64,000 nucleotides of DNA, taken from the NCBI RefSeq assembly GCF_019931145.1, contig NZ_JAIOUV010000002.1, forward strand, positions 62,001 to 126,000. The letters are read 5' to 3'. The position numbers and the translations under genes were made by a program. This DNA comes from Marinicella meishanensis (GTDB lineage Bacteria > Pseudomonadota > Gammaproteobacteria > Xanthomonadales > Marinicellaceae). Positions within the stretch are counted from its first letter, which is position 1, and the number at the start of each line of letters is the position of its first letter. Shown one piece after another: positions 1 to 64,000 of the stretch. The notes under the pieces are model-generated. The model had not been told where the DNA came from. It did no database searches and worked only from the letters and a program-made list of their open reading frames with translations.

Positions 1-16
1 ATACCGACAAAAAGTC

Positions 17-1435
17 TTACAGTGAAACCACTCGACCTTTGTGTACGAACAGACCAGCGTATTGTGCCAACAAGCCAGGACCGGCTGCACCGTTGGTGAA
101 CTGTTGAGCAGCGAAACCAGCAACTGGCAAACCAGCGTAGTCAGCACCCAACAGAGCGTTGGTCACGTAAGGGATACCTGAGTCTTCGATGAAGGCCATG
201 TCAGCCCAACCGTTTTGAGTAACCGCAGTAGTCGGAGTGGTTACAGTAACCAGGTTGTCAGAACCCATGATTGAAGATTCAGCACCAGCTACACCACCAG
301 GCAGGATGAACTCAACAACGTTAACCTCTTTACACAGAGCTGGGTTGGTACCAACTGGAGGACGTGGAGAGATCGAACCGTTGTTAACAACTTGGCTTTG
401 CTCTTCACGGTCAAACATGATCAAAGTGAAGTCATGACAAGAGTTAACACCGTCCCATGGGTTTACGAAAGGAGCCACAACAGGAACTTGGTTCACGTGG
501 AAACGTTTGGTTGGGAAAGTAACAACCCACTCAGACTTACCAGCAATGAACTCGTCCAAAGCGTACTCATTGTAAACGTTTTGACGGGTGAACAAACCAG
601 ATACGGCTTCAGCACCAGTACCGAAAGTAGAAGGAGCAGCGAAGCCTTCGTTGAAGACCACGATGTCAATGTCACCTTCGTTCAAAGAAGGCAGCAAAGA
701 ACCTGGCTCTGTGTGAGAACCAGCAGCGTTTCTCCAGAAACGATCGATGGCGATCGCGTCATAAGTCATGGCCAAACCTTCGCTTACGTTAACGATAGAA
801 GCAGAACCAAACAGACCACCAGTTACCACGTCTTCGTCAGCGGTGTTGTAGATGGTGTTGTCGTCCCAATCAGCTTCGATGGCAGCACAGTTACCTGGTG
901 TGCCAGTGTTACCGTGGTCAGCCCAACCGATGGTAGGACCATTGAAGGTAGCCATTTCTAAAATCTCAAAGTGACCGTCAGTCGCACGACGCATGCTGGT
1001 GTTACCGGCGATTACCGCAGGAACGTCAGCATCGATGGTGAATGACAAGAACTCTTGACCGGCTTTGTTCAAGAAAGGAGCACAAGAAGTGTCACCAGTA
1101 GAGTGAGACGCAGAAGGCTCACCAACGTGACCAGCCAAAGTAGAAGTGGTCGGGGTCAAAGCACCTACCCATACGTCGTATGCAGACAGGTAAACGTTAA
1201 AGTCAAGTACCTCTAAGGTGTTTTCACCTTCCAAGAAACGAACTTTAACCGCTTTGGTCTCGGCAGTGGTGTTAACCACTGAGTACAAGGTGTTCAGATC
1301 GTTATTAACAGAATAATAAGGATAGATCAACACTTGACCAGTACCTTCCGGGTTGATGTACTGTTGCGCATTTGCCATGCCCGCGACACCCGCGATACCA
1401 GCAGCAACAGCCATAGTTAGTTTATTTTTTTTCAT
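17..1435 (-). CDS. Abundant exported protein of unknown function
   Basis: A 472-residue protein with a clear signal peptide (about residues 1-24, cleavage after ANA, mature N-terminus QQYINPEG). The ATG at 1435 was chosen because GGAG lies 6 nt upstream; an in-frame TTG at 1447 is less likely. The mature part is rich in Gly, Ala, Thr, Asn and Asp, has two or three Cys-containing stretches, no membrane segment and no catalytic motif I recognise. Codon choice is heavily biased to GGT, GTT, GCT, CGT and AAC, unlike neighbouring genes, which suggests very high expression. The product is probably periplasmic, secreted or surface-associated, possibly a surface-layer-like protein, but that is inference. 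The tail does not show the DLIFA-type ending seen on other exported proteins here. The terminator would lie beyond the window. Confidence 0.8.
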   Translation of the reverse strand: MKKNKLTMAVAAGIAGVAGMANAQQYINPEGTGQVLIYPYYSVNNDLNTLYSVVNTTAETKAVKVRFLEGENTLEVLDFNVYLSAYDVWVGALTPTTSTLAGHVGEPSASHSTGDTSCAPFLNKAGQEFLSFTIDADVPAVIAGNTSMRRATDGHFEILEMATFNGPTIGWADHGNTGTPGNCAAIEADWDDNTIYNTADEDVVTGGLFGSASIVNVSEGLAMTYDAIAIDRFWRNAAGSHTEPGSLLPSLNEGDIDIVVFNEGFAAPSTFGTGAEAVSGLFTRQNVYNEYALDEFIAGKSEWVVTFPTKRFHVNQVPVVAPFVNPWDGVNSCHDFTLIMFDREEQSQVVNNGSISPRPPVGTNPALCKEVNVVEFILPGGVAGAESSIMGSDNLVTVTTPTTAVTQNGWADMAFIEDSGIPYVTNALLGADYAGLPVAGFAAQQFTNGAAGPGLLAQYAGLFVHKGRVVSL

Positions 1436-1603
1436 TTCTAACTCCAAATTTAATAAAAATATCAGGGCTATTTTAAAATATCCCCGCTCATATGAACGAA
1501 GCTATACAAGATAGCAAAGTGAATGATAATTTATCTGTGCGGCAGAAACAAGCACTTTTTCTGATTTTTTGGTCATTCAAAGCCCCAGTTTTCGGGCCTC
1601 AAA

Positions 1604-2014
1604 TCATTGGCTCTTGGGCACAAAACGCCAACCGTCGTCCTGCTTAATCCAATTTTCCAAAACTTCGGTTTGCACCTCCATTCCACCCAATGATCGTTGC
1701 GTGAAATTGTAGCTGTAATCGATTTTCACCTTGACCTCACAAACGTTTTCATCGGCACATTCTGAGCCGATGAATGCGGCCTGGGTCCAGCGCAAATTGA
1801 TTTTGGCGGTCAAGATTCTGAGTTTGAACGCCTCGATGCTTTCGGTTTCTTGGTAACCGGGTGAAAAATAGGCATAAGCCGTGTCAAAATCGTCTTCGAT
1901 GATGGCGGCCCAACGCTTGTTGACACTGGTGGCCAAATCTTCGCTTTGCTGACAGCCGGTCAAGGCCAAGAAAGCCACCGCAGACAGCAGGGCTAGACGG
2001 AATTTATTCTTCAT
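1604..2014 (-). CDS. Small lipoprotein coupled to gspD
   Basis: A 136-residue lipoprotein with lipobox LTGC (Cys21), then a compact domain resembling small NTF2-like/DUF4440-type folds (Trp-rich, ending in DDGWRFVP). The ATG at 2014 lies 11 bases inside the end of gspD, so translation is probably coupled to the secretin; a longer reading from 2095 would bury the lipobox and is rejected. It is the last gene of the T2SS operon. A role in secretin assembly or as an accessory factor is suggested only by position, because the secretin is itself a lipoprotein and may not need a pilotin. Two cysteines in the mature domain (CADENVC) could form a disulfide. Function unknown. Confidence 0.75.
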   Translation of the reverse strand: MKNKFRLALLSAVAFLALTGCQQSEDLATSVNKRWAAIIEDDFDTAYAYFSPGYQETESIEAFKLRILTAKINLRWTQAAFIGSECADENVCEVKVKIDYSYNFTQRSLGGMEVQTEVLENWIKQDDGWRFVPKSQ

Positions 2015-4193
2015 GGTCTGTGTTTTCCTTGTTATTGGTTTGTTCTGATGCGTCATCGCGGTCCTCTTGGTTGATCCGAATGGGTTGTAGGCCACGGAAT
2101 TTCTTGGCGTATTCTTTGGTCACCCGTCTGGCTTGTTCTGGGTTTTCCACCACTGTGGGGGTGATCAACAACATCAACTCGGTGCGTTTGGACAGTTTGC
2201 TTTTGGAGCCAAAAGCATTGCCAATCACCGGGATGCGGCTCAACAAAGGAAAACCGGAACGGGAATAGGTGTCTGTTTCACTGATCAATCCGCCCATGAC
2301 AATGGTGTTGCCACTTTGGACCGCAATTTCTGTGACCAAAGCACGGGTTGAAATGGGTGGTGTACCCCCTTCTGTACTGGGATCACCGGGTGCACTGACG
2401 TCTTGACTGACTTCCATATAAACCAGCCCGCCCGGATTAACCCGTGGGGTGATGTCTACCTGCACACCGGTTTGGATGAAGCGGGTGCTGGAAATGGTGC
2501 CGTTGTTGACGGTGCCACCGTTGTTGATGGAGCCCACATTGGTGATGGGGATCTGATCGCCCACATTGATGGTGGCGTTTTTGTTGTTCAGCACCAGCAT
2601 GGATGGGCTGGACAACAAGGCCACCCGGCCTTCTTTCTCCAAAGCCGTCAACCGGGCTTGGGCATTGGTCCCCAAAAAACTGTAGGCGATGCCACCGCTG
2701 TTGATGCGCGCACCTTCGGTTTGAAAATTGTATGGGACGCTGCTTTTCGGTTCAGGCAACACCGTGCTGCCGTCTCCATCAATGGGGTCCGAACCATCAC
2801 CGAACAACAGATCCATGCCATACGAGATGGAGTCATCCAGAGTCACTTCAATGATTTTGAGTTCCACCAACACTTGCAGGGGCTCAATGTCCAGACGCTG
2901 GATGGCCGACAGAATTTTTTCATAATCCACCACCCCGGCTTTGATCAACAGTTGGTTGGATTCTTCAATCGCCGAAATGAAAATGTCATTGATGCCAGAA
3001 CCAGAACTGTTGTTGGTGGTGCGGCGCCGATTGGTGTTGGCGTTGTTCGCCCCGCTGGAACTGACTTCTTTGCCTTGGGCGCCGGGAGCCACGTTGCCGG
3101 CACTGGCTTTGCGCGAAGAGGCGCTGCCGCCACTGCCGCCAAACACGTCATTCAAATAGGCCGCCAAATCATCGGCCTTGATGTTTTTCACACTGTAAAC
3201 ATACAGGTTAGAGGCGCCATCGGCATCGGCCCGATCCAAACGTTCGATCCAAGTCTTGGCTTGGCGCAAATATTCTTGTTGAGGGGTGATGACCATCACG
3301 GCATTCAACCGCTCCAAAGGCAAAAATCGAAACATGCCGGCCAATGGATTATCTGCCCCTTCACCAAACAAGGCTTCCAGCTCAGCCAGAATGTCGGTGG
3401 ATTCAACCTGCTTCAGGTAAAAAATACCGGTGGACATACCGGACAACCAATCCACGTCAAAAATTTCGATGGTCTCCAGGTAATTACTCAACTCGCTGTT
3501 ATTACCCGACAAAAAGAGGATGTTGCGCGCGTTATCGGCTTTAACCACGGCCCCGTCTTTGGCATAGGGTTCCAGGATTTTCTCCATTTCAGTCGGCGAC
3601 ACATAGGTCAATGGCACCGCCAACACCTGATAGCCACCCCCTTGCTTGACCCGGTTTAACTTGGGCGTTAACAAACCCTTGATCGCCTGATTCTCTGGCA
3701 ACACATGGTAGCGGTCTTCCACCATCACCAAGGCGGCGTTGTTCCAACTCAACATCATTTCCAGAATCGGAATGATTTGTTGTTTGGACACCGGTTTGGC
3801 GGTGGCAAAGGTCACTTTGCCGCTGACACCGGGCGCTATCACGTAGTTTTCTTTCAGCACTTCACCCAAAATGAAATGCACCACGGCCTGTAATGACTCC
3901 CCTTCAAAATTGAAAGTCACCTCACCTTGGGCCGAAACCACCGCGCGGTCTCGAGAAGCGGCCTCATAATTGATGAATTCGCCGGTGCCGGGATACAGGT
4001 CCTCAGTCAATCTGCTGCGATCCACGTCTTCGCCGGTTTTGAACACCTCACCTGAATAGACGGTAGACTCCACCCCCCGCAGGTAATCTGAATTGTCCAA
4101 TTCCTGACTCAGGTCTTTGGGCTGCGTCACACAACCGTTCAACAGTAAGGCAAACACGCCTGCAATTCCTGTGATATTAATTATTCTCTTCAT
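2004..4193 (-). CDS. gspD: T2SS outer membrane secretin GspD (XpsD type, lipoprotein)
   Basis: A 729-residue secretin forming the outer membrane channel of the type II secretion system. The N-terminus is a lipoprotein signal with lipobox LNGC (Cys21), as in Xanthomonas XpsD. N0/N1/N2/N3 periplasmic domains occupy roughly residues 90-440, with a low-complexity Gly/Ser/Asn insert inside N3 (about 350-400). The C-terminal secretin domain (about 440-690) carries the typical stretches around VALLSSPSMLVLNN, VGDQIPI and GNTIVMGGLI, and ends in an acidic tail. The start overlaps the gspN stop as ATGA. It is the penultimate gene of the operon, the xps position rather than the E. coli gspC-D position. 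Confidence 0.95.
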   Translation of the reverse strand: MKRIINITGIAGVFALLLNGCVTQPKDLSQELDNSDYLRGVESTVYSGEVFKTGEDVDRSRLTEDLYPGTGEFINYEAASRDRAVVSAQGEVTFNFEGESLQAVVHFILGEVLKENYVIAPGVSGKVTFATAKPVSKQQIIPILEMMLSWNNAALVMVEDRYHVLPENQAIKGLLTPKLNRVKQGGGYQVLAVPLTYVSPTEMEKILEPYAKDGAVVKADNARNILFLSGNNSELSNYLETIEIFDVDWLSGMSTGIFYLKQVESTDILAELEALFGEGADNPLAGMFRFLPLERLNAVMVITPQQEYLRQAKTWIERLDRADADGASNLYVYSVKNIKADDLAAYLNDVFGGSGGSASSRKASAGNVAPGAQGKEVSSSGANNANTNRRRTTNNSSGSGINDIFISAIEESNQLLIKAGVVDYEKILSAIQRLDIEPLQVLVELKIIEVTLDDSISYGMDLLFGDGSDPIDGDGSTVLPEPKSSVPYNFQTEGARINSGGIAYSFLGTNAQARLTALEKEGRVALLSSPSMLVLNNKNATINVGDQIPITNVGSINNGGTVNNGTISSTRFIQTGVQVDITPRVNPGGLVYMEVSQDVSAPGDPSTEGGTPPISTRALVTEIAVQSGNTIVMGGLISETDTYSRSGFPLLSRIPVIGNAFGSKSKLSKRTELMLLITPTVVENPEQARRVTKEYAKKFRGLQPIRINQEDRDDASEQTNNKENTDHEE

Positions 4194-4903
4194 TCTTTCT
4201 TTCCTTTGGCAGCATTGGCCCTCATTTGCGCCCGACGTTCAGCAATTTTTCGTCGGATTTCTTCGGCACTGTTTTTCTGTGCTTCTTTGTCATCGGCACC
4301 ATCTTTGTTTTTGTTTCTGTTGTTCTTATTGCGGTTGTTTCGTTTCCGATCACGGGTGATGGCTTTGTTGCCACCTCCGGCCAATTGACCACTGAACACT
4401 TCCAACTCCAACTCGACCGGCTCTTCGCCATCGGCCACAAAAGTCACAGCCCGCGGTTTGATCTGATTAACCACCCACAAACCCTGGTCACCAGGCAAAG
4501 GCATGCCTTGTTTCAGGGTCACCCGTTCGCGACTGAGTTCATCGTAGACCATGGCATAACTGTTTTCATCGGTGATGATGATGCTGGTCACTTTGGCTTT
4601 CAGGGGTTCAGCTTCGACCGGATCAGTGGTTGGGTCTACAACCGGATCTTCAGGTGGTGGTACAAAAGGGGTTCGGTCATCACTGAACAAAGGGGCATCG
4701 GTGATTTGCACCACCATTTTGTCACTGACTTTGACCAGATTGTCTTCCTCAGCCACCTCCAATTGGGTCAAGGTAGACGGATCAAACGGTTCCGGCTCCA
4801 TCGAATCGGTGCCACGGCCCCAGCCGAACAGCTGCAGTGCCGCCAACAACATCAGCACACCTATGAAGACCAGCAGGCCATTGGCAAACACGTTATTTTT
4901 CAT
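4190..4903 (-). CDS. gspN: T2SS inner membrane protein GspC/XpsN-like
   Basis: A 237-residue bitopic protein: one N-terminal membrane helix (about 8-27), a linker with the motif PLFSDDRTPF (71-80) typical of XpsN/GspN proteins, a proline-rich spacer, and a homology-region-like beta domain (about 100-158) of the kind that binds the secretin N0 domain. It most likely links the GspL-GspM inner membrane platform to the secretin, as XpsN does. The C-terminus (about 180-237) is an odd lysine/asparagine/arginine-rich tail, strongly basic and probably disordered. It starts 11 bases before the gspM stop and overlaps gspD by ATGA. No separate gspC is present in the operon. Confidence 0.8.
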   Translation of the reverse strand: MKNNVFANGLLVFIGVLMLLAALQLFGWGRGTDSMEPEPFDPSTLTQLEVAEEDNLVKVSDKMVVQITDAPLFSDDRTPFVPPPEDPVVDPTTDPVEAEPLKAKVTSIIITDENSYAMVYDELSRERVTLKQGMPLPGDQGLWVVNQIKPRAVTFVADGEEPVELELEVFSGQLAGGGNKAITRDRKRNNRNKNNRNKNKDGADDKEAQKNSAEEIRRKIAERRAQMRANAAKGKKE

Positions 4904-5507
4904 CGTCTTTTTCGATCGGATTCTTTAAAAACGCAAACAAATCAAAGCGGATTTCCAGGTTTTCCGGCGCTGAGGGTTGATTGGCATTTTTTCTGTAGCG
5001 GTTCACATTACGTGACTCAACACGCAAATCAGTGACAAACAATGAAGGGGTGTTTTCTTCAATCAATTCAAGTATTTTGACAAAGATTTCGTATTGGCAG
5101 CGCATTCTAACACGCAATATTATTTTTTCAAATTGCTCGGGTTCGCGGTCCTGAGTGGGCGACTGGCTGATGATTTGACAGGCAGCGGTTTCATCGGTTT
5201 GTTGATTGACGATGTTTTTAAAGATCGAAGTGATCTCGGCATTGCCCAGGTTTTTTGAATCGGCCTGTAGAAATTCATTGTTGGAACCCACCGCCGCTTT
5301 AACGTCTTGCAACAATTTTCGCAATTCCGGCGTTTTGGCCGCTTCATTGATGTACTGCTGTCGGGAATCATTGAGCATCACAATTTCTTCGTTTTTTTCC
5401 GCATGGGCCACAAAGAACCAGTGGAAAAACAAAAAGTAAATGGTGGTCAACATCAGCAACAGCACCAGCAGGGCCGCCCAGCGACTGACGCGTGGATCAA
5501 GATTCAT
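4893..5507 (-). CDS. gspM: T2SS inner membrane protein GspM (XpsM type)
   Basis: A 204-residue bitopic protein with a membrane helix at about residues 10-30 (WAALLVLLLMLTTIYFLFF), a coiled-coil stretch and a small ferredoxin-like periplasmic domain. It matches the T2SSM_II/XpsM type by size and position. GAGGAGG lies 6 nt before the ATG at 5507, so this start is preferred over an ATG at 5525 that precedes that ribosome site. The gene overlaps the gspL end by 11 bases. GspM partners GspL in the inner membrane platform. Confidence 0.85.
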   Translation of the reverse strand: MNLDPRVSRWAALLVLLLMLTTIYFLFFHWFFVAHAEKNEEIVMLNDSRQQYINEAAKTPELRKLLQDVKAAVGSNNEFLQADSKNLGNAEITSIFKNIVNQQTDETAACQIISQSPTQDREPEQFEKIILRVRMRCQYEIFVKILELIEENTPSLFVTDLRVESRNVNRYRKNANQPSAPENLEIRFDLFAFLKNPIEKDDEK

Positions 5508-6648
5508 TGCCAGCCTCCTCGGCATCGGCCGGTTTGAAGTCCGAACGGATGGTGAATTTTTCTTTGCCGGTGCGGGGGTTTTGCGTCACATTACCTATGA
5601 TCGCCGGCTCATACCACAGCGCCGATTGGTTCAAAATGGGGATCAAGGCATTGGCATTGACCGACTCACCGACCACTTCCAATCGTTCGTTGTCAATCAT
5701 CACCCGGGTCAAAAAGGTATTCATCGGGACTTTTTGGGTCAACTCACTGAACATCAACAACCGGGATGGGGTGTTCTTTTTCAGGTTGCCCAGAAAGTTG
5801 GCCGCCTGGATGGATTCATTCAGTTGGTTCTCAATCAGCTTGGCGCGGCGGGCATCTTTGCGCAACTCTGTCACTTGGGCTTCCAAAGATTCGATTTTGG
5901 CTTGTTTGTTTTCCAGTGATGAAAACATCACAAACCACAACAAAGCAATGGCCACAGCCGACAAGCCAGCATTCCATTTGATCTGGGTCCAGTCTTTTTT
6001 CTTGCGCACTTCTTTGGGCAACAAGTTTACACCCATGGCTTGGGGTTGCTGGGCATCACCGCAGTTGACATCGATGCCAGACAATTGCACGCCTTTGGCT
6101 TCAAACAAGGACACCAAAGTATTCAGCTCGTCTTGTTTGATGGCGGTTAAGGTCACGGGGAATTTTTCACTGCCCTCAACCACTTCGCCTTTGTCGCAAG
6201 AAAACACCACTTCATCGGCTTTGAATGGGATGTACTTATCCAATTCGAATTGCAGCACCGACTCCACCTCGTTGTACACCGCCACGGGCAAGGCCACTTC
6301 CCGAATCAGCACTTTGGCTTCGGGCAACAAACAGGTGACTTCTGTGGTTTGCTCGGCGGTGCCCAAATAGTGATTCAACTGATGCCACCATTCTTTGTCG
6401 GCCACCGTGTCGTCGCAGGTCAAGGTCGACATTTCATGGCCTTCTTGTTGCCACAGTTGGACCGCGTCATCACCGGCCTCGGCATCGGTCACAAACACCG
6501 ACAAAGAACGGGGAAACAACTTGGCTTGATACTGGCTGGGTACCATGGCTTTCATTTCGGTGGTCCACCATACCATGAAGGCATGGATGCTGGACTGTTG
6601 GTACCACTGCGATAAGGGTTCGGTTATTTTTTCAATGTATGTTGTCAT
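5497..6648 (-). CDS. gspL: T2SS platform protein GspL (XpsL type, PilM/PilN-like)
   Basis: A 383-residue protein with an N-terminal actin-like cytoplasmic domain (about 1-225), a single membrane helix (about 230-248), a coiled coil (about 250-290) and a C-terminal PilN/ferredoxin-like periplasmic domain. GspL recruits the ATPase GspE to the membrane and pairs with GspM. The start overlaps the gspK stop by four bases. The N-terminal extension before the recognisable LFPRSLSVFV strand is about 40 residues. Confidence 0.88.
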   Translation of the reverse strand: MTTYIEKITEPLSQWYQQSSIHAFMVWWTTEMKAMVPSQYQAKLFPRSLSVFVTDAEAGDDAVQLWQQEGHEMSTLTCDDTVADKEWWHQLNHYLGTAEQTTEVTCLLPEAKVLIREVALPVAVYNEVESVLQFELDKYIPFKADEVVFSCDKGEVVEGSEKFPVTLTAIKQDELNTLVSLFEAKGVQLSGIDVNCGDAQQPQAMGVNLLPKEVRKKKDWTQIKWNAGLSAVAIALLWFVMFSSLENKQAKIESLEAQVTELRKDARRAKLIENQLNESIQAANFLGNLKKNTPSRLLMFSELTQKVPMNTFLTRVMIDNERLEVVGESVNANALIPILNQSALWYEPAIIGNVTQNPRTGKEKFTIRSDFKPADAEEAGNES

Positions 6649-7529
6649 TTGTGTTCGTTATCTCTCCAACGCACCACCCGAAACGGGCGTCCTTGTAAAT
6701 TACCACCCATCCTGATGGTGGCATCGATTTCAGCATATTGTTTGTTGGGCAAGGTGGCCTTACTGATGATGCTGAAAGTGGTTCCGCCGCCGCGAAACTG
6801 CCCATTATAGCCTTCGGCCAGGATCGGCAGCTGTCCATTGACATCTTCGATGCCATGACGTTCGGCAATGAACGCATCGGCCATTTCACCGGTGATGCCA
6901 TCGATTGACATCAGCACTTCTTTGGGGGCAAAAGCCAAATTGATGTTTTTGCGGCCTGAATAGACCGTCAATGCCGGTTGGATTTTTTGGTAGACCTCAT
7001 AATCAATACCCATCACCTGGATCAGTTCTGGCACCGTGTCAAACGGAGCGTCTTTGGCCCCATGGGGGTATCCGGCAGCGAAATAATCCGCGTCTTCGGC
7101 ACCGGCCAGTCTGATTTCTTCATCGGCATCTTTCCAATCCATGATTTTGTCCACCAGTCCAATGGCTTCATCGTATTCAATGCCCACTGAGGCAAACAAT
7201 CCCACCAAAAGTTCCTCGCCGGCCTGATTCAAATCAATTTTGCCTGATTCATCGGTGATCTTGATTTCAATGGAGGCACCGTCCAATTGAAACCGATGCA
7301 CCCGACCATCGGCAATCCAACGGGTTTCGGGGTCGGGGTTGCGCAATTCATAGACCGCTCGATTGAGACCAGCCTCGGCCAAAAACCGGGCTTGCGCCTC
7401 ATTGAACAGGATGCGCGATTGCAAACTTTCGGTGCGCGCTGACAAGGCAAAGCTGCCAGCAATGACGCTCATCAACAGCGTCACCCAAAGCACCAAGACC
7501 AAGGCAATTCCTTGTTGCCGCTTCATCAT
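6645..7529 (-). CDS. gspK: T2SS minor pseudopilin GspK
   Basis: A 294-residue minor pseudopilin with a type IV prepilin leader (MMKRQQG, cleavage before IALVLVLWV). As usual for GspK, the Glu at mature position 5 is absent. The large globular head is typical of this tip subunit and includes the acidic stretch DWKDADEEIRLAGAEDADY, a likely calcium-binding region. It caps the pseudopilus with GspI and GspJ. The start overlaps gspJ by ATGA. Confidence 0.93.
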   Translation of the reverse strand: MMKRQQGIALVLVLWVTLLMSVIAGSFALSARTESLQSRILFNEAQARFLAEAGLNRAVYELRNPDPETRWIADGRVHRFQLDGASIEIKITDESGKIDLNQAGEELLVGLFASVGIEYDEAIGLVDKIMDWKDADEEIRLAGAEDADYFAAGYPHGAKDAPFDTVPELIQVMGIDYEVYQKIQPALTVYSGRKNINLAFAPKEVLMSIDGITGEMADAFIAERHGIEDVNGQLPILAEGYNGQFRGGGTTFSIISKATLPNKQYAEIDATIRMGGNLQGRPFRVVRWRDNEHK

Positions 7530-8227
7530 TTGGTCTCACCGTTGTTGTCGCGGTTTTGCAACATGTTCAAGGTGCTGTTGCGCCTGCGCATGTTGGCACT
7601 GGAGCCATCCACTTGGATCGCCACTTGTAACAAGGGCCAGTCTTCTTTGGCTTCGGCCTGCATTTCCAGGTCCAACTGCACCAGCAGGGGCATGGCCACC
7701 GGGTTTTCCAATTCATTGACCCAATCGGTGGGCAAGCCTTCTTCATCCACTTCAATGAAGGCAAAGGCGCCATCCCGGATGTTTTCCAGCAGCACAATGG
7801 GTTCGGCTGAATCAAAGGCCGATTGCTCATCCTCGTCGTCGTAATTGCTCATCAATCCATGGGTGAATTGCAACAGCATGCCACCATCGGCGTTGACCAA
7901 TTCCAGTTTTTGGATGTGGGGACCACCCGAGCCGAGGTAGCCAGGCATTTGTCCTACATAGGTGATCGAACTGGCATCGCCCATGAATTTCAGAATTTGC
8001 CCATCATTTGATTCGGCCACCCCAATGCCCATGGCTCGGGACACCTGGTGTCGGATGATGCCTTGGATCACCCTCATTTCATTGATGGCGGTGATGCGTT
8101 TTTCACCTTTTTCAGCCGTGCGACGCCCGGCATCGATGCCCGAAAAAATCATCGCCATGATCATCGCCAACAAGGTGAACACCACGATGACCTCGATCAA
8201 GGTAAAACCCTGCTGTTGCCGCCTCAT
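7526..8227 (-). CDS. gspJ: T2SS minor pseudopilin GspJ
   Basis: A 233-residue minor pseudopilin with prepilin leader MRRQQQG and mature start FTLIEVIVVFTLL. The start at 8227 gives an ATGA overlap with gspI and a leader of normal length; a longer upstream reading is rejected. The hydrophobic N-terminal helix (about 8-30) is followed by a beta-rich head. It forms the tip complex with GspI and GspK. Confidence 0.93.
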   Translation of the reverse strand: MRRQQQGFTLIEVIVVFTLLAMIMAMIFSGIDAGRRTAEKGEKRITAINEMRVIQGIIRHQVSRAMGIGVAESNDGQILKFMGDASSITYVGQMPGYLGSGGPHIQKLELVNADGGMLLQFTHGLMSNYDDEDEQSAFDSAEPIVLLENIRDGAFAFIEVDEEGLPTDWVNELENPVAMPLLVQLDLEMQAEAKEDWPLLQVAIQVDGSSANMRRRNSTLNMLQNRDNNGETK

Positions 8228-8676
8228 CGGCCCACCTCTCTGGACTGGCTGTAATCCGCGGTCATCGCCCGCAAGGTCACAAAATCGGCACTGCGCCGTT
8301 GTCCGCGACCATCCAACCAACTCAAGGTCAGATTGACTTTGTACAGGTCAACCGGGGCAAAATCCATTTGCACATTGCCATCATAAGGCACCTCATAAGG
8401 CACTATCGACACGTTCCAATCAACCTCATCATCAAAGCTGCCTGACTCAGAACCTTCTTCAATGGGGATGATCAGGCCGACTTCATCCATTTTGCTCTGT
8501 GCCAACAGCGCAATCTTCGACCGCTCAGAAGATTTGATGGTGTTGGTGCTGGAATTCGACAAGACTTCCAAAATCACCATAAAGGTCATGGCCAAAATGG
8601 TGAAGGACGCAATCACTTCAATCAGGGTGAAACCCTGGTGACGCCTGCGGTTGTTTGGCATCGAGCGCCGGCTCAT
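8224..8676 (-). CDS. gspI: T2SS minor pseudopilin GspI
   Basis: A 150-residue minor pseudopilin with a slightly long basic leader ending RRRHQG and mature start FTLIEVIASFTIL. The start at 8676 forms ATGA with the gspH stop; a second ATG at 8661 would give a shorter leader and cannot be excluded. It is a component of the pseudopilus tip with GspJ and GspK. Confidence 0.9.
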   Translation of the reverse strand: MSRRSMPNNRRRHQGFTLIEVIASFTILAMTFMVILEVLSNSSTNTIKSSERSKIALLAQSKMDEVGLIIPIEEGSESGSFDDEVDWNVSIVPYEVPYDGNVQMDFAPVDLYKVNLTLSWLDGRGQRRSADFVTLRAMTADYSQSREVGR

Positions 8677-9119
8677 ACCTCGGTGTCCTTGAACAGCCTG
8701 ATTTCGCCGGTCAGCCAAGCCACATTGATGCGCCAAAAGCGTTCATCGTAAATCAAGGTCACCCGACCACCGGTGGAGGAGCCGTCTGAAAAGAACCGAA
8801 AACCGGCCTGCTCTTCACTCGGCACTTCAGAAGCCGCGGCATACACCTTCAACTCCATGCCCTCGGGCAACACCACTTTGGGTCGGCCTGGGGCCTGGTA
8901 TGATTTTTCCCGCACGTTGATGATCAAGCGTTGTTCTTGGTGTTTCACCACCGCTTGTGACCGGGTGTAGCGCAATGCCGCCACCAAGTCTTTACTGGCA
9001 CCCCGGATCTTGCTGGCTTTCAGGGAACCAGACATGTTGAAGGCCACGGTGCCTGCCAGCACGGCCAGCATCACCAGCACCACCAGCACTTCGATCAATG
9101 TGAAACCAGAACGGCGCAT
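8673..9119 (-). CDS. gspH: T2SS minor pseudopilin GspH
   Basis: A 148-residue minor pseudopilin with a very short leader (MRRSG) and mature start FTLIEVLVVLVML. The C-terminal head shows the GspH beta-sandwich pattern (ALRYTRSQAVV, FFSDGSSTGGRVTL). The ATG at 9119 is used; the preceding in-frame TTG adds one residue. There is a 15-base gap after gspG and no strong ribosome site, so it may depend on readthrough from gspG. Confidence 0.92.
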   Translation of the reverse strand: MRRSGFTLIEVLVVLVMLAVLAGTVAFNMSGSLKASKIRGASKDLVAALRYTRSQAVVKHQEQRLIINVREKSYQAPGRPKVVLPEGMELKVYAAASEVPSEEQAGFRFFSDGSSTGGRVTLIYDERFWRINVAWLTGEIRLFKDTEV

Positions 9120-9134
9120 CAAACAAGGGTTGGC

Positions 9135-9557
9135 TTATTGCCAGTTACCAATGTCGGCCGACAACTTGTCACCACCGGGGCTTTTGTCTTTGGCATACGA
9201 ATAAATGTCAAAAGACTGGCCATGTTGGCTGTTGGCGGAAAACAGATAGGGTTCACCCCAGGGGTCTTTGAGTTCTTTCTCACTGGCATACGGTCCCATC
9301 CACATGGAGTCGCCGTTGTCGCTGGCCAGTTCACTCAAACTGTCAGGCAAATTGCCGGTATCGAGGTAAAACTCACTGACGGCTTGGGTCAGTTTTTTCA
9401 CTTCAATTTGGGCTTGTTTGTATTTGGCTTTGTCCTGGCCACCAGTGACATTGGTCACCACCAAGCCAAAGATCACGGCCAAAATGGTCATCACCACCAG
9501 CACCTCAATCAAACTGAAGCCTTGTTGTTTTCTTTTGTTGTTCTTCATCAATTTCAT
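9135..9557 (-). CDS. gspG: T2SS major pseudopilin GspG
   Basis: A 140-residue major pseudopilin. The prepilin leader ends KRKQQG, with mature FSLIEVLVVMTIL carrying Glu5. The C-terminal head has DPWGEPYLF and the acidic loop near GGDKLSADIGNW expected for the calcium site. The start at 9557 overlaps the gspF stop as ATGA; ATG 9548 is an alternative. It builds the pseudopilus that pushes substrates through the secretin. No prepilin peptidase gene is present in this window. Confidence 0.95.
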   Translation of the reverse strand: MKLMKNNKRKQQGFSLIEVLVVMTILAVIFGLVVTNVTGGQDKAKYKQAQIEVKKLTQAVSEFYLDTGNLPDSLSELASDNGDSMWMGPYASEKELKDPWGEPYLFSANSQHGQSFDIYSYAKDKSPGGDKLSADIGNWQ

Positions 9558-10765
9558 CCTACAAATTCGCTCATGTTCATCATCGGCATCAGGATGGCAA
9601 ACACAATGGTAAAAATAAAACCTGCCAGAATCAGCACCAACACAGGTACCAACACCGACAGCATTCGCTCGATGGTGTTTTTCACTTCACCATCATAAGT
9701 GTCTGATGCCCGCACGAGCATCTCGTCTAAATTGCCGGTTTCCTCACCGACACTCAACAGCTGCTGAGCCAGTTTTGGAAAGGCCTCTTCTTTGGCCAGC
9801 GCCTCTGACAACGGCGCCCCGTGTTTGACCTTTTCTGAGGCCTCACTGATGGCCTTGAGGATCACCGTGTTGTTGATCACTTTTTTGGCCACCGACAAAC
9901 CGGTCAGCAGGGGCACCCCGCTGTCTGCCAGGGTCCCCAGGGTGCGGGTGAATTTGGCGGTTTCCACCCGGGTGATCAATTCACCAAACAAGGGTAAGCG
10001 CAACATCCGCTGATCCCAGTTGTAGCGGAACTCGGGTTCTTTGAGTTTTTGCTTGAACAGCAACACCAGCACCACGATCAGAATCAAAAACACCCACCAC
10101 AGGCTTTGCACCAAAGCCGCTGCCGCGAACACCACTTGGGTGATCAAGGGCAGCTCGATGTTGGCCTCCTCAAACAGGGGCTTGAATTTGGGCACCACTT
10201 TGGCCAACAGAATGAACAAAGAGCCCACTGCCAGCACCATCAAGATGGCCGGGTAGATCATGGCGGAAACCACCGAGTCCTTCAGCTCTTTCGAGCTTTT
10301 TAAATAATCACTGAGGCGTTGCAGTGAAGTCTCCAAGGTGCCGCCCATTTCACCGGCGCGGACCATGTTGGTGTACATGGTGGAAAACACCCCGTGTTGT
10401 TCTTCCAGGGCATCGGACAAAGAGCCCCCTCCGCGCACTTTGTCGCGGACCTGTTCGACCATGGTGCGGATGCGTTCGTCTTCAGACAAGTCGATCATCA
10501 CCGACAGTGAGCGATCCAGTGGCATGCCTGAGTTCAGCAAGGTCGCTAACTGTTCGGTGAAAAAACCCACTTGCTTGGCGGTGACTTTGTTGCGCTTGGC
10601 CAACAGGTTTTCCAACGAAAACCCAGGCTTGAGTTCTTTGGCCGACACCGGCATGTTACCGGCCTCTTGGATTTTGGCAATCACTTCGGCTTGCGAAGCG
10701 GCTTCCAAATGCCCTTCCAGTTGCTCCCCAGTGGGGGTGATTGCTTTGTAGATAAACTGTGCCAT
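9554..10765 (-). CDS. gspF: T2SS inner membrane platform protein GspF
   Basis: A 403-residue protein with two repeated cytoplasmic T2SSF domains (about 65-190 and 270-390) and three membrane segments (about 165-190, 215-235, 375-398). It is the polytopic core of the inner membrane platform and works with GspE. Its ATG shares one base with the gspE stop (TAATG). Confidence 0.96.
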   Translation of the reverse strand: MAQFIYKAITPTGEQLEGHLEAASQAEVIAKIQEAGNMPVSAKELKPGFSLENLLAKRNKVTAKQVGFFTEQLATLLNSGMPLDRSLSVMIDLSEDERIRTMVEQVRDKVRGGGSLSDALEEQHGVFSTMYTNMVRAGEMGGTLETSLQRLSDYLKSSKELKDSVVSAMIYPAILMVLAVGSLFILLAKVVPKFKPLFEEANIELPLITQVVFAAAALVQSLWWVFLILIVVLVLLFKQKLKEPEFRYNWDQRMLRLPLFGELITRVETAKFTRTLGTLADSGVPLLTGLSVAKKVINNTVILKAISEASEKVKHGAPLSEALAKEEAFPKLAQQLLSVGEETGNLDEMLVRASDTYDGEVKNTIERMLSVLVPVLVLILAGFIFTIVFAILMPMMNMSEFVG

Positions 10766-12519
10766 TATTCGTGTGATACCCTGATGACTTCTTCAAAACT
10801 GGTGTCGCCAGCCAAACATTTCAACAAGCCATCTTCATACATGGTGAGCATGCCTTCGGTCTGGGCTTGTCGTTGCAGATCACCGGCAGTGGCCCCTTGC
10901 ATCACCATGCGGCGCAATTCTTCGGTCATGCTCAAACATTCCAGAATCGACATCCGACCGGCATAGCCGGTGGGATTCTCTTCTGAGGGCCTGGGCCGAT
11001 AAAAATGCCACTCCGTGTCATTGGTGAGGCGACTCAAGTTCAATTCTTTGGCCATTTCCGGCATCACCCGGTAACGCTCCATGCTGCTTTTGTCCAAGCG
11101 CCGCACCAGCCGCTGGGCCAACAAGCCATTAACGGTTGAGGTCAACAGGTAATCTTCCACCCCCATGTCAATCATCCGGGTGATGCCACCGGCGGCTGAG
11201 TTGGTATGGATGGTGGACAACACCAAGTGACCGGTGAGGGCCGACTGGATGGCGATTTTGGCGGTTTCTAAATCCCGCATCTCACCGATCATGATGATGT
11301 CCGGATCTTGCCGCACGATGGCGCGCAAGGCGGTGGAAAAATCCAGGCCAATGGAGGCCTTGGCTTGAATTTGGTTGATGCCGGTCAGTTGGTACTCCAC
11401 CGGATCTTCAACCGTGATGATTTTGCGGTCTTCGGTGTTCAACCGTTGCAAAGCGGTGTACAAGGTGGTGGTTTTACCACTACCGGTGGGACCAGTCACC
11501 AACAGAATGCCGTGAGGCATTTCCAGCACTTTGAGGAATGGCTTTAAGGTGTGATCACGGAAACCCAACTGATTGAAGTCAAACACAATGCTTTCGCGGT
11601 CCAATATCCGCATCACCACACTTTCACCATAGGACGTGGGCACGGTGGATACCCGCAAATCCAATTCTTTGCCTTGAACCCGCAGCATGATGCGGCCGTC
11701 TTGCGGCAAGCGCCGCTCGGCGATGTTCAGTTTGGCCATGATTTTGATCCGCGAGATCACCGCAGCGGTGGAGCGGGCAGGTGGCGATTCCACTTCATGC
11801 AACACCCCATCCAGGCGGTAACGCACTTTCAAACGGTTTTCAAACGGTTCGATGTGGATGTCCGAGGCCCGGGATTCAACCGCCCGTTGCATGATCATGT
11901 TAACCAAACGGATCACCGGCGCTTCACTGGCCAAATCTTTCAGGTGTTCAACGTCTTCAACCTCGCCGCCTTCATTGGACAAGCCTTCGACCAATTGGCC
12001 CATGGCAGATTTGCCACCGCCATAATAACGTTCTATGGCATTTTCCACATCGGAAGGCAGGCCGATTTTGATTTCCAGTTCTTTGTCGGCCACCATTTTG
12101 ATGGCTTTGGTCAGGTATTTTTCGTAAGGATAAACCATGACCACTGTTAATGTGTCTTCGGTTTCAGCCAAAGGCACAAACTGGTTTTCACGCATGTAGC
12201 GGATGGGGAATTCGACATCAACTGAAGTGGTTTCAGGCAAATCTTTGTCGCTGATGATGGGCAGTTCCATCAGTTCGTTGATGGAAGCGGCCACATCCCG
12301 CTCAGAGGCCAACCCCAGGCGCACCAACAGTGGCACCAGAGACACCCCAAAACTCTCCTTGTTCAAACGCAAACCCCGTTGCAAATCCTCTTCTTTCAGC
12401 CGCCCTTGCTCAACCAAATATTGGCTCAGCTTGGCTTCGAAGCTCAGCGGCGCAGGGGCTTCAGTTGCTTGTTCTTCTGTCACTTGTTCAGTCACTTTAT
12501 CAGTCATGTTTTGACCCAT
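10765..12519 (-). CDS. gspE: T2SS ATPase GspE, lacking the tetracysteine motif
   Basis: A 584-residue cytoplasmic ATPase that powers pseudopilus assembly. It has an acidic N-terminal tail, N1E/N2E domains (about 25-190), Walker A GPTGSGKT (343-350), an Asp box around 365-375 and Walker B IIMIGEMRD (408-416). The zinc-binding C-terminal module usually has two CxxC pairs between LVRRL and TGYxGR; here residues 474-520 contain no cysteine, so the metal site is lost. ATG 12519 was chosen (GAGAG a few bases upstream); ATG 12507 is possible. It is the first gene of the operon, as in xps. Confidence 0.95.
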   Translation of the reverse strand: MGQNMTDKVTEQVTEEQATEAPAPLSFEAKLSQYLVEQGRLKEEDLQRGLRLNKESFGVSLVPLLVRLGLASERDVAASINELMELPIISDKDLPETTSVDVEFPIRYMRENQFVPLAETEDTLTVVMVYPYEKYLTKAIKMVADKELEIKIGLPSDVENAIERYYGGGKSAMGQLVEGLSNEGGEVEDVEHLKDLASEAPVIRLVNMIMQRAVESRASDIHIEPFENRLKVRYRLDGVLHEVESPPARSTAAVISRIKIMAKLNIAERRLPQDGRIMLRVQGKELDLRVSTVPTSYGESVVMRILDRESIVFDFNQLGFRDHTLKPFLKVLEMPHGILLVTGPTGSGKTTTLYTALQRLNTEDRKIITVEDPVEYQLTGINQIQAKASIGLDFSTALRAIVRQDPDIIMIGEMRDLETAKIAIQSALTGHLVLSTIHTNSAAGGITRMIDMGVEDYLLTSTVNGLLAQRLVRRLDKSSMERYRVMPEMAKELNLSRLTNDTEWHFYRPRPSEENPTGYAGRMSILECLSMTEELRRMVMQGATAGDLQRQAQTEGMLTMYEDGLLKCLAGDTSFEEVIRVSHE

Positions 12520-12531
12520 TCACTCTCTGTT

Positions 12532-12551
12532 GCTTGAAGGGCTTTTCAAGC
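12532..12551 (-). repeat. Short hairpin in the T2SS operon leader
   Basis: A 7-bp inverted repeat (GCTTGAA / TTCAAGC) with a 6-base loop lies 13 bases upstream of gspE. It could be a weak leader hairpin or an attenuated terminator of the upstream gene. There is no U-run after it. Function not established. Confidence 0.3.
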
Positions 12552-12594
12552 ATGTTTCTCTCTGACAGTCCCGATGCATCAAAGTTTCTCAGGA

Positions 12595-13203
12595 TTACGC
12601 ATTGCCCTGTTCTCCATTGTACTGAGTTATGGCCTCAATAAAACGTCTATTCAATAAAACCCACAGCAAGATGGGCACCACCGCCGGCACAATCAAGTAC
12701 GACAGTTGATACATGGCCGCCACCAGGTTGTGGCTGATGCCGGTGGCATCAATCGCCGCGAAGGCCTCGCCGCCACCAGAAAACAGCAACGACTTGCAGG
12801 TGTCCCAAAACACCCCGTTGGCTTGCACCAAACACATCACCACATACCCCAGCAACAGTTGCAGCGCCCGATGCTTGGTACCAATGTCAGGGACCGACAA
12901 GACCAAGCCAGCAAACAATGGCAGCCCATACCCATACTTCATGGGATTGGCCGTGACTTCCAACACCGCCAGTTGTTGACTTGCGTTAGCCAGATTTTCA
13001 GGAAACACCAAAGTTTGTACCTGAAACATAAACTGCTGCTGGATGATGCCATTGAACAAGTCCGGTTGCCACCATTGCATGACGCCAGCAGCCAGCCATT
13101 TGACCGGCAACACCAGCACCGATGCGGCAAAAAACCACAAAAAAAAGCACAGCGGTAAAAACAAAACCGCACTGATGAACAAGTTTTTGATTGGTGATTT
13201 CAT
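12595..13203 (-). CDS. Exosortase-H-associated membrane protein (probable)
   Basis: A 202-residue inner membrane protein with about four membrane segments (about 10-32, 90-108, 115-135, 165-185). The pattern LPLCFFLWF near the start, NPMKYGYGLPLFAGLVLSVP in the middle and VVPILLWVLLNRRFI at the end resembles the membrane protein encoded beside exosortase H (IPTL-CTERM sorting) in other proteobacteria. That assignment is from memory of the family, without a search. No exosortase and no IPTL-CTERM protein lie in this window. It starts 9 bases after purL, so it is probably co-transcribed with it. Confidence 0.55.
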   Translation of the reverse strand: MKSPIKNLFISAVLFLPLCFFLWFFAASVLVLPVKWLAAGVMQWWQPDLFNGIIQQQFMFQVQTLVFPENLANASQQLAVLEVTANPMKYGYGLPLFAGLVLSVPDIGTKHRALQLLLGYVVMCLVQANGVFWDTCKSLLFSGGGEAFAAIDATGISHNLVAAMYQLSYLIVPAVVPILLWVLLNRRFIEAITQYNGEQGNA

Positions 13204-13212
13204 GTCCGGGTA

Positions 13213-16200
13213 TTAACCAACAAACAACCTGGCATTATAAAACATTCGCATCCACGGTGAGTTTTCACCCCAGCTGGCAGGCGCACAGGACATCTGCACC
13301 GTGCGGAACACCCGCTCTGGATGGGGCATCATGGCCAGCACCCGACCGCCGGCGCCACTGACCGCCGCCACTGCCTGATCCGAGCCATTGGGATTGAATG
13401 GATACTGTTGGGTCAATTGGCCGTGGTTGTCCACATATTGGGCAGCCATTTGGGCCGGATCGGCCGTGGCAGAACCGTAGCTGGCCCGACCTTCACCATG
13501 GGCGATGGCCACCGGAATTTGCGCCCCGGCCATGCCAGCAAAAAACACATTGTCGGTGTCATTGATCAGCAATTGCGAGAACCGGGCTTCAAATTGTTCG
13601 CTGTCATTGCGCAAGAAATCAGGCCAGTGGTCGGTGTCTGGAATGATGGCGCGCAAACCTGACAGCATTTGGCAACCGTTACAAACACCCAAAGTAAATT
13701 TGCTTTCATCGGCAAAGAACGCGCTGAATTGCGCCCGCAGCATGGGGTTGAACAAAATGGTCTTGGCCCAACCCAGGCCGGCACCCAACACGTCACCATA
13801 AGAAAAACCACCACAGGCGACCAGACCGGTAAAATCGCCCAACTGCACGGTTTGATCGATCAAATCCTGCATGTGCACATCGACACAATCAAAACCCGCA
13901 CGCATGAAAGCCGCAGCCATTTCATTATGGCCATTGACCCCCTGCTCGCGCAGCACCGCCAACTTGGGTCGTGGCTGGTCCACCAAATGGGCGATCAAAT
14001 CGGCTTCAAATTCAAAGTTCACCAGCGGTTGGATGCCCGGGTTATCGGCTTGGATGAGGTCATGTTCTTGTTGAGCAGCCTCAGGGTTGTCACGGTGAGC
14101 GGCCATGCGATGGCTGACTTGAGACCAAATCGCCTCCAATTCGGACAAAGCCCAGCGGCTTTCGCCTTGTTGATGATGCACCACAAAGTCAGGGTCTTGT
14201 TGTACCTGACCAACGCGGTGGGCCATGCCTGCCAAGTCATGCTGTGCCAGCAAATCCTGCCACTGTTGTTGTTGGTCAGTTGGCACCTCAACCACCACCC
14301 CGGGCTCTTCAGCAAACAACCAGCCCAAGTCATCACCGGGCAGCGACGCCACATCCAACTGCACCCCACAATGCCCGGCAAAGGCCATTTCCGCCAACGC
14401 GGCCAACAAGCCACCATCTGAGCGGTCATGGCAAGCCACAATGTGCCGTTGCTGCACCGCGGTGTTCATCAAAGCAAACAAGCGGGCCAAGGCTTGGGGG
14501 TCATCCAGGTCTGGGGCTTCTTGGCCCATCTGACCCAGGGTTTGGTACAGCACCGAGCCACCCAGACGATGCTTGCCAGCAGACAAATCCAGCAACCACA
14601 ACTCATGACCGGCGGTACCGGACAATTGTGGGGTGAGGTGACGGCTCACATCAGTCACCGGGGCAAACGCCGAAACCACTAATGACATGGGGGCGGTGAC
14701 GGTTTTCTTAAAGTCACCGTCTTGCCAACTGGTTTGCATGGACATCGAGTCCTTACCCACTGGGATGCCGATGTCCAAGGCCGGGCATAATTCCATGCCG
14801 ACGGCTTTGACCGCTTCGAACAAGGCCTGGAATTCACCGGGCGCGGCGCTGGCCGCCATCCAATTGGCGGACAATTTGATGTCAGACAACCGCTCAATGC
14901 CCACGCCCAGGAGGTTGGTGATGGCTTCACTCACGGCCATGCGTGCCGAAGCGGCAGGATTGATCAAAGCCAAGGGGGTGCGTTCGCCCACGGCCATGGC
15001 TTCTCCGGCCAGAGACTCATAATCTCTGAGGGTGATGCCACAATCGGCCACCGGCACTTGCCAAGGCCCCACCATCTGGTCACGGTGGATCAAACCAGAA
15101 ACGGTGCGGTCACCGATGGTGATGAGGTACTTTTTACTGGCCACGGTGGGGAAGGACAGCACCGCCTGCACCTGCTGCTCAAGACTTTGGGTGCCCAAAT
15201 CCACGGCTTTGGTTGGGGGTGTTTGGCGCTCGATATTGATCTGTGTTTTGGGGGTGTTACCAAACAGCAATGACATGGGAATGTCCACCGGGCTGTTGTT
15301 AAAATGGGCGTCATTGACTTGCAGTGTTTGTCTGGCCGTCGCTTGACCCATGACGGCATAAGGACAACGTTCCCGCTGACACAAGGCTTCAAATTCAGCC
15401 AATTTTTCTGGTTTGATGGACAACACATAACGCTCTTGTGACTCATTACACCAGACCTCCATGGGCGACATGGACACGTGATCAATTTGCAGTCGGCGCA
15501 ATTCAATTTCACCACCCAAAGCGGCATCGTCCAAGATTTCCGGGATGGCATTCGACAAGCCACCGGCCCCCACATCATGGATGGAACGTATGGGGCTGTC
15601 AGTCTGTTGATACCAACAGCGATCAATCACTTCCTGACAGCGGCGTTGCATTTCTGGGTTGCCGCGTTGGACCGAAGCAAAATCCAAAGCTTCCTGGCCA
15701 TCGGCGCTGGAAATGGAACTGGCCGCGCCACCACCGAGCCCGATGAGCATGGCCGGTCCACCCAAGACCACGATGTGATCACCGGCCTGGGTGTCTTGTT
15801 TGAGGCCATGGATGCGATTGACATTACCCAAACCACCGGCCAACATGATGGGTTTGTGGTATCCCCGCCAACTGTGGTCGGTGCCACCGGCCACCGTGAA
15901 GTTCCTGAAATAACCACAAATGTTCGGGCGGCCAAACTCATTGTTGAATGCCGCCGCACCAATCGGGCCCTTCTGCATGATTTCAAAGGCCGTGGCCATG
16001 CGGCTTGGGGTGCCTGGGGCCCCTTGTTCCCAAGCTTCGGGGTGGCCGGGGATGTGCAAGTGGCTGACCGAAAAACCACACAGGCCGGCTTTGGGTCTGG
16101 CCCCTTGACCGGTGGCCGCTTCATCGCGGATCTCACCACCGGAACCGGTGGCCGCTCCTGCAAAGGGCTCGATACCAGTCGGGTGGTTGTGGGTCTCTAC

Positions 16201-17058
16201 TTTGATCAACACATCGATGTCCTGTGGCACCTGACGGTACTGGTGGTCGGCATCGGTGGTCATGCGCAAGCCTTGGCCGCCGGCAAACACCGCCGCGTTG
16301 TCCTTGTAAGCCGAGGTGGCGGGAGCCGAAGTTTTGGCTTCGGTGTTTTTGATCATTTTGAACAAAGACAGCGGCTGGTCCTCACCATTGATTTGCCAAT
16401 CGGCGTTGAAAATTTTGTGCCGACAATGCTCCGAATTGGCCTGGGCAAACATCATCAGTTCAACGTCGGTGGGCATTTTGCCCGCCGCCATGTAACTGTC
16501 ATACAAATAGTCGATCTCTTCGGCAGACAAGGCCAGTCCCAAAGACTGGTTCAATTCCACCAGGGCTGCTTTACCGCCACTGTGCAGGTCAATTTGTTGC
16601 ACGGGTTTGGGCGCGTGGTGATCAAACAAGCCACGCAACTCGGACCGCTGTGCATACAAACCTTCGGTCATGCGGTCATGCATCAAGCGGTCGACCCGTT
16701 CACTGCGCGCACTGACGGTCATCAAACGACCGGCTTCAACCCGAGTAACGGCATCCAAACCGCAATGTTTGAAGATGTCGGTGGCTTTGGTGGACCAGGG
16801 AGAAATGGTACCGGGTCGCGGCATCACCAACACCTGGTTGGGTGCCACTTCGGCGGTGCTCAATTGGGCCGTCAGCAATTGACCCACTTGTTCAATGGCC
16901 GCTTCATCCAAGGTGCCATCGACTTCCACCACGTAGTAGTGTTGAGCCTGTTCCAAGGCCTGCTGGCTGGACTGGTCTTGCAATTCTTGATTGATTTTTT
17001 TCAGCCGAAATGGCGAATACACATCGGCACCAACAAAGGTCAGCAATTGGTAGGTCAT
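13213..17058 (-). CDS. purL: Phosphoribosylformylglycinamidine synthase PurL (large form)
   Basis: A 1281-residue single-chain FGAM synthase, the fourth step of purine synthesis: FGAR + glutamine + ATP to FGAM. It has the N-terminal PurS-like domain, a linker, two tandem AIRS-type ATP-binding halves (about 170-960) and a C-terminal class I glutamine amidotransferase domain with the nucleophile in GVCNGCQML and a His/Glu pair near PHPERVFR. Length matches the gammaproteobacterial form. ATG 17058 is used; an in-frame TTG at 17070 is the alternative, and neither has a strong ribosome site. A TAAAAT box about 25 nt upstream may be the -10 element. Confidence 0.97.
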
Positions 17059-17143
17059 GGTGGCGGTCAATAAAAAAACGTGTATTTTACATGATCAGGT
17101 CAAGTGATGCGCTTGACAAGTTCAGAAAAACCCTGACCAAACA

Positions 17144-17184
17144 CAAAAAAAGCCGATGGCATGGTCAGACCATGACACCGGCTG
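17144..17184 (-). terminator. Rho-independent terminator after dsbC
   Basis: On the minus strand a long imperfect stem (AGCCGGTGTCATGGT pairing with ACCATGCCATCGGCT, loop CTG) at 17151-17184 is followed by seven U residues (17150-17144). It sits 30 bases after the dsbC stop and insulates purL from dsbC. Confidence 0.85.
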
Positions 17185-17213
17185 TTCGATCGGGACCGTT
17201 AACGGCCCAGCAA

Positions 17214-17942
17214 TCAGGGTTTGTTGATGGCATCCAAACGTTGTTTGAGCTGTGCTGGTGGCAAGTAGCCCGGCATCATCATGCCATTGTCCAACACCAA
17301 TGCTGGGGTGCCAGAAACACCGGCTGACAAACCGGCATTGTAATGATCGGCGATGGGGTTGTCACATTGTTTTGGGTCCACCGGCTCACCGGCTTTGGCC
17401 ATGGTCATGGCCTGTTGTTGGTCAGCGGCACACCACACATTGACGGCCTTATCAAAGGAGCCGGATTGTAAGCCAGCACGGGGGAAAAACAAGTATGAAA
17501 TACCAATACCCATGGCATTGTATTGCTCCATTTCTGCGTGCAGCTTGCGGCAATAGCCGCAGTCAATGTCGGTGAATACCGTGACGTGGTAATCCATTTT
17601 TTCCGGATAAAAATTGATCCGTTGCGAATCGCCCATTTTGCCCATCAAATCTTTGCGCAACAAAGATTTCTTTTGGTCGGTCAAATCAACCCGATTCTCA
17701 ATATCAAACAAACTGCCATTGACAATGTATTTACCATCGGCGCTGAGGTACAAAATTTCACTGCCTCGGCCACCATCAATCATCACTTCTTTGATGCCGG
17801 CAATGGGGGTGTCATCCACCGCCACGACTTTGACATTGCCTTTGGTGACTTTGTTCAATGCGGCTTGGTATGTCTCCAGATCATTGTCAGCGAAAGCCAC
17901 GCCAGCCAACAGGATCAGGATCAGGGTAATGATGTTATTCAT
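17214..17942 (-). CDS. dsbC: Periplasmic disulfide isomerase DsbC
   Basis: A 242-residue protein with a signal peptide (about 1-18), an N-terminal dimerisation domain and a thioredoxin-like domain with active site CGYC (Cys128-Cys131) and the cis-Pro loop in SGTPAL. A second cysteine pair (near VNVWC and PKQC) matches the structural disulfide of DsbC. AGGA lies about 7 nt before the ATG. It rearranges wrong disulfides, useful for Cys-rich T2SS substrates. It follows xerD, a pairing common in gammaproteobacteria. Confidence 0.93.
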   Translation of the reverse strand: MNNIITLILILLAGVAFADNDLETYQAALNKVTKGNVKVVAVDDTPIAGIKEVMIDGGRGSEILYLSADGKYIVNGSLFDIENRVDLTDQKKSLLRKDLMGKMGDSQRINFYPEKMDYHVTVFTDIDCGYCRKLHAEMEQYNAMGIGISYLFFPRAGLQSGSFDKAVNVWCAADQQQAMTMAKAGEPVDPKQCDNPIADHYNAGLSAGVSGTPALVLDNGMMMPGYLPPAQLKQRLDAINKP

Positions 17943-18075
17943 GTGTTTTCCTTCATAAGTTTGATCAGGTATGACAACAATCTGTGGCGATTGTTCATCA
18001 AAAGATGACCCATTCTATCCAACTGCCGTGAAAAATCCATTGATATTTGTGCTATTCACCCGAATCACCCACGGG

Positions 18076-18969
18076 TCAACCCCGCGGATGATGACTGGCA
18101 TGCAATTGCTTGAGCTTTTCTTTGGCCACCAAAGTGTAGATTTGGGTGGTTGATAAATCGCTGTGACCCAGCAGCATTTGCACCACCCGCAAATCAGCCG
18201 AATGGTTCAACAAATGGGTGGCGAATGAATGGCGCAACACATGGGGTGATGGCGCCGGTTGAATCATGGCTGTTTGGGCATGCTTCTTGACCCGATACCA
18301 AAAAGCCTGACGGCTCATCACCGTGCCTTTTTGATTGAAAAACAGATACCCTCGGTTGTGTTGTATTTGTTGTTTTTGGGTCTTGATGTACCGTTCCAGC
18401 CAGGCCATGCAGTCTTCACCAAATGGAATCAACCGTTCTTTGCCACCTTTGCCTTGAATCCGCACCACACCTTGATTCAAATTCACTTGGTTGATTTGTA
18501 AGGTCACCAACTCCGACACCCGCATGCCGGTGGCATACATCAGCTCCAGCATGGCCCGGTCACGCAAGCCCAACCAAGTTTGGGTGTCTGGCACCTCAAG
18601 CAACTGCTCCACTTGCTGCTCGGTCATTGGCTTGGGCACCGAGCGATGCAATTTGGGTTGCACCACTTCGGCAAAGGGGTTATCGGTGACTTGTCCGGTG
18701 CGCTGTAGATACAGATAGAATTGTCTGAGGGCAGAAATCTTGCGCGCAATGGTGCGGCCATTCAGTTGCTGCAGATTGAGTTGTTTGATGTGTGTTAAGG
18801 CCTCAGTGGGAGTGGCCGACAACACCACATCGGCTTGGTCATTGAGGTGCTTGAAGAATTGTTGAACGTCGGTCCGGTAACTGTTCAAAGAATGCCTGGA
18901 AAATCCTTTTTCCAGTTGTAGGTGACTCAAAAATTGATCCATCAAAGAATCAATTTTGGCATCAGGCAT
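18076..18969 (-). CDS. xerD: Site-specific tyrosine recombinase XerD
   Basis: A 297-residue recombinase for chromosome dimer resolution at dif. It has an N-terminal SAM-like core-binding domain (1-90) and a C-terminal catalytic domain with all six residues: Arg150, Lys174, His243, Arg246, His269 and Tyr278. The start at 18969 shares one base with the stop of the upstream TPR gene (TGATG); a longer upstream reading is rejected. The XerD rather than XerC assignment rests on the neighbouring dsbC. Its last residues (LHASHHPRG) are typical of XerD. Confidence 0.93.
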   Translation of the reverse strand: MPDAKIDSLMDQFLSHLQLEKGFSRHSLNSYRTDVQQFFKHLNDQADVVLSATPTEALTHIKQLNLQQLNGRTIARKISALRQFYLYLQRTGQVTDNPFAEVVQPKLHRSVPKPMTEQQVEQLLEVPDTQTWLGLRDRAMLELMYATGMRVSELVTLQINQVNLNQGVVRIQGKGGKERLIPFGEDCMAWLERYIKTQKQQIQHNRGYLFFNQKGTVMSRQAFWYRVKKHAQTAMIQPAPSPHVLRHSFATHLLNHSADLRVVQMLLGHSDLSTTQIYTLVAKEKLKQLHASHHPRG

Positions 18970-20231
18970 CAGCCGCTTTCGCTTTCTCGGGCGGCTTTTT
19001 CTTCCAGGGTGGTTAAGTGCGACAACCACTGTTGGGCATTGTCCCTGGCTTTGTCATATTTAACGGCATTGTTGAATGCGGTGCGCGCTCTTGAATAGTT
19101 CTTCAAGCTGGCTTGGCTCATGCCCAACATCAACCAGGCGTTGCCGGTTTTGTTGTCGTCCAATCCGCCTTTTTGCAACGCTGAAGTGATGGACTCAACG
19201 GCTTTCGACCAGTCTTCCAAATCCAGATACAAATAGGATCGGGTCAGGTCCATGTCGCCATCGGAGGCAAACTCACTGGCGTTTTCATAGGCCACCAGAG
19301 CTTTCTCCAATTCACGGGCTTCATACCAGACGGCACCACACTGCTTCCAATTTTTGAAGTTGGACTCCACGTTGCCCCCATCCAGAGCGGCTTGCAAGGT
19401 TTGCGCGGCTTTGAACGGAATGTCGTTATAAGAGTACATTTTGAACAACTGCAGATAATCGCTTTCTTTGTCCAACAAATTCTTGGTTTTGGCCAATTCC
19501 AGTACCGCCAGTGATTTCTTGTCTTCTTTCAGGGTGAAATACACCGAAGACAATTGCATCCAATAAGTTTTCTTATCGGGTGCCATGGCAATCAGAATTT
19601 GCAGCACGTCGGCCATTTCGCGGTACTCTGACAAGGACGAGTGGAACGCCAACAACAATTGGTACCAAGATTCTTTGGGTTTGTCAGCCAACTGAATCGC
19701 TTGTTTGATCGCGGCTTTGCCTTCTCTGAATTCTTCCAATTGTGCGTGGGCATTGGCTTTGATGGCAAACGCCGAGTCGGGAATCTCATCCACCACGGCG
19801 AAGTACTTGTCCAGCATGGCCAAGCCACCGCGGTGATCGCCTTCCAGCATCTTGAACTGCGCAATTTGCAGCATCATCTGAAAATGCGTGGTGTTGGGCA
19901 TGGCGTCAATGTCCACTGATTTTTGGAAGTTTCTGGCCGCCGAATCATAGTTGCCCTGTGAGGCGTCGATGTGACCCAACAATTGATAAATCACGGCTTG
20001 AACGTATTCACTGACACCGGACTTCTGTAACATCACAGTCAAACCACCTTTGGCTTCCTCGTATTTCTCATCAGCCAAAAACTCACTGAAGCGGGTGATT
20101 TTCTTCGATTGCGCTTCGGTCATTACACCCACTTGACCAGAAGGTTTGCGGATGGGGTTATCGGTTTTCAACGAACCGGCGCTGGCAACAAAGGCAGCCA
20201 AACAAAGTAATAAAGCACTCAGTTTTTTCAT
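18969..20231 (-). CDS. Periplasmic TPR protein of the TonB/TtpC operon
   Basis: A 420-residue exported protein with a signal peptide (about 1-18) and an all-helical body of tetratricopeptide-like repeats spanning about 45-410. It is the last gene of the DUF3450-TtpC-ExbB-ExbD-TonB operon and overlaps xerD by one base. TPR proteins of this sort accompany TonB2-type systems in Vibrio and relatives, where they are thought to act in the periplasm as part of the transducer complex; the exact role is not shown by sequence. Confidence 0.82.
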   Translation of the reverse strand: MKKLSALLLCLAAFVASAGSLKTDNPIRKPSGQVGVMTEAQSKKITRFSEFLADEKYEEAKGGLTVMLQKSGVSEYVQAVIYQLLGHIDASQGNYDSAARNFQKSVDIDAMPNTTHFQMMLQIAQFKMLEGDHRGGLAMLDKYFAVVDEIPDSAFAIKANAHAQLEEFREGKAAIKQAIQLADKPKESWYQLLLAFHSSLSEYREMADVLQILIAMAPDKKTYWMQLSSVYFTLKEDKKSLAVLELAKTKNLLDKESDYLQLFKMYSYNDIPFKAAQTLQAALDGGNVESNFKNWKQCGAVWYEARELEKALVAYENASEFASDGDMDLTRSYLYLDLEDWSKAVESITSALQKGGLDDNKTGNAWLMLGMSQASLKNYSRARTAFNNAVKYDKARDNAQQWLSHLTTLEEKAARESESG

Positions 20232-20246
20232 CGGTAAGCTCCTCTT

Positions 20247-20879
20247 TTATTCGTCAGGCAAATCAAATTCGATGGTTTGGGTGGCCACTTGTTCCACACC
20301 GACGCCATCCACAATCTTGGGCTTGAACTTGAATTTCAAAATGGCCCTAATGGCTTCGCGATCAAAGATTCGACGCGGTTTGGCGTCCACCACTTCAGGG
20401 TTGGCCACCGTACCGGTTGGGGTGATGGTGAATTTCACTTTCACCCAGCCTTCGATTTTTGCCATCAATGCTTTGCGAGGGTACTGTGGCGCAATCCGCA
20501 CAATCGGAATCACCCCACCCTCTTCACTCATGTTGACCTGGCCCACCGCACCCAAGTATGGCCCAGCACCGCCGACACCCAAGTCCAAATTCGGGATGTT
20601 GGGGGTGGGCATGTTATTCACCACCTGCTGATTTTGCTGCACATTCATTTTCGGCGGCGGTGGTGGCTCTTTCGGTGGTGGCGGCTTCTTAGGAATCCGT
20701 CTTGAACGCTCCCTGACTTCTTCATCCAATTTAACTTTGGTGAAGTCAATGGGTGGCAGTTCATCATCCAAGCGGTTGTTGTTGGCTGACTGACTGACCA
20801 GCGTGTGCATGATCAGGTACAGCACCACAGTGATCACTGCAGCAACAAAAGCAACCATCAAGTAACGTGGCAAACTCAT
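20247..20879 (-). CDS. tonB: TonB energy transducer
   Basis: A 210-residue TonB2-like protein: one N-terminal membrane helix (about 7-27), a short proline-rich stretch (about 62-77, KKPPPPKEPPPPP) and a C-terminal TonB fold (about 125-205) with YPRKALMAKIEGWVKVKFTI. The short periplasmic linker is typical of TonB proteins that depend on TtpC. It transfers proton-motive energy from the ExbB/ExbD complex to outer membrane receptors. No TonB-dependent receptor lies in the window. Confidence 0.93.
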   Translation of the reverse strand: MSLPRYLMVAFVAAVITVVLYLIMHTLVSQSANNNRLDDELPPIDFTKVKLDEEVRERSRRIPKKPPPPKEPPPPPKMNVQQNQQVVNNMPTPNIPNLDLGVGGAGPYLGAVGQVNMSEEGGVIPIVRIAPQYPRKALMAKIEGWVKVKFTITPTGTVANPEVVDAKPRRIFDREAIRAILKFKFKPKIVDGVGVEQVATQTIEFDLPDE

Positions 20880-20884
20880 ACTAA

Positions 20885-21289
20885 TTACCCCTGACCTTTT
20901 TCAGCAGCGATCGAAATACTCTCAACACCTGCTGATTTGATTTGGTCCATCACTTCAACCAAATCCCCGGTTCTGGAACCACGGTCGGCGATGATCACCG
21001 CACTGGCTTCAGGGTTTTCAGCATGCATCTTTTCCACACGAGAACGAACGGCCCGCAGGTCAACTTCTTGTTTGTTGATCCAAATAACGCCATCTTCTTT
21101 GATGGCAACCAAAATGTTACCTTTCTTCACTTGTTTGGCTTGAGAACTGCTGGGACGCGAAATGTCGACACCAGTCTCTTTCACAAACGAAGTGGTCACA
21201 ATGAAGAAAATCAACATGATGAATACCACGTCCAACATGGGCGTGATGTTGATTTCTGCTTCGTCTTCATGAAAATGTCTTTTTTTCAT
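20885..21289 (-). CDS. exbD: ExbD/TolR-family transport protein
   Basis: A 134-residue bitopic protein with an N-terminal membrane helix (about 17-37) beginning INITPMLDVVFIMLIFF, which contains the essential membrane aspartate of the ExbD proton path, followed by a periplasmic domain (VIIADRGSRTGDLVEVMDQIKSAG). It works with ExbB and TonB of the same operon. Confidence 0.94.
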   Translation of the reverse strand: MKKRHFHEDEAEINITPMLDVVFIMLIFFIVTTSFVKETGVDISRPSSSQAKQVKKGNILVAIKEDGVIWINKQEVDLRAVRSRVEKMHAENPEASAVIIADRGSRTGDLVEVMDQIKSAGVESISIAAEKGQG

Positions 21290-21344
21290 AGTTATTCTCT
21301 TCTGTTGACTCTGACTCTAATTCAATTCAATTAGTTCAAAATCT

Positions 21345-21869
21345 TTAATGGGATTGCATGCGGTCTTCGAGTTTCTCAGATTCCACGATGGCTTTGTGCT
21401 TGAAATAAGTGGTGAAAAACACCCCTGATAAGGCCGCCACCATACCCGCCATGGTGGGGATGGTCGCTTTGGACACACCGCCGGCCATGGCCCTGGCGTT
21501 ACTGGTACCCGCAATCGCCATGATGTCGAACACCTGCAACATACCATACACCGTACCAAACAGACCAAACAAAGGACTGATGGCCACCAGCGCTTCAAGG
21601 AAACCGAGGCCTGAACGCAACTCAATGGATGCTTCAGACACTTTGGCTTGCTTGATTCTCTTGGCATACCAAGTGGTGGTGTCATCCCGTTGATCCCACT
21701 CTCGGATGATGCGGTTTCTCAGTTTGGGGTAGGTGACAAAATAAAACCAGGAGCGCTCAAGAATCATCAACCACATGACAAACAGCAAGACCATGATGGC
21801 CCAGAGGACTGGGCCACCCATCTCGACAAAACTCAGTATGTCATACCATCGCTCTTTGAGCCAAAACAT
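21345..21869 (-). CDS. exbB: ExbB (MotA/TolQ/ExbB proton channel)
   Basis: A 174-residue protein with three membrane segments (about 18-38, 90-112, 135-155) and the family stretch SPLFGLFGTVYGMLQVF. Its short form is typical of TonB2-system ExbB2. It starts 2 bases after the ttpC stop and lies 55 bases before exbD. Confidence 0.92.
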   Translation of the reverse strand: MFWLKERWYDILSFVEMGGPVLWAIMVLLFVMWLMILERSWFYFVTYPKLRNRIIREWDQRDDTTTWYAKRIKQAKVSEASIELRSGLGFLEALVAISPLFGLFGTVYGMLQVFDIMAIAGTSNARAMAGGVSKATIPTMAGMVAALSGVFFTTYFKHKAIVESEKLEDRMQSH

Positions 21870-21871
21870 GC

Positions 21872-23239
21872 TTATTTCTCCGCCATCTTGGCCACGATAC
21901 CAGCACTTTGCTCTTCAAGCACTTGTGTCTGTTTACGCGCCATGGATTGCAAGATTGAGTGCAGTACGGTCAACGGAATGGCCACGACCAGACCCAATAC
22001 GGTGGTCACCAGGGCCATCGAGATACCGCCAGCCATTGATTTTGGATCGCCGGTACCCATCAGGGTGATCATCTGGAAGGTTTGAATCATACCCACAACG
22101 GTACCCAACAGACCCATCAACGGGGCAATCACATACAGCACTTTGATGAAGGACAGACCCGACTCCAATGGCGCAGTTTCACGCAAAATGGCTTCGTCGA
22201 GTTTCAACTCCATGGTCTCAATGTCAGAATCTGGGTTCTCGGTGTAGACCGACATGATGCGACCCAGGGCGTTGTTTTGGTTGGGTTGCTTCTTCTTCAG
22301 CTGGCTCTTGATCTTGCTGCCAGAAGACAACAACATGAAGAACTTGATCAAAGCAATGATCAAACCAAAAGCACCCAATGACAAGATCACGTAACCCACC
22401 GGGCCACCTTGCTTGATTTTGTCTTGCACACTGGGGGTTTGTACCACCAGCTGCAGAATCGTACCGCGGGTGTAATCAACCGGCACCTGGGACAGTTCAC
22501 CTTGGGCGGTGCCAACAAAAGATTTCGCCATGTTGGCGTATTGGGCAGAAGGTTGTTTTTGCAAGCGTTGCAATTCGCCGCGACCGGTACCGGTACCGGC
22601 ATCAGCCGCTGAACGCCAAACCAGGAAGTTACCGTTTGAATCAAACGCGTTGAAGGTACCCAGGCGCGTCACTTGTACATTTTCCTCAATCTCACCACGC
22701 TCATCACGGATGTTGGCGGTGAAGCGAGAAATTTTACCTTCTTCAATGATTTCACGTTGCATTTCAACCCACAGTTGACGCAACTCTTGGATGTTTGGCA
22801 ATTTGGCTTGTGAAGCCAATTGGGTCAAGAACTCAACCCGGCCATCAATCTCGGCCGAAGTCATGGATTCTTCAATCGCACTGCGCAAGTCGCCAGCCAA
22901 CACTTTAACGGTACCTTGCATTTCGCCCAAGTTACCAGAACGTTCAGCCAAGGTGGTTTCCAAATCGGCCAAGGTCAGCTCATTTTCATCAAAGGCGGTT
23001 TTCAGCTCTTCGGTGCGTCGCTCCAATGCGGCCAACTGGGCCCGCGCTTCAGACAACAAACGCGACTGTTGATCACGTTGGCGTTTGAATTCCGCTTCTC
23101 GTTGTTGGTTGGCTTGTGAGCTCTCAGTGGCAGCCCGTTGCACCACATTCAGCAGTTGGTCCAATGACATGTCCTGCGCTTGTGTGGCACCTGTGGTCAA
23201 CAACCCAAGAGCCAATAATTTAATGATTTGCTTTCTCAT
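21872..23239 (-). CDS. ttpC: TtpC-like MotA/TolQ/ExbB protein with periplasmic coiled coil
   Basis: A 455-residue protein: signal peptide (1-21), a long coiled coil (about 25-115, Gln/Arg/Glu-rich), a periplasmic domain (to about 265), then a MotA/TolQ/ExbB domain with three membrane segments (about 275-295, 365-390, 405-430) and APLMGLLGTVVGMIQTF. This architecture matches TtpC, the fourth protein of the Vibrio TonB2 system, which bridges ExbB/ExbD and TonB in the periplasm. It is followed by a separate short ExbB, as in that system. Confidence 0.85.
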   Translation of the reverse strand: MRKQIIKLLALGLLTTGATQAQDMSLDQLLNVVQRAATESSQANQQREAEFKRQRDQQSRLLSEARAQLAALERRTEELKTAFDENELTLADLETTLAERSGNLGEMQGTVKVLAGDLRSAIEESMTSAEIDGRVEFLTQLASQAKLPNIQELRQLWVEMQREIIEEGKISRFTANIRDERGEIEENVQVTRLGTFNAFDSNGNFLVWRSAADAGTGTGRGELQRLQKQPSAQYANMAKSFVGTAQGELSQVPVDYTRGTILQLVVQTPSVQDKIKQGGPVGYVILSLGAFGLIIALIKFFMLLSSGSKIKSQLKKKQPNQNNALGRIMSVYTENPDSDIETMELKLDEAILRETAPLESGLSFIKVLYVIAPLMGLLGTVVGMIQTFQMITLMGTGDPKSMAGGISMALVTTVLGLVVAIPLTVLHSILQSMARKQTQVLEEQSAGIVAKMAEK

Positions 23240-23242
23240 GTC

Positions 23243-24016
23243 TTATTCTCCTGAAGTTTTGAATAGAATGGGCAAGCCAACCAGGTTAGGCGCAGCTTGT
23301 TTGGCGGCAATGCGAATGCCCTCTTTGATCGATGAGTTGAAACGATCAGGCAATTCTTCAAAACGTTTGGTTTGGGTGTTGTACCAACCAGATTTTTTCT
23401 CATCCAAAGTTTGGTACAGCAACGCGGTGCGTCCAATTTGCAAGAAATTGACATTCACGCCACCATCGATGTTGGCTTGGTAAGTCGATACCGATCGACC
23501 ATAATCCAATTCGATTTGATAGGCTTCTGTCACTTTGCGGTATTTTTCTGAAGTGGTCACATTGGAAGCATTCAACATGTTTTCCAATTGGGTGACGCGG
23601 TTGATTCTTTCGTCCAGTCTGAAAGGCACATCAGCCTCAACGATTTTTCTCAACATATCAACCATTTCAATCACCATGGGTACCACGGCGCGGTTGGTTG
23701 ATTCCAATTCAGTCATTTGTGCGTTCATCGACTGAATTTGCGAATTCTGGTCATTCACCACAGCTTCGAGCTGTTGGTTGTAAACGGTCAAACTTTCGAT
23801 TTCAGAGAGAACGGTCCGGTATTGAACCAATAATTCTTCAGTTTGATCACTCATGCGATCAATGTTTCGTTGTGAACTTTCTGCGGCATTGTTGGTGTTG
23901 GTCACCACTTGCACAGCCGTTTGTAACTGGGCAAAACCTGCCATTGAAGTTACCATTAAAACCAAAACCACCAAAGACTTGGTGAACTTGGCCTTAGAAA
24001 TTTGAGATATCAACAT
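23243..24016 (-). CDS. DUF3450 periplasmic coiled-coil protein
   Basis: A 257-residue exported protein with a signal peptide (about 1-29) and a long coiled coil (about 45-115), followed by a conserved alpha/beta part (LDERINRVTQLENML, SYNTQT-like WYNTQTKRFEELP). It matches DUF3450 proteins that sit first in TtpC-ExbB-ExbD-TonB operons. GGAAGG lies about 6 nt before the ATG at 24016, so this start is preferred to one at 24085. It probably belongs to the periplasmic part of the transducer; no activity is known. Confidence 0.88.
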   Translation of the reverse strand: MLISQISKAKFTKSLVVLVLMVTSMAGFAQLQTAVQVVTNTNNAAESSQRNIDRMSDQTEELLVQYRTVLSEIESLTVYNQQLEAVVNDQNSQIQSMNAQMTELESTNRAVVPMVIEMVDMLRKIVEADVPFRLDERINRVTQLENMLNASNVTTSEKYRKVTEAYQIELDYGRSVSTYQANIDGGVNVNFLQIGRTALLYQTLDEKKSGWYNTQTKRFEELPDRFNSSIKEGIRIAAKQAAPNLVGLPILFKTSGE

Positions 24017-24256
24017 ACCTTCCCTTCCAATTTTGTGTTTAAGAAAATGTGAGAACCCGGTAATTTTGCCAATTATTTCATGCATGAAGAGGCCAAAATT
24101 AAGTCCACACTCGACTTAGTGGTGAACAAGAATAACTGCCTTTTTTGAAAAATTAAAGTAATAATTACACAAAATTAAGATTTTTTTTGTTACCAATCAG
24201 AGGGCATTTTCTTTAAAATCCATGCACCACAAGGCTTTAGGGATCAATTGGCAAAA

Positions 24257-24664
24257 ATGAAACAAAGTAAACTTTGGAAACATGTGGCAGCACTGCTCTA
24301 CGACATTTTTCCTATTTTGGGCATTTTCCTCATCACGTCACTGTTTTTGGTTTTGCTCAGAGGGGGTGACGAAGTACAACCCGGTACCATCTGGTTGCAG
24401 CTGTTGTTGTTGATTGAAGTGTACTTATATTTCACTTACTCTTGGCTCAAAGGCGGACAAACTTTGGGCATGCGCGCCTGGAAACTGGGCATCCAAAATC
24501 ACCACACCATGACTTGGGCCCAAGGCACCGCCCGTTTTTTGGTTGGCTTGTTATCCACCGCCTTGCTGGGAGCCGGCTTGTGGGCCCGGCGTTTTGATGT
24601 CGCTGGCCTGACTTGGATGGATCGGGTCTGTCAACGTCCGGTGATCAGTCTAGAGACCGAATGA
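24257..24664 (+). CDS. RDD family membrane protein
   Basis: A 135-residue RDD-domain protein with three or four membrane segments (about 10-35, 42-62, 90-112), a short N-terminal basic segment and GQTLGMRAWKLGI, the usual RDD core. ATG 24257 is used; an in-frame TTG at 24248 has a better-spaced AGGGA site and may be the true start. RDD genes often lie beside lptG in Xanthomonadales, as here (convergent, 32 bases apart). Substrate unknown; some RDD proteins are ion transporters. Confidence 0.85.
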   Translation: MKQSKLWKHVAALLYDIFPILGIFLITSLFLVLLRGGDEVQPGTIWLQLLLLIEVYLYFTYSWLKGGQTLGMRAWKLGIQNHHTMTWAQGTARFLVGLLSTALLGAGLWARRFDVAGLTWMDRVCQRPVISLETE

Positions 24665-24696
24665 ATCCTGCGGAGATGGCTGGCGGTCACCACGCG

Positions 24697-25773
24697 TCAG
24701 CGACGCCAGCGACCCGATAAGCTGAACAGCAAGACGCTGATCAAGATCAAGGCCGGCACAGTGGTAATCAAGATCGGATTGACGTGGTACACCTCACCGA
24801 AGTTGAGCAGGGTTTTGTTGATCAGATAGACCACGATGCCAATCACCATGCCCACCACCAAGCGCTGAGCAAAGCCGCCAGACCTGATTTGCCCGAACAA
24901 CACCATCACCCCACACAAGGCCGTGGCCATGACCAACAAGGGAAAGGCCATCTTTGACCAGCGGGCAATTTGATAGGAAGACTGCAACTGACCGGTACTG
25001 GCATTGAACTGTTCGAACTTTTTGATGTCTCTGATACTGAGGTACTTAGGCCGGGTGGTGCTGATGTTCAGTATTTCTGGCTGAATGCGGGAATCCCATC
25101 GTTGCTGCTCAATTTGTTGGGTGGTGACCCCGTGTTCGGCAAACACCGAAACCTGGAGACCACTGAGTGTCCATTGCTGATCGGCGAACACCGCCGTTTC
25201 GGCCTCAGACACCTGCACCAGTTTTTTGTCCTGCAACTCAAACACAGTGACATCAATCAATTCATAAGCACCGCTGGCTGAGCGGCGCATTTGGTTGGTG
25301 CGGAAGATCACGTCACCATCGCGCAACCAAATGGCATTGGCAGCCGAAGTGGCTTTGCCCTGCGAAATCTGCTCGTTGCGAAATTGTTGGGCCATTTGAT
25401 CGCCCGCAGGACTGACATACTCCCCCATCAACACCACCAACACCAACCAGCAAGCCACGCTGAGCAGCACCGTACCGGCAATTCTCAATTTACTGACCCC
25501 CGTGGTCATCATCACCACCAGCTCAGAACCATTGGCCAGGGCTCCCAGTGAAACCACCACCGCCACCACCACACTGACTGGAAACAATTCATACACTTTG
25601 CTGGGAATGGTCAGCATCACATAAAAGAACACATCGCCCAAGGTATACACCGCAGTGATGTCGTTGAGCTCTTTGATCAAGTTGAACAACACATCGATGG
25701 CCAGCAACAACAACACCGCTAACAGCAGGCCGGCAGAAAAGGTTTTGAATATGTAACGGGACAGGATCGACAT
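24697..25773 (-). CDS. lptG: LPS export permease LptG
   Basis: A 358-residue inner membrane permease with six membrane segments and a periplasmic beta-jellyroll domain between segments 3 and 4 (about 130-265). With LptF and LptB2 it extracts LPS from the inner membrane. The start shares one base with lptF (TGATG). Confidence 0.95.
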   Translation of the reverse strand: MSILSRYIFKTFSAGLLLAVLLLLAIDVLFNLIKELNDITAVYTLGDVFFYVMLTIPSKVYELFPVSVVVAVVVSLGALANGSELVVMMTTGVSKLRIAGTVLLSVACWLVLVVLMGEYVSPAGDQMAQQFRNEQISQGKATSAANAIWLRDGDVIFRTNQMRRSASGAYELIDVTVFELQDKKLVQVSEAETAVFADQQWTLSGLQVSVFAEHGVTTQQIEQQRWDSRIQPEILNISTTRPKYLSIRDIKKFEQFNASTGQLQSSYQIARWSKMAFPLLVMATALCGVMVLFGQIRSGGFAQRLVVGMVIGIVVYLINKTLLNFGEVYHVNPILITTVPALILISVLLFSLSGRWRR

Positions 25774-26861
25774 CAGGCTTTGGACCCCACCGTTTTGAGG
25801 GACAATTTGGGTCCATCATTTTTCAGCAAACGCCACAAACCATAACCGCCCAAGATCCCATATACCCACCACAAGCCCAATGACATGGGCAACTCGCCTT
25901 GCTCCAACAAGGAATGGCCAATGGTCAACAAATTGACCATGAAGGCGTAAGCCAAGATGCCAACCACTAAATTGATGAATTTGGCTTCGCGGTGAGAGGT
26001 TTTCGACAAGCCCACCGCCAACACAAACAAGGCCAACAACGAAAAGGCCGGACTCAAGCGCCAATGCAACTGCGCCTGATCAGTCACTGCATCGGATTGC
26101 AACAACTCAACGGTGGGCTTGGATTTTTCATCCAAGGCGGCAATTTGTTGATCCAGGTCGGGCAACTTGATGTCGTTGCGCTCAAACTGCATCATTTGAT
26201 AGGCGTTGGTTCCCGGCACCCCTTCGTTGCGGTAGCCATTGAATAAGGCCACATATTTTTGGTCATTCTCTTCAAACTGATATCCGTATTCTGCGGTCAA
26301 GGTATCGATGCGGTCAGGGTGGTGGATGTTGGCAAAGACATTTTCCACCCGCTGTTGTTCGACATCCACTTTTTCGACAAAGATCACCCCTTCATCAGAA
26401 AAGAATTTCTGGAACTTGCCTTCGGTCAGACCCATCAATGAAATCTTTTCATTGGCTTGGGTGGTCAACTCTTTGGACAACCTGGCGGCTTCGGGCGCGA
26501 TCACCAAGGACACCACCAGCATCAAACCAAACACCAACCACATCAGCGGTTGCAAGGCACGAAACAAATCTTTGCTGGACCAACCAACCGCATGCATCAT
26601 CACCGCTTCTTGGTTGCGGTAGAGCTGACTCAGTGATACCAACACCCCCAGGTAAAACGACAAAGGAATCAAGATGGTCAACACATCCACCGAACGCAAA
26701 CTCAATTCAATGAACAACAGCTCTGGTGGCAAGATGCCGCGGGCAATGGCCCGCAAGGTGGAGGTGAACAAAGTACCAATCATCAACAAGAACAACAACG
26801 ACAACACCACCAGCGAAGTTCTGATGGTTTGTTTTCGTAAATAATTGGCCAGGATTTTCAT
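25773..26861 (-). CDS. lptF: LPS export permease LptF
   Basis: A 362-residue permease with six membrane segments and a periplasmic jellyroll domain (about 125-260). ATG 26861 is preferred over TTG 26873. It is the first gene of the lptFG operon, divergent from pepA across 237 bases, the arrangement found in most gammaproteobacteria. A TAAAAT box about 25 nt upstream is a likely -10 element. Confidence 0.95.
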   Translation of the reverse strand: MKILANYLRKQTIRTSLVVLSLLFLLMIGTLFTSTLRAIARGILPPELLFIELSLRSVDVLTILIPLSFYLGVLVSLSQLYRNQEAVMMHAVGWSSKDLFRALQPLMWLVFGLMLVVSLVIAPEAARLSKELTTQANEKISLMGLTEGKFQKFFSDEGVIFVEKVDVEQQRVENVFANIHHPDRIDTLTAEYGYQFEENDQKYVALFNGYRNEGVPGTNAYQMMQFERNDIKLPDLDQQIAALDEKSKPTVELLQSDAVTDQAQLHWRLSPAFSLLALFVLAVGLSKTSHREAKFINLVVGILAYAFMVNLLTIGHSLLEQGELPMSLGLWWVYGILGGYGLWRLLKNDGPKLSLKTVGSKA

Positions 26862-26932
26862 GCAAGTTCCCAAAACAGTCGGCGCGTATTTTAACAGACT
26901 GCGGTGACACTTATCTGGGCATTTTTTCTTGT

Positions 26933-26946
26933 CCTTATATATAAGG
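26933..26946. promoter_or_regulatory. 14-bp perfect palindrome between lptF and pepA
   Basis: CCTTATATATAAGG is a perfect palindrome in the middle of the divergent lptF-pepA intergenic region. It could be an operator or part of a -10 region. No known consensus is claimed. Confidence 0.35.
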
Positions 26947-27098
26947 TGTCTTTACCCCCATTCACAGACTTGACCAGCATGGCCCATGACCGCTGATTTT
27001 TCTCGGGTTTTTTTATGCCCACCGATGCCTTGCGGGCATTGTGTCTGCATCTGATAATGATTAAAATGGCCAGTTCGTCTAATTCTGGAGTTTCCTCA

Positions 27099-28565
27099 AT
27101 GAAAATCAAAGCCACCCACCAAGCGATCCATGAATCAAAAGCCGACCATTTGCTCATCGGTCACTTTGAAAAAGCACCCACCAATGCCTTGATTGATCAA
27201 TTGGGTGGCAACGCAGCGACTGATTTTGCAGCCAGAATCAAACAACAGGACTTCACCGGCAAGAGCGGCCAGTCCATCACATTGTATGTCGACAATGGCC
27301 CAGTGGTGGTGGTCGTGGGCTTGGGTAAAGCCGACAAACTCAGCCCCACCGGTTTGTATGAAGCGACCCACAAAGCCGTGGCCGCCTTGGCCAAATCACG
27401 GGCCGAAAAAGTCGGCAACTACCTGGCCTGTGTCGAATACGCACAAATTGATGCGGCCCAAGCAGTGAAGCTGGTGACCCTGGCTGCCGCTCATGCCGAA
27501 TACCGATATGAAGACACCAAGGCCTTCAAAAAAGGCAACAAACACCACCTGAAAACCATGGAAGTCGCCATTGCAGAAAACCAGACTGAGTACTTGCAGC
27601 AAGCCGCTGCCATGGCTTCAGGCATCCAAGCCGCCAGACATTTGGGCAACAACCCGCCCAATATCTGCAACCCCAAATACATTGCCAAGTATGCCACCCG
27701 CATTGCCGAAGGCCACAAAAAATGCGAGATCAATGTGTTGAATCACAAACAAATGGAAAAAATGGGCATGGGCGCCTTGTTGGCTGTGGGCCAAGGCAGT
27801 CACAACAAATCCAAACTGGTGGTGTTGAAATACAATGGGGCTGATGCTGATCAAGCTCCCATCGCTTTGGTCGGCAAAGGCATCACCTTTGACACCGGCG
27901 GCATCTCTTTGAAACCGGGTCCCAACATGGATGAGATGAAGTATGACATGTGTGGTGCGGCCACCGTCATCGGCGCTTTTGTGGCGGCGGTTGAGTTGGG
28001 CTTGCCGATCAACTTGATGACCTTTGTACCGGCCGTTGAAAACATGCCAGACGGCAAATCCTACCGCCCCGGTGATGTCATCACTTCGTATTCCGGCAAA
28101 ACCATTGAGGTATTGAACACCGATGCCGAAGGTCGCATGATTTTGTGTGACACCTTAACTTATGCCCAAGAATTCAAACCTTCGGTGTTGTTGGATTTCG
28201 CCACCCTGACCGGCGCTTGCGTGGTGGCTTTGGGTCACCAAGCCTCGGCGGTGATGACCAAAACCGACGGCTTGTTTGAAGACTTGAAAACCGCTGGTCT
28301 GCAAACCCATGACCGCGTGTGGGAGTTGCCGTTGTGGGATGAATACCAGAAACAACTGGACACCACCTTTGCCGACATGCAAAACATCGGTGGCTTCCCA
28401 GCCGGTACCATCACCGCAGGTTGTTTCCTGTCGCGCTTCACTGAAGGCCAAAACTGGGCCCATGTGGACATCGCCGGAACGGCCTGGAACAGCAAAAAAA
28501 CAGGTGCCACCGGCCGACCGGTGGCGATGTTGGTGCAATACCTGATCAACGAAAGCAAAAAATAA
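27099..28565 (+). CDS. pepA: Leucyl aminopeptidase PepA
   Basis: A 488-residue cytosolic M17 aminopeptidase. The C-terminal catalytic domain has [21 protein letters not shown] and the signature [10 protein letters not shown] (Met instead of the usual Leu), with the metal-binding Lys, Asp and Glu residues in place. ATG 27099 was chosen because GGAG lies 8 nt upstream and the reading before it is not protein-like. PepA also binds DNA as an accessory factor for Xer recombination at cer-type sites. In most gammaproteobacteria holC lies between pepA and valS; here it is missing. Confidence 0.95.
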
Positions 28566-28603
28566 CCCGCCCGGCACACAGGGCCCGCATTGCAGAGAGT
28601 GAA

Positions 28604-31375
28604 ATGATTGAGAAGTACGATCCGTCGCTGATTGAGTCCAAGTGGTATCAGCATTGGGAACAACAAGGATATTTCAAAGCCAACCAACAAGGAACTGGAT
28701 CCTATTGCATCATGATCCCGCCACCCAATGTGACCGGTACTCTGCACATGGGTCACGCCTTTCAGGACACCATCATGGACACCCTGATTCGCTATCACCG
28801 CATGCAAGGCAAAAACACCTTGTGGCAACCCGGCACCGACCACGCCGGCATCGCCACCCAAATGGTGGTCGAACGCCAGCTGAATGCCCAAGGCACCTCG
28901 CGGGTTGAATTGGGTCGCGAAGCCTTTGTCGACAAAGTCTGGGAATGGAAAGAACAGTCTGGCAACACCATCACCCAACAGCTGCGGCGCATGGGCGCAT
29001 CCCCAGATTGGTCACGCCAACGCTTCACCATGGACGACGGCTTGTCGGCCGCCGTGCTCAAAGTGTTTGTTGACTTGTACGAAGAAGGTCTGATTTACCG
29101 CGGCCAACGTCTGGTCAACTGGGACCCGACCTTGAACACCGCTTTGAGTGACCTGGAAGTCGAGTCAATTGAAGAAAATGGCTCCATGTGGCATTTCAAA
29201 TACCCGGTGGCAGATGCCCAGGGACAAGCCACCAATGAACACCTCATCATCGCCACCACCCGTCCTGAAACCCTGTTGGGTGACACCGCCGTGGCGGTCA
29301 ACCCAGCCGATGAGCGTTTCCAACACCTGATCGGTCAACAGGTGCTGTTGCCCTTGTGTGACCGTTTGATTCCCATCGTCGGTGATGAACACGCCGATCC
29401 GGAAAAAGGCACGGGTTGTGTGAAAATCACCCCGGCCCATGATTTCAATGACTACGAAGTGGGCCAACGACATGACTTGCCCATGATCAACGTCATGAAC
29501 TTTGATGCCACCATCAACCACAACGCTCCTGAGCCATTCTGGGACATGCCCCGTTATGAGGCCCGCCAAGCCGTGGTCAAGGCCATGGAAGATCTGGGCC
29601 TGTTGGATGAGATCAAACCCCATGTATTGATGGTGCCGCGCGGCGATCGGTCGGGTGATGTGATCGAACCGATGTTGACCAACCAGTGGTACGTGGACGC
29701 CAAAACCCTGGCCGGCCCCGCCATCAAAGCGGTGGACAACGGTGACATCAAATTTGTCCCGGACAATTGGAAAAACACCTATTACGCCTGGATGAATGAC
29801 ATCCAGGATTGGTGCATCTCTCGCCAATTGTGGTGGGGGCACCGCATCCCGGCCTGGTATGACGAACAAGACAATTATTACGTGGGCCTGTCAGAAGCCG
29901 ACGTGCGACACAAACACGGTTTGGATGAGACCGTCAAGCTGCGCCAGGACAACGATGTGTTGGACACCTGGTTCTCATCGGCCCTGTGGCCATTTGCCAC
30001 CTTGGACTGGCCCGAGAACACTCAGGAGCTGCAAACTTATTACCCCACCAATGTGTTGGTAACCGGCTTTGACATCATCTTTTTCTGGGTGGCACGCATG
30101 ATCATGATGGGTCTGAAATTCATGGGTGACGTGCCCTTCAAGGAGGTCTTCATCACTGGCTTGGTGCGTGATTCACATGGCCAGAAGATGTCCAAGTCCA
30201 AAGGCAATGTGTTGGATCCCATTGATCTGATCGATGGCATCACCCTGGAAGACTTGTTGGCCAAACGCACCCAAGGTTTGATGCAAGACCACACCAAAAA
30301 AGTGGATCACATCATCCAACTCACCAAAGAAGACTATCCCGATGGCATCAAAGCCTACGGTTGTGACGCCATGCGCTTCACCTTTGCCTCATTGGCCAGC
30401 ACCGGCCGGGACATCAACTTCGACATGGGTCGGGTGGAAGGCTACCGCAATTTCTGTAACAAGATCTTCAATGCTTCGCGCTTCGTGTTCATGAACACCG
30501 AAGACCACCCGGCCCAAGCGTGGACCATGGACCAAGCCTCAACGGTGGAACAATGGATCGTTTCTCGCCTGCAACACACCATCGTCGAGTACCGCAAGCA
30601 CATGGACCGCTATCGCCTGGATTTGGCCAGCCAAACGATTTATGACTTTTTCTGGAATGAGTACTGTGATTGGTTTTTGGAGCTGTCCAAGCCCTTGTTA
30701 AAAACCGCCATGAAGGCGCAAGTCCAAGGCACCTTGTTGTATGTGTTGGATCAGGCTTTGCGTTTGTTGCACCCGATCATGCCTTATGTGACCGAAGAAA
30801 TCTGGCAAGCCGTCAAACCGCGTTTGAACTTGTCCGCTGAATCGATCATGATCAGCGAATTTCCAACGGCTGATGAGGCCTTGCGCAACCCATCAGCAGA
30901 AGCGGCCATTGAATGGATCAAAGGCTTCACTTTGGGGGTGCGACAAATCCGCGGTGAAATGAACATCCCACCCGCCAAAGCCCTGCCCGTGGTGGTGTCT
31001 CAAGTCAATCAGCAGGATCAAGACATGCTGGCTGCGCATGGTGAGTTGATTCAGAACATGGCCCGCCTGGAAGCGGTCACGGTGCTGTCTGCTGGGGCCG
31101 AAGAGCCAGCGGCAGCCACGGCTTTGTTGGGCGAAATGAAAATCTTGATTCCGTTGGCTGGTTTGATCGATGTGAACGAAGAAACCCAGCGCATTGAAAA
31201 ACAGATGGGTAAAATTGAGCAAGAAATCAAACGCGCTCAAGGCAAGCTCAACAACGATAAATTCGTCAGCAAAGCACCGCCCCATTTGGTCGATGCCGAA
31301 CGCGACAAATTACAGACCAACCAACAAGCTTTGTCCGAACTGCAAGAGCAGCTGGAAAAACTGCAGTCACTTTGA
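28604..31375 (+). CDS. valS: Valyl-tRNA synthetase
   Basis: A 923-residue class I synthetase with HIGH-type motif in GTLHMGHAF, a large CP1 editing domain, KMSKS in [11 protein letters not shown], an anticodon-binding domain and the C-terminal coiled coil typical of ValRS (about 860-920). GAGAG precedes the ATG. It follows pepA after 38 bases. Confidence 0.97.
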
Positions 31376-31429
31376 GGCCCATGCGGCCATGTATACCGGC
31401 CGGCCATGCTGGCCCAACGAACCCATGAC

Positions 31430-31459
31430 CAGGCCCTCTGCGTGGAGGGCCTGTTAAAA
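31430..31459 (+). terminator. Terminator-like hairpin after valS
   Basis: A perfect 9-bp stem CAGGCCCTC / GAGGGCCTG with a 6-base loop lies 55 bases after the valS stop. It is followed by only two T residues and then A, so it may be a weak or rho-assisted terminator. Confidence 0.55.
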
Positions 31460-31507
31460 AGCCATCACCTTGAGTACAATGTTTGACAGCGTACATTGGC
31501 GAACACC

Positions 31508-32107
31508 ATGAAATTCATCTGCACAATCCTGTGGTCAGCAGCACTGACCCTCAGCACTTGGCAGGCCCGGGCGGCTTGTGCCGATGAGGTGCCCTATCCC
31601 CATGCCTCCTACCCAGAATTGACCATCAAAACCAGCCTGGGAGAGGTGGTGATAGAACTGGATCGCCAGCGGGCGCCACTGACTGTCAATCAATTCCTAC
31701 ACCATGTGCAAGACCAACGCTATGATGACAACCTGGTGCACCGGGTGGTCAAGGAGTATGTGGTGCAAACCGGTGCGTTCAACAGCGATTTGACCGCGGT
31801 GACCGGTTGCGGTCAACTGTTCAATGAGTCGGGCAACGGTTTGCCCAATGACCGCGGCACCCTGGCCATGGCCCGCTATGACGATCCCCATTCGGCCAAC
31901 AGCAGTTTCTTCATCAACCTCAAAGACAACGCCAATCTGAACCCCAACCGCAAGACTTGGGGTTACACCGTTTTCGGTTATGTGGTCTCTGGCATGGATG
32001 TGGTCGATCAAATGGCGCAGCAAGCCACGGCTTATCACCCAGAGCTGGATGCCCCGGATGTACCCGTTAACCCCATTAAAATCATCAGTGTGAGGCTCAA
32101 CCCATGA
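31508..32107 (+). CDS. Exported cyclophilin-type peptidyl-prolyl isomerase
   Basis: A 199-residue cyclophilin with a signal peptide (about 1-23). The domain shows FLHHVQDQRYDDNLVHRVVKEYVVQTGAF, the middle stretch GTLAMARYDDPHSANSSFFINL and VFGYVVSGMDVVDQM. The usual QGGD is altered to QTGA, and the substrate-binding Gln of SQFFI is replaced (NSSFFI), so activity may be modified. ATG 31508 was chosen over TTG 31496. It overlaps the next gene by ATGA, tying a periplasmic folding factor to the MCE lipid transport operon. Confidence 0.88.
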   Translation: MKFICTILWSAALTLSTWQARAACADEVPYPHASYPELTIKTSLGEVVIELDRQRAPLTVNQFLHHVQDQRYDDNLVHRVVKEYVVQTGAFNSDLTAVTGCGQLFNESGNGLPNDRGTLAMARYDDPHSANSSFFINLKDNANLNPNRKTWGYTVFGYVVSGMDVVDQMAQQATAYHPELDAPDVPVNPIKIISVRLNP

Positions 32108-32412
32108 CCCCTGATTTCATTCAATTTGATAAATCCGATCAACAAACCACCTTGTTCATTAGCGGTGAAGTGGACCTGTCCAACTCGGCTGAATTACGCA
32201 AAACCATCTTGGGCGCCTTGAAGACCACCGATTCAGTGAAAGTGAATTTATCGGGCGTTGATTACATCGATTCATCTGGCATTGCGGCCATGGTGGAAGG
32301 CTTGCAGTTTGCCAACAGCAACGGCAAAAAATTCAGCCTCACGGCACCCAGCCAGCAGGTCAACAGCATCTTGCGATTGGCCCGCCTCGACCAGGTGTTT
32401 GACATTGAGTAA
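32104..32412 (+). CDS. mlaB: STAS domain protein, MlaB-like
   Basis: A 102-residue single STAS domain with the conserved stretch VDYIDSSGIAAMVEGL; the Ser-Ser of DSSG is the usual phosphorylation/regulatory site in STAS proteins. It precedes mlaE, whereas in E. coli mlaB is the last gene of the operon. It is expected to bind MlaF and stabilise the ABC complex. Confidence 0.85.
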   Translation: MTPDFIQFDKSDQQTTLFISGEVDLSNSAELRKTILGALKTTDSVKVNLSGVDYIDSSGIAAMVEGLQFANSNGKKFSLTAPSQQVNSILRLARLDQVFDIE

Positions 32413-33205
32413 GGTGCTGATTGAAAAAATCGAGCTGATCGGCATGTGGTCCTATCAGGCCATTGAGCGGGTGGGTTTTGCCATTCGCTTGTTCTGGGAC
32501 AGTTTTTATTGGCTGATCATCGGCCGCCGCTACCAACAAAAAATCCGACTGCGGCAAGTGGTCGAACAAGTGCGGGTCAATGGCTTTGACGCCTTACCGA
32601 TTGTTATGACTTTGGCCTTTGTGGTGGGCATGATGTTGTCAATCCAACTGCTCTATGCGCTGTCCGATTTTGGCGCCGAATCTCAAGTACTGCTGGCCAT
32701 TGCCAAATCGGTGACCCGCGAATTTTCACCCTTGATCACCGGGGTGATCGTGGCCGGCCGATCGGGGGCCGCCATTGCCGCGCGCATTGGCTCACAAGTG
32801 GTGTCACAAGAAGTCGATGCCTTGAAAGTGATCGGCATCGTGCCGGTCCGCTACCTGGTGCTGCCGCCCTTATTGGGATTAATGATTTCGATGCCCCTGC
32901 TGGTGGTCAGCGCCGATGTGATGGCCATCTTTGGTGGCGCCATCTTCAGTGTCAGCAAATTGGACATGAGCATCAGCGCCTACATGGTTGAATCATTCAA
33001 TGTGCTGATCGTCGGTGATGTGATGCAAGGCCTGATCAAAAGCGTGGTGTTTGGGGTCATCATTGTGTTGGTTGGGGCCACCACCGGATTTCACGTCACC
33101 GGCGGCGCCGAAGGGGTGGGTAAAGCCACCACCAGCGCCGTGGTGATATCCATCTCATTCATTGTACTGGCCGACATGATCGCCAGTTACTTCCTCACCC
33201 AGTGA
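32405..33205 (+). CDS. mlaE: MCE transporter permease MlaE
   Basis: A 266-residue inner membrane permease with five or six membrane segments and the MlaE core (FVVGMMLSIQLLY, GVIVAGRSGAAIAARIGSQVVSQEVDALKVIGI). The start is uncertain: TTG 32405 overlaps the STAS stop by 8 bases and GTG 32414 follows it; neither has a strong ribosome site. The reading that begins further upstream runs through the STAS gene in another frame and is not real. Confidence 0.9.
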   Translation: MSKVLIEKIELIGMWSYQAIERVGFAIRLFWDSFYWLIIGRRYQQKIRLRQVVEQVRVNGFDALPIVMTLAFVVGMMLSIQLLYALSDFGAESQVLLAIAKSVTREFSPLITGVIVAGRSGAAIAARIGSQVVSQEVDALKVIGIVPVRYLVLPPLLGLMISMPLLVVSADVMAIFGGAIFSVSKLDMSISAYMVESFNVLIVGDVMQGLIKSVVFGVIIVLVGATTGFHVTGGAEGVGKATTSAVVISISFIVLADMIASYFLTQ

Positions 33206-33209
33206 TGTC

Positions 33210-34031
33210 ATGACCACAGATAACCACACCCCAGAAACCGTCATCTCAGTCAAACAACTGGTGACCCACTATGGCATGCGAAAAATCCTTGATGGCGTTG
33301 ATATGGATGTCAAACGCGGTGAGATCCGGGTCATCATGGGCGGCAGTGGTTCGGGCAAGTCCACCCTGTTGTGGCACATCCTGGGATTGTATGAACCGAC
33401 CAAGGGTGAAATCGAATTGTTGGGCCAGAACATCCACCAAATCAATTTCAACGACAATTTGAAACTGAAACAAAACATCGGGGTTTCATTCCAAAGCGGC
33501 GCGCTGTTTTCGTCCATGACGGTGGGGGAAAACGTGGCCTTGCCATTGCGTGAATTCACCGACTTGGATGAGAACACCATCCGCATCATTTCCCGCATGA
33601 AACTGGAAGTGGTCAACCTCGGCGGTTTCCACAAACTGATGCCGGCACAATTGTCTGGCGGCATGATCAAACGAGCAGCCCTGGCCCGGGCCATCGTGAT
33701 GGATCCCAAGCTGCTGTTTTTCGATGAACCTTCTGCAGGACTGGACCCGGTGGTGGCCTCGGAAATTGATGACTTGATCCTGTCTTTGCGTGATACCATG
33801 GGCATGAGCATGGTGGTGGTGACCCATGAACTTGACAGTGCCTTTAAGATTGCGGATAAAATAACCGTCTTGGACAATGGCAAAAACCTGATCACGGGAA
33901 CCGTCGAGGAAATACAACAGTCCGACAACAAACGGGTCATGGACTTACTGCAACGACGATCCCGGCATGATAAATTGAACCCGTCCGAATACCTCAAACG
34001 ACTCACACAGGAAAATTACACGCTCTCATGA
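33210..34031 (+). CDS. mlaF: MCE transporter ATPase MlaF
   Basis: A 273-residue ABC ATPase with Walker A GGSGSGKST (44-52), Q-loop near SFQSGALFSS, signature LSGGM (148-152), Walker B LLFFDEP (168-174) and the His switch in VVTHELDS. It drives phospholipid transport through MlaE. It starts 4 bases after mlaE and overlaps mlaD by ATGA. Confidence 0.95.
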   Translation: MTTDNHTPETVISVKQLVTHYGMRKILDGVDMDVKRGEIRVIMGGSGSGKSTLLWHILGLYEPTKGEIELLGQNIHQINFNDNLKLKQNIGVSFQSGALFSSMTVGENVALPLREFTDLDENTIRIISRMKLEVVNLGGFHKLMPAQLSGGMIKRAALARAIVMDPKLLFFDEPSAGLDPVVASEIDDLILSLRDTMGMSMVVVTHELDSAFKIADKITVLDNGKNLITGTVEEIQQSDNKRVMDLLQRRSRHDKLNPSEYLKRLTQENYTLS

Positions 34032-34972
34032 AAAGACACATCAGCAATTACTTTTGGGTCGGTTTATTCACTTTGGTGATATCCATATTCACCTTGTGGA
34101 TCCTGGTCAAAATGACCGGCAAAGAAGCCGATGCCGTGGACTACCACAGCTACTATGCCAATGTGACCGGTTTGGGCTATGGCACCCCGGTGTATTTTGA
34201 GGGTTACCGCATTGGCCAGATTGAAGCCATCACCCCGGAATACAAACAAAGCAAGCTGGATTTTAAAGTGACTTACTCGGTGTTGAAAGAATGGAAAATC
34301 CCCAACGATTCCAGCGCCCAAATCAATTCCGCTGGGTTGTTGGCTGACATGTCAATCAACATCAAAGGCGGTGAATCAACCACCCATTTCAAACCCGGTG
34401 ACACGGTGCCTGGACTGCCACCGGCGGATCTGTTCGCCCAGCTGGCCGGGGTTTCCGACAACATCACCGAAATTTCTGAAGAACAAGTCAAACCCATGTT
34501 GGAAATGTTGCATGAACGGCTGGACAGCATCACCGCACAAATTGATGATGGCCTGCCTGGCATCATGGACAACATCAACACCTCTACCACCGAGTTGAAT
34601 CAACTGATGCAGTCTGCCAACAAGATTTTGAGCAATGAGAACACCGACAACATCGATGAATTCATTGCCAACCTGGCCAAGCTCACCGAACAAATGCAAC
34701 TGTCGATTCAAACGCTTGATGAAGGCCTGACCAACATCAACAGCCTGGTCTCGGATGCCCGCGGCTTGATCTCGGCCGATGACTCGGAAATGGCTGACAT
34801 CCTCAAAACCGCATCGCGCAGTATGTTGGCTTTGTCCAACAAATTGGACAGCATCACCAATGAAATCGAATCTGCCAGCATGAACCTCAATGAAGCCACC
34901 AACCTCATCAGGAAAAACCCCTCCAGTTTGATTTTTTCCAAGGAGCCTGACGTGGAGGACGATGACTTATGA
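34028..34972 (+). CDS. mlaD: MCE domain protein MlaD with long helical tail
   Basis: A 314-residue membrane-anchored MCE protein: an N-terminal helix (about 8-28), one MCE domain (about 38-118, with VYFEGYRIGQIEAI), then about 190 residues predicted helical with heptad-like Leu/Ile spacing. This is longer than E. coli MlaD (183 residues). The tail could form a periplasmic tube or stalk as in longer MCE proteins. No MlaC is encoded nearby. Confidence 0.88.
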   Translation: MKRHISNYFWVGLFTLVISIFTLWILVKMTGKEADAVDYHSYYANVTGLGYGTPVYFEGYRIGQIEAITPEYKQSKLDFKVTYSVLKEWKIPNDSSAQINSAGLLADMSINIKGGESTTHFKPGDTVPGLPPADLFAQLAGVSDNITEISEEQVKPMLEMLHERLDSITAQIDDGLPGIMDNINTSTTELNQLMQSANKILSNENTDNIDEFIANLAKLTEQMQLSIQTLDEGLTNINSLVSDARGLISADDSEMADILKTASRSMLALSNKLDSITNEIESASMNLNEATNLIRKNPSSLIFSKEPDVEDDDL

Positions 34973-35535
34973 ACCGCCTGATCCTGACCTTGTTGGTGTG
35001 TTGTTTGACCCTGGCAGCCTGCAGCAATCAAAAAGCCCAAAGCAAAAAATACTTCCGACTGCCGGCAACGGCCCAGGCAGCCACTGCCGAGCCCAAGCCA
35101 TTGACCTTGGTGATCAAGCGCCCCAAAGCACTGAGTGTGCTGGGTGGACGTCCCATGGTGGCCACCCAAGCGGATGGCTCACTGGTTCAACTCAGCCACC
35201 ATTTCTGGTTGGAATCACCCAAAGTGTTGCTCCAAGACCACCTCAAACAATGGGCCACCGGGCGTTGGCAATCGGTCTCCACCCAAGTGCCGGCTCAAGC
35301 CGAACACCAAATCTTGGATGCCCGCATCCTGGCTTTCGAAAAAAACCAACAATTGGCTCAGGTCAGTTTGGAGTTCATGCTGTACGATGCGGACAATCGA
35401 ATGCTGTTCAGTCGCCAATATGTGGTGCAGCACAACATCGACGGTGAAGGTTACCGGGCATTCAGTCGCGCCATGGGCCTGGCCGTCGATCAAATCCTTT
35501 CGCAGCTGGCCATGGACTTGATCGATGTTCAGTGA
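34969..35535 (+). CDS. ABC-type transport auxiliary lipoprotein (PqiC-like)
   Basis: A 188-residue lipoprotein with lipobox LAAC (Cys18) and the PqiC/ABC-auxiliary fold pattern (KKYFRLPA near the start, then a beta-alpha repeat and VSLEFMLYDADNRMLFSRQYVV). It overlaps mlaD by ATGA. In E. coli, PqiC anchors PqiB MCE barrels to the outer membrane; here it likely does so for this MlaD. Confidence 0.82.
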   Translation: MNRLILTLLVCCLTLAACSNQKAQSKKYFRLPATAQAATAEPKPLTLVIKRPKALSVLGGRPMVATQADGSLVQLSHHFWLESPKVLLQDHLKQWATGRWQSVSTQVPAQAEHQILDARILAFEKNQQLAQVSLEFMLYDADNRMLFSRQYVVQHNIDGEGYRAFSRAMGLAVDQILSQLAMDLIDVQ

Positions 35536-35917
35536 ACGGCTGATCAACGAGCTGGGCTTGATCTCGCTGCGCTTGAAACAGCCGGTGCCGCACAATGCCC
35601 ATGATTTGTTGGACCGCTTGAGTGATGAGACCCCAACAGCATCCGAGACAGCCACCGAAACAGCTCCCAAGTTGGATAAAAATGAATTCAGACTGTTGGT
35701 GAAAATGCTGCAAGCCATCGGCCATGATTGCCAATACGACGCCATGACTTATGACGGGTCGGTGGTGACTTATCAACACCCCAAGAAAACCTTGGTGTTT
35801 GACGACATCAAACGGGCAGACGATGCCCAAATCATGAACCTCACTCGTTTGGCCGACTTGTTGCTGGATGACTCATTGAAACGCCCAGTTTGGGAAAAAC
35901 TCAAGTCCTTGCGGTAG
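35525..35917 (+). CDS. Possible divergent DNA polymerase III psi subunit
   Basis: A 130-residue soluble protein overlapping the PqiC-like gene by 11 bases. The start (INELGLISLRLKQP) and end (LLDDSLKRPVWEKLKSL) echo the psi subunit HolD of E. coli (QLGITQWSLRRP near the start, NPTARAALWQQI near the end), with a central LVKMLQAIG helix. This is a remembered resemblance only; no alignment was run. The chi subunit gene holC, psi's partner, is not at its usual place between pepA and valS, which weakens the idea. Otherwise unknown. Confidence 0.4.
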   Translation: MFSERLINELGLISLRLKQPVPHNAHDLLDRLSDETPTASETATETAPKLDKNEFRLLVKMLQAIGHDCQYDAMTYDGSVVTYQHPKKTLVFDDIKRADDAQIMNLTRLADLLLDDSLKRPVWEKLKSLR

Positions 35918-35923
35918 TCCCTC

Positions 35924-36673
35924 ATGATGCGCGACCACCTGTTTCATAAACAACTGGGAGCCGACATGAATTTCCGCTGGCGGGGCGGCGACGTGTCTCG
36001 GATTGAAGCCTTTGCCGACGGCATTTTTGCCATCACCATCACGCTGTTGATTGTGGCAAGCGCCTCCACTTACGGGTTTTATGACATGTGGTTGATGGTC
36101 CGTGATTTGCCGGCCTTCTTGCTCAGCTTTGCGTTCATCATGTATGCCTGGCTGGAGCATTACTTGTTTTTCCGCCGTTATGGCATGGCCGATGGACTGA
36201 CCTTGTTGTTCAACGCCCTGTTTTTGTTTTTGGTCATGTTCCTGGCTTATCCATTGAAACTGCTCAGCACCTTTTTGTGGTACCTGATCATCGGCGAACC
36301 GGTGGCGCCCTTGTTTGCCATTCCCGACCACATCGACTGGACAATGAGCAATTTGGATCAGCGCATGTACATGATGTATTTCTATGGCGCGGCCATCATT
36401 GGCGTGTTCGGCACCTTGTTGTGCATGCACTTGAATGCCCACCGCCAACGGGCACCTCTGGAGCTGGATGCCATTGAATTGACCAGCACCAAACAATCCA
36501 TCACGCACCATTTGGTTTCGACCTTAATCGCAGTGGCCTCAGTCACCACTTTGGCATTGACCCAAAATCCCGGCATCTCTGGTGTGATTTATTTCCTGAT
36601 GCCCACTTTGCACCCTTTGGTCAGTTATTTTTTCATCAAGCGGATCAATCATTTGAAGGATGCCCAAAGATGA
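35924..36673 (+). CDS. TMEM175-type (DUF1211) potassium channel-like membrane protein
   Basis: A 249-residue protein with about six membrane segments. Near the N-terminus is RIEAFADGIFAITITLLIV, matching the (R/K)xxxFSDGVFAI core of the TMEM175 K+ channel repeat. It has one repeat, so a channel would need to form as a multimer. ATG 35924 or 35927 may be the start. It follows the previous gene after 6 bases. Confidence 0.75.
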   Translation: MMRDHLFHKQLGADMNFRWRGGDVSRIEAFADGIFAITITLLIVASASTYGFYDMWLMVRDLPAFLLSFAFIMYAWLEHYLFFRRYGMADGLTLLFNALFLFLVMFLAYPLKLLSTFLWYLIIGEPVAPLFAIPDHIDWTMSNLDQRMYMMYFYGAAIIGVFGTLLCMHLNAHRQRAPLELDAIELTSTKQSITHHLVSTLIAVASVTTLALTQNPGISGVIYFLMPTLHPLVSYFFIKRINHLKDAQR

Positions 36674-36718
36674 AGCCAAGCCGTGCTGCACGGGTTACTG
36701 CAGCCAATCACAACATGA

Positions 36719-36724
36719 TAGAAT
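36719..36724 (+). promoter_or_regulatory. Extended -10 box 7 nt before ATG (leaderless mRNA candidate)
   Basis: TAGAAT preceded by TG one base before (TGATAGAAT) forms an extended -10. Seven bases separate it from the ATG at 36732 and no ribosome site is present, so transcription would start at or next to the ATG. Confidence 0.55.
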
Positions 36725-36731
36725 GCCAGCC

Positions 36732-37295
36732 ATGAAATTCATATCTTTGTGCGCGGCTTGCTGCCTGCTTACCCTGCCGGTTTGGGCCAATGAGGACGCC
36801 GATGAACACCTGTATGATGGCATCGATTACCGCTGGTACTGGAATGCCAACCTCGGCATCGTGGTGCCAGATGATGACATCCGCTTGAATGAAGCCCAGG
36901 TGATCGATTTCCGGGTGGGTAAGCACTTCACTGAAAATTGGGCCATGGAATTTGAGGTGATGCGTGATGAGTACGATTTCGACATTGATTTTGACCTGAA
37001 ACACTATGCCGCAGGATTCAATTTCATTTACACCAACCACGACCCCTTGTGGAAGCCCTATTTTCTGGTCGGTGTGGGTGGCATCTATTCGGATTCTCGT
37101 TTTCCAGACACCCAGGATGCCGACTTAATCGTCAATTTGGCGGTCGGCGGTTCCTGGTATTTCACCGGTCACGGGGTGCGCATTCGGGCCGAAGCCCGGT
37201 CTCGACTGGACACCAATGATTCAGATTTACCCGGTCAAGATGGCTTTGGTGATGGCCAGTTCACCATCGGCATCATCGTGCCCATCGGCGATTAG
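36732..37295 (+). CDS. Outer membrane beta-barrel protein
   Basis: A 187-residue exported protein with a signal peptide (about 1-19, cleavage before NEDADEH) and alternating amphipathic strands (IDYRWYWNANLGIVVPDD, AVGGSWYFTGHGVRIRAEARSR). It resembles the OmpA/porin-type small barrel (outer membrane protein beta-barrel) and ends FTIGIIVPIGD. ATG 36732 was chosen because the signal peptide starts there. It lacks a ribosome site but has a -10 box 7 nt upstream. Confidence 0.75.
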   Translation: MKFISLCAACCLLTLPVWANEDADEHLYDGIDYRWYWNANLGIVVPDDDIRLNEAQVIDFRVGKHFTENWAMEFEVMRDEYDFDIDFDLKHYAAGFNFIYTNHDPLWKPYFLVGVGGIYSDSRFPDTQDADLIVNLAVGGSWYFTGHGVRIRAEARSRLDTNDSDLPGQDGFGDGQFTIGIIVPIGD

Positions 37296-37302
37296 CCCGC
37301 CC

Positions 37303-37998
37303 TCACAAGAACGGCAACAACCAACCACTGCGTTTTTTGTAATCTGCCCAACCGGGATGGCGGGACAAGCTCTGCTCTTTGGCCACCATGTTCGGCACGA
37401 ACACCAACAACCAGACGGCGCCCAAAATCAAAGCCGCCGCCCAATGCCAGACCAGCAAGCCAAAGGCCCCATAGATCATGATTTCACCCAAATAATTGGG
37501 GTGACGGATGTATTTGTGGATGCCATCTGCAATCAATCCGGCTTGTAAGCGCAGGGTGTGGTATTTTTGCGCATCGGCGGCAATCATAATCACACAACCC
37601 AACAAACACAAAGTGATGCAAATGGCCAACCAGATCGGCTCAGCCAAGGGGTAGGCTGGCGTTTGTGGCTGGCTGATCAACAGCCAGGCCAGCACCCAAT
37701 ACCAAAACAACACCCCAATAAAGGCCATCAGTCCACCACCTATGGTCACCCGCCGCTGCCAACTGGCATCCGGAAAGGCCAGGTCTTTGAGCAACCAAAC
37801 CAAGCCATAACCACCATGCAACGCCAAATAAACATAAGCGACGGTGCTGTGGTTTTGGAAATAAAACATCAGGGCCAGCACCACCCACAAGGTACCGGCT
37901 TTTTGGAAGTTGATCACCCAGGCCAATTTCCAGGGTTTGGGACCACCGAGGAAATCAGTGGTCAAGTGGTCTGCCAAGCGCTTCAAAAACATCAACAT
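37303..37998 (-). CDS. DUF1295/isoprenylcysteine methyltransferase-like membrane protein
   Basis: A 231-residue protein with six or seven membrane segments. The C-terminal stretch GIHKYIRHPNYLGEIMIYGAFGLL is the cofactor-binding core of the ICMT/steroid-5-alpha-reductase (DUF1295) superfamily, and KYHTLRLQAGLIADG precedes it. The substrate is unknown. It converges on the barrel gene with an 7-base gap. Confidence 0.8.
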   Translation of the reverse strand: MLMFLKRLADHLTTDFLGGPKPWKLAWVINFQKAGTLWVVLALMFYFQNHSTVAYVYLALHGGYGLVWLLKDLAFPDASWQRRVTIGGGLMAFIGVLFWYWVLAWLLISQPQTPAYPLAEPIWLAICITLCLLGCVIMIAADAQKYHTLRLQAGLIADGIHKYIRHPNYLGEIMIYGAFGLLVWHWAAALILGAVWLLVFVPNMVAKEQSLSRHPGWADYKKRSGWLLPFL

Positions 37999-38016
37999 GA
38001 CCTTGAGTTTACCCGG

Positions 38017-39126
38017 TCAAAACAGAGATTTCAAAGCTGCGGCCGCATAAGGTTGCATGGTGTCGTATTGCCGTGCTTGCAGCTTTAACACCCATGCGGG
38101 GTCTTGCAACAAGCTGCGACCCACCGCCACCAGGTCAATGTGTCCATCGGCCAGCCATTGTTCCAGCAATGCGAAATGACTGGCATCCGCATTCGACTGC
38201 GCGGCCATGCCGCGTTGTTCCTCATCGACAAAACCACCGGCCAAGCCGACACTGCCGACCGTGATGGTCGGTTTACCGGTCAAGCGTTTGGTCCAGCCAG
38301 CCAGATTCAGCGCTGAACCTTCGAACTCAGGTTCCCAAAACCGCCGGGTTGAACAATGGAACACATCCACCCCGGCGTCCACCAAAGGTGCCAGAAAGCG
38401 CTCCAATTCTGCCGGGTTGGTGGCCAAACGGGCGTGGTAGTCTTGCAGCTTCCACTGTGAAAAACGCAGCACGATGGGAAAATCAGCGCCCACCGCATGG
38501 CGCATGGCTGCAATCAACTCAACGGCAAAGCGGGTGCGCCCGACCAAGTCACCACCATAATGATCGGTGCGCAGATTGGTTTTGTGCCAAAAGAATTGAT
38601 CCAATAAATAACCATGTGCACCATGAATTTCAACCCCATCAAAGCCCAGAATCTGGGCCTGACGTGCACTGTCGACAAAGGCCTCAATCACCTGTTCGAT
38701 GTCCTGATGGGTCATGGCCACACCATTGGGCCGATTGGGTGACAACAGGCCCGAAGGGCTGTAGGCTGGCACCGACTCATCGGGTTGCAAACAATCTTTG
38801 CGCACCCCACCCACATGCCACAATTGCGGGATGATTTTACCGCCTTCGGCGTGCACCGCTTCGACCACTTGTTGCCAGCCGGCCAAGGCCTTTTCGCCAT
38901 GAAAAAAAGGCACATTGGGATAGCCATTGGCACCCGGGTGTCCGACACAGGTGCCTTCAGTGATGATCAAACCCACGGCGTTTGCTGCCCGCCTACGATA
39001 ATAAGCCACGTTGCTGGCATTGGGCACATGGCCCGGTGAAAAACTGCGCGTCATGGGCGCCATCACCAAACGATTTTCGGTGGACAAAGACCCCAGTTGC
39101 CAGGGTTGGAACAAAGCCGAGCTCAT
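38017..39126 (-). CDS. Old Yellow Enzyme-family ene-reductase
   Basis: A 369-residue FMN-dependent alkene reductase. TIM-barrel motifs: NRLVMAPMTR, LWHVGG (the His of the substrate pair is present, in PQLWHVG), GFDGVEIHGAHGYLLDQFFW, and a C-terminal phosphate-binding VAVGRSLLQDPAW. ATG 39126 overlaps the FMN reductase stop by ATGA; a GTG start at 39144 is an alternative. It probably reduces activated C=C bonds of stress-derived or xenobiotic enals using NAD(P)H. Confidence 0.9.
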   Translation of the reverse strand: MSSALFQPWQLGSLSTENRLVMAPMTRSFSPGHVPNASNVAYYRRRAANAVGLIITEGTCVGHPGANGYPNVPFFHGEKALAGWQQVVEAVHAEGGKIIPQLWHVGGVRKDCLQPDESVPAYSPSGLLSPNRPNGVAMTHQDIEQVIEAFVDSARQAQILGFDGVEIHGAHGYLLDQFFWHKTNLRTDHYGGDLVGRTRFAVELIAAMRHAVGADFPIVLRFSQWKLQDYHARLATNPAELERFLAPLVDAGVDVFHCSTRRFWEPEFEGSALNLAGWTKRLTGKPTITVGSVGLAGGFVDEEQRGMAAQSNADASHFALLEQWLADGHIDLVAVGRSLLQDPAWVLKLQARQYDTMQPYAAAALKSLF

Positions 39127-39668
39127 TTGGCCAATTGCTGACACAACTTGATCAGCGCATCCAGGGCTTTGGCGATGTGGGCCTTGGTTATGTCATCGGT
39201 CAAATCACCCTGCTCATTGAATTTACTGCTGGCCTGGCCAATCATCACTTCGGGTTTGTTGACGATCACCGAATTCATGAACACCAAAATTTGGCGCAAA
39301 TGGTATTGGCTGCGGGCTGTGCCCAGGCCAGGACTGGCCCCCATGATGGACAGGGCTTTGCCGTTGAACGCCTGGTTTTCAACCCGAGAGAACCAATCGA
39401 TGGCGTTTTTCAGCACCCCGGATACGGAATAATTGTATTCAGGCGAAGCCAGCACCAAAGCATCGGCTTGGGCCAGTTGCTCGTGTGCAGTCTGTACCGC
39501 AGCGGGTATGCCTTGGTCGTTCAAATCTTGGTCATACAAGGGGAAGCCGCTGATGTCCACTTCACAAAATGTGATGTCCTTTGCCGCCAATACGGTGTTC
39601 ACATGGCGTAAGATGCCGCGGTGGGTTGAGTTTTTTCTGAGACTGCCTGAGATGCCAGCAATGATCAT
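39123..39668 (-). CDS. NADPH-dependent FMN reductase
   Basis: A 181-residue flavodoxin-like reductase. GISGSLRKNSTHRGIL is the FMN phosphate loop and ASPEYNYSVSGVLKNAIDWFSR is the family signature. AGGA lies about 6 nt before the ATG at 39668, so the longer reading from 39725 is rejected. It is translationally coupled to the Old Yellow Enzyme gene and may keep its flavin reduced or act as a quinone reductase. Confidence 0.92.
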   Translation of the reverse strand: MIIAGISGSLRKNSTHRGILRHVNTVLAAKDITFCEVDISGFPLYDQDLNDQGIPAAVQTAHEQLAQADALVLASPEYNYSVSGVLKNAIDWFSRVENQAFNGKALSIMGASPGLGTARSQYHLRQILVFMNSVIVNKPEVMIGQASSKFNEQGDLTDDITKAHIAKALDALIKLCQQLAK

Positions 39669-39799
39669 GTGGGTTCCTGTTTGAAATGCAGCCATTATAG
39701 CTGGCCACAGTGAAAATCCCGTCACGGAAATCTGTGGTTTTGATTCAACCCGGCGCCCGTGGCTGGTAAGATAATGGTGAGTGTGTTGAGGAAAAGAAC

Positions 39800-40823
39800 A
39801 TGAACAATGGTGTGATGAATAGATGCATGGGCCTGTGGTTCATCTGCATGGTGCCGCTGGGCAGCCTGGCACAAGAATACAGTTATGTTTGGGCCAACCA
39901 ATACCCGGCTTTGGCCGATCCCGAAATGGTGTGTTGCTATGATTTCGATGGCGACCAGCAGCTGGATGATTTCAACGGCGGTGTGATGCTGTCTTTACAA
40001 AGCCTGGTGTCTGAAGATTTTCAAGCCCTGGCTGATCAGCGAATCATCGACAACGCCCATGTGCGGGTGTGGCGCTGGGACCAATTGCCCGCCAGTGACG
40101 GGTCGGTGTCGTTGAGTATTCTGTTGGGGGATGTGAGCCAACCCAGGCCTGTCTTTGGCCGACCGCAGAGGTGGCCTGACCCAAGTGTTCATTGACCCGG
40201 CAGCAACCAGCCAATTCACCGGCACCATGACGGCCGGCGCCATCGATTTGTATGCTGAATCCTCGGTGTCGTTGTTTTTTGTGCCTTTGTTGGCCGCACA
40301 AATCAACACCCGCCTGCCGCAAGGCACCGTAGGCGCGGCCTTCAATGTGCCGCTGAATGAAGCCCGCATCAGGGGACAATTGGAACAAAACGAACCGGGT
40401 TGCCAAGGGGTGTGCAGTGACACTTTGATGGGCACCGATCCGGCCATTTTGGGGGCCCTGGAAATCAGTGGCTTGATCCATCATGCCGATGAGATGGATG
40501 CCTTGAACGAGGTTGCCGCCCAGTGCACCTGTGCCGGCATGGATCCCCAATTGCCGTTGATTGATTATGTGGAGGACAACCAAGGTCTGACTTTTTCCTG
40601 TAATTACACCGAGTTGGATGAAACCCTTTGTGATGACACCATTCCATTTTGTCAAACGATCGAAAGCCCCTGTGATTTCGCCGCCTTACTGGGCAGCTTT
40701 TATGATCAAGACACCAATGACAATGCCGTGACTGACAGCAAGTCGGTGGGCGGTTTGTTGGGCATTGCTGGGGCCACGGTCACGGGTGTGGAAGATTTGA
40801 TATTTGCCGATGATTTCGATTGA
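39800..40823 (+). pseudogene. Exported tagged protein with a one-base frameshift
   Basis: Two overlapping readings form one 340-residue protein if the base at 40136 is removed (GDVS becomes GDV-ANPGLSLADRRGG). The first part has a signal peptide (about 1-24), then VCCYDFDGDQQLDDFNG, an Asp-rich calcium-like loop. The second part (40137 on) is Cys-rich and ends DLIFADDFD, the shared tail of several exported proteins here. GAGGA lies 7 nt before the ATG. It may be a pseudogene, a phase-variable gene or a sequence error. Function unknown. It heads a run of three exported-protein genes. Confidence 0.7.
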
Positions 40824-40835
40824 TTGCTTTGATCT

Positions 40836-41528
40836 ATGAAGGGCTTGTTGACATGTGTTGCCTTGATTTGGACACCCACTTTGACCGCCCATCTGGATGC
40901 CGATCATCACCTCGATTATTTGAATGAGCGGATTGAGCAGCATCCCAATGATCCGAGCTTGTTTTTACAGCGCGCACAAATTCTTGCGGTGCATGGCGCC
41001 TGGCAACAAGCAGCCAGCGATTTGCACACCGCCAGCAGGGGCTTTGCCTTTGCTCCAGACATCCATTTGCACATGGGCTTGTTGTATGCCGAACAACAGC
41101 ACGCGGTCTTGGCCACCCAATATTTGACCCAGTTTCTCAGCAGCGAAGGGGTGGCGCAGTTTCCCAATAAACAAGCATTGGCAGCGGTCACCTTGGCAGA
41201 ATTGGCCAGCCAACAACAGCGACCTGCGGTGGCCGCTCAACATTATTTGCAGGTGTTGCAATGGCAGCGAAAGGCACCGGCTCACCTGTACTTGATCACC
41301 GCACAAACCCTGCAACAAAGCCGCGATCGCGAATCGGCCATGGCGGTGATCACGCAGGGTTTAGCAAGCTACCCAGCGCACCTGGGCTTGTTGGAATTGA
41401 ACATCAAGCTGGCCCAGCAAAGTGGTAACCAGGCCCAGGCCCAAGCAGCGCTTGATCGCCTGTTGCACCGTTTTCCCAACCACCCCAAGTGGCAAACCAC
41501 ACCGGACGCCCCCCATGCAGCACAATAA
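40836..41528 (+). CDS. Exported TPR-repeat protein
   Basis: A 230-residue protein with a signal peptide (about 1-18) and about five tetratricopeptide repeats (LFLQRAQILAVHGAWQQAASDLHTA, HLHMGLLYAEQQHAVLATQYL and later copies). It sits between the frameshifted exported protein (12 bases) and the phosphoesterase gene (14-base overlap), so the three are probably an operon. It probably binds protein partners in the periplasm; the partner is unknown. Confidence 0.75.
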   Translation: MKGLLTCVALIWTPTLTAHLDADHHLDYLNERIEQHPNDPSLFLQRAQILAVHGAWQQAASDLHTASRGFAFAPDIHLHMGLLYAEQQHAVLATQYLTQFLSSEGVAQFPNKQALAAVTLAELASQQQRPAVAAQHYLQVLQWQRKAPAHLYLITAQTLQQSRDRESAMAVITQGLASYPAHLGLLELNIKLAQQSGNQAQAQAALDRLLHRFPNHPKWQTTPDAPHAAQ

Positions 41529-42870
41529 GCACAAGCAAAGCCGGGTGTTGGCCTGGTCTTTGCTGGGCTGGCTGCTGAGCAACTGGGCACAAGCCAGTGA
41601 ACTGATCAGGGGCCCGTACATCCAAAACCAATCCCCCACCAGCGTCACCTTGCGCTGGCGCACCCATGGTTTGACCGACTCGGTGGTGATGTGGGGACTG
41701 GCACCAGGCCAACTCAATGAGTCGATCACCCAAGCCACCCCCACCACCGAACATGAGGTGACCATCACCGGATTAACCCCCAACCAGCGCTACCACTATG
41801 CCGTGGGCAGCAGTGCGGAAATACTGGCCGGCAATGATGCCAACCACGCCCTGACCATGCCACCGACACACGGCACCGCTCAACCACTTCGAATTTGGGT
41901 GTTGGGTGATTCGGGCACCGCCAACGCCAACGCCGCAGCGGTGCGAGATGCTTACTTGAATTTCAATGGCAACCAGCACACCCACCTGTGGCTGATGTTG
42001 GGTGACAACGCCTACTCCTCGGGCACTGAAGAACAGTATCAAGCCGCTGTGTTCGACATGTATCCCAGCCTGCTCAGGCAGTCCAGCTTGTGGCCGGTGA
42101 TCGGCAACCACGATGTCCACAACGCCAATTCACTGACCGGCACGGGGGTCTATTACGACATCTTCACCTTACCCAAGCAAGCCCGCACCACCGGTCACAG
42201 CACCGGCGTGGACTCGGGCAGTGAAGCTTATTATTCCTTCGATTATGGCAACGTGCATTTTGTGATGTTGGATTCGGTGTTTATTTCGGTGCCATTTCGC
42301 GCAGCCATGATCGATTGGTTGCAGGCCGATTTGATGATGAGCCAGGCGGATTGGACCATCGCCATGTGGCACCACCCACCCTACACCAAAGGGTCACACG
42401 ATTCGGACCTTGAGTCCAGACACATTTGGACCCGGGAGACGGTGTTACCCATCTTGGAACAACATGGCGTGGACTTGATCCTGGGTGGACACAGCCACTC
42501 GTATGAACGGTCATGGCTGATCGATGGGCATTACGGCTTGTCGCAGAGTTTTGATCCCCAACAGCATGTGTTGGATGGGACCAACGGCAATCCCTTTGCC
42601 GGTGAAACCTACTTTAAGCCCACGCTGGGTGCCGCACCGCACGAAGGGTCGGTTTATGTGGTCGCTGGCAGCTCCGGCAAAGTGGGTAACATCGAACCCA
42701 ACCCGCACCCGGCGATGCGCCATTTATTGGCCCTGCAAGAATTGGGCTCCTTGGTGATTGATGTCAGTGGTCATCACTTGTTGGTGCAGTTTTTGTTGGA
42801 CAATGGACAAGTCCAAGATGTGTTCCGCCTGACCAAACAAGACTTGATTTTTGCGACCACATTCAATTAG
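41515..42870 (+). CDS. Exported purple acid phosphatase-like metallophosphoesterase with DLIFA tail
   Basis: A 451-residue exported enzyme: signal peptide (about 1-28), a fibronectin-like N-terminal domain (about 30-120), then a metallophosphoesterase domain with GDSG, GDNAYSSG, GNHDVHN, MWHHPPY and GGHSHSYERS, the metal-binding set of purple acid phosphatases. It ends DLIFATTFN, the tail shared with other exported proteins. It probably hydrolyses phosphate monoesters outside the cytoplasm. ATG 41515 overlaps the TPR gene by 14 bases; the longer reading from 41422 lacks a signal peptide at its start. Confidence 0.88.
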   Translation: MQHNKHKQSRVLAWSLLGWLLSNWAQASELIRGPYIQNQSPTSVTLRWRTHGLTDSVVMWGLAPGQLNESITQATPTTEHEVTITGLTPNQRYHYAVGSSAEILAGNDANHALTMPPTHGTAQPLRIWVLGDSGTANANAAAVRDAYLNFNGNQHTHLWLMLGDNAYSSGTEEQYQAAVFDMYPSLLRQSSLWPVIGNHDVHNANSLTGTGVYYDIFTLPKQARTTGHSTGVDSGSEAYYSFDYGNVHFVMLDSVFISVPFRAAMIDWLQADLMMSQADWTIAMWHHPPYTKGSHDSDLESRHIWTRETVLPILEQHGVDLILGGHSHSYERSWLIDGHYGLSQSFDPQQHVLDGTNGNPFAGETYFKPTLGAAPHEGSVYVVAGSSGKVGNIEPNPHPAMRHLLALQELGSLVIDVSGHHLLVQFLLDNGQVQDVFRLTKQDLIFATTFN

Positions 42871-42881
42871 GACCAGACAAC

Positions 42882-42916
42882 ACCCATCAAGGGTGCTCTG
42901 GGCACCCTTGATGGGT
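42882..42916. terminator. Bidirectional hairpin between convergent genes
   Basis: A perfect 15-bp stem (ACCCATCAAGGGTGC and its complement) with a 5-base loop, 12 bases after the phosphoesterase stop and about 20 bases beyond the end of the convergent exported-protein gene. It lacks a T-run but is very stable. Confidence 0.6.
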
Positions 42917-42936
42917 CTGGCATGTGTGACTTCACA

Positions 42937-43419
42937 TCAACGGCGGGTCAACCAAAACACCCGTCGCAGCACGGCGGCCACGCCATCGGGCAACTCGGCC
43001 GCATCATAGGTGGTGTCATTGACCGTCACCGCCCCTTTCAATTCAACGCCTTGGTCATCCGCCATGATGTTCAATCCGGTGAAACTGACGTCCATGCTGC
43101 CACTGATCGACGCCAACACAAACGCCCCATCGGCGGTGGTGGAGATTTGCCCATTGCCGCGACTGGTTTGCTTGGACACCACGCCAGTCAAGCTGGCTTC
43201 TTGGTCACCATCACCTGGATGAAAATCATTGAACTCGGTCAATGAGGTGCCGGTGAATTGTCCGGCTTCCAGGCGACCACTTTTGGTCACCGTGTATGAG
43301 CCCGATTGGTCATCCACCACTGTGGTCATGCGGGTGATGTCAAATCCCGCCCATGCGCTGGATGCGAGGAACAGGCCCGATAAAATAACCAAAGTGAATT
43401 TGCTGGTCAGTATTTTCAT
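42937..43419 (-). CDS. Exported protein of unknown function
   Basis: A 160-residue protein with a signal peptide (about 1-24, SSAWA cleavage). The mature part is Thr/Ser/Asp-rich with beta-like repeats (TTVVDDQSGSYTVTKSGRLEAGQFTG) and a basic C-terminus. CAGGAG lies about 6 nt before the ATG. I recognise no family. It converges on the phosphoesterase gene. Confidence 0.65.
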   Translation of the reverse strand: MKILTSKFTLVILSGLFLASSAWAGFDITRMTTVVDDQSGSYTVTKSGRLEAGQFTGTSLTEFNDFHPGDGDQEASLTGVVSKQTSRGNGQISTTADGAFVLASISGSMDVSFTGLNIMADDQGVELKGAVTVNDTTYDAAELPDGVAAVLRRVFWLTRR

Positions 43420-43510
43420 GTTGATCTCCTGAATGGTAGTTTATAAATCAATTAACGTAGGTCTGCGGCTTGTTGCCTCAGATACCCATTCAACGCCTGC
43501 AGTGACATAG

Positions 43511-43548
43511 GGTTGACAGGCGAAAAAAAAGTTTTTGGGCTGTCAACC
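43511..43548. repeat. 9-bp inverted repeat upstream of the sigma factor gene
   Basis: GGTTGACAG (43511-43519) and CTGTCAACC (43540-43548) form an inverted repeat around an A-rich/T-rich spacer, in the 248-base intergenic region between the minus-strand exported protein and the plus-strand sigma factor. It may be an operator or a hairpin; its TTGACA half also resembles a -35 box. Confidence 0.35.
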
Positions 43549-43667
43549 ACTGCACCTCCCATCCGTTGTATGATTATCAGACTCGCCATGAAACCATGAT
43601 TGCAGTAAGCACCACATACCACCAACATGAACACCCACAACGGGCCACAAATCGACTGGAACAGGGC

Positions 43668-44198
43668 ATGTCAGAACAGGCATTGAACCGGTCGTTGGAC
43701 GACTTTTTGCGGCGGCATCAAAACGAAGCCTACGCCATCGCCCTGGTCAGCGTGAAGCAACCGGCCGATGCCCTGGATGTGGTCCAAGAAGCGATGCTGT
43801 CTTTCATCAAAAGTTACCGCCTCAAGCCCAGCAGTGATTGGCGTCCGCTGTTTTTTCGCGTGCTGCAAAACAAAGTCAATGACCACCACCGCCGTCAAAA
43901 AAGTTGGCTTCGGCATTTTTTCAGTGGTCATGACCAAACCGATGTGGCGGCCGAACAAGCCAGTGAGGCGCCTTCTCCTTTGTCTGCGCTGAACATCCAG
44001 GACCAAGGCAATGAGGTGATCGCCGCCATTCAGGACTTGCCCAGCCAACAACAGCAAGTCATTTTGTACCGCCATTGGCAAGAACTGTCGGTCCAAGAAA
44101 CCGCCGACGTCATGCAAATCAGCCCGGGCAGCGTCAAAACGCACCTGTTTCGGGCCACCCAAAAAATCAAATCTTTGCTCGGAAAATCCCATGCCTAA
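43668..44198 (+). CDS. ECF RNA polymerase sigma factor
   Basis: A 176-residue sigma-70-family ECF factor: region 2 (about 20-95, with VKQPADALDVVQEAMLSFIKSYRL) and region 4 (about 125-172, with LPSQQQQVILYRHWQELSVQETADVMQISPGSVKTHLFRA). ATG 43668 (MSEQALNRSLDD) gives normal ECF length; ATG 43596 is an alternative. It overlaps the next gene by 8 bases. The downstream gene is the likely anti-sigma partner. Confidence 0.9.
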   Translation: MSEQALNRSLDDFLRRHQNEAYAIALVSVKQPADALDVVQEAMLSFIKSYRLKPSSDWRPLFFRVLQNKVNDHHRRQKSWLRHFFSGHDQTDVAAEQASEAPSPLSALNIQDQGNEVIAAIQDLPSQQQQVILYRHWQELSVQETADVMQISPGSVKTHLFRATQKIKSLLGKSHA

Positions 44199-44544
44199 AG
44201 AACCCACCCATGACCCGATCAAACAAGCACTGGATGCCTTCAGGGACCAAGTTGATGTGGCCACTCAGGTCAAACTCAATGAGGCCCGCCATACGGCTCT
44301 GGCCCAAGCCGATCGGACGCCCAGACGACGGTGGCTGCTGCCAGCGGCCGGCGTGGCCACCATGGCAGCCGTCACCTTCACTTGGGCGCTGCTCAAACAC
44401 AGCCCCAGCGAATGGCCCGAACAAGATCCTTCGATTTTTGCCGACTTGGAGTTGTTGGCCGAGGAAGCCGACACCGATTTCTATCAGGATCTTGAGTTCC
44501 TGACCTGGTTGGATGACAACGACTTGATGGAATCGGATATATGA
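44191..44544 (+). CDS. Putative membrane anti-sigma factor (small, acidic tail)
   Basis: A 117-residue bitopic protein: a cytoplasmic helix-rich part (1-46), one membrane helix (about 50-66) and an acidic extracytoplasmic tail (FADLELLAEEADTDFYQDLEFLTWLDDNDLMESDI). Its place after an ECF sigma gene and its topology suggest an anti-sigma factor, although no zinc-binding anti-sigma motif is seen. It overlaps both neighbours by a few bases. Confidence 0.6.
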   Translation: MPKEPTHDPIKQALDAFRDQVDVATQVKLNEARHTALAQADRTPRRRWLLPAAGVATMAAVTFTWALLKHSPSEWPEQDPSIFADLELLAEEADTDFYQDLEFLTWLDDNDLMESDI

Positions 44545-44855
44545 AACGCGGCTGGCTCAACAACTTGGTGGGCATGCTGATGGTGCACTCGGCGATGGGC
44601 GGCACCGCAGCAGACAACCAACCGGCCACCCGAAGTGAGGCCCTGACTGAGCAAACGGCCGAACAAGAGGCCGATGACATCCAACCCGACAAAGCCTTGT
44701 TGCTGTTTTTGGCTGAATGGGATGAAACCCAAGACGGCCAGTGGTTGCAACCCACAGACTTTGCCGCGGATTCTTCATTCACCCAACAATTGGAATCGCC
44801 CCAACCACCTGACAACACACTGAACAACCATGAATACAATCCTGATCATCATTAA
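44541..44855 (+). CDS. Small exported protein of the sigma factor operon
   Basis: A 104-residue protein with a signal-like N-terminus (MKRGWLNNLVGMLMVHSAMGGTAA) and a soluble, acidic, Gln-rich remainder. It overlaps the preceding gene by ATGA and the DUF3106 gene by 26 bases. No family recognised. Confidence 0.55.
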   Translation: MKRGWLNNLVGMLMVHSAMGGTAADNQPATRSEALTEQTAEQEADDIQPDKALLLFLAEWDETQDGQWLQPTDFAADSSFTQQLESPQPPDNTLNNHEYNPDHH

Positions 44856-45282
44856 TCTGCTGCTGGCCTCGGCCGTTTGGTCCCAAGACTGGGACGAGTT
44901 GAATGCCGCCCAACAACAAACCCTGGCGCCCTTTGCTGCCGAATGGTCCACCTTACCTGAGGCACAACGGCAACAATTGGTCAAAGGTGCCGACCGCTGG
45001 CATGGTTTGAACAAAGAACAAAAAAGAACGGCCCTGACACGCCTGAACAAATGGCAAGCCATGAGCCCGGAAGAGCGGCGCAAAATTCGCCAACGTTACC
45101 AAAAATTCAAGCAGTTGCCCCCGGCCCAACGGGCCCGCTTGTGGCGCTTACACCAAAAATACAAGCAATTGACCCCCAAACAACGCCAAAAGCTGCGCCA
45201 AAAATTTGAACAATTGACCCCAGAACAACGGCAAAAATTGCTCAAGCGGCAACAAAACAAAGCCAAAAAACGGCGCCAGTGA
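44830..45282 (+). CDS. DUF3106 exported basic protein
   Basis: A 150-residue exported protein with a signal peptide (about 1-18) and four to five copies of a short Arg/Lys/Gln-rich helical repeat (LSPEERRKIRQRYQKFKQLPPAQRARLWRL type), matching DUF3106. Such proteins commonly follow ECF sigma genes in Xanthomonadales and are thought to sit in the periplasm. It closes the four-gene operon. Confidence 0.85.
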   Translation: MNTILIIINLLLASAVWSQDWDELNAAQQQTLAPFAAEWSTLPEAQRQQLVKGADRWHGLNKEQKRTALTRLNKWQAMSPEERRKIRQRYQKFKQLPPAQRARLWRLHQKYKQLTPKQRQKLRQKFEQLTPEQRQKLLKRQQNKAKKRRQ

Positions 45283-45289
45283 AGCGTGG

Positions 45290-45815
45290 CTAAGGCGCCA
45301 TCTGCGGCTCAAATGAGTCGGCAAAAATCAAATCAGTGGCCCCGCCTCCCACGCCCAAGCCAATGTTGCCGGCGCCATAATCCGCGTCAATCAAGATGCC
45401 GTAGGTGCCTGCAGAATAGGCATATTGGCCATTGGCATGACCGGGGAAGTTGACATCACCGGTTTGCTCGGCGGCATCATAAGCCCCGGTCAGCACCCAG
45501 TTGGCGCCACCGGTGATGCTGAAGTTATGGTGATGACCACAGCCACCAATCCGCACTTGCCCACCGCTGTGGGTGATCACCAAGGGGTTGCTCGAATCAC
45601 GCAGCGGTCAGTTGGCCAATGCGATAAAAACTGTAATGTCCAGCGGGGATGTATAAACGGTCAAGGGTGCTGAAATTCACCTGTGGGAAACTGGCCTGAA
45701 TGTCAATGAAGTAAGCGCCTTCACAAGTGTCCCGCGGGGGTAAGGTGAACATGCTCAAGCCGCCAGCCAACAACGACAGTGGCCACCACAACAAAACACC
45801 CAAGCCAATTTTCAT
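45290..45815 (-). pseudogene. Decayed exported beta-helix-like protein with shared C-terminal tail
   Basis: The N-terminal part (from ATG 45815) has a signal peptide and YIPAGHYSFYRIGQLTAA, then hits TGA at 45597-45599. The continuing frame carries RDSSNPLVITHSGGQVRIGG, a typical beta-helix strand pattern, then a short Gly-rich region and the tail DLIFADSFE-PQMAP. The two frames overlap and join after a one-base shift. The product is far shorter than a normal parallel beta-helix protein, so a deletion joined an early repeat to the C-terminal tag. Its function, if any, is lost. Confidence 0.6.
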
Positions 45816-45893
45816 GCCAGACTCCACAGTGCAAAGAACCATCTTAACCAAAATTGACCGCCTGTTTTTCAAGCAATGCCCTCTTATTGCCGC

Positions 45894-46544
45894 TCAGAAA
45901 GGCAGCGGCGCCTCAAACTGCATTGGCTGCTTGGTGGCGGGGTGGCTGAAGCCCAACTGGTGGCTGTGCAAATGCAAGCGCTCGGCCCAAGCCAAGGCCG
46001 CACCGGTGGCATACAGTTGATCGCCCACAATGGGCAAGCCCAAAGCCAACATGTGCACCCGCAGCTGGTGTGAACGGCCGGTGATGGGCTTGAGCTCCAA
46101 CACCGTGGTTTCAGGCTCAGTGATCAATACCCGCCAATGGGTGGTCGCCGCTTTGCCGTGGGTCTGATCCACCTTTTGTTTGGGCCGGTTGGGCCAATCA
46201 CAAATCAGCGGCAACTCAACCACGCCAGCTGCCTCAGCGGGGTGCCCGTAAACCCGTGCCACGTATGATTTTTGGGTTTGTCGCTGAGCGAACTGTTGGC
46301 TTAAATGGGCCTGTGCCGGCTTGTTCATGGCCATCACCACCAGGCCAGAGGTTTCCATGTCCAAGCGGTGCACGGTTAAACTGCCAGGCAGCTGCTGTTG
46401 GGCCCGGCTTTGTAAACTGTCCTGGTATTCTGGTCGTCGGCCCGGCACCGACAACAAGCCCGATGGTTTGTTCAACACCAACACATCAGCGTCTTGGTGA
46501 ACGATGTCCAGCAACGGTTCGGTGGGTGGACAATAGGGCAACAT
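45894..46544 (-). CDS. RluA-family pseudouridine synthase
   Basis: A 216-residue enzyme with HRLDMETSGLVVMAMN (catalytic Asp in the HRLDxxTSG motif) and the C-terminal PITGRSHQLRVHML. It lacks an S4 domain, so it resembles RluA/TruC rather than RluC/D. It starts 3 bases after the GTPase gene and probably shares its promoter. Confidence 0.9.
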   Translation of the reverse strand: MLPYCPPTEPLLDIVHQDADVLVLNKPSGLLSVPGRRPEYQDSLQSRAQQQLPGSLTVHRLDMETSGLVVMAMNKPAQAHLSQQFAQRQTQKSYVARVYGHPAEAAGVVELPLICDWPNRPKQKVDQTHGKAATTHWRVLITEPETTVLELKPITGRSHQLRVHMLALGLPIVGDQLYATGAALAWAERLHLHSHQLGFSHPATKQPMQFEAPLPF

Positions 46545-46547
46545 GGC

Positions 46548-47471
46548 TCAACGCTTGTGGTTTTTGAAACCGGCCTTTCTGGTCGCCTTTTTTTCTGTCC
46601 GCAGGCGCAGTTGTTCAGCCACTGCCAACAACTCTTGGTGCATCATGGCCGGCGTTTCCAAGGTGATCGGGCCGATTTGCCCCAAGCGCAATTCATTCAG
46701 AAACAGGTTGGCAATGCGGGTCAAGTCAACCCGACCACCGGCTTTCAGTGCACCCCGTTTTTGCCCGATGGCCAGCAACAGGTCATAGGCATCGTGGGGT
46801 AAGTTCGCTAAGGCATAACGTTGTTGCAATTGCTCTGGGTAACTGGCTAATAGGTATTCTGCCGCAAAAAAAGCTTTGTCTTCGGCTTCCACCACATGGT
46901 CTTTGATGGCGCCGGTGACGGCCAACCGGAAGGCGCTGTTTTGGTTGTCAAAACGCGGCCACAGCACGCCTGGGGTGTCATGCAAGATCACATTACCGGG
47001 TAACTTGATGCGTTGTTGGCGTTTGGTCACCGCCGCTTCATTGCCGGTTTTGGCAATGGTGCGCTCTGCCATCAGGTTGATCAGGGTGGACTTGCCCACA
47101 TTGGGGATGCCCATGATCATCACCTGGATGGGCTTTTTGTTCACCGCCCGTTCGGGGAACCAGGCTTGGCACCAGCTGGGAATTTGTTTGATCAAGGCCG
47201 CATCTGCGGTGTTCACTGCATAGGCTTTGACGGTTGGGTCACTTTGCAACTCGCTGATCCAGGCTCGGGTCAGTTCGGCATCGGCCAAATCCGACTTGTT
47301 CAACAATTTGATGCAGGGGGTGTTGCCTCGCAATTTTTGCAACAAGGGATTTTGCGAACTGTAGGGCAAACGTGCATCCAGCACTTCAATCACCAAATCC
47401 ACTTCAGGCAGCAGTTGTCTGATTTCTTTTTGGGCTTTGTGCATGTGCCCGGGGAACCAATTGATGTTCAT
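46548..47471 (-). CDS. RbgA/YlqF-type ribosome biogenesis GTPase
   Basis: A 307-residue circularly permuted GTPase with the G4 motif NKSD (in LLNKSDLAD), then G1 GIPNVGKST and G3 DTPGV, and a C-terminal ANTAR-like/basic domain. It fits YlqF/RbgA, needed late in large-subunit assembly. A TTAAAAT box lies about 30 bases upstream. It is divergent from htpG. Confidence 0.92.
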   Translation of the reverse strand: MNINWFPGHMHKAQKEIRQLLPEVDLVIEVLDARLPYSSQNPLLQKLRGNTPCIKLLNKSDLADAELTRAWISELQSDPTVKAYAVNTADAALIKQIPSWCQAWFPERAVNKKPIQVMIMGIPNVGKSTLINLMAERTIAKTGNEAAVTKRQQRIKLPGNVILHDTPGVLWPRFDNQNSAFRLAVTGAIKDHVVEAEDKAFFAAEYLLASYPEQLQQRYALANLPHDAYDLLLAIGQKRGALKAGGRVDLTRIANLFLNELRLGQIGPITLETPAMMHQELLAVAEQLRLRTEKKATRKAGFKNHKR

Positions 47472-47525
47472 GGTGCGGAAAACTTTATGATCTGCGCCAT
47501 TTTAACTGAGAAATGACAGTTGCAA

Positions 47526-47553
47526 CTTGAAATCTGGGCTGAACACCCTATTT
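47526..47553 (+). promoter_or_regulatory. Sigma-32 (heat shock) promoter of htpG
   Basis: CTTGAAA (47526-47532) and CCCTATTT (47546-47553) are separated by 13-14 bases, matching the RpoH consensus CTTGAA-N13/15-CCCCATTT. The start site would fall about 18 bases before the htpG ATG. A separate TATAAT at 47565-47570 could serve sigma-70. Confidence 0.75.
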
Positions 47554-47564
47554 TGCTGTCATCT

Positions 47565-47570
47565 TATAAT
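47565..47570 (+). promoter_or_regulatory. Sigma-70 -10 box 7 nt before the htpG start
   Basis: TATAAT is separated from the ATG at 47578 by 7 bases and no ribosome site is visible. Transcription from it would start at the ATG, giving a leaderless message. Confidence 0.45.
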
Positions 47571-47577
47571 CACAACC

Positions 47578-49473
47578 ATGACAACCATGACCAATACTGC
47601 TGAAAAATTTGAATTTCAAGCGGAAGTGAATCAGGTGCTCGACCTGGTGATTCACTCGCTGTATTCCAACAAAGAAATCTTTTTGCGAGAATTGATCTCC
47701 AACGCCTCAGACGCCTGTGACAAATTGCGTTTTGAAGCGATCAAAAACCCAGAACTGTTGGGTGACGAACTGGCCATTCAGGTGGAATTTGATGCCGAGG
47801 CCAAAACCATCACCATCACCGACAACGGCATCGGCATGACCCGCGACGAGGTGATCAGCAACATCGGCACCATCGCCAATTCCGGTACCAAAAAATACCT
47901 CCAGTCGATCGCCAAAAAAGACCGCGATGAGGCCAACTTGATTGGTCAATTCGGGGTCGGTTTTTATGCCTCATTCATCGTGGCTGAACAAGTTGAATTA
48001 CGCACCCGCAAAGCCGGCGAAAAAGAAGCCGTTAGCTGGAAATCAGATGGCAAAAATGACTTCACCTTGGAACCCATTGACAAGGCAGGACATGGCACCG
48101 AGATCATCTTGCACTTGCGGGAAGAAGAGGCTGAGTTCGCCGACAATTACCGCCTGCGTTCTTTGATCAAAAAGTATTCCGAGCACGTGGCCTTCCCGAT
48201 CAAAATGCTGGAAGTCACCTACCCTGAAAAAGACGATGAGGGCAATGAGATCCCGGCCAAAACCCCAGAATATGAAGTGGTCAATGACGCCACTGCCTTA
48301 TGGAAGAAAGCCCCTGCCGATGTCTCTGAGGATGACTACCAGGCGTTTTATAAACAAATCTCCAATGATTTCAATGAGGCCGCTTTCTGGTCACACAACC
48401 ACATCGAAGGCACCCAAAGCTACAGCAATTTGTTGTATGTTCCAAGCAAGTCGCCCTTCAACATGTTCCAAAATCCCGAAGACCGCGAGGGCCTGAAATT
48501 GTTCATCAAACGGGTGTTCATCATGGATGCGGCCAAAGAGCTGTTGCCCAACTACCTGCGCTTTGTCAAAGGGGTGGTGGATTCCAATGACCTGCCATTG
48601 AACGTGTCGCGTGAACTGTTGCAAGACAACCCCTTGTTGCAAAAAATCAAGTCCGGTCTGGTCAAACGTGTGTTGGGCATGCTGAAGAAAAAATCCCTGG
48701 ACAACGACGTCTATGGCAATTTTTGGCAAGAGTTTGGCGATACCTTGAAAGAAGGTGTGGTGGAAGATTTTGGCAACCGCGATGCGGTGCTGAAACTGTT
48801 GCGCTTTGCCTCAACCCAGAATGAGGACGCCACCGAAAACGTGTCGTTGGATGACTACATCAGCCGCATGCAGGACCCACAAGACAAGATATATTACATC
48901 ACTGGTGAGTCCTATTCGGCGGTGAAAAACTCACCGCATTTGGAACTGTTCAAGAAAAAAGGCGTGGAAGTGCTGTTGATGCACAGCCGCATCGATGAAT
49001 GGATGATGGGTCATGTGCAAGAGTATGACGGCAAAAAATTCCAGTCTGTGGCCAAAGGCAAGCTGGACCTGGGCCAAGACGAGGAAAGTGAAAAAGAACC
49101 TTCTGAAGCCGACAAATCATTCTTGGAAAAGGTTCAAAAACACCTCAAGGACCACGTCAGTGAAGTCACGGCTTCCACCCGATTGGTTGATTCTGCCAGT
49201 TGCTTGGTGATGGACGAACATGCCATGGCCATCCACATGCAAAAACTGATGGAACAAGCCGGTCAGGCCATGCCAGGTCAACTGCCCGCATTGGAACTGA
49301 ATCTGGATCATCCATTGGTGCAGCACATTGAGCACATTGACAACGAAGACCAATTCAAACAGTGGTCAGAATTGCTGTTCGAACAAGCCTTGTTGGCTGA
49401 AGGCGGTCAGTTGAAAAATCCCGCCGATCATGTCAGCAAAATGAACCGCTTGATGCTGGACATCCTGAAGTAA
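47578..49473 (+). CDS. htpG: Molecular chaperone HtpG (Hsp90)
   Basis: A 631-residue Hsp90: GHKL ATPase domain with NASDACDKLRF, DNGIGM and GQFGVGFYASF; a middle domain with the catalytic Arg in VSRELLQDNPLL; and a C-terminal dimerisation domain. ATG 47578 follows a sigma-32 promoter; ATG 47587 is an alternative and the reading from 47527 would lie within the promoter. A strong terminator follows. Confidence 0.97.
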   Translation: MTTMTNTAEKFEFQAEVNQVLDLVIHSLYSNKEIFLRELISNASDACDKLRFEAIKNPELLGDELAIQVEFDAEAKTITITDNGIGMTRDEVISNIGTIANSGTKKYLQSIAKKDRDEANLIGQFGVGFYASFIVAEQVELRTRKAGEKEAVSWKSDGKNDFTLEPIDKAGHGTEIILHLREEEAEFADNYRLRSLIKKYSEHVAFPIKMLEVTYPEKDDEGNEIPAKTPEYEVVNDATALWKKAPADVSEDDYQAFYKQISNDFNEAAFWSHNHIEGTQSYSNLLYVPSKSPFNMFQNPEDREGLKLFIKRVFIMDAAKELLPNYLRFVKGVVDSNDLPLNVSRELLQDNPLLQKIKSGLVKRVLGMLKKKSLDNDVYGNFWQEFGDTLKEGVVEDFGNRDAVLKLLRFASTQNEDATENVSLDDYISRMQDPQDKIYYITGESYSAVKNSPHLELFKKKGVEVLLMHSRIDEWMMGHVQEYDGKKFQSVAKGKLDLGQDEESEKEPSEADKSFLEKVQKHLKDHVSEVTASTRLVDSASCLVMDEHAMAIHMQKLMEQAGQAMPGQLPALELNLDHPLVQHIEHIDNEDQFKQWSELLFEQALLAEGGQLKNPADHVSKMNRLMLDILK

Positions 49474-49493
49474 AGCAATTCATGGATGGGATC

Positions 49494-49526
49494 AAAAAGG
49501 CCGGTCAACAAGACCGGCCTTTTTTG
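49494..49526. terminator. Bidirectional rho-independent terminator after htpG
   Basis: An 8-bp stem GGCCGGTC / GACCGGCC with a 5-base loop, T-run on the plus strand and A-run before the stem, so it also ends transcription of the convergent DUF3185 gene. Confidence 0.9.
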
Positions 49527-49558
49527 TTGGCATGCCAATTAGGGCAAATGGTGGTGGG

Positions 49559-49759
49559 TTACTTTTTCAACAACAACACCAAACCCAGAACCGCTGACAC
49601 CCCTCCGCCAATCAAATACCACATCGTTTGGTCGCTGTAGCGGCCGGTCACGGCTTCGGTCACGGCTTCCAAAGGTGCCTCCGTGGCATTCAAGCCAAAA
49701 TAGGCCAGAATGGCACCGGCAATTAATAAGATCAGTCCTAACAGTTTGTTGGTTTTCAT
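49559..49759 (-). CDS. DUF3185-type small membrane protein
   Basis: A 66-residue protein with two membrane helices (about 5-23 and 45-64) separated by a short loop (TEAPLEAVTEAVTGRYSDQT). AGGAGG lies 4 nt before the ATG at 49759, so the longer basic reading upstream is rejected. The middle TGRYSDQTMWYLIGG matches DUF3185. Function unknown. Confidence 0.8.
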   Translation of the reverse strand: MKTNKLLGLILLIAGAILAYFGLNATEAPLEAVTEAVTGRYSDQTMWYLIGGGVSAVLGLVLLLKK

Positions 49760-49818
49760 GGTTCCTCCTGTAAAAAGTGATTGATGTAGTAATGGAACAA
49801 GTTGATGACGCAGGGTCA

Positions 49819-50301
49819 TCAACGGTTTAAATCTTCTTCGTCTTCGCAAACCGCCTTTTTGGCTTCGAATCCCACCCGCAGAATCAAGAAATTCAAGGTG
49901 GCTATTAAGATGGCAATCTCAAACCGCTGCCAAGCCACCGCCATGCCGATGGCGCCGGTGTTCCAGATGCTGGCAGCATTGGCCAAACCCGTGACCTTCG
50001 AGTCGTCTTTGACTTTCAAAATGGCACCACCACCGATGAAACCGATGCCGGTGACAATCCCGGCCATGAATTTACCCATGCCTTCAGCGCCACCCAACAC
50101 TTCCAAGGCCAGCAAGGTGCAAGAACAGGTGGCCACGGCAACCAGTGGATAGGTGCGCATGCCCGCGCCTTGAGATTTTTTTTCGCGGTTGTAAGCGATG
50201 GGCAAAGTCAGCACCATGGCCACCAAGATCAAGCCAAAATGTTTGAGGATCAATGACACATTGATGTAGTCATTGAGGTCGAATGCAGTGGCTTCAGTCA
50301 T
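49819..50301 (-). CDS. MgtC/SapB family membrane protein
   Basis: A 160-residue protein with four or five membrane segments and the MgtC core (REKKSQGAGMRTYPLVAVATC, GIVTGIGFIGGGAILK, GLANAASIW). It has the membrane domain but no C-terminal ACT-like domain, so it resembles SapB/YhiD rather than full MgtC. It follows the hemerythrin gene on the same strand. Confidence 0.9.
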   Translation of the reverse strand: MTEATAFDLNDYINVSLILKHFGLILVAMVLTLPIAYNREKKSQGAGMRTYPLVAVATCSCTLLALEVLGGAEGMGKFMAGIVTGIGFIGGGAILKVKDDSKVTGLANAASIWNTGAIGMAVAWQRFEIAILIATLNFLILRVGFEAKKAVCEDEEDLNR

Positions 50302-50356
50302 GGGTGGTTTGTCTCTGATTCAGTGTTGGTGAGGCTGTGATACGCAGTCAGGCGTC

Positions 50357-50797
50357 TCATTCTGTTCTGGCTTGTTGCATGGCCGCCAGATATTCATGCC
50401 CCAATTGTTTGGCGCGGTCATCACTGAGTTGATCTTTGGCCACCGGAAAACAGTCTTTTTCCTCTTCCGCCAAATGGTGTTTCACCTTGTCAGCCAGTTT
50501 CTTGGCATGATGCAACCATGCGGGAGAATCGTATTCAGTGTCATCCAGTGTCGCCACCAATTCATCGATTTCCTGGTGTTCAGCAATGCCGTGCCGGGCC
50601 GCTTTTTGTGTACTGTCCAGCTTGATCAATGGCACATAGAAATACCGCTCTTCGGCATCGGCGTGGGCCGCCAATTCTTGTTTGAGGGCGGTAAAGGCCT
50701 GACGCCGCTCGCGCGAATCACCCGAGGTTTGGACCATCTGATCGGCCAGTTTCCGCTGGATGTGATGATCATGTTCGATGGATTGATAGACTTTCAT
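50357..50797 (-). CDS. Hemerythrin-domain protein
   Basis: A 146-residue four-helix HHE protein. Iron ligands are likely in IEHDHH, HADAEERYFYVPL, HQEIDELV and HHLAEEEKDCFP. It probably binds oxygen or iron, or serves in nitrosative/oxidative stress. CAGGAG precedes the ATG. Confidence 0.87.
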   Translation of the reverse strand: MKVYQSIEHDHHIQRKLADQMVQTSGDSRERRQAFTALKQELAAHADAEERYFYVPLIKLDSTQKAARHGIAEHQEIDELVATLDDTEYDSPAWLHHAKKLADKVKHHLAEEEKDCFPVAKDQLSDDRAKQLGHEYLAAMQQARTE

Positions 50798-50903
50798 GGA
50801 TACTCCTGTTGTTCATGTTAATTGGCCCTCAATCCTAAACAAGCCGCCATCAATCTGACGTGAAAAAGAAGTGAAAGGCCCGGAGCTGGGCGCTCACATT
50901 CTG

Positions 50904-50937
50904 TTGACCTGGTTTGAATATGATAATTATTCCTATC
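50904..50937 (+). promoter_or_regulatory. Possible promoter and Fur-like site upstream of the carbonic anhydrase
   Basis: TTGACC (50904-50909) is followed by an AT-rich palindromic stretch TGATA-N8-TATCA (50921-50938), 13 of 19 positions matching the E. coli Fur consensus by eye. This suggests metal control of the carbonic anhydrase, but the match is weak. Confidence 0.25.
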
Positions 50938-50955
50938 AGCAATTCGAAGAGAGAC

Positions 50956-51741
50956 ATGAAAAAGTTATTCCTTATTTCTGCCATGACCATCGCCACCACC
51001 ACGGCCTCCGCTGCCGAAGTCTGTCAGGGCTTTGGTCCTCAGACACCACGTGACATTGACAGTCACCTGGGCACCAATGACCGCATTTTTGCCTTGGCCG
51101 ATGATTACCAGAACATGAACTTGTGCAACATCCATTTTCATGTCAACGCCGAACACAAGGCCAAAGACTTTGCCATTTTGGCCAAAACCGATGACGGTCA
51201 AGCCAACGGCTATCAATGTGCCATCAGCCAAAACCTGACCAAAGCCGAATTGAAAGCGCCCGAGAAAAACATGTGTCAGGGCGTGGCACCCGGTGATACC
51301 ATCGAAATGCATTGGGTCCACACTTCGTGTGACGTCGCTCCCGGCCCTGGTTTGGGTTCTTGCTTGTCAGACGCCTGTGCCAACCCCACTTTGCGCGTAG
51401 AAACCCAGGTGTTCACTTTGGTTAATGACCCCAATGCCTTGAGCTTTGATGAACTGCGATATGCCGGCGCTTTGCAAAGTGATGATTACCACCAAGCCAA
51501 AAACATCCCCAACAACACCGGCACGCCGGTGGTGTTCGCCGGGTCCACCACCGGACCTTCATTCACCGAGCAAACCTGTTCACCATTGCAAGTCACCTGG
51601 AGTGTGCGCCCACAATGCGCCAAGTTGGACATCAACAGCCTGAGCCAATGGTGTGAAAACAACCCATTTGATGAAAACAAAGCCCATGGCGTGCGTGAAT
51701 TGGTGACCAATCCAGCCTTGTTGTCGGAAATCACCCCTTAA
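50956..51741 (+). CDS. Delta-class carbonic anhydrase, exported
   Basis: A 261-residue exported enzyme: signal peptide (about 1-20), then CQGFGPQTPRDI and the metal-binding segment LCNIHFHVNAEHK (Cys57, His60, His62, Glu66, His67), followed by DTIEMHWVHTSCDV, PGLGSCLSDACANP and QVTWSVRPQCAKLDINSLSQWC. This is the delta carbonic anhydrase pattern known from diatoms and some bacteria. ATG 50956 follows GAGAG. It probably hydrates CO2 in the periplasm. Confidence 0.82.
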   Translation: MKKLFLISAMTIATTTASAAEVCQGFGPQTPRDIDSHLGTNDRIFALADDYQNMNLCNIHFHVNAEHKAKDFAILAKTDDGQANGYQCAISQNLTKAELKAPEKNMCQGVAPGDTIEMHWVHTSCDVAPGPGLGSCLSDACANPTLRVETQVFTLVNDPNALSFDELRYAGALQSDDYHQAKNIPNNTGTPVVFAGSTTGPSFTEQTCSPLQVTWSVRPQCAKLDINSLSQWCENNPFDENKAHGVRELVTNPALLSEITP

Positions 51742-51771
51742 TTTCTTTTCTTTTTAACCCCCAAGAAACTT

Positions 51772-51799
51772 GGGCCTGATTTTTCAGGCCCTTTTTTTT
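51772..51799 (+). terminator. Rho-independent terminator after the carbonic anhydrase gene
   Basis: An 8-bp stem GGGCCTGA / TCAGGCCC with a 4-base loop is followed by eight T residues, about 30 bases after the stop. Confidence 0.9.
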
Positions 51800-51811
51800 G
51801 GGTGCAAGCAA

Positions 51812-52222
51812 TCAAGAAAAATAAGCCAGCATGCCAACCACCAACAACCCCAGCAGGCTGACGATGCTCAAGCTGAACATGACGGCGCGGGCGGTGGACC
51901 AAGCCAGGTAGTAACAAACCATGTGCAACACCCGGGTAACCAAATAAGCCAGCATCAAGCGGTTGACCCACAGCGGATCGGCGGCACTGAGCACCGCGAA
52001 CAAAAACAGCAGGATCATCACCCCCATGGTTTCATTGGTGTTGGCATGGGCCCGTGATAAACGGAATAACAGGTTTTTATGACTGCTTTCAATCGGATAG
52101 CCCGGTGGGTGCTTGAGTTTGATGGCCATGGCATCGAACAACAGCAATTGAAACAATGACAAAGCAGCCGTCATACCCAAGACCAGCACAGCTGTCGGGT
52201 AACTCAATAAAATTTCAGACAT
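51812..52222 (-). CDS. MAPEG-family membrane protein
   Basis: A 136-residue protein with four membrane helices (about 8-28, 60-80, 85-103, 112-132) and FRLSRAHANTNETMGVMI, which matches the MAPEG signature with RxxRAHxNxxE. The start at 52222 has AGGAG 6 nt upstream; ATG 52228 abuts the site. It may be a glutathione-dependent membrane enzyme. It follows cls. Confidence 0.85.
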   Translation of the reverse strand: MSEILLSYPTAVLVLGMTAALSLFQLLLFDAMAIKLKHPPGYPIESSHKNLLFRLSRAHANTNETMGVMILLFLFAVLSAADPLWVNRLMLAYLVTRVLHMVCYYLAWSTARAVMFSLSIVSLLGLLVVGMLAYFS

Positions 52223-52236
52223 CAACATCTCCTAGA

Positions 52237-53700
52237 TCACAATATGGGTGAAATCAAACGGGCCAGTTTTTCGATGAACACCTTGACCACCGAGCGCTGT
52301 TCCCAGGCATCGACACTGAGCTGTTTGGCCCCATCCAGATCATGTTCAAAGGTGTCGCTCAACTTGGTCGCCATCGCCTCGTCATAGATCATCACATTCA
52401 CTTCGAAGTTCAATTCAAAACTGCGTTCATCAAAATTGGCGGTACCCAAAACACTCAAGAAATCATCCACCACCATGGTTTTGGCATGCAAGAAGCCTTT
52501 GGTGTACTTATACACCGACACCCCAACCAGCATCAATTCATAATAAAAAGACTGGGCCGCGGCGTTGACCACTTTGCTGTCCGAGTGGTTGGGCACCAAA
52601 ACCCTCACCGCAACACCACGCAACACCGCCATTTTCAGGGCTTTGATCAGTGCCGGGTTGGGAATGAAATAAGGGGTGGTGATCAAGATGGTCCGTTCAG
52701 CAGTGTGGATGGCGTGCAAGATCGAAAACAGAATCGATGGTTGGGGTGAATCCGGGCCACTGGCCACCACCTGCATCATGGTGTATTCGTCTTCGGATAA
52801 ATTTTCAATGCCTTTGGGCAACAGCTCGTCTTCGATTTCCAGGTTTTGTCCGGCACAAAAGTTCCAATCATTCAAAAAGATGTTCTGTAAATAGGCCGCT
52901 CCTTGGCCCTCAATCCGCAAATGGGTGTCTCGCCAGTATAGAGGATCAATGCCACCGGTGTTGTTGTATTCATCACCGACGTTGATGCCACCCACATAAG
53001 CCACACAGCCATCGATCACCACGATTTTGCGGTGGTTGCGGTAATTCAAGCGCTCGGTGAAAGCAAACCATTTGATTTCCGCAAAAGGATGGGCTTCGAT
53101 GCCGGCGGCCCGCATGCGTTTGAGCACCTGTCCGGGCAAACTCAAACTGCCGTAATCGTCATAGATGAACCGCACCTGGACCCCTGACTTGGCTTTCTTG
53201 ATCAGCCGTTGAATCAATTCACTGCCAATGTCGTCGGCTTTGAAAATGTAGTACTCCAGATGAATGGTGCGTTCGGCTCGCTCAATGTCCTGAAACAGCT
53301 GCGGGAATTTTTCCTCACCATTTTGCAGCAAAGTCAGTTTGTTTTTGACCGTCAACCGACTGCAACCGTCGTGGTAGATCATCTGGGTCAGGCCATGAAA
53401 CTGCTTCAGCTGCTGCTGGTGTTGTTGCATGACCCGCAAGGATTCGGCGCTGAAACGGGCTTGATAGGCTTCCAAAAACTTTTGGTTCTCGGTCAGCTTC
53501 ACGGCATACATTTTGCGTTTGCGGCGCTTCACCCCAAAAATGAAATACAGCACCAAACCCACCACCGGAAACACGTAGACGGTGAACAGCCAGGCCGACG
53601 CCCGCGAGGAAATGGTGTATTGATGGATGATTTGTAAGGTGACGTATATCAACAGCAGCCAATAGGCATAATAGGTCAGGGTCAGCCAACTGAAATTCAT
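52237..53700 (-). CDS. cls: Cardiolipin synthase
   Basis: A 487-residue phospholipase-D-family enzyme. Two N-terminal membrane helices (about 5-27 and 35-57) precede two HKD motifs: HRKIVVIDG (first) and HAKTMVVDD (second), each with GTANFDERS-type or GGINVGDEY following. It condenses two phosphatidylglycerols to cardiolipin. It sits 14 bases before the MAPEG gene. Confidence 0.95.
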   Translation of the reverse strand: MNFSWLTLTYYAYWLLLIYVTLQIIHQYTISSRASAWLFTVYVFPVVGLVLYFIFGVKRRKRKMYAVKLTENQKFLEAYQARFSAESLRVMQQHQQQLKQFHGLTQMIYHDGCSRLTVKNKLTLLQNGEEKFPQLFQDIERAERTIHLEYYIFKADDIGSELIQRLIKKAKSGVQVRFIYDDYGSLSLPGQVLKRMRAAGIEAHPFAEIKWFAFTERLNYRNHRKIVVIDGCVAYVGGINVGDEYNNTGGIDPLYWRDTHLRIEGQGAAYLQNIFLNDWNFCAGQNLEIEDELLPKGIENLSEDEYTMMQVVASGPDSPQPSILFSILHAIHTAERTILITTPYFIPNPALIKALKMAVLRGVAVRVLVPNHSDSKVVNAAAQSFYYELMLVGVSVYKYTKGFLHAKTMVVDDFLSVLGTANFDERSFELNFEVNVMIYDEAMATKLSDTFEHDLDGAKQLSVDAWEQRSVVKVFIEKLARLISPIL

Positions 53701-53801
53701 GGTTGTTTGTGTGTCGGGTTAATGGTTGGGTTGTGGATAGGTTACCACAATGGCCCTGATGGCTTGGTGACAATAGCCAGTGCAAGTCGCTCGGTATTTG
53801 T

Positions 53802-53807
53802 TACAAT
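53802..53807 (+). promoter_or_regulatory. -10 box 6 nt before srkA ATG (leaderless mRNA candidate)
   Basis: TACAAT is followed by six bases (GCGCCC) and the ATG at 53814, with no ribosome site. Transcription would start at the A of ATG. Confidence 0.55.
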
Positions 53808-53813
53808 GCGCCC

Positions 53814-54791
53814 ATGCCAGCTACCGACCCACACCCGTTTGACGACCTGAACCCAGAATTGATCTTGGACGCCATCCAAAACCGGGGCTTGGCGGTGGAT
53901 GGCCGGGTCAATGCCCTGAACAGTTATGAAAATCGGGTGTATCAAATCGGCATTCAGGATCAACCTCCGGTGATCGCCAAGTTTTATCGCCCCCAGCGCT
54001 GGAGCCAAGCACAGATCCAAGAAGAGCATGACTTTTGTCAGGCAATCAAACGCCACGACATCCCAGTGGTCACGCCCATGCAAGATGCGCAAGGCAGCAG
54101 CCTGTATACCCACGCCGGTTTCTGCTTCAGCCTGTTCCGGCAACAAGGTGGCCATGCGCTGGAACTGGACCAGCCACAACACCTGGCCATCATGGGCCGG
54201 ACCCTGGCTCGCTTACACCGGATTGGTGCAGTCGAACCCTTCGCCCACCGCCCGCCATTGAATGCCCAGACTTTTGGCCATGACTGCATGCAATTTGTGG
54301 CAGACCAGTTCATTCCCATGGAACATCAAAAAACCTACCAACAATTGGCCACGCAGATCCTGCCACTGATCGAAACCGCCTTGAGTGGCGCCCAAACCAT
54401 TCGGGTGCATGGTGATTTGCATGTAGGCAACATCTTGCTGCGTGATGAGGTGCCGCACCTGGTCGACTTTGATGACGCCCGCCAAGCGCCGGCCATCCAA
54501 GACATATGGATGTTGTTATCCGGCGAGCCCGATGAGCAGCAAGCGCAATTGGACACCATCATCGCCGCTTATCAAGAATTTCGTGATTTCCCATTCCATG
54601 AGTTACCCATGATCGAATCGCTGCGCACTTTGCGCTTGATTCATCACACCGCCTGGCTGGCCCGTCGCTGGGATGATCCGGCGTTCCCACCGGCTTTTCC
54701 TTGGTTTGACACCCCCAGTTATTGGCACCAACACCTGCAAGACCTGAACCACCAATTGGCCGCCCTGCAAAATCAATCAAAGTTGCTGTAA
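53814..54791 (+). CDS. srkA: Stress response kinase A (YihE/SrkA family)
   Basis: A 325-residue choline-kinase-fold Ser/Thr kinase. Features: NSYENRVYQIGI (ATP-binding Gly-rich strand), catalytic RVHGDLHVGNIL and metal-binding LVDFDDA. It fits E. coli SrkA/YihE, which counters stress-induced cell death. Its end overlaps the convergent exported-protein gene by 19 bases. Confidence 0.92.
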   Translation: MPATDPHPFDDLNPELILDAIQNRGLAVDGRVNALNSYENRVYQIGIQDQPPVIAKFYRPQRWSQAQIQEEHDFCQAIKRHDIPVVTPMQDAQGSSLYTHAGFCFSLFRQQGGHALELDQPQHLAIMGRTLARLHRIGAVEPFAHRPPLNAQTFGHDCMQFVADQFIPMEHQKTYQQLATQILPLIETALSGAQTIRVHGDLHVGNILLRDEVPHLVDFDDARQAPAIQDIWMLLSGEPDEQQAQLDTIIAAYQEFRDFPFHELPMIESLRTLRLIHHTAWLARRWDDPAFPPAFPWFDTPSYWHQHLQDLNHQLAALQNQSKLL

Positions 54792-55333
54792 AACACCGTG
54801 TCCGGCAACACGAAGACGTCATCCCACAAGCCAAAAGGCACATCTGGATTGCCCGTTTCTGCGGTTTGCAAATAAATCCGCAATTCACCGGTGGCGGCAT
54901 TGGCCGGGGCTTGACTCAAACCAGCCATGTCATGCCACTGATCTTTGGGGGCGCCGAACACCCCTGAGACCATGTCTGACCGGCCCACTTCAAGCTCACC
55001 GGCGTCATACCAAAAGATCTGATACCAGGCCCAAGGCACAGGGCTGGCCGCTGGAACTTTGTAACTGGCCCCAGTCAGGTACCAATGACCAGGCGTCACC
55101 ACAAAGGGATCGGAGATGGCGGGAAAACTGCTGTTGTTGTTGAACACCCCGGTGTTGAGCAGACTGCCCTGACCGGAAATCGGCGCCCCTTCATCACTGG
55201 CATGGGTGATGGTGGTGAAGGCGAACCAGCCGCTCACGTCGGTGTCAAATGTGCCGTTGGCCAATAAATTTTGGGCGCTGGCCGGCGTCATCAGACCCAG
55301 CCACATCAGCCCCACATACCTCATCAGTTTCAT
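54773..55333 (-). CDS. Exported carbohydrate-binding-like protein with shared tail
   Basis: A 186-residue exported protein: signal peptide (about 1-20), NLLANGTFDTDVSGW (typical start of CBM4/9- or laminin-type jellyroll domains), a beta-rich body, and the tail DTVFYSNFD. AGGAG lies 7 nt before the ATG. It probably binds sugars or cell wall outside the cell; there is no enzymatic motif. It converges on srkA. Confidence 0.75.
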   Translation of the reverse strand: MKLMRYVGLMWLGLMTPASAQNLLANGTFDTDVSGWFAFTTITHASDEGAPISGQGSLLNTGVFNNNSSFPAISDPFVVTPGHWYLTGASYKVPAASPVPWAWYQIFWYDAGELEVGRSDMVSGVFGAPKDQWHDMAGLSQAPANAATGELRIYLQTAETGNPDVPFGLWDDVFVLPDTVFYSNFD

Positions 55334-55479
55334 GCTTTCACTCCTGGTGTTTATGGCAGTAATTCGAAAAATCCCATCAATTCATGACACGCAGCCCAAA
55401 AAACGTTCGGTTCGGCCGAATCAGACGATTCCAGACCCATTTCCGCGCATCCTCATGGTTTTGAGAACAGGAACTGTTG

Positions 55480-56091
55480 ATGCGAATGATGTTGAAATCC
55501 CTGATGTGGCTGATCCTGCTGCTGTTGTGTTTGGGCGTGACTTATTATGCTTTTGCTTATTTGTTGGGTCCGGTCAACCCCAACAACGACTTCAAAATGA
55601 AAATGGCCAGCAGTGGCTGGGTGGTGCCCATGCACTTTTATGCCTCGGGTTTGGCCCTGTTGTTGGTGCCATGGCAACTCAGCTCTTGGCTGCGCCAGCG
55701 GGCGGTGCGCATGCATCGTTTGCTGGGCTTGTTGTATGTGGTGGCGGTGTTGCTTGGTGGGATAGCCGGCTTGTTGATGGCGTTGCAGGCCGATGGCGGC
55801 TGGGTGGCTCAGTTGGGCTTTTTCAGTTTGGCGGTGTTGTGGTTGTACTGCACTGGTATGGCCTATGTGTCGATCCTCAAAGGCCAGGTGTTGGCGCATC
55901 AGCAGTGGATGTACCGCAGCATGGCCCTGACCTGTGCCGGCATCACTTTGCGCCTGTTTCTGGGCCTGGGTTTGGGGGTCATGCAGTGGCCGTTTTTGAC
56001 CGTTTACGTACCCACGGCCTGGCTCTGTTGGACCTTGAACCTGGCGGTTTGTGAATGGCTCATTCGGCGCCGGCGGCCGGCGGCTTGGTAG
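55480..56091 (+). CDS. DUF2306 family membrane protein
   Basis: A 203-residue protein with five or six membrane segments. VPMHFYASGLALLLVPWQL, RMHRLLGLLYVVAVLLG and HQQWMYRSMALTCAGITLRL match the DUF2306 pattern with conserved His and Arg. ATG 55480 has AGGA 7 nt upstream. Its end overlaps the AraC-type gene by 32 bases. Function unknown. Confidence 0.82.
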   Translation: MRMMLKSLMWLILLLLCLGVTYYAFAYLLGPVNPNNDFKMKMASSGWVVPMHFYASGLALLLVPWQLSSWLRQRAVRMHRLLGLLYVVAVLLGGIAGLLMALQADGGWVAQLGFFSLAVLWLYCTGMAYVSILKGQVLAHQQWMYRSMALTCAGITLRLFLGLGLGVMQWPFLTVYVPTAWLCWTLNLAVCEWLIRRRRPAAW

Positions 56092-57148
56092 CCAGCTTTG
56101 ACTTGAATTGACTGGGGGTCATGTGCAACTGTTGCTTGAAGGCGCTGTTGAAGGTGGATTTGGCGGTGAAGCCACAGGCATAAGCAATCTCCAGGATGTT
56201 CATGGCATTATTGGGATCGCGCATCATCTGTTGGGCCGTCTGGATGCGGTGGTGGTTGATGTACTCCCGAAAGGTCTGTTGCTGGGTTTGGTTGATCACT
56301 TGTGAAACCAAATAGATGGGATAGCCGGATTTCTTGGCCACTTGTGCGATGCTCAACCCCGGTTCCAGATACAACTGCTGTTGTTGCATCAATTCGGCCA
56401 ATTTGGCGGTGACCGCAGGGACCCTGGGGTCTGACTCAAGCTTGGCATCCGCCGTTTCATCCGAAGGTGGTTCGATCGGCAACCACTCACTGAGGTGTCG
56501 CTGGGCCAGGGCCAAATAGCCCATGACACTGATCCAAGTGGCCACCGCCAAATAAATCATCGCCACATTCAAACCGGTCCAAGGCGCCAACCACTGCAGC
56601 ACCGCGATCAACCAAATGACCACTTGAAAATAGGCCATCACCGTCAACCACAACAAATCCAAGCCTTCGGTGTTGGCCAGTTGTTGGGCCAGGCGCCGGC
56701 GATAATTCCGAATCACCCACAAGCCGGCCAGCACATAACTGACGCTGTAGGTGAACAAGGTGAGTTCAAAATAGGCAAAGCCGCGCGGGCCTTGGCGCCA
56801 TGGGTCCAGAATCCAGGGGATGTTGACCCCAGCCATGTACAGGAACCCCAGCAGGTGAACCCCATCGGTCCAACGAATGGCTTGTTGCCGGCACAAGGTC
56901 CTGACATACAAATAAAAGAAACTGCCATGTAAAAACGGAAAGAACTGCACCAAGGTATGCAGCGGTAACCAGGGGGTCAGTGGGTCGTGAAATTGCACCA
57001 CCCGCATGGCCAAATCCAACATCAACAACAACATCCACACCGCCAGCACGCGGTTGCTGGGACCATTGGCTGATTTGCGCCACAAGGCAAAAGCCAAGAC
57101 CAGGGCCTGGGCCGCGCCAATGGCAAACAGGTGCGACAACCATGGCAT
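56060..57148 (-). CDS. AraC-family regulator with membrane sensor domain
   Basis: A 362-residue protein with seven membrane helices in the first 220 residues and a C-terminal AraC HTH (about 255-350: GLSIAQVAKKSGYPIYLVSQVIN, NILEIAYACGFTAKSTFNSAFKQQLHMTPSQF). ATG 57148 is used. The target genes are unknown; candidates are the neighbouring 2OG-oxygenase and DUF2306 genes. Confidence 0.9.
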   Translation of the reverse strand: MPWLSHLFAIGAAQALVLAFALWRKSANGPSNRVLAVWMLLLMLDLAMRVVQFHDPLTPWLPLHTLVQFFPFLHGSFFYLYVRTLCRQQAIRWTDGVHLLGFLYMAGVNIPWILDPWRQGPRGFAYFELTLFTYSVSYVLAGLWVIRNYRRRLAQQLANTEGLDLLWLTVMAYFQVVIWLIAVLQWLAPWTGLNVAMIYLAVATWISVMGYLALAQRHLSEWLPIEPPSDETADAKLESDPRVPAVTAKLAELMQQQQLYLEPGLSIAQVAKKSGYPIYLVSQVINQTQQQTFREYINHHRIQTAQQMMRDPNNAMNILEIAYACGFTAKSTFNSAFKQQLHMTPSQFKSKLATKPPAAGAE

Positions 57149-57163
57149 CACAGCGGCTTCATG

Positions 57164-57781
57164 TCAGGCTTTGGTGCGGAACCAACCGGTCAGGCTGCGC
57201 CTGGCTTGGGTACTGGGCAACACTTCATGCGGAAAATCTTCACTGAGAAACACCACCAAAGTGCCCCATTCAGGCAACACCGTGGCACAAGGAGCTGCGG
57301 CATCGGGCCGATACAATTGCAGCTCACCACCGGCGGTGGCCGGCCATTGTTCATTCAGGTAAAGCAAGGTGCTGATGCGGCGGTTGTTCACTGCTTGTCC
57401 GCCCTGGCGAAAAGCGTCCAGGTGCTTTTGGTAACGCGTGCCTGCAGGATAGCGGGCAAACATGGCCTCGTATTCGAATAAGCCCAAGTAAAAGTGCCGA
57501 TTCAAAGCCAAGCGCAATTGTTCACACCAGGCAAAATATTGGGCCAAACCATTGGTTTGCTCATGCACCCAGACCAGCTGATCACCGCGGATGCTGTGAT
57601 CGTGGTGCTGGCTGTGCTGCCGACCCATTCCCGCGGGTTTGAAGGCCTCATCAGGCAGGGCCGCAAAGCCAGCGGCGATGGGTTGCATAAACGCCTGGTC
57701 GAAAGCGTTTTCCAACACCACATAGCCGTGTTGGCTGATGCCGGCACAAATGGCCTCGATGTTGTGAGTGGGTTCTGGCAT
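57164..57781 (-). CDS. 2-oxoglutarate-Fe(II) oxygenase
   Basis: A 205-residue double-stranded beta-helix dioxygenase. Iron ligands are His120, Asp122 (YQKHLDAF) and His185 (FPHEVLPS); Arg195 probably binds 2-oxoglutarate. ATG 57781 is used; GTG 57799 is the alternative. It resembles prolyl-4-hydroxylase-type or SM-20-like enzymes; the substrate is unknown. It sits 15 bases before the AraC-type regulator gene. Confidence 0.87.
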   Translation of the reverse strand: MPEPTHNIEAICAGISQHGYVVLENAFDQAFMQPIAAGFAALPDEAFKPAGMGRQHSQHHDHSIRGDQLVWVHEQTNGLAQYFAWCEQLRLALNRHFYLGLFEYEAMFARYPAGTRYQKHLDAFRQGGQAVNNRRISTLLYLNEQWPATAGGELQLYRPDAAAPCATVLPEWGTLVVFLSEDFPHEVLPSTQARRSLTGWFRTKA

Positions 57782-57864
57782 GCGGCAACAGATGATCACA
57801 AGAAGTCCAATTTTAGCCGAATTTTACAGCCCCATGTGCAGCCCTTTGTCACAGGCCCAGTCTG

Positions 57865-58023
57865 GGGCCTGTTAACACCCACTGAAAGGCGACTGCTGGA
57901 TCGTATTTTTCAGCCATCAAGGCATCCGTCGTGAGGTGTGGTCACTCCAATCGAGCGGAGAGCAACGCAGGGTGTGGCATTTGCAGCTTAAACAGTGGTA
58001 TTTCAGTGGGTGTTAACAGGCCC
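57865..58023. mobile_element. MITE-like element with 23-bp terminal inverted repeats
   Basis: A perfect 23-bp inverted repeat (left arm 57865-57887 starting GGGCCTGTTAACACCC; right arm 58001-58023) bounds a 159-bp segment without a gene. No clear target duplication flanks it. It resembles a miniature inverted-repeat element, or the remnant of an insertion sequence. It lies 28 bases before the ATG of the following gene. Confidence 0.6.
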
Positions 58024-58039
58024 TAAGGTGGCTTTGTGC

Positions 58040-58045
58040 TAAAAT
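58040..58045 (+). promoter_or_regulatory. -10 box 6 nt before ATG (leaderless mRNA candidate)
   Basis: TAAAAT is followed by TGGGCC and the ATG at 58052. No ribosome site is present, so the message would start at the ATG. It lies just beyond the MITE-like element. Confidence 0.5.
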
Positions 58046-58051
58046 TGGGCC

Positions 58052-58330
58052 ATGAAACCACCCCTCAGTTGTGGCGCCCAGGACTTGCTGGAAGCCGCCA
58101 TCATACAACGTCGACGCCTGAACATCATTTGCCACCTGGATGGGGGTGAACAGGCATTGTATGATCGGGTGCTGCCAGTGGACATCAACACCCATGCCGG
58201 GCAAGAAATTTTGACTTTCCTGACCACCGACAACCAGGGGGGCATCCTCAAGCTGGAGATCAACACCGCTGACATTGCCTCGTTTGAAGCCAAAGATTAT
58301 ATGGATCCGCGCATCCATTACCGGCGTTGA
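58052..58330 (+). CDS. Small protein, possibly Rof (Rho-binding antiterminator)-like
   Basis: A 92-residue acidic/neutral protein with CGAQDLLEAAIIQRRRLNIICHLDGG near the N-terminus and a C-terminal LKLEINTADIASFEA, echoing the Rof/YaeO pattern of a Cys, a short helix, beta strands and a hydrophobic-Asp ending. This is a weak resemblance from memory. It stands alone between the MITE-like element and the M61 peptidase gene. Confidence 0.45.
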   Translation: MKPPLSCGAQDLLEAAIIQRRRLNIICHLDGGEQALYDRVLPVDINTHAGQEILTFLTTDNQGGILKLEINTADIASFEAKDYMDPRIHYRR

Positions 58331-58400
58331 TCCTGGGTGAGTCAGTGTTTCACCTGGTATTGAGTACAATTGATCATCTATTTGACCGAGGCCCATGCAC

Positions 58401-60209
58401 ATGAAAACAATTTGGCTGATCATCGGGCTGCTGACTTTTGGCAGCCACGCAACAGCATCCTCCACAGCAACACCCATCAACTACCAATTCACCGTCACCG
58501 ATGCCCGACAGCATTTGGGGCAGGTACAAATCACCTTCCCGCAGGTGGGCACCAAAACCCTGCTGGTGCAATTACCGGTCTGGCGTTCGGGCCGTTACGA
58601 AATTTTGAATCTGAGTAAACACATCAGCCAATTGACTGCCGAGGATGCCCACGGCCAAGCCATCGAGTGGGACAAAACCGACAAAAACAGCTGGAAACTG
58701 TGGCTCAAGCACCCAGGCGCCGTGACCATCAAGTACCAGGTCTATGCCAACATGCTGCGGCACCGGGTGGCCCACATCGATGACACCCACGCCTTTTTGG
58801 ATGCCAGCGGGGTGTTCATGTTCGCCCCAAGTTTGCGGGACCAACCTTTGACCGTGCAAATGCATGTCCCCGACGGCTGGGTCAGCCGCAGCGGCATGGC
58901 AACACACGGCGATGCCCACACCTTTTATGCCCACAATTATGATCAGCTGGTGGATTCCCCGATCGAGAGTGGCCACCACCAATTCAAAGCCTTCACCGTC
59001 GGTGAACAAAACTATGAAATCGTCATTTGGGGTGAAGGCAACCACGACATCGATGATTTACAACAGCAAGTGACCCGCCTGCACCATGCCGGCGCCGCCC
59101 TTTGGGGTGACTTTCCTTACCAACGTTATGTCTACATGTATCACGTGGGTGATGGTCTCAGGGGGGCCACCGAACATGTGAACTCGACCATCATCCAACA
59201 AGACCGGTTCAACTTTCAGCCGCGGGACAAATACCTGCGGGTGTTGGCCACCACAGCGCATGAATTCGTCCACACCTGGAACGTCAAAGCCTACCGCCCA
59301 GCGGGCATTGCTCCGTATGATTACTCGCAAGAAAATTACTCCGATCTGTTTTGGATGGCCGAAGGCATCACCAGCTACTACGACGATTTGTTGTTGTTGC
59401 GTGCCGGCATCAGTGAACCCAAAGAGTACCTGAAAAAATTGGCCGAGGACGTGCACAAGCATTTGAACAACCCAGGCCGATCTTTGGAATCGGTGGCGGC
59501 CACCAGTTTCGACACCTGGCTGAAAGAAGACGGCCAACACAACCACAATGCATCGGTCAGCATTTACTTGGAAGGGGCCATGGCGGCTTGGCACCTGGAC
59601 CATGAAATCCGCCGCTTGACTGACAATACATACGGCATGGATGAGTTGCAAAAAAGACTCTACCAACAACACCGCAACATCGACCAAGGCTATGACAAAA
59701 ACGACGTGTTGGGCTTGTTGCAAGACATCACTGGGACCGACATGTCGGCCCACTGGCAACGCTTCATTGAAGGCACCGAAGCCATCGACTTTGACGCATT
59801 GCTGGCGTTTTATGGCTTACAACGTCTGGTTGATGAGGAAGACCAGGCAAGCCAAGGGGCCTGGTTGGGGGCGACTTTTGACACCAGCCATGACCAACCA
59901 CGAATCAAAACTGTGGATCGTGACAGCCCAGCCTGGCAGGCTGGCTTGACCGCTGGTGACACGTTGTTGTCCATCAATGGCATCCAAGTCACCAGTGCCA
60001 ATCTGGAACAACACCTGGCCCACCTGCAAACCGAGCAGCCACATGAGATCCATTACTTCACCGCCGGTCGCTTGCAACACCAATCAATCCGGCCGATCCA
60101 GGCGCCCCACCCCCCATTCAGCATCCAAGCCGTGGACCGGCCCAGTCGCCAACAGCGGGCCCACTTCAAGGCTTGGACGGGGCATGAATTGGCCGACTTG
60201 GCCGATTGA
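58401..60209 (+). CDS. M61-family glycyl aminopeptidase with PDZ domain, exported
   Basis: A 602-residue exported peptidase: signal peptide (about 1-18), N-terminal beta domain, zinc motif HEFVHTWN with the downstream Glu in FWMAEGITSYY, and a C-terminal PDZ domain (about 485-575, LGATFDTSHDQP...DRDSPAWQAGLTAGDTLLSINGIQV). This is the M61 architecture. A GAGG site lies 9 nt before ATG 58401; ATG 58395 is the alternative. Confidence 0.9.
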   Translation: MKTIWLIIGLLTFGSHATASSTATPINYQFTVTDARQHLGQVQITFPQVGTKTLLVQLPVWRSGRYEILNLSKHISQLTAEDAHGQAIEWDKTDKNSWKLWLKHPGAVTIKYQVYANMLRHRVAHIDDTHAFLDASGVFMFAPSLRDQPLTVQMHVPDGWVSRSGMATHGDAHTFYAHNYDQLVDSPIESGHHQFKAFTVGEQNYEIVIWGEGNHDIDDLQQQVTRLHHAGAALWGDFPYQRYVYMYHVGDGLRGATEHVNSTIIQQDRFNFQPRDKYLRVLATTAHEFVHTWNVKAYRPAGIAPYDYSQENYSDLFWMAEGITSYYDDLLLLRAGISEPKEYLKKLAEDVHKHLNNPGRSLESVAATSFDTWLKEDGQHNHNASVSIYLEGAMAAWHLDHEIRRLTDNTYGMDELQKRLYQQHRNIDQGYDKNDVLGLLQDITGTDMSAHWQRFIEGTEAIDFDALLAFYGLQRLVDEEDQASQGAWLGATFDTSHDQPRIKTVDRDSPAWQAGLTAGDTLLSINGIQVTSANLEQHLAHLQTEQPHEIHYFTAGRLQHQSIRPIQAPHPPFSIQAVDRPSRQQRAHFKAWTGHELADLAD

Positions 60210-60230
60210 GTGATTGCCCACAAGTTGGGC

Positions 60231-60836
60231 TCAACGGTTCGGGTCTGTCAGGCGCTCGCGCATCTGTTTGAGGGTCAAGAACATCGCATCCCGGTTATAT
60301 TTATTGACGCCGGATTTGAAGCCAATTTCCGGATCCATATACAGTTCATACACCACCTGCACCTGGTCCGGGCTGATTTGCCGCAACTGCCAGGAGGCGG
60401 CCATGTTTTGCATGCGCAACTGTTGTTTGCCGGGGTGCTGATGGGGCTGGTTCACCACCTCAATCAACCAGCCAGGTGGGGCGGTCAATTCAGTGGTGCG
60501 GTGGCTGAACACCACATCGCGGTCTTTGAACCACAAGGGCCCTTCGAACACCATGTGTATCAAACCACCGGCCAAGTTTTCGGCCGCTTCACAGCCATGA
60601 ACCCAGCTGGGAAAATGTTCGGTTTGTCTGAGTAAATCCAACACCACTTCTCGGTCGCCAGGTACCAGCACGACGCCTCGGGTGTGCCACTGTTTGAATT
60701 GCGGGTGTTGGTGTCGTTGCCAGATGCGGATGTCGTCCTGATCAATTTTTTTTTGCCAAGCTGGTTCGGCCGCCACCGTCCAAGCCAGCACGCAACCGAA
60801 AAGCACCATTGTGTTAAAAATGCCGGGCATCACCAT
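60231..60836 (-). CDS. START/SRPBCC lipid-binding domain protein, exported
   Basis: A 201-residue protein with a signal peptide (about 1-23) and a START fold: WQKKIDQDDIRIWQRH, FPSWVHGCEAAE, DRDVVFSHRT and a final amphipathic helix (FLTLKQMRERL). START proteins bind hydrophobic ligands. ATG 60836 is used, with 60830 as alternative. It is divergent from the deoxynucleoside kinase gene, only 34 bases away. Confidence 0.85.
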   Translation of the reverse strand: MVMPGIFNTMVLFGCVLAWTVAAEPAWQKKIDQDDIRIWQRHQHPQFKQWHTRGVVLVPGDREVVLDLLRQTEHFPSWVHGCEAAENLAGGLIHMVFEGPLWFKDRDVVFSHRTTELTAPPGWLIEVVNQPHQHPGKQQLRMQNMAASWQLRQISPDQVQVVYELYMDPEIGFKSGVNKYNRDAMFLTLKQMRERLTDPNR

Positions 60837-60858
60837 TCATCTTAACCTGTTTTGCGCC

Positions 60859-60864
60859 TACAAT
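60859..60864 (+). promoter_or_regulatory. -10 box 6 nt before kinase ATG (leaderless mRNA candidate)
   Basis: TACAAT is followed by ACCGCC and the ATG at 60871, with no ribosome site. The spacing equals that of srkA and the gene at 58052. Confidence 0.55.
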
Positions 60865-60870
60865 ACCGCC

Positions 60871-61509
60871 ATGGGCGAACAAAAAATCATCGGCATCGCC
60901 GGCAACATCGGCGCCGGCAAAACTTCCTTGGTGGAGTTCTTGACCAGCACCTACCACATCACCCCGTTTTACGAACCCAACGACAACAACCCCTACCTGG
61001 ATGATTTTTACCGCGACATGAAGCGCTGGGCCTTTCATTCACAATTGTATTTTTTGAGTTCAAAGTTCAAGATCCACCAACAACTGGAACAAACGCCGGG
61101 GGTGGTGATTCAGGACCGCACCCTGTTCGAAGACGTTGAAATCTTCGCCACCGCCTTGCACCAAATGCGCAAAATCAACCAACGTGACTGGGACACGTAC
61201 TACAATTTTTACCGCAGCATCCAACGCGCGATCAAGCCACCGGATTTGATGATTTATTTGCAGTGCTCGATGCGCACCACCCGCAAGCGAATCAAGCTGC
61301 GGGGTCGAAAAATGGAACAAGACATGCCCTTAAGCTACTTGAAACGGTTAGAATCCCTGTATCAAAACTGGATCGCCAACTACGACAAAAGCCGCTTGTT
61401 GGTGATCGAAACCGATCGACTGGATTACGTCAACGACCTGATTGATCAAATTGAATTGATGCAAAGCATCGAAGCGTTGCTGCCCCAAGACTTGGCCAGA
61501 AACCAATAA
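60871..61509 (+). CDS. Deoxynucleoside kinase (deoxyadenosine/deoxycytidine type)
   Basis: A 212-residue kinase with P-loop GIAGNIGAGKTS (residues 8-19), FLSSKFKIHQQ, DRTLFEDVEIF and the LID region RIKLRGRK. It phosphorylates deoxynucleosides for salvage. ATG 60871 was chosen as the protein fold begins there. It leads an operon with DUF368 and sbcB genes. Confidence 0.9.
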   Translation: MGEQKIIGIAGNIGAGKTSLVEFLTSTYHITPFYEPNDNNPYLDDFYRDMKRWAFHSQLYFLSSKFKIHQQLEQTPGVVIQDRTLFEDVEIFATALHQMRKINQRDWDTYYNFYRSIQRAIKPPDLMIYLQCSMRTTRKRIKLRGRKMEQDMPLSYLKRLESLYQNWIANYDKSRLLVIETDRLDYVNDLIDQIELMQSIEALLPQDLARNQ

Positions 61510-61513
61510 CAAC

Positions 61514-62368
61514 ATGACTTACATATTCATTTTCCTCAAAGGCATGCTGATGGGCATCGCCGACCTGGTACCCGGGGTTTCCGGCGGCACCATGGCTTTA
61601 ATCACCGGCATTTATGAGCGCCTGATTGGGGCCATCGCCGCGATCAATATCAAGGCGGCTCAACAGGTTTTCAAAGGCCAGATCAAAGCCACCTGGCAAC
61701 AAATCGACGGCTGGTTTTTGCTGTCTTTGTTCAGTGGCCTGTTGACCGCGGTATTTTTGTTCGCCAGTTTGATCAAATCCCTGTTGCTCAACCAGCCGCT
61801 GCTGACCTGGTCTTTTTTCTTTGGTTTGATCGTGGCATCGGCCCTGTTGCTGTTGCACCAGCACCGTTCGAAAAACCCCATTCATTGGCTGTTTTTATTG
61901 GGCGGAGCGGCCTTGGGCTATGTACTCAGCACGCAAAGCCTGGCGCTGATTCCAGCCGGCCATGTGGGGGTGCTGTTGGCCGGCATGATTGCCGTCAGCG
62001 CGATGATTTTGCCAGGCATTTCAGGTTCACTGATATTGATCCTGTTGGGTTTTTATGAAACCATTTTGGCCGCGGTGGAACAGCGTGATTGGCTGATCCT
62101 GGCCCTGTTTGCCGCCGGCTGCGCCATCGGGCTGATGTTGTTTTCCCGCTTGCTGCGGTGGCTGTTGGCCCGTTACCACCTGGCCACTTTGTACGCCTTG
62201 GCCGGTTTGATGTTGGGTACCTTGTTCCGGGTTTGGCCTTGGAAAGCAGACAGCCATAACATATTACCCACCGCACACCCAGAGCCGAACTGGCTGCCGG
62301 CTTTGATGTTGATGGCCTTGGCCAGTGCCTTTGTTTGGACCCTGTTTCAATTGGACCGCCGCCGATGA
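61514..62368 (+). CDS. DUF368 (PopT-type) polyprenyl-phosphate translocase
   Basis: A 284-residue membrane protein with about eight to nine segments and the core ADLVPGVSGGTMALITGIYERL plus AVSAMILPGISGSLILILLGFYE. DUF368 proteins have been shown to flip undecaprenyl phosphate, supporting cell envelope synthesis. It starts 4 bases after the kinase stop and overlaps sbcB by ATGA. Confidence 0.9.
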   Translation: MTYIFIFLKGMLMGIADLVPGVSGGTMALITGIYERLIGAIAAINIKAAQQVFKGQIKATWQQIDGWFLLSLFSGLLTAVFLFASLIKSLLLNQPLLTWSFFFGLIVASALLLLHQHRSKNPIHWLFLLGGAALGYVLSTQSLALIPAGHVGVLLAGMIAVSAMILPGISGSLILILLGFYETILAAVEQRDWLILALFAAGCAIGLMLFSRLLRWLLARYHLATLYALAGLMLGTLFRVWPWKADSHNILPTAHPEPNWLPALMLMALASAFVWTLFQLDRRR

Positions 62369-63792
62369 ACACCTTTTACTGGTATGACCTGGAAACTTTT
62401 GGCATCAACCCCCGCTATGACCGCATCGCCCAATTTGCCGGCATCCGCACCGATGAAGATTTGAATCCCATCGGCGATGCCGACATGTTTTATTGCCAAC
62501 CGACTCCTGACTACCTGCCCGATCCCGGCAGTTGTTTGGTCACCGGAATCACCCCCCAACATTGCCAGGAACATGGCTTGCCCGAACACGCCTTTGCCGA
62601 CCGGGTGCACGGCATCCTGAGTGAACCGGACACCTGTGGGGTGGGCTACAACAGCATCCGCTTTGACGACGAATGCGTGCGTTCATTGTTCTACCGTAAC
62701 TTGATGGACCCGTACCAACGGGAATACATGAATGGCAATTCTCGGTGGGACTTGATTGATCTGGTACGGGCCACCTACGCCTTGCGGCCTGAGGGCATCG
62801 AATGGCCCATGCATGAACCGGGTAAACCCAGTTTTAAATTGGAAGACCTGGCCGCCGCCAATGGCTTGAGTCACCAAAGTGCCCATGATGCCTTATCTGA
62901 TGTTGAGGCCACCATCCAATTGGCCCGCTTGATTCGTCAACAACAACCGCGCTTGTTTGACTATGGCCTGAAACAACGCAACAAAGACCACGTGCGCAGT
63001 CTGCTCAATTGGCAATTGCTGCAACCGGTGGTGCATGTGTCCAACAAAATCCCCGCCGAACGGGGCTGTTTGGCGGTGATGATGCCTTTGGCCATGCACC
63101 CCACCAACAAAAATGGCATCATCTGTTTTGACCTGCACCATGACCCAAGCGATTTGTTGGACCTGTCTGTGTCAGACATTCAGGACCGTTTGTACACCCC
63201 CGTGGCTGATCTGCCCGATGGGGTCGAGCGGGTGCCATTGAAAACCATTCATTTGAACAAAGCCCCGTTTGTCGCCCCACTGTCGGTGCTCAAGGGCGTG
63301 GATCTGGAGCGCATCGGTTTGGATTATGCCCGTTGTCAGCAACACTTGGCCCAGATCAAACCCATGCCAGGCATCGAAAAGAAGGTGGCCGCGGTCTTTG
63401 ATCAGCCCTTTGAGGGCACCAGCGACGACGTCGATGAAATGATATATGCCGGCTTTTTCAGCTTCAAAGAACGCGCCCGCTTGGGCTCCATCCGGCAGCT
63501 GCCGGTGGAACAAATACCCTGGCAAGCCGATGACTTCGAAGACCACCGCGCCGCCACTTTGATCCAACGCTTCAAAGCCCGCAATTTCCCCGAAAGCCTG
63601 ACCCCTGAGCAAACCAGCGCCTGGCAAGCCGATGTGCACCAACGCCTGAGTCAACGCTTTGGCGAAGATTTCCAATTGTGGTTTGAACACCTGCAAAACC
63701 TGCGGGAACAACACCCAGAGGCCAAAGACCAACAACTGTTGGATCAAGTGGAACAGTTTGTGATGGCACAGGGGGCGTTATTCTTTGGGTAG
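62365..63792 (+). CDS. sbcB: Exonuclease I (SbcB)
   Basis: A 475-residue 3'-5' single-strand DNA exonuclease. DnaQ-type Exo motifs: FYWYDLETFG (ExoI), GYNSIRFDDECVRSLFYRN (ExoII) and HDALSDVEATIQLARL (ExoIII), followed by the SH3-like and C-terminal helical domains. It acts in recombination and mismatch repair. ATG 62365 gives ATGA overlap with the DUF368 gene. Confidence 0.95.
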   Translation: MNTFYWYDLETFGINPRYDRIAQFAGIRTDEDLNPIGDADMFYCQPTPDYLPDPGSCLVTGITPQHCQEHGLPEHAFADRVHGILSEPDTCGVGYNSIRFDDECVRSLFYRNLMDPYQREYMNGNSRWDLIDLVRATYALRPEGIEWPMHEPGKPSFKLEDLAAANGLSHQSAHDALSDVEATIQLARLIRQQQPRLFDYGLKQRNKDHVRSLLNWQLLQPVVHVSNKIPAERGCLAVMMPLAMHPTNKNGIICFDLHHDPSDLLDLSVSDIQDRLYTPVADLPDGVERVPLKTIHLNKAPFVAPLSVLKGVDLERIGLDYARCQQHLAQIKPMPGIEKKVAAVFDQPFEGTSDDVDEMIYAGFFSFKERARLGSIRQLPVEQIPWQADDFEDHRAATLIQRFKARNFPESLTPEQTSAWQADVHQRLSQRFGEDFQLWFEHLQNLREQHPEAKDQQLLDQVEQFVMAQGALFFG

Positions 63793-63990
63793 ACTCGCCC
63801 GGTAATTGCGGCGCACCCAAATCATGCCGGCGCGGATGCCCAGATACATCAAGAAACCCAGGGCCACGGCAAACACGCCCCAATGACTCATCAACTCAAT
63901 CGGCTGGGCGTTTTCCACCCCTTTGATGTAATCCCACAACATGGGAATGGCGCCAATCATGGCGATGGTCATGGCCACATAGGAAAACAT
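63778..63990 (-). CDS. Small two-helix membrane protein
   Basis: A 70-residue protein with two membrane helices (about 3-23 and 38-58) and a basic end (VRRNYRASLPKE). Its end overlaps sbcB by 15 bases. The ATG at 63990 is used, but the frame is still open upstream at the window edge, so the gene may be longer. Function unknown. Confidence 0.55.
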   Translation of the reverse strand: MFSYVAMTIAMIGAIPMLWDYIKGVENAQPIELMSHWGVFAVALGFLMYLGIRAGMIWVRRNYRASLPKE

Positions 63991-64000
63991 CCGCAATTGA

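Follow-up and report, generated by a model that had tools for sequence, protein, structure and literature searches.

The window analysed here, a 64,000-nucleotide stretch of a Marinicella meishanensis contig, encodes four exported proteins that carry a similar short tail at or near their C-termini. The first, at 39800-40823 (+), is broken by one frameshift (frames 39800-40195 and 40155-40823), with a signal peptide, by eye, in the first frame and the tail DLIFADDFD followed directly by the stop (40794-40823, +) in the second; it matches no Pfam family. The second, at 41515-42870 (+), is a purple acid phosphatase-like exported enzyme (Metallophos, Pur_ac_phosph_N) ending in DLIFATTFN and a stop (42841-42870, +); its relative in genome G004 ends DIIFIDGFENNL. 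The third, at 45290-45815 (-), is likewise broken by one frameshift, with a signal peptide, by eye, in the first frame and the tail in the second; here DLIFADSFE (45334-45308, -) is followed by five more residues (PQMAP) before the stop at 45290, and so is not strictly terminal. The fourth, at 54773-55333 (-), is a small exported protein with a carbohydrate-binding domain match below the cut-off, ending in DTVFYSNFD and a stop (54802-54773, -), the most divergent of the four tails. The two broken genes may reflect assembly errors rather than decay. The window also holds an Xps-like type II secretion system (T2SS) cluster at 2004-12519 (-), hereafter T2SS-A, whose best GspF match is the XpsF model, though below its cut-off, and whose protein at 4190-4903 has no T2SSC or PDZ match.

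We first asked whether these tails could arise by chance. A DNA pattern for the tail gave 5 matches in the window against a mean of 0.43 in 100 shuffles, none of which reached 5; three of the five are terminal tails described above, and two are not the ends of genes. In the whole genome (G000), a profile of the four tails gave 46 matches at E<=10, the four themselves included (the first at C8:102773-102820). Of 30 of these loci, 28 lie 0-6 residues from the stop of a long frame, one is internal (locus L017), and one is not a gene (L032); of the other 16, 14 stretches hold a C-terminal tail and two do not (L083, L088). Further, in a 400-kb sample (twenty 20-kb stretches, 10% of the genome), a loose tail pattern ends 8 of 355 frames where 0.75 is expected from its internal density. 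In total, the genome shows 53 distinct frame ends of the form D-x-[IL]-F-x-x-x-F-[ED], one of which may not be a gene. The original prediction that unrelated exported proteins of the window share a C-terminal tail is therefore confirmed, and the phenomenon is much larger than was stated. However, the tail is not strictly terminal: it can be followed by some residues, be internal, be tandem, or lie near the start of the mature protein.

We then sought to determine whether the tail is associated with export. Of 49 distinct tail frames of G000 with an intact 5' end, 45 pass a home-made, lenient signal-peptide test (five frames cut at a locus edge and four that were no tails were dropped by eye). 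The other four are two frameshifted genes, L027, in which a signal is visible by eye, and L097, which remains unexplained; one carrier (L298) looks like a lipoprotein. To test the condition under which the tag idea would fail, namely that the tail is no more common in exported than in other proteins, we compared sampled frames of G000: 6 of 98 frames classed as signal-peptide frames end in the tail, against 2 of 266 others (p=0.006). Of those two, one has a signal peptide by eye and the other looks like a chance match. These Sec signals are as required of type II secretion cargo, whereas substrates of type I secretion (RTX) lack an N-terminal signal peptide.

The tail did not correspond to any of the known sorting signals with which we compared it. 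No NCBIfam or Pfam model matched it, although some of these queries were very short, which lowers sensitivity. Like PEP-CTERM/exosortase and IPTL-CTERM/XrtH signals, it is a lineage-restricted C-terminal tag on many exported proteins with one presumed reader, but the tails end in FE or FD with no hydrophobic stretch, transmembrane helix or basic cluster, and exosortase (PF09721) has no match in G000 at E<=1e-5. GlyGly-CTERM, the substrate tag of rhombosortase, is known on T2SS cargo of Vibrio (PMC13393428); judged on tail sequences alone, ours have no Gly-Gly, hydrophobic helix or basic end. The T9SS C-terminal domain also directs proteins out of the cell, but it is a conserved, folded domain of ~80 residues in Bacteroidota, whereas here only about nine residues are shared, in Pseudomonadota, and the sequence upstream of them differs. 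We found no description of the tail in print: literature searches for the letters of the short and long tails found 0 papers, and topic searches listed none whose title or opening of the abstract describes it, within an open-access literature (including PMC7949064, PMC12369372, PMC7691419 and PMC11981180) that cannot prove absence.

Because many copies share a nearly identical short end, we considered whether a DNA- or RNA-level element (a repeat, terminator or mobile sequence) merely happens to be translated. Ile and Phe codons in the tail do lean to ATT and TTT more than in the genome sample (Ile ATT 29, ATC 18, where the sample has 33% and 60%; Phe TTT 73, TTC 29, where it has 55% and 45%). 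By contrast, over the 53 ends synonymous codons still vary at every position (first Asp GAT 29, GAC 24), and neither flank is conserved (mean commonest-base frequency 0.39 upstream, 0.33 downstream). We regard this possibility as remote.

We next examined how widely the tail is distributed. Among 369 sampled Gammaproteobacteria, it was found only in Lysobacterales, where it recurs as IFADGFE, as the original prediction had suggested. This search, like the GspC-negative genomes described below, also serves as a specificity control: 364 of the 369 genomes lie outside the order, and two of these have a single hit at E<=0.02, one of which, when read, is not a tail, while the other lies in a 32-residue frame and was not resolved. 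A lengthened form, IFADGFESGDTSAWSxTVP, gives 74-149 profile matches in each of five Acidobacteriota genomes. The distribution there is all-or-none, with 2 of 149 Acidobacteriota genomes having >=58 matches and the rest at most one.

Because the original prediction had proposed that the tail might be read by the complete T2SS of the window, we asked which secretion system accompanies it. As expected of type II secretion cargo, all tail-rich Lysobacterales examined have a T2SS: of 22, 19 have two GspD over the cut-off and three have one plus fragments of another. All 22 have another T2SS secretin besides the small one, which speaks for reading by T2SS-A. By contrast, genomes with a single secretin over the cut-off, of about T2SS-A size (G019, G025, G030, G034, G039 and G044), show no tail match at E<=1. 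The sorting of secretins into two kinds rests on size and operon content rather than on a tree. Reading by T2SS-A is thus not supported, and we consider it very unlikely. The tail instead tracks a second system, T2SS-B, a gspC-gspD-gspE-gspF operon next to ftsEX with a PDZ-bearing GspC, which in this genome lies outside the window at about C9:118617-124073. The original interpretation is accordingly supported in part: the tail is a shared tag on otherwise unrelated exported proteins, covered by no NCBIfam or Pfam model, but the proposed reader is not favored.

To quantify this link, we searched the same 299 Lysobacterales genomes for GspC (TIGR01713, E<=1e-6) and for tails. GspC is present in 81 of 87 genomes with >=4 tail matches (tail-rich) and in 46 of 212 others (Fisher p 3e-32). 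This co-occurrence is not corrected for phylogeny, and part of it is shared ancestry; further, 100 of the 127 GspC hits, that of G000 included, are below the model's curated cut-off. The six tail-rich genomes without GspC are five drafts of 180-470 contigs that are 60-94% complete, and G072, a good genome (97% complete) with seven tail matches. As a control machine, exosortase is present in 42 of 87 tail-rich genomes and 50 of 212 others (odds ratio 3); together with its absence from the matches in G000, this led us to reject it as the reader.

Two further tests were made after the link was noticed. First, of 22 genomes that became tail-rich only with a more general profile, 21 have GspC at 1e-6 (19 at 1e-15). 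Second, two sampled genomes that appeared to be exceptions use a variant tail, IFxDRFE, and its profile found >=4 matches in 23 of the 34 GspC-positive (E<=1e-15), tail-poor genomes, against 0 of 46 evenly chosen GspC-negative ones (p 4e-12). The 23 all belong to one family (f9), and two of them supplied the profile. Within families, at E<=1e-15, 10 of 12 GspC-positive genomes of family f12 are tail-rich against 0 of 20 sampled GspC-negative genomes, and in family f2 the figures are 2 of 2 against 0 of 21. Similarly, signal-peptide frames with the tail, 6 of 98 in G000, are 3 of 66 in GspC-positive G067 and 0 of 63 in GspC-negative G069. However, eleven strongly GspC-positive genomes still have fewer than four tail matches, and ten f2 genomes with weak GspC hits (1e-13 to 1e-6) are tail-poor. 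We also looked to Acidobacteriota for an independent replicate: in six genomes with the lengthened tail, the same GspC model hit only one at E<=1e-4, on a 5-kb contig, and six of the 25 tail-poor genomes had only partial hits in the PDZ range. There, the reader is something else or too divergent to see.

Our preferred explanation, held with moderate confidence, is that the tail (about D-x-[ILV]-F-x-x-[GDNSR]-F-[ED], usually within 0-14 residues of the C-terminus) is a short linear sorting motif carried by Sec-exported proteins that are cargo of T2SS-B in Lysobacterales. In this view, the flexible end would dock in the periplasm onto T2SS-B, most plausibly on the periplasmic part of GspC (HR plus PDZ domain) and/or the secretin N-domains, and so mark the protein for passage. 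The analysis itself establishes a conserved end motif on exported proteins, variation in codons but not in residues, and strong co-occurrence with this GspC in one order; that the end is exposed, that T2SS-B physically reads it, that the PDZ is the docking site, and that the outcome is export rather than later retention on the surface are inferences from sequence. Most tails that we read are at or near the protein end, where a PDZ ligand has its free C-terminus in the groove, but extra residues, internal copies and tandem copies occur, and the internal and tandem copies do not fit a strict C-terminal-carboxylate ligand. Further, the tail changes from DGFE (in G163) to DRFE (in G048 and G067) with almost the same PDZ sequence, so that, by eye, no PDZ-tail co-variation is seen.

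Precedents for such recognition exist in single substrates. In the Dickeya T2SS, pectate lyase PelI contacts the GspC and GspD proteins OutC and OutD through an exposed nine-residue loop, loop 3 (PMC7949064), and OutC carries a PDZ domain (PMC12369372); this is, however, an internal loop of one protein and part of a composite signal, not a linear motif shared by dozens of unrelated proteins. The PDZ of EpsC/OutC is needed for a subset of substrates, among them VesB, which depends on the PDZ of EpsC, but the signal of VesB lies in an Ig fold of one substrate, and the authors write of a lack of a linear universal signal (PMC12369372).

Alternatively, the tail could be a surface-retention tag: T2SS-B would be needed for export, but the tail would be read outside, holding the proteins on the cell surface by binding an outer-membrane or matrix receptor or by processing. 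By eye, the carriers look like surface or extracellular proteins, and tandem copies, as in L209 and L093, suit a binding motif that gains by avidity. In Wenzhouxiangella AB-CW3, no proteolytic activity was found in the medium, and the proteases were assumed to be surface-anchored (PMC7691419). This reading would also explain the tails of Acidobacteriota without this GspC. By contrast, it leaves the strong link to GspC indirect, and no receptor candidate came up in analyses that were not directed at finding one. We consider retention possible but less likely than export.

How T2SSs choose their cargo is a long-standing question, and two recent papers state that no common linear signal is known (PMC7949064, PMC12369372). 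A nine-residue motif shared by dozens of unrelated proteins and tied to one T2SS type is a candidate for such a label and is directly testable; it would let the cargo of T2SS-B be listed from sequence, and would explain how a cell with two T2SSs sorts between them. Even if the tag serves surface retention, it is a large sorting class in two phyla that we could not find described. More tentatively, the motif may be the first short linear substrate signal of a T2SS, read by a GspC-PDZ system that co-exists with an Xps-like system and telling the cell which exported proteins belong to which, with a lengthened form serving the same purpose, through another reader, in some Acidobacteriota. In this reading, the motif would descend from, or mimic, the first segment of a jelly-roll domain and dock by strand addition.

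The resemblance to a jelly-roll domain also raises the possibility that the tail is a structural relic or cap, the first segment of such a domain left at protein ends with a local structural or stability role and no machine. In Chloroflexota the same letters, DLIFADGFESGNLSAWSS, open a concanavalin-like domain, and the Acidobacteriota tail matches its first ~20 residues. However, this reading does not predict the GspC link, the distribution in Acidobacteriota is all-or-none, and the tails follow unrelated upstream sequences and are conserved as residues; we consider it unlikely. Structure prediction for the phosphatase-like protein from a two-sequence alignment gave a useless model (mean pLDDT 42). 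The Chloroflexota domain gave a usable predicted core (mean pLDDT 71.5) of concanavalin-like fold, but almost all of its first 36 residues, the motif included, are below pLDDT 50, so this model does not show that the motif is the first strand. The fold matches of this domain include binding domains of botulinum toxins as distant fold relatives.

We first asked whether the four C-terminal tails of the original prediction exist, and all four are present in the sequence, so that the observation holds. Two of the host genes, which are neighbours (39800-40823 on the forward strand and 45290-45815 on the reverse strand), are each broken by one frameshift, with the signal peptide in one frame and the tail in the other, reflecting either decay or assembly error. 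The third tail is followed by PQMAP before the stop. The fourth, DTVFYSNFD, is the most divergent; it scored well in a profile search of the genome, although it is itself one of that profile's four rows.

We then sought to determine how many such tails the genome encodes. A profile of the four tails gave 46 matches at E<=10 in G000, the 3.99-Mb genome to which the window belongs. Of the 30 loci read first, 28 end a long frame within 0-6 residues; of the other 16, 14 of the stretches fetched later hold a C-terminal tail. A sample of twenty 20-kb stretches held further tails that this first profile had missed. Counting all distinct ends seen, 53 frames carry the strict motif, one of which, a 69-residue frame, may not be a gene; scaling the sample would give an inferred total of about 70 per genome. 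By eye, carriers include CSLREA and right-handed beta-helix-like proteins and long beta-rich proteins; the comparison with Pfam covered the window proteins only. Of 49 carriers with an intact 5' end, 45 pass a simple, lenient signal-peptide test, and the other four are the two frameshifted genes, locus L027 (in which a signal is visible by eye) and locus L097 (unexplained); five frames cut at a locus edge and four listed frames that are no tails were set aside by eye. One carrier, L298, looks like a lipoprotein.

To test whether the tail is commoner in exported than in cytosolic proteins, a comparison on which the tag idea had been staked beforehand, we applied one fixed pattern to equal samples of three genomes. 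In G000, 6 of 98 signal-peptide frames and 2 of 266 others end in the tail (one of these two is visibly exported, and the other looks like chance); in G067, the counts are 3 of 66 and 0 of 247. By contrast, G069 has 0 of 63 and 0 of 248. Further, the motif is 9-24 times denser at the C-terminus than inside proteins in G000, G067 and a further genome, G048 (8 observed against 0.75 expected, 4 against 0.46, and 10 against 0.41, respectively), and not in G069 (0 against 0.23).

Because a near-identical ending could also arise from a DNA-level element, we examined the nucleotides of the 53 ends. Synonymous codons vary (for example, GAT 29 and GAC 24 at the first Asp) and the flanks show no conservation, although Ile and Phe codons lean to ATT and TTT more than in the genome sample. 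We take the unit of selection to be a peptide; the codon lean makes a DNA-level element slightly less improbable than we first judged, but it remains very unlikely.

The motif usually lies 0-14 residues from the end of the protein. It is also found internally (loci L017; L036, the same protein as L100; L055; L110; L120; L151; and L172), near the start of a frame (L059), in two tandem copies at a C-terminus (L093), in three tandem copies near the start of an exported protein (L209, from the same genome as G010), and directly after a signal peptide in L146. It therefore behaves like a movable linear motif with a strong preference for free ends.

We next asked where the motif occurs. A search of the class with profile A4 found a match at E<=0.02 in 4 of 369 gammaproteobacterial genomes: G000, one other of the order (G024, an internal copy), and two single hits outside the order, of which the one that could be read is not a tail. 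Profile A4 leans to the Marinicella form, so variants elsewhere could be missed. Within the order, the Marinicella-biased profile A3 matched 67 of 299 genomes at E<=0.1. In the family and genus labels used here, we infer that f1 g1 includes Marinicella marina, f12 g54 Dokdonella fugitiva, f3 Pseudofulvimonas gallinarii, and f9 a Wenzhouxiangellaceae MAG. In Acidobacteriota, five genomes reached through exact-letter hits (G663-G667; loci L222, L213, L176, L162 and L146) give 74-149 matches at E<=0.5 of a lengthened tail, IFADGFESGDTSAWSxTVP-stop. Of the 22 loci fetched from them, 19 end a frame within 7-16 residues after FE (one of these, L265, was read as L162); L262 has the motif after a signal peptide, L287 lies 25 residues from the end of a short frame, and L290 was not resolved. 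In a sample of 149 genomes of that phylum, including G663, on which it was centred, only two genomes carry the tail, each with at least 58 matches, which is the number scored, and the rest have at most one; with the further genome G684, the tail-bearing Acidobacteriota span 58 to 149 matches. In Chloroflexota (L223, L221, L154, L155, L145, L150 and L180), the same letters open a predicted jelly-roll domain, concanavalin-like with an alginate lyase/galectin-like fold; the one copy scanned has no Pfam match above cut-off.

Because the original prediction proposed that the tail is a sorting or secretion tag, perhaps read by the complete type II secretion system (T2SS) of the same stretch or by a processing enzyme, we searched for the secretin GspD in 46 genomes (one of which, G668, proved to be the same genome as G010). 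Of 22 tail-rich Lysobacterales, 19 have two T2SS secretins over the cut-off, and three (G004, G007 and G009, in 260-530 contigs) have one plus fragments of another. Of 17 genomes then called tail-poor, two have none, six have one and nine have two; seven of those nine later proved tail-rich with better profiles, leaving G032 and G035. The second system of G000 is a gspC-D-E-F operon (contig C9; locus L312 15617-19850 and locus L313 42-1073) upstream of ftsE-ftsX, without pseudopilin genes directly beside it. The same order of genes is seen in the stretches of G001, G002, G003, G006, G012 and G163. Its GspC has T2SSC and PDZ domains, whereas the window's system is Xps-like and its 4190-4903 protein matches neither. 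XpsC of Xanthomonas is described with HR and 2P domains (PMC11981180).

To test this link at scale, we scored GspC and the tail in the same 299 Lysobacterales genomes. The GspC model TIGR01713 hits 127 at E<=1e-6, of which 27 are over the curated cut-off (G000 itself is below it), and a general tail profile, A7, gives >=4 matches at E<=1 in 87 (about 32 candidates at most were scored per genome). Both are found in 81 genomes, the tail only in 6, GspC only in 46, and neither in 166. The six are G072 (97% complete, 130 contigs) and G059, G118, G177, G178 and G211 (180-470 contigs, 60-94% complete). Of the 22 genomes that are tail-rich with A7 but were not listed with A3, 21 have GspC at 1e-6 and 19 at 1e-15. 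A patchy control machine, exosortase, gives an odds ratio of 3, where GspC gives about 49. The exosortase search also revealed a short exosortase-like protein, possibly XrtH, in 92 of the 299 genomes, with most frames of ~175-300 aa matching only the C-terminal part of PF09721.

We then examined the exceptions. At E<=1e-15, 113 genomes have GspC, and 34 of them had fewer than four A7 matches, mostly in genus g9 of f9. Samples of G067 and G048 showed a variant tail, [IL]FxDRFE, on exported proteins. A profile of this variant plus five general tails (A8) was run on these 34 and on 46 of the 166 GspC-negative, tail-poor genomes chosen at even steps, and gave >=4 matches in 23 of 34 and in 0 of 46 (four of the 46 had one match). 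The 23 all belong to f9 (22 of g9 and one of g61), and two of them are the source of the profile, so this is close to one evolutionary observation; the effort was also unequal, covering all 34 positives but only 46 of 166 negatives. GspC-positive genomes that still have fewer than four matches are G032, G056, G090, G123, G130, G157, G176, G204, G219, G229 and G256.

None of these counts is corrected for phylogeny, but the two characters can be followed within families. At E<=1e-15, they go together within f12 (10 of 12 GspC-positive genomes against 0 of 20 sampled negatives) and f2 (2 of 2, G098 and G236, against 0 of 21), although ten further f2 genomes with weak hits of 1e-13 to 1e-6 are tail-poor. 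In f8 the picture is mixed (2 of 6 GspC-positive; 0 of 5 sampled negatives), and G072 and G211 have tails without GspC. In f1, the one genome without any T2SS secretin match, G031, also has no tail match.

Together, these data show a large class of C-terminal motifs that marks exported proteins in Lysobacterales and in some Acidobacteriota, and of which our literature searches found no description. In Lysobacterales, it lies largely inside the set of genomes with a T2SS whose GspC has a PDZ. The interpretation in the original prediction is thus partly supported: the tail does mark exported proteins, but it follows a second T2SS rather than that of the window. We take the motif, at about even confidence, as a sorting motif of the second system's cargo. 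The motif's presence on exported proteins and its co-occurrence with this GspC are observed from sequence, whereas binding of the tail by the system and its effect on secretion are inferred. The PDZ is only the most attractive putative docking site. PDZ domains are the domain class that reads peptide ends. In published work, the PDZ of EpsC/OutC is needed for part of the cargo (PMC12369372). Yet in a PDZ-range alignment of GspC from 50 loci, the sequence hardly differs between a genome with DGFE tails (G163) and two with DRFE tails (G048 and G067), and in Acidobacteriota the GspC model finds one of six tail-bearing genomes. A role in surface retention is less likely in our view but a serious rival; the authors of a study of Wenzhouxiangella AB-CW3 assumed surface-anchored proteases because none was active in the medium (PMC7691419); on re-examination we hold it slightly less likely than at first. 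The same is true of the boldest reading, in which the motif would be the first short linear substrate signal of a T2SS, because the test with the variant profile rests on one family.

Two further features were seen in the DNA examined. In G000, positions 9446-10458 of locus L312, which also holds part of the gspC-D-E-F operon, are DNA between genes whose frames repeat the same peptide several times, a tandem repeat. Within the window, the frame at 50914-51741 on the forward strand has a strong match to delta carbonic anhydrase (PF10563, E 2e-74), a family first known from diatoms.
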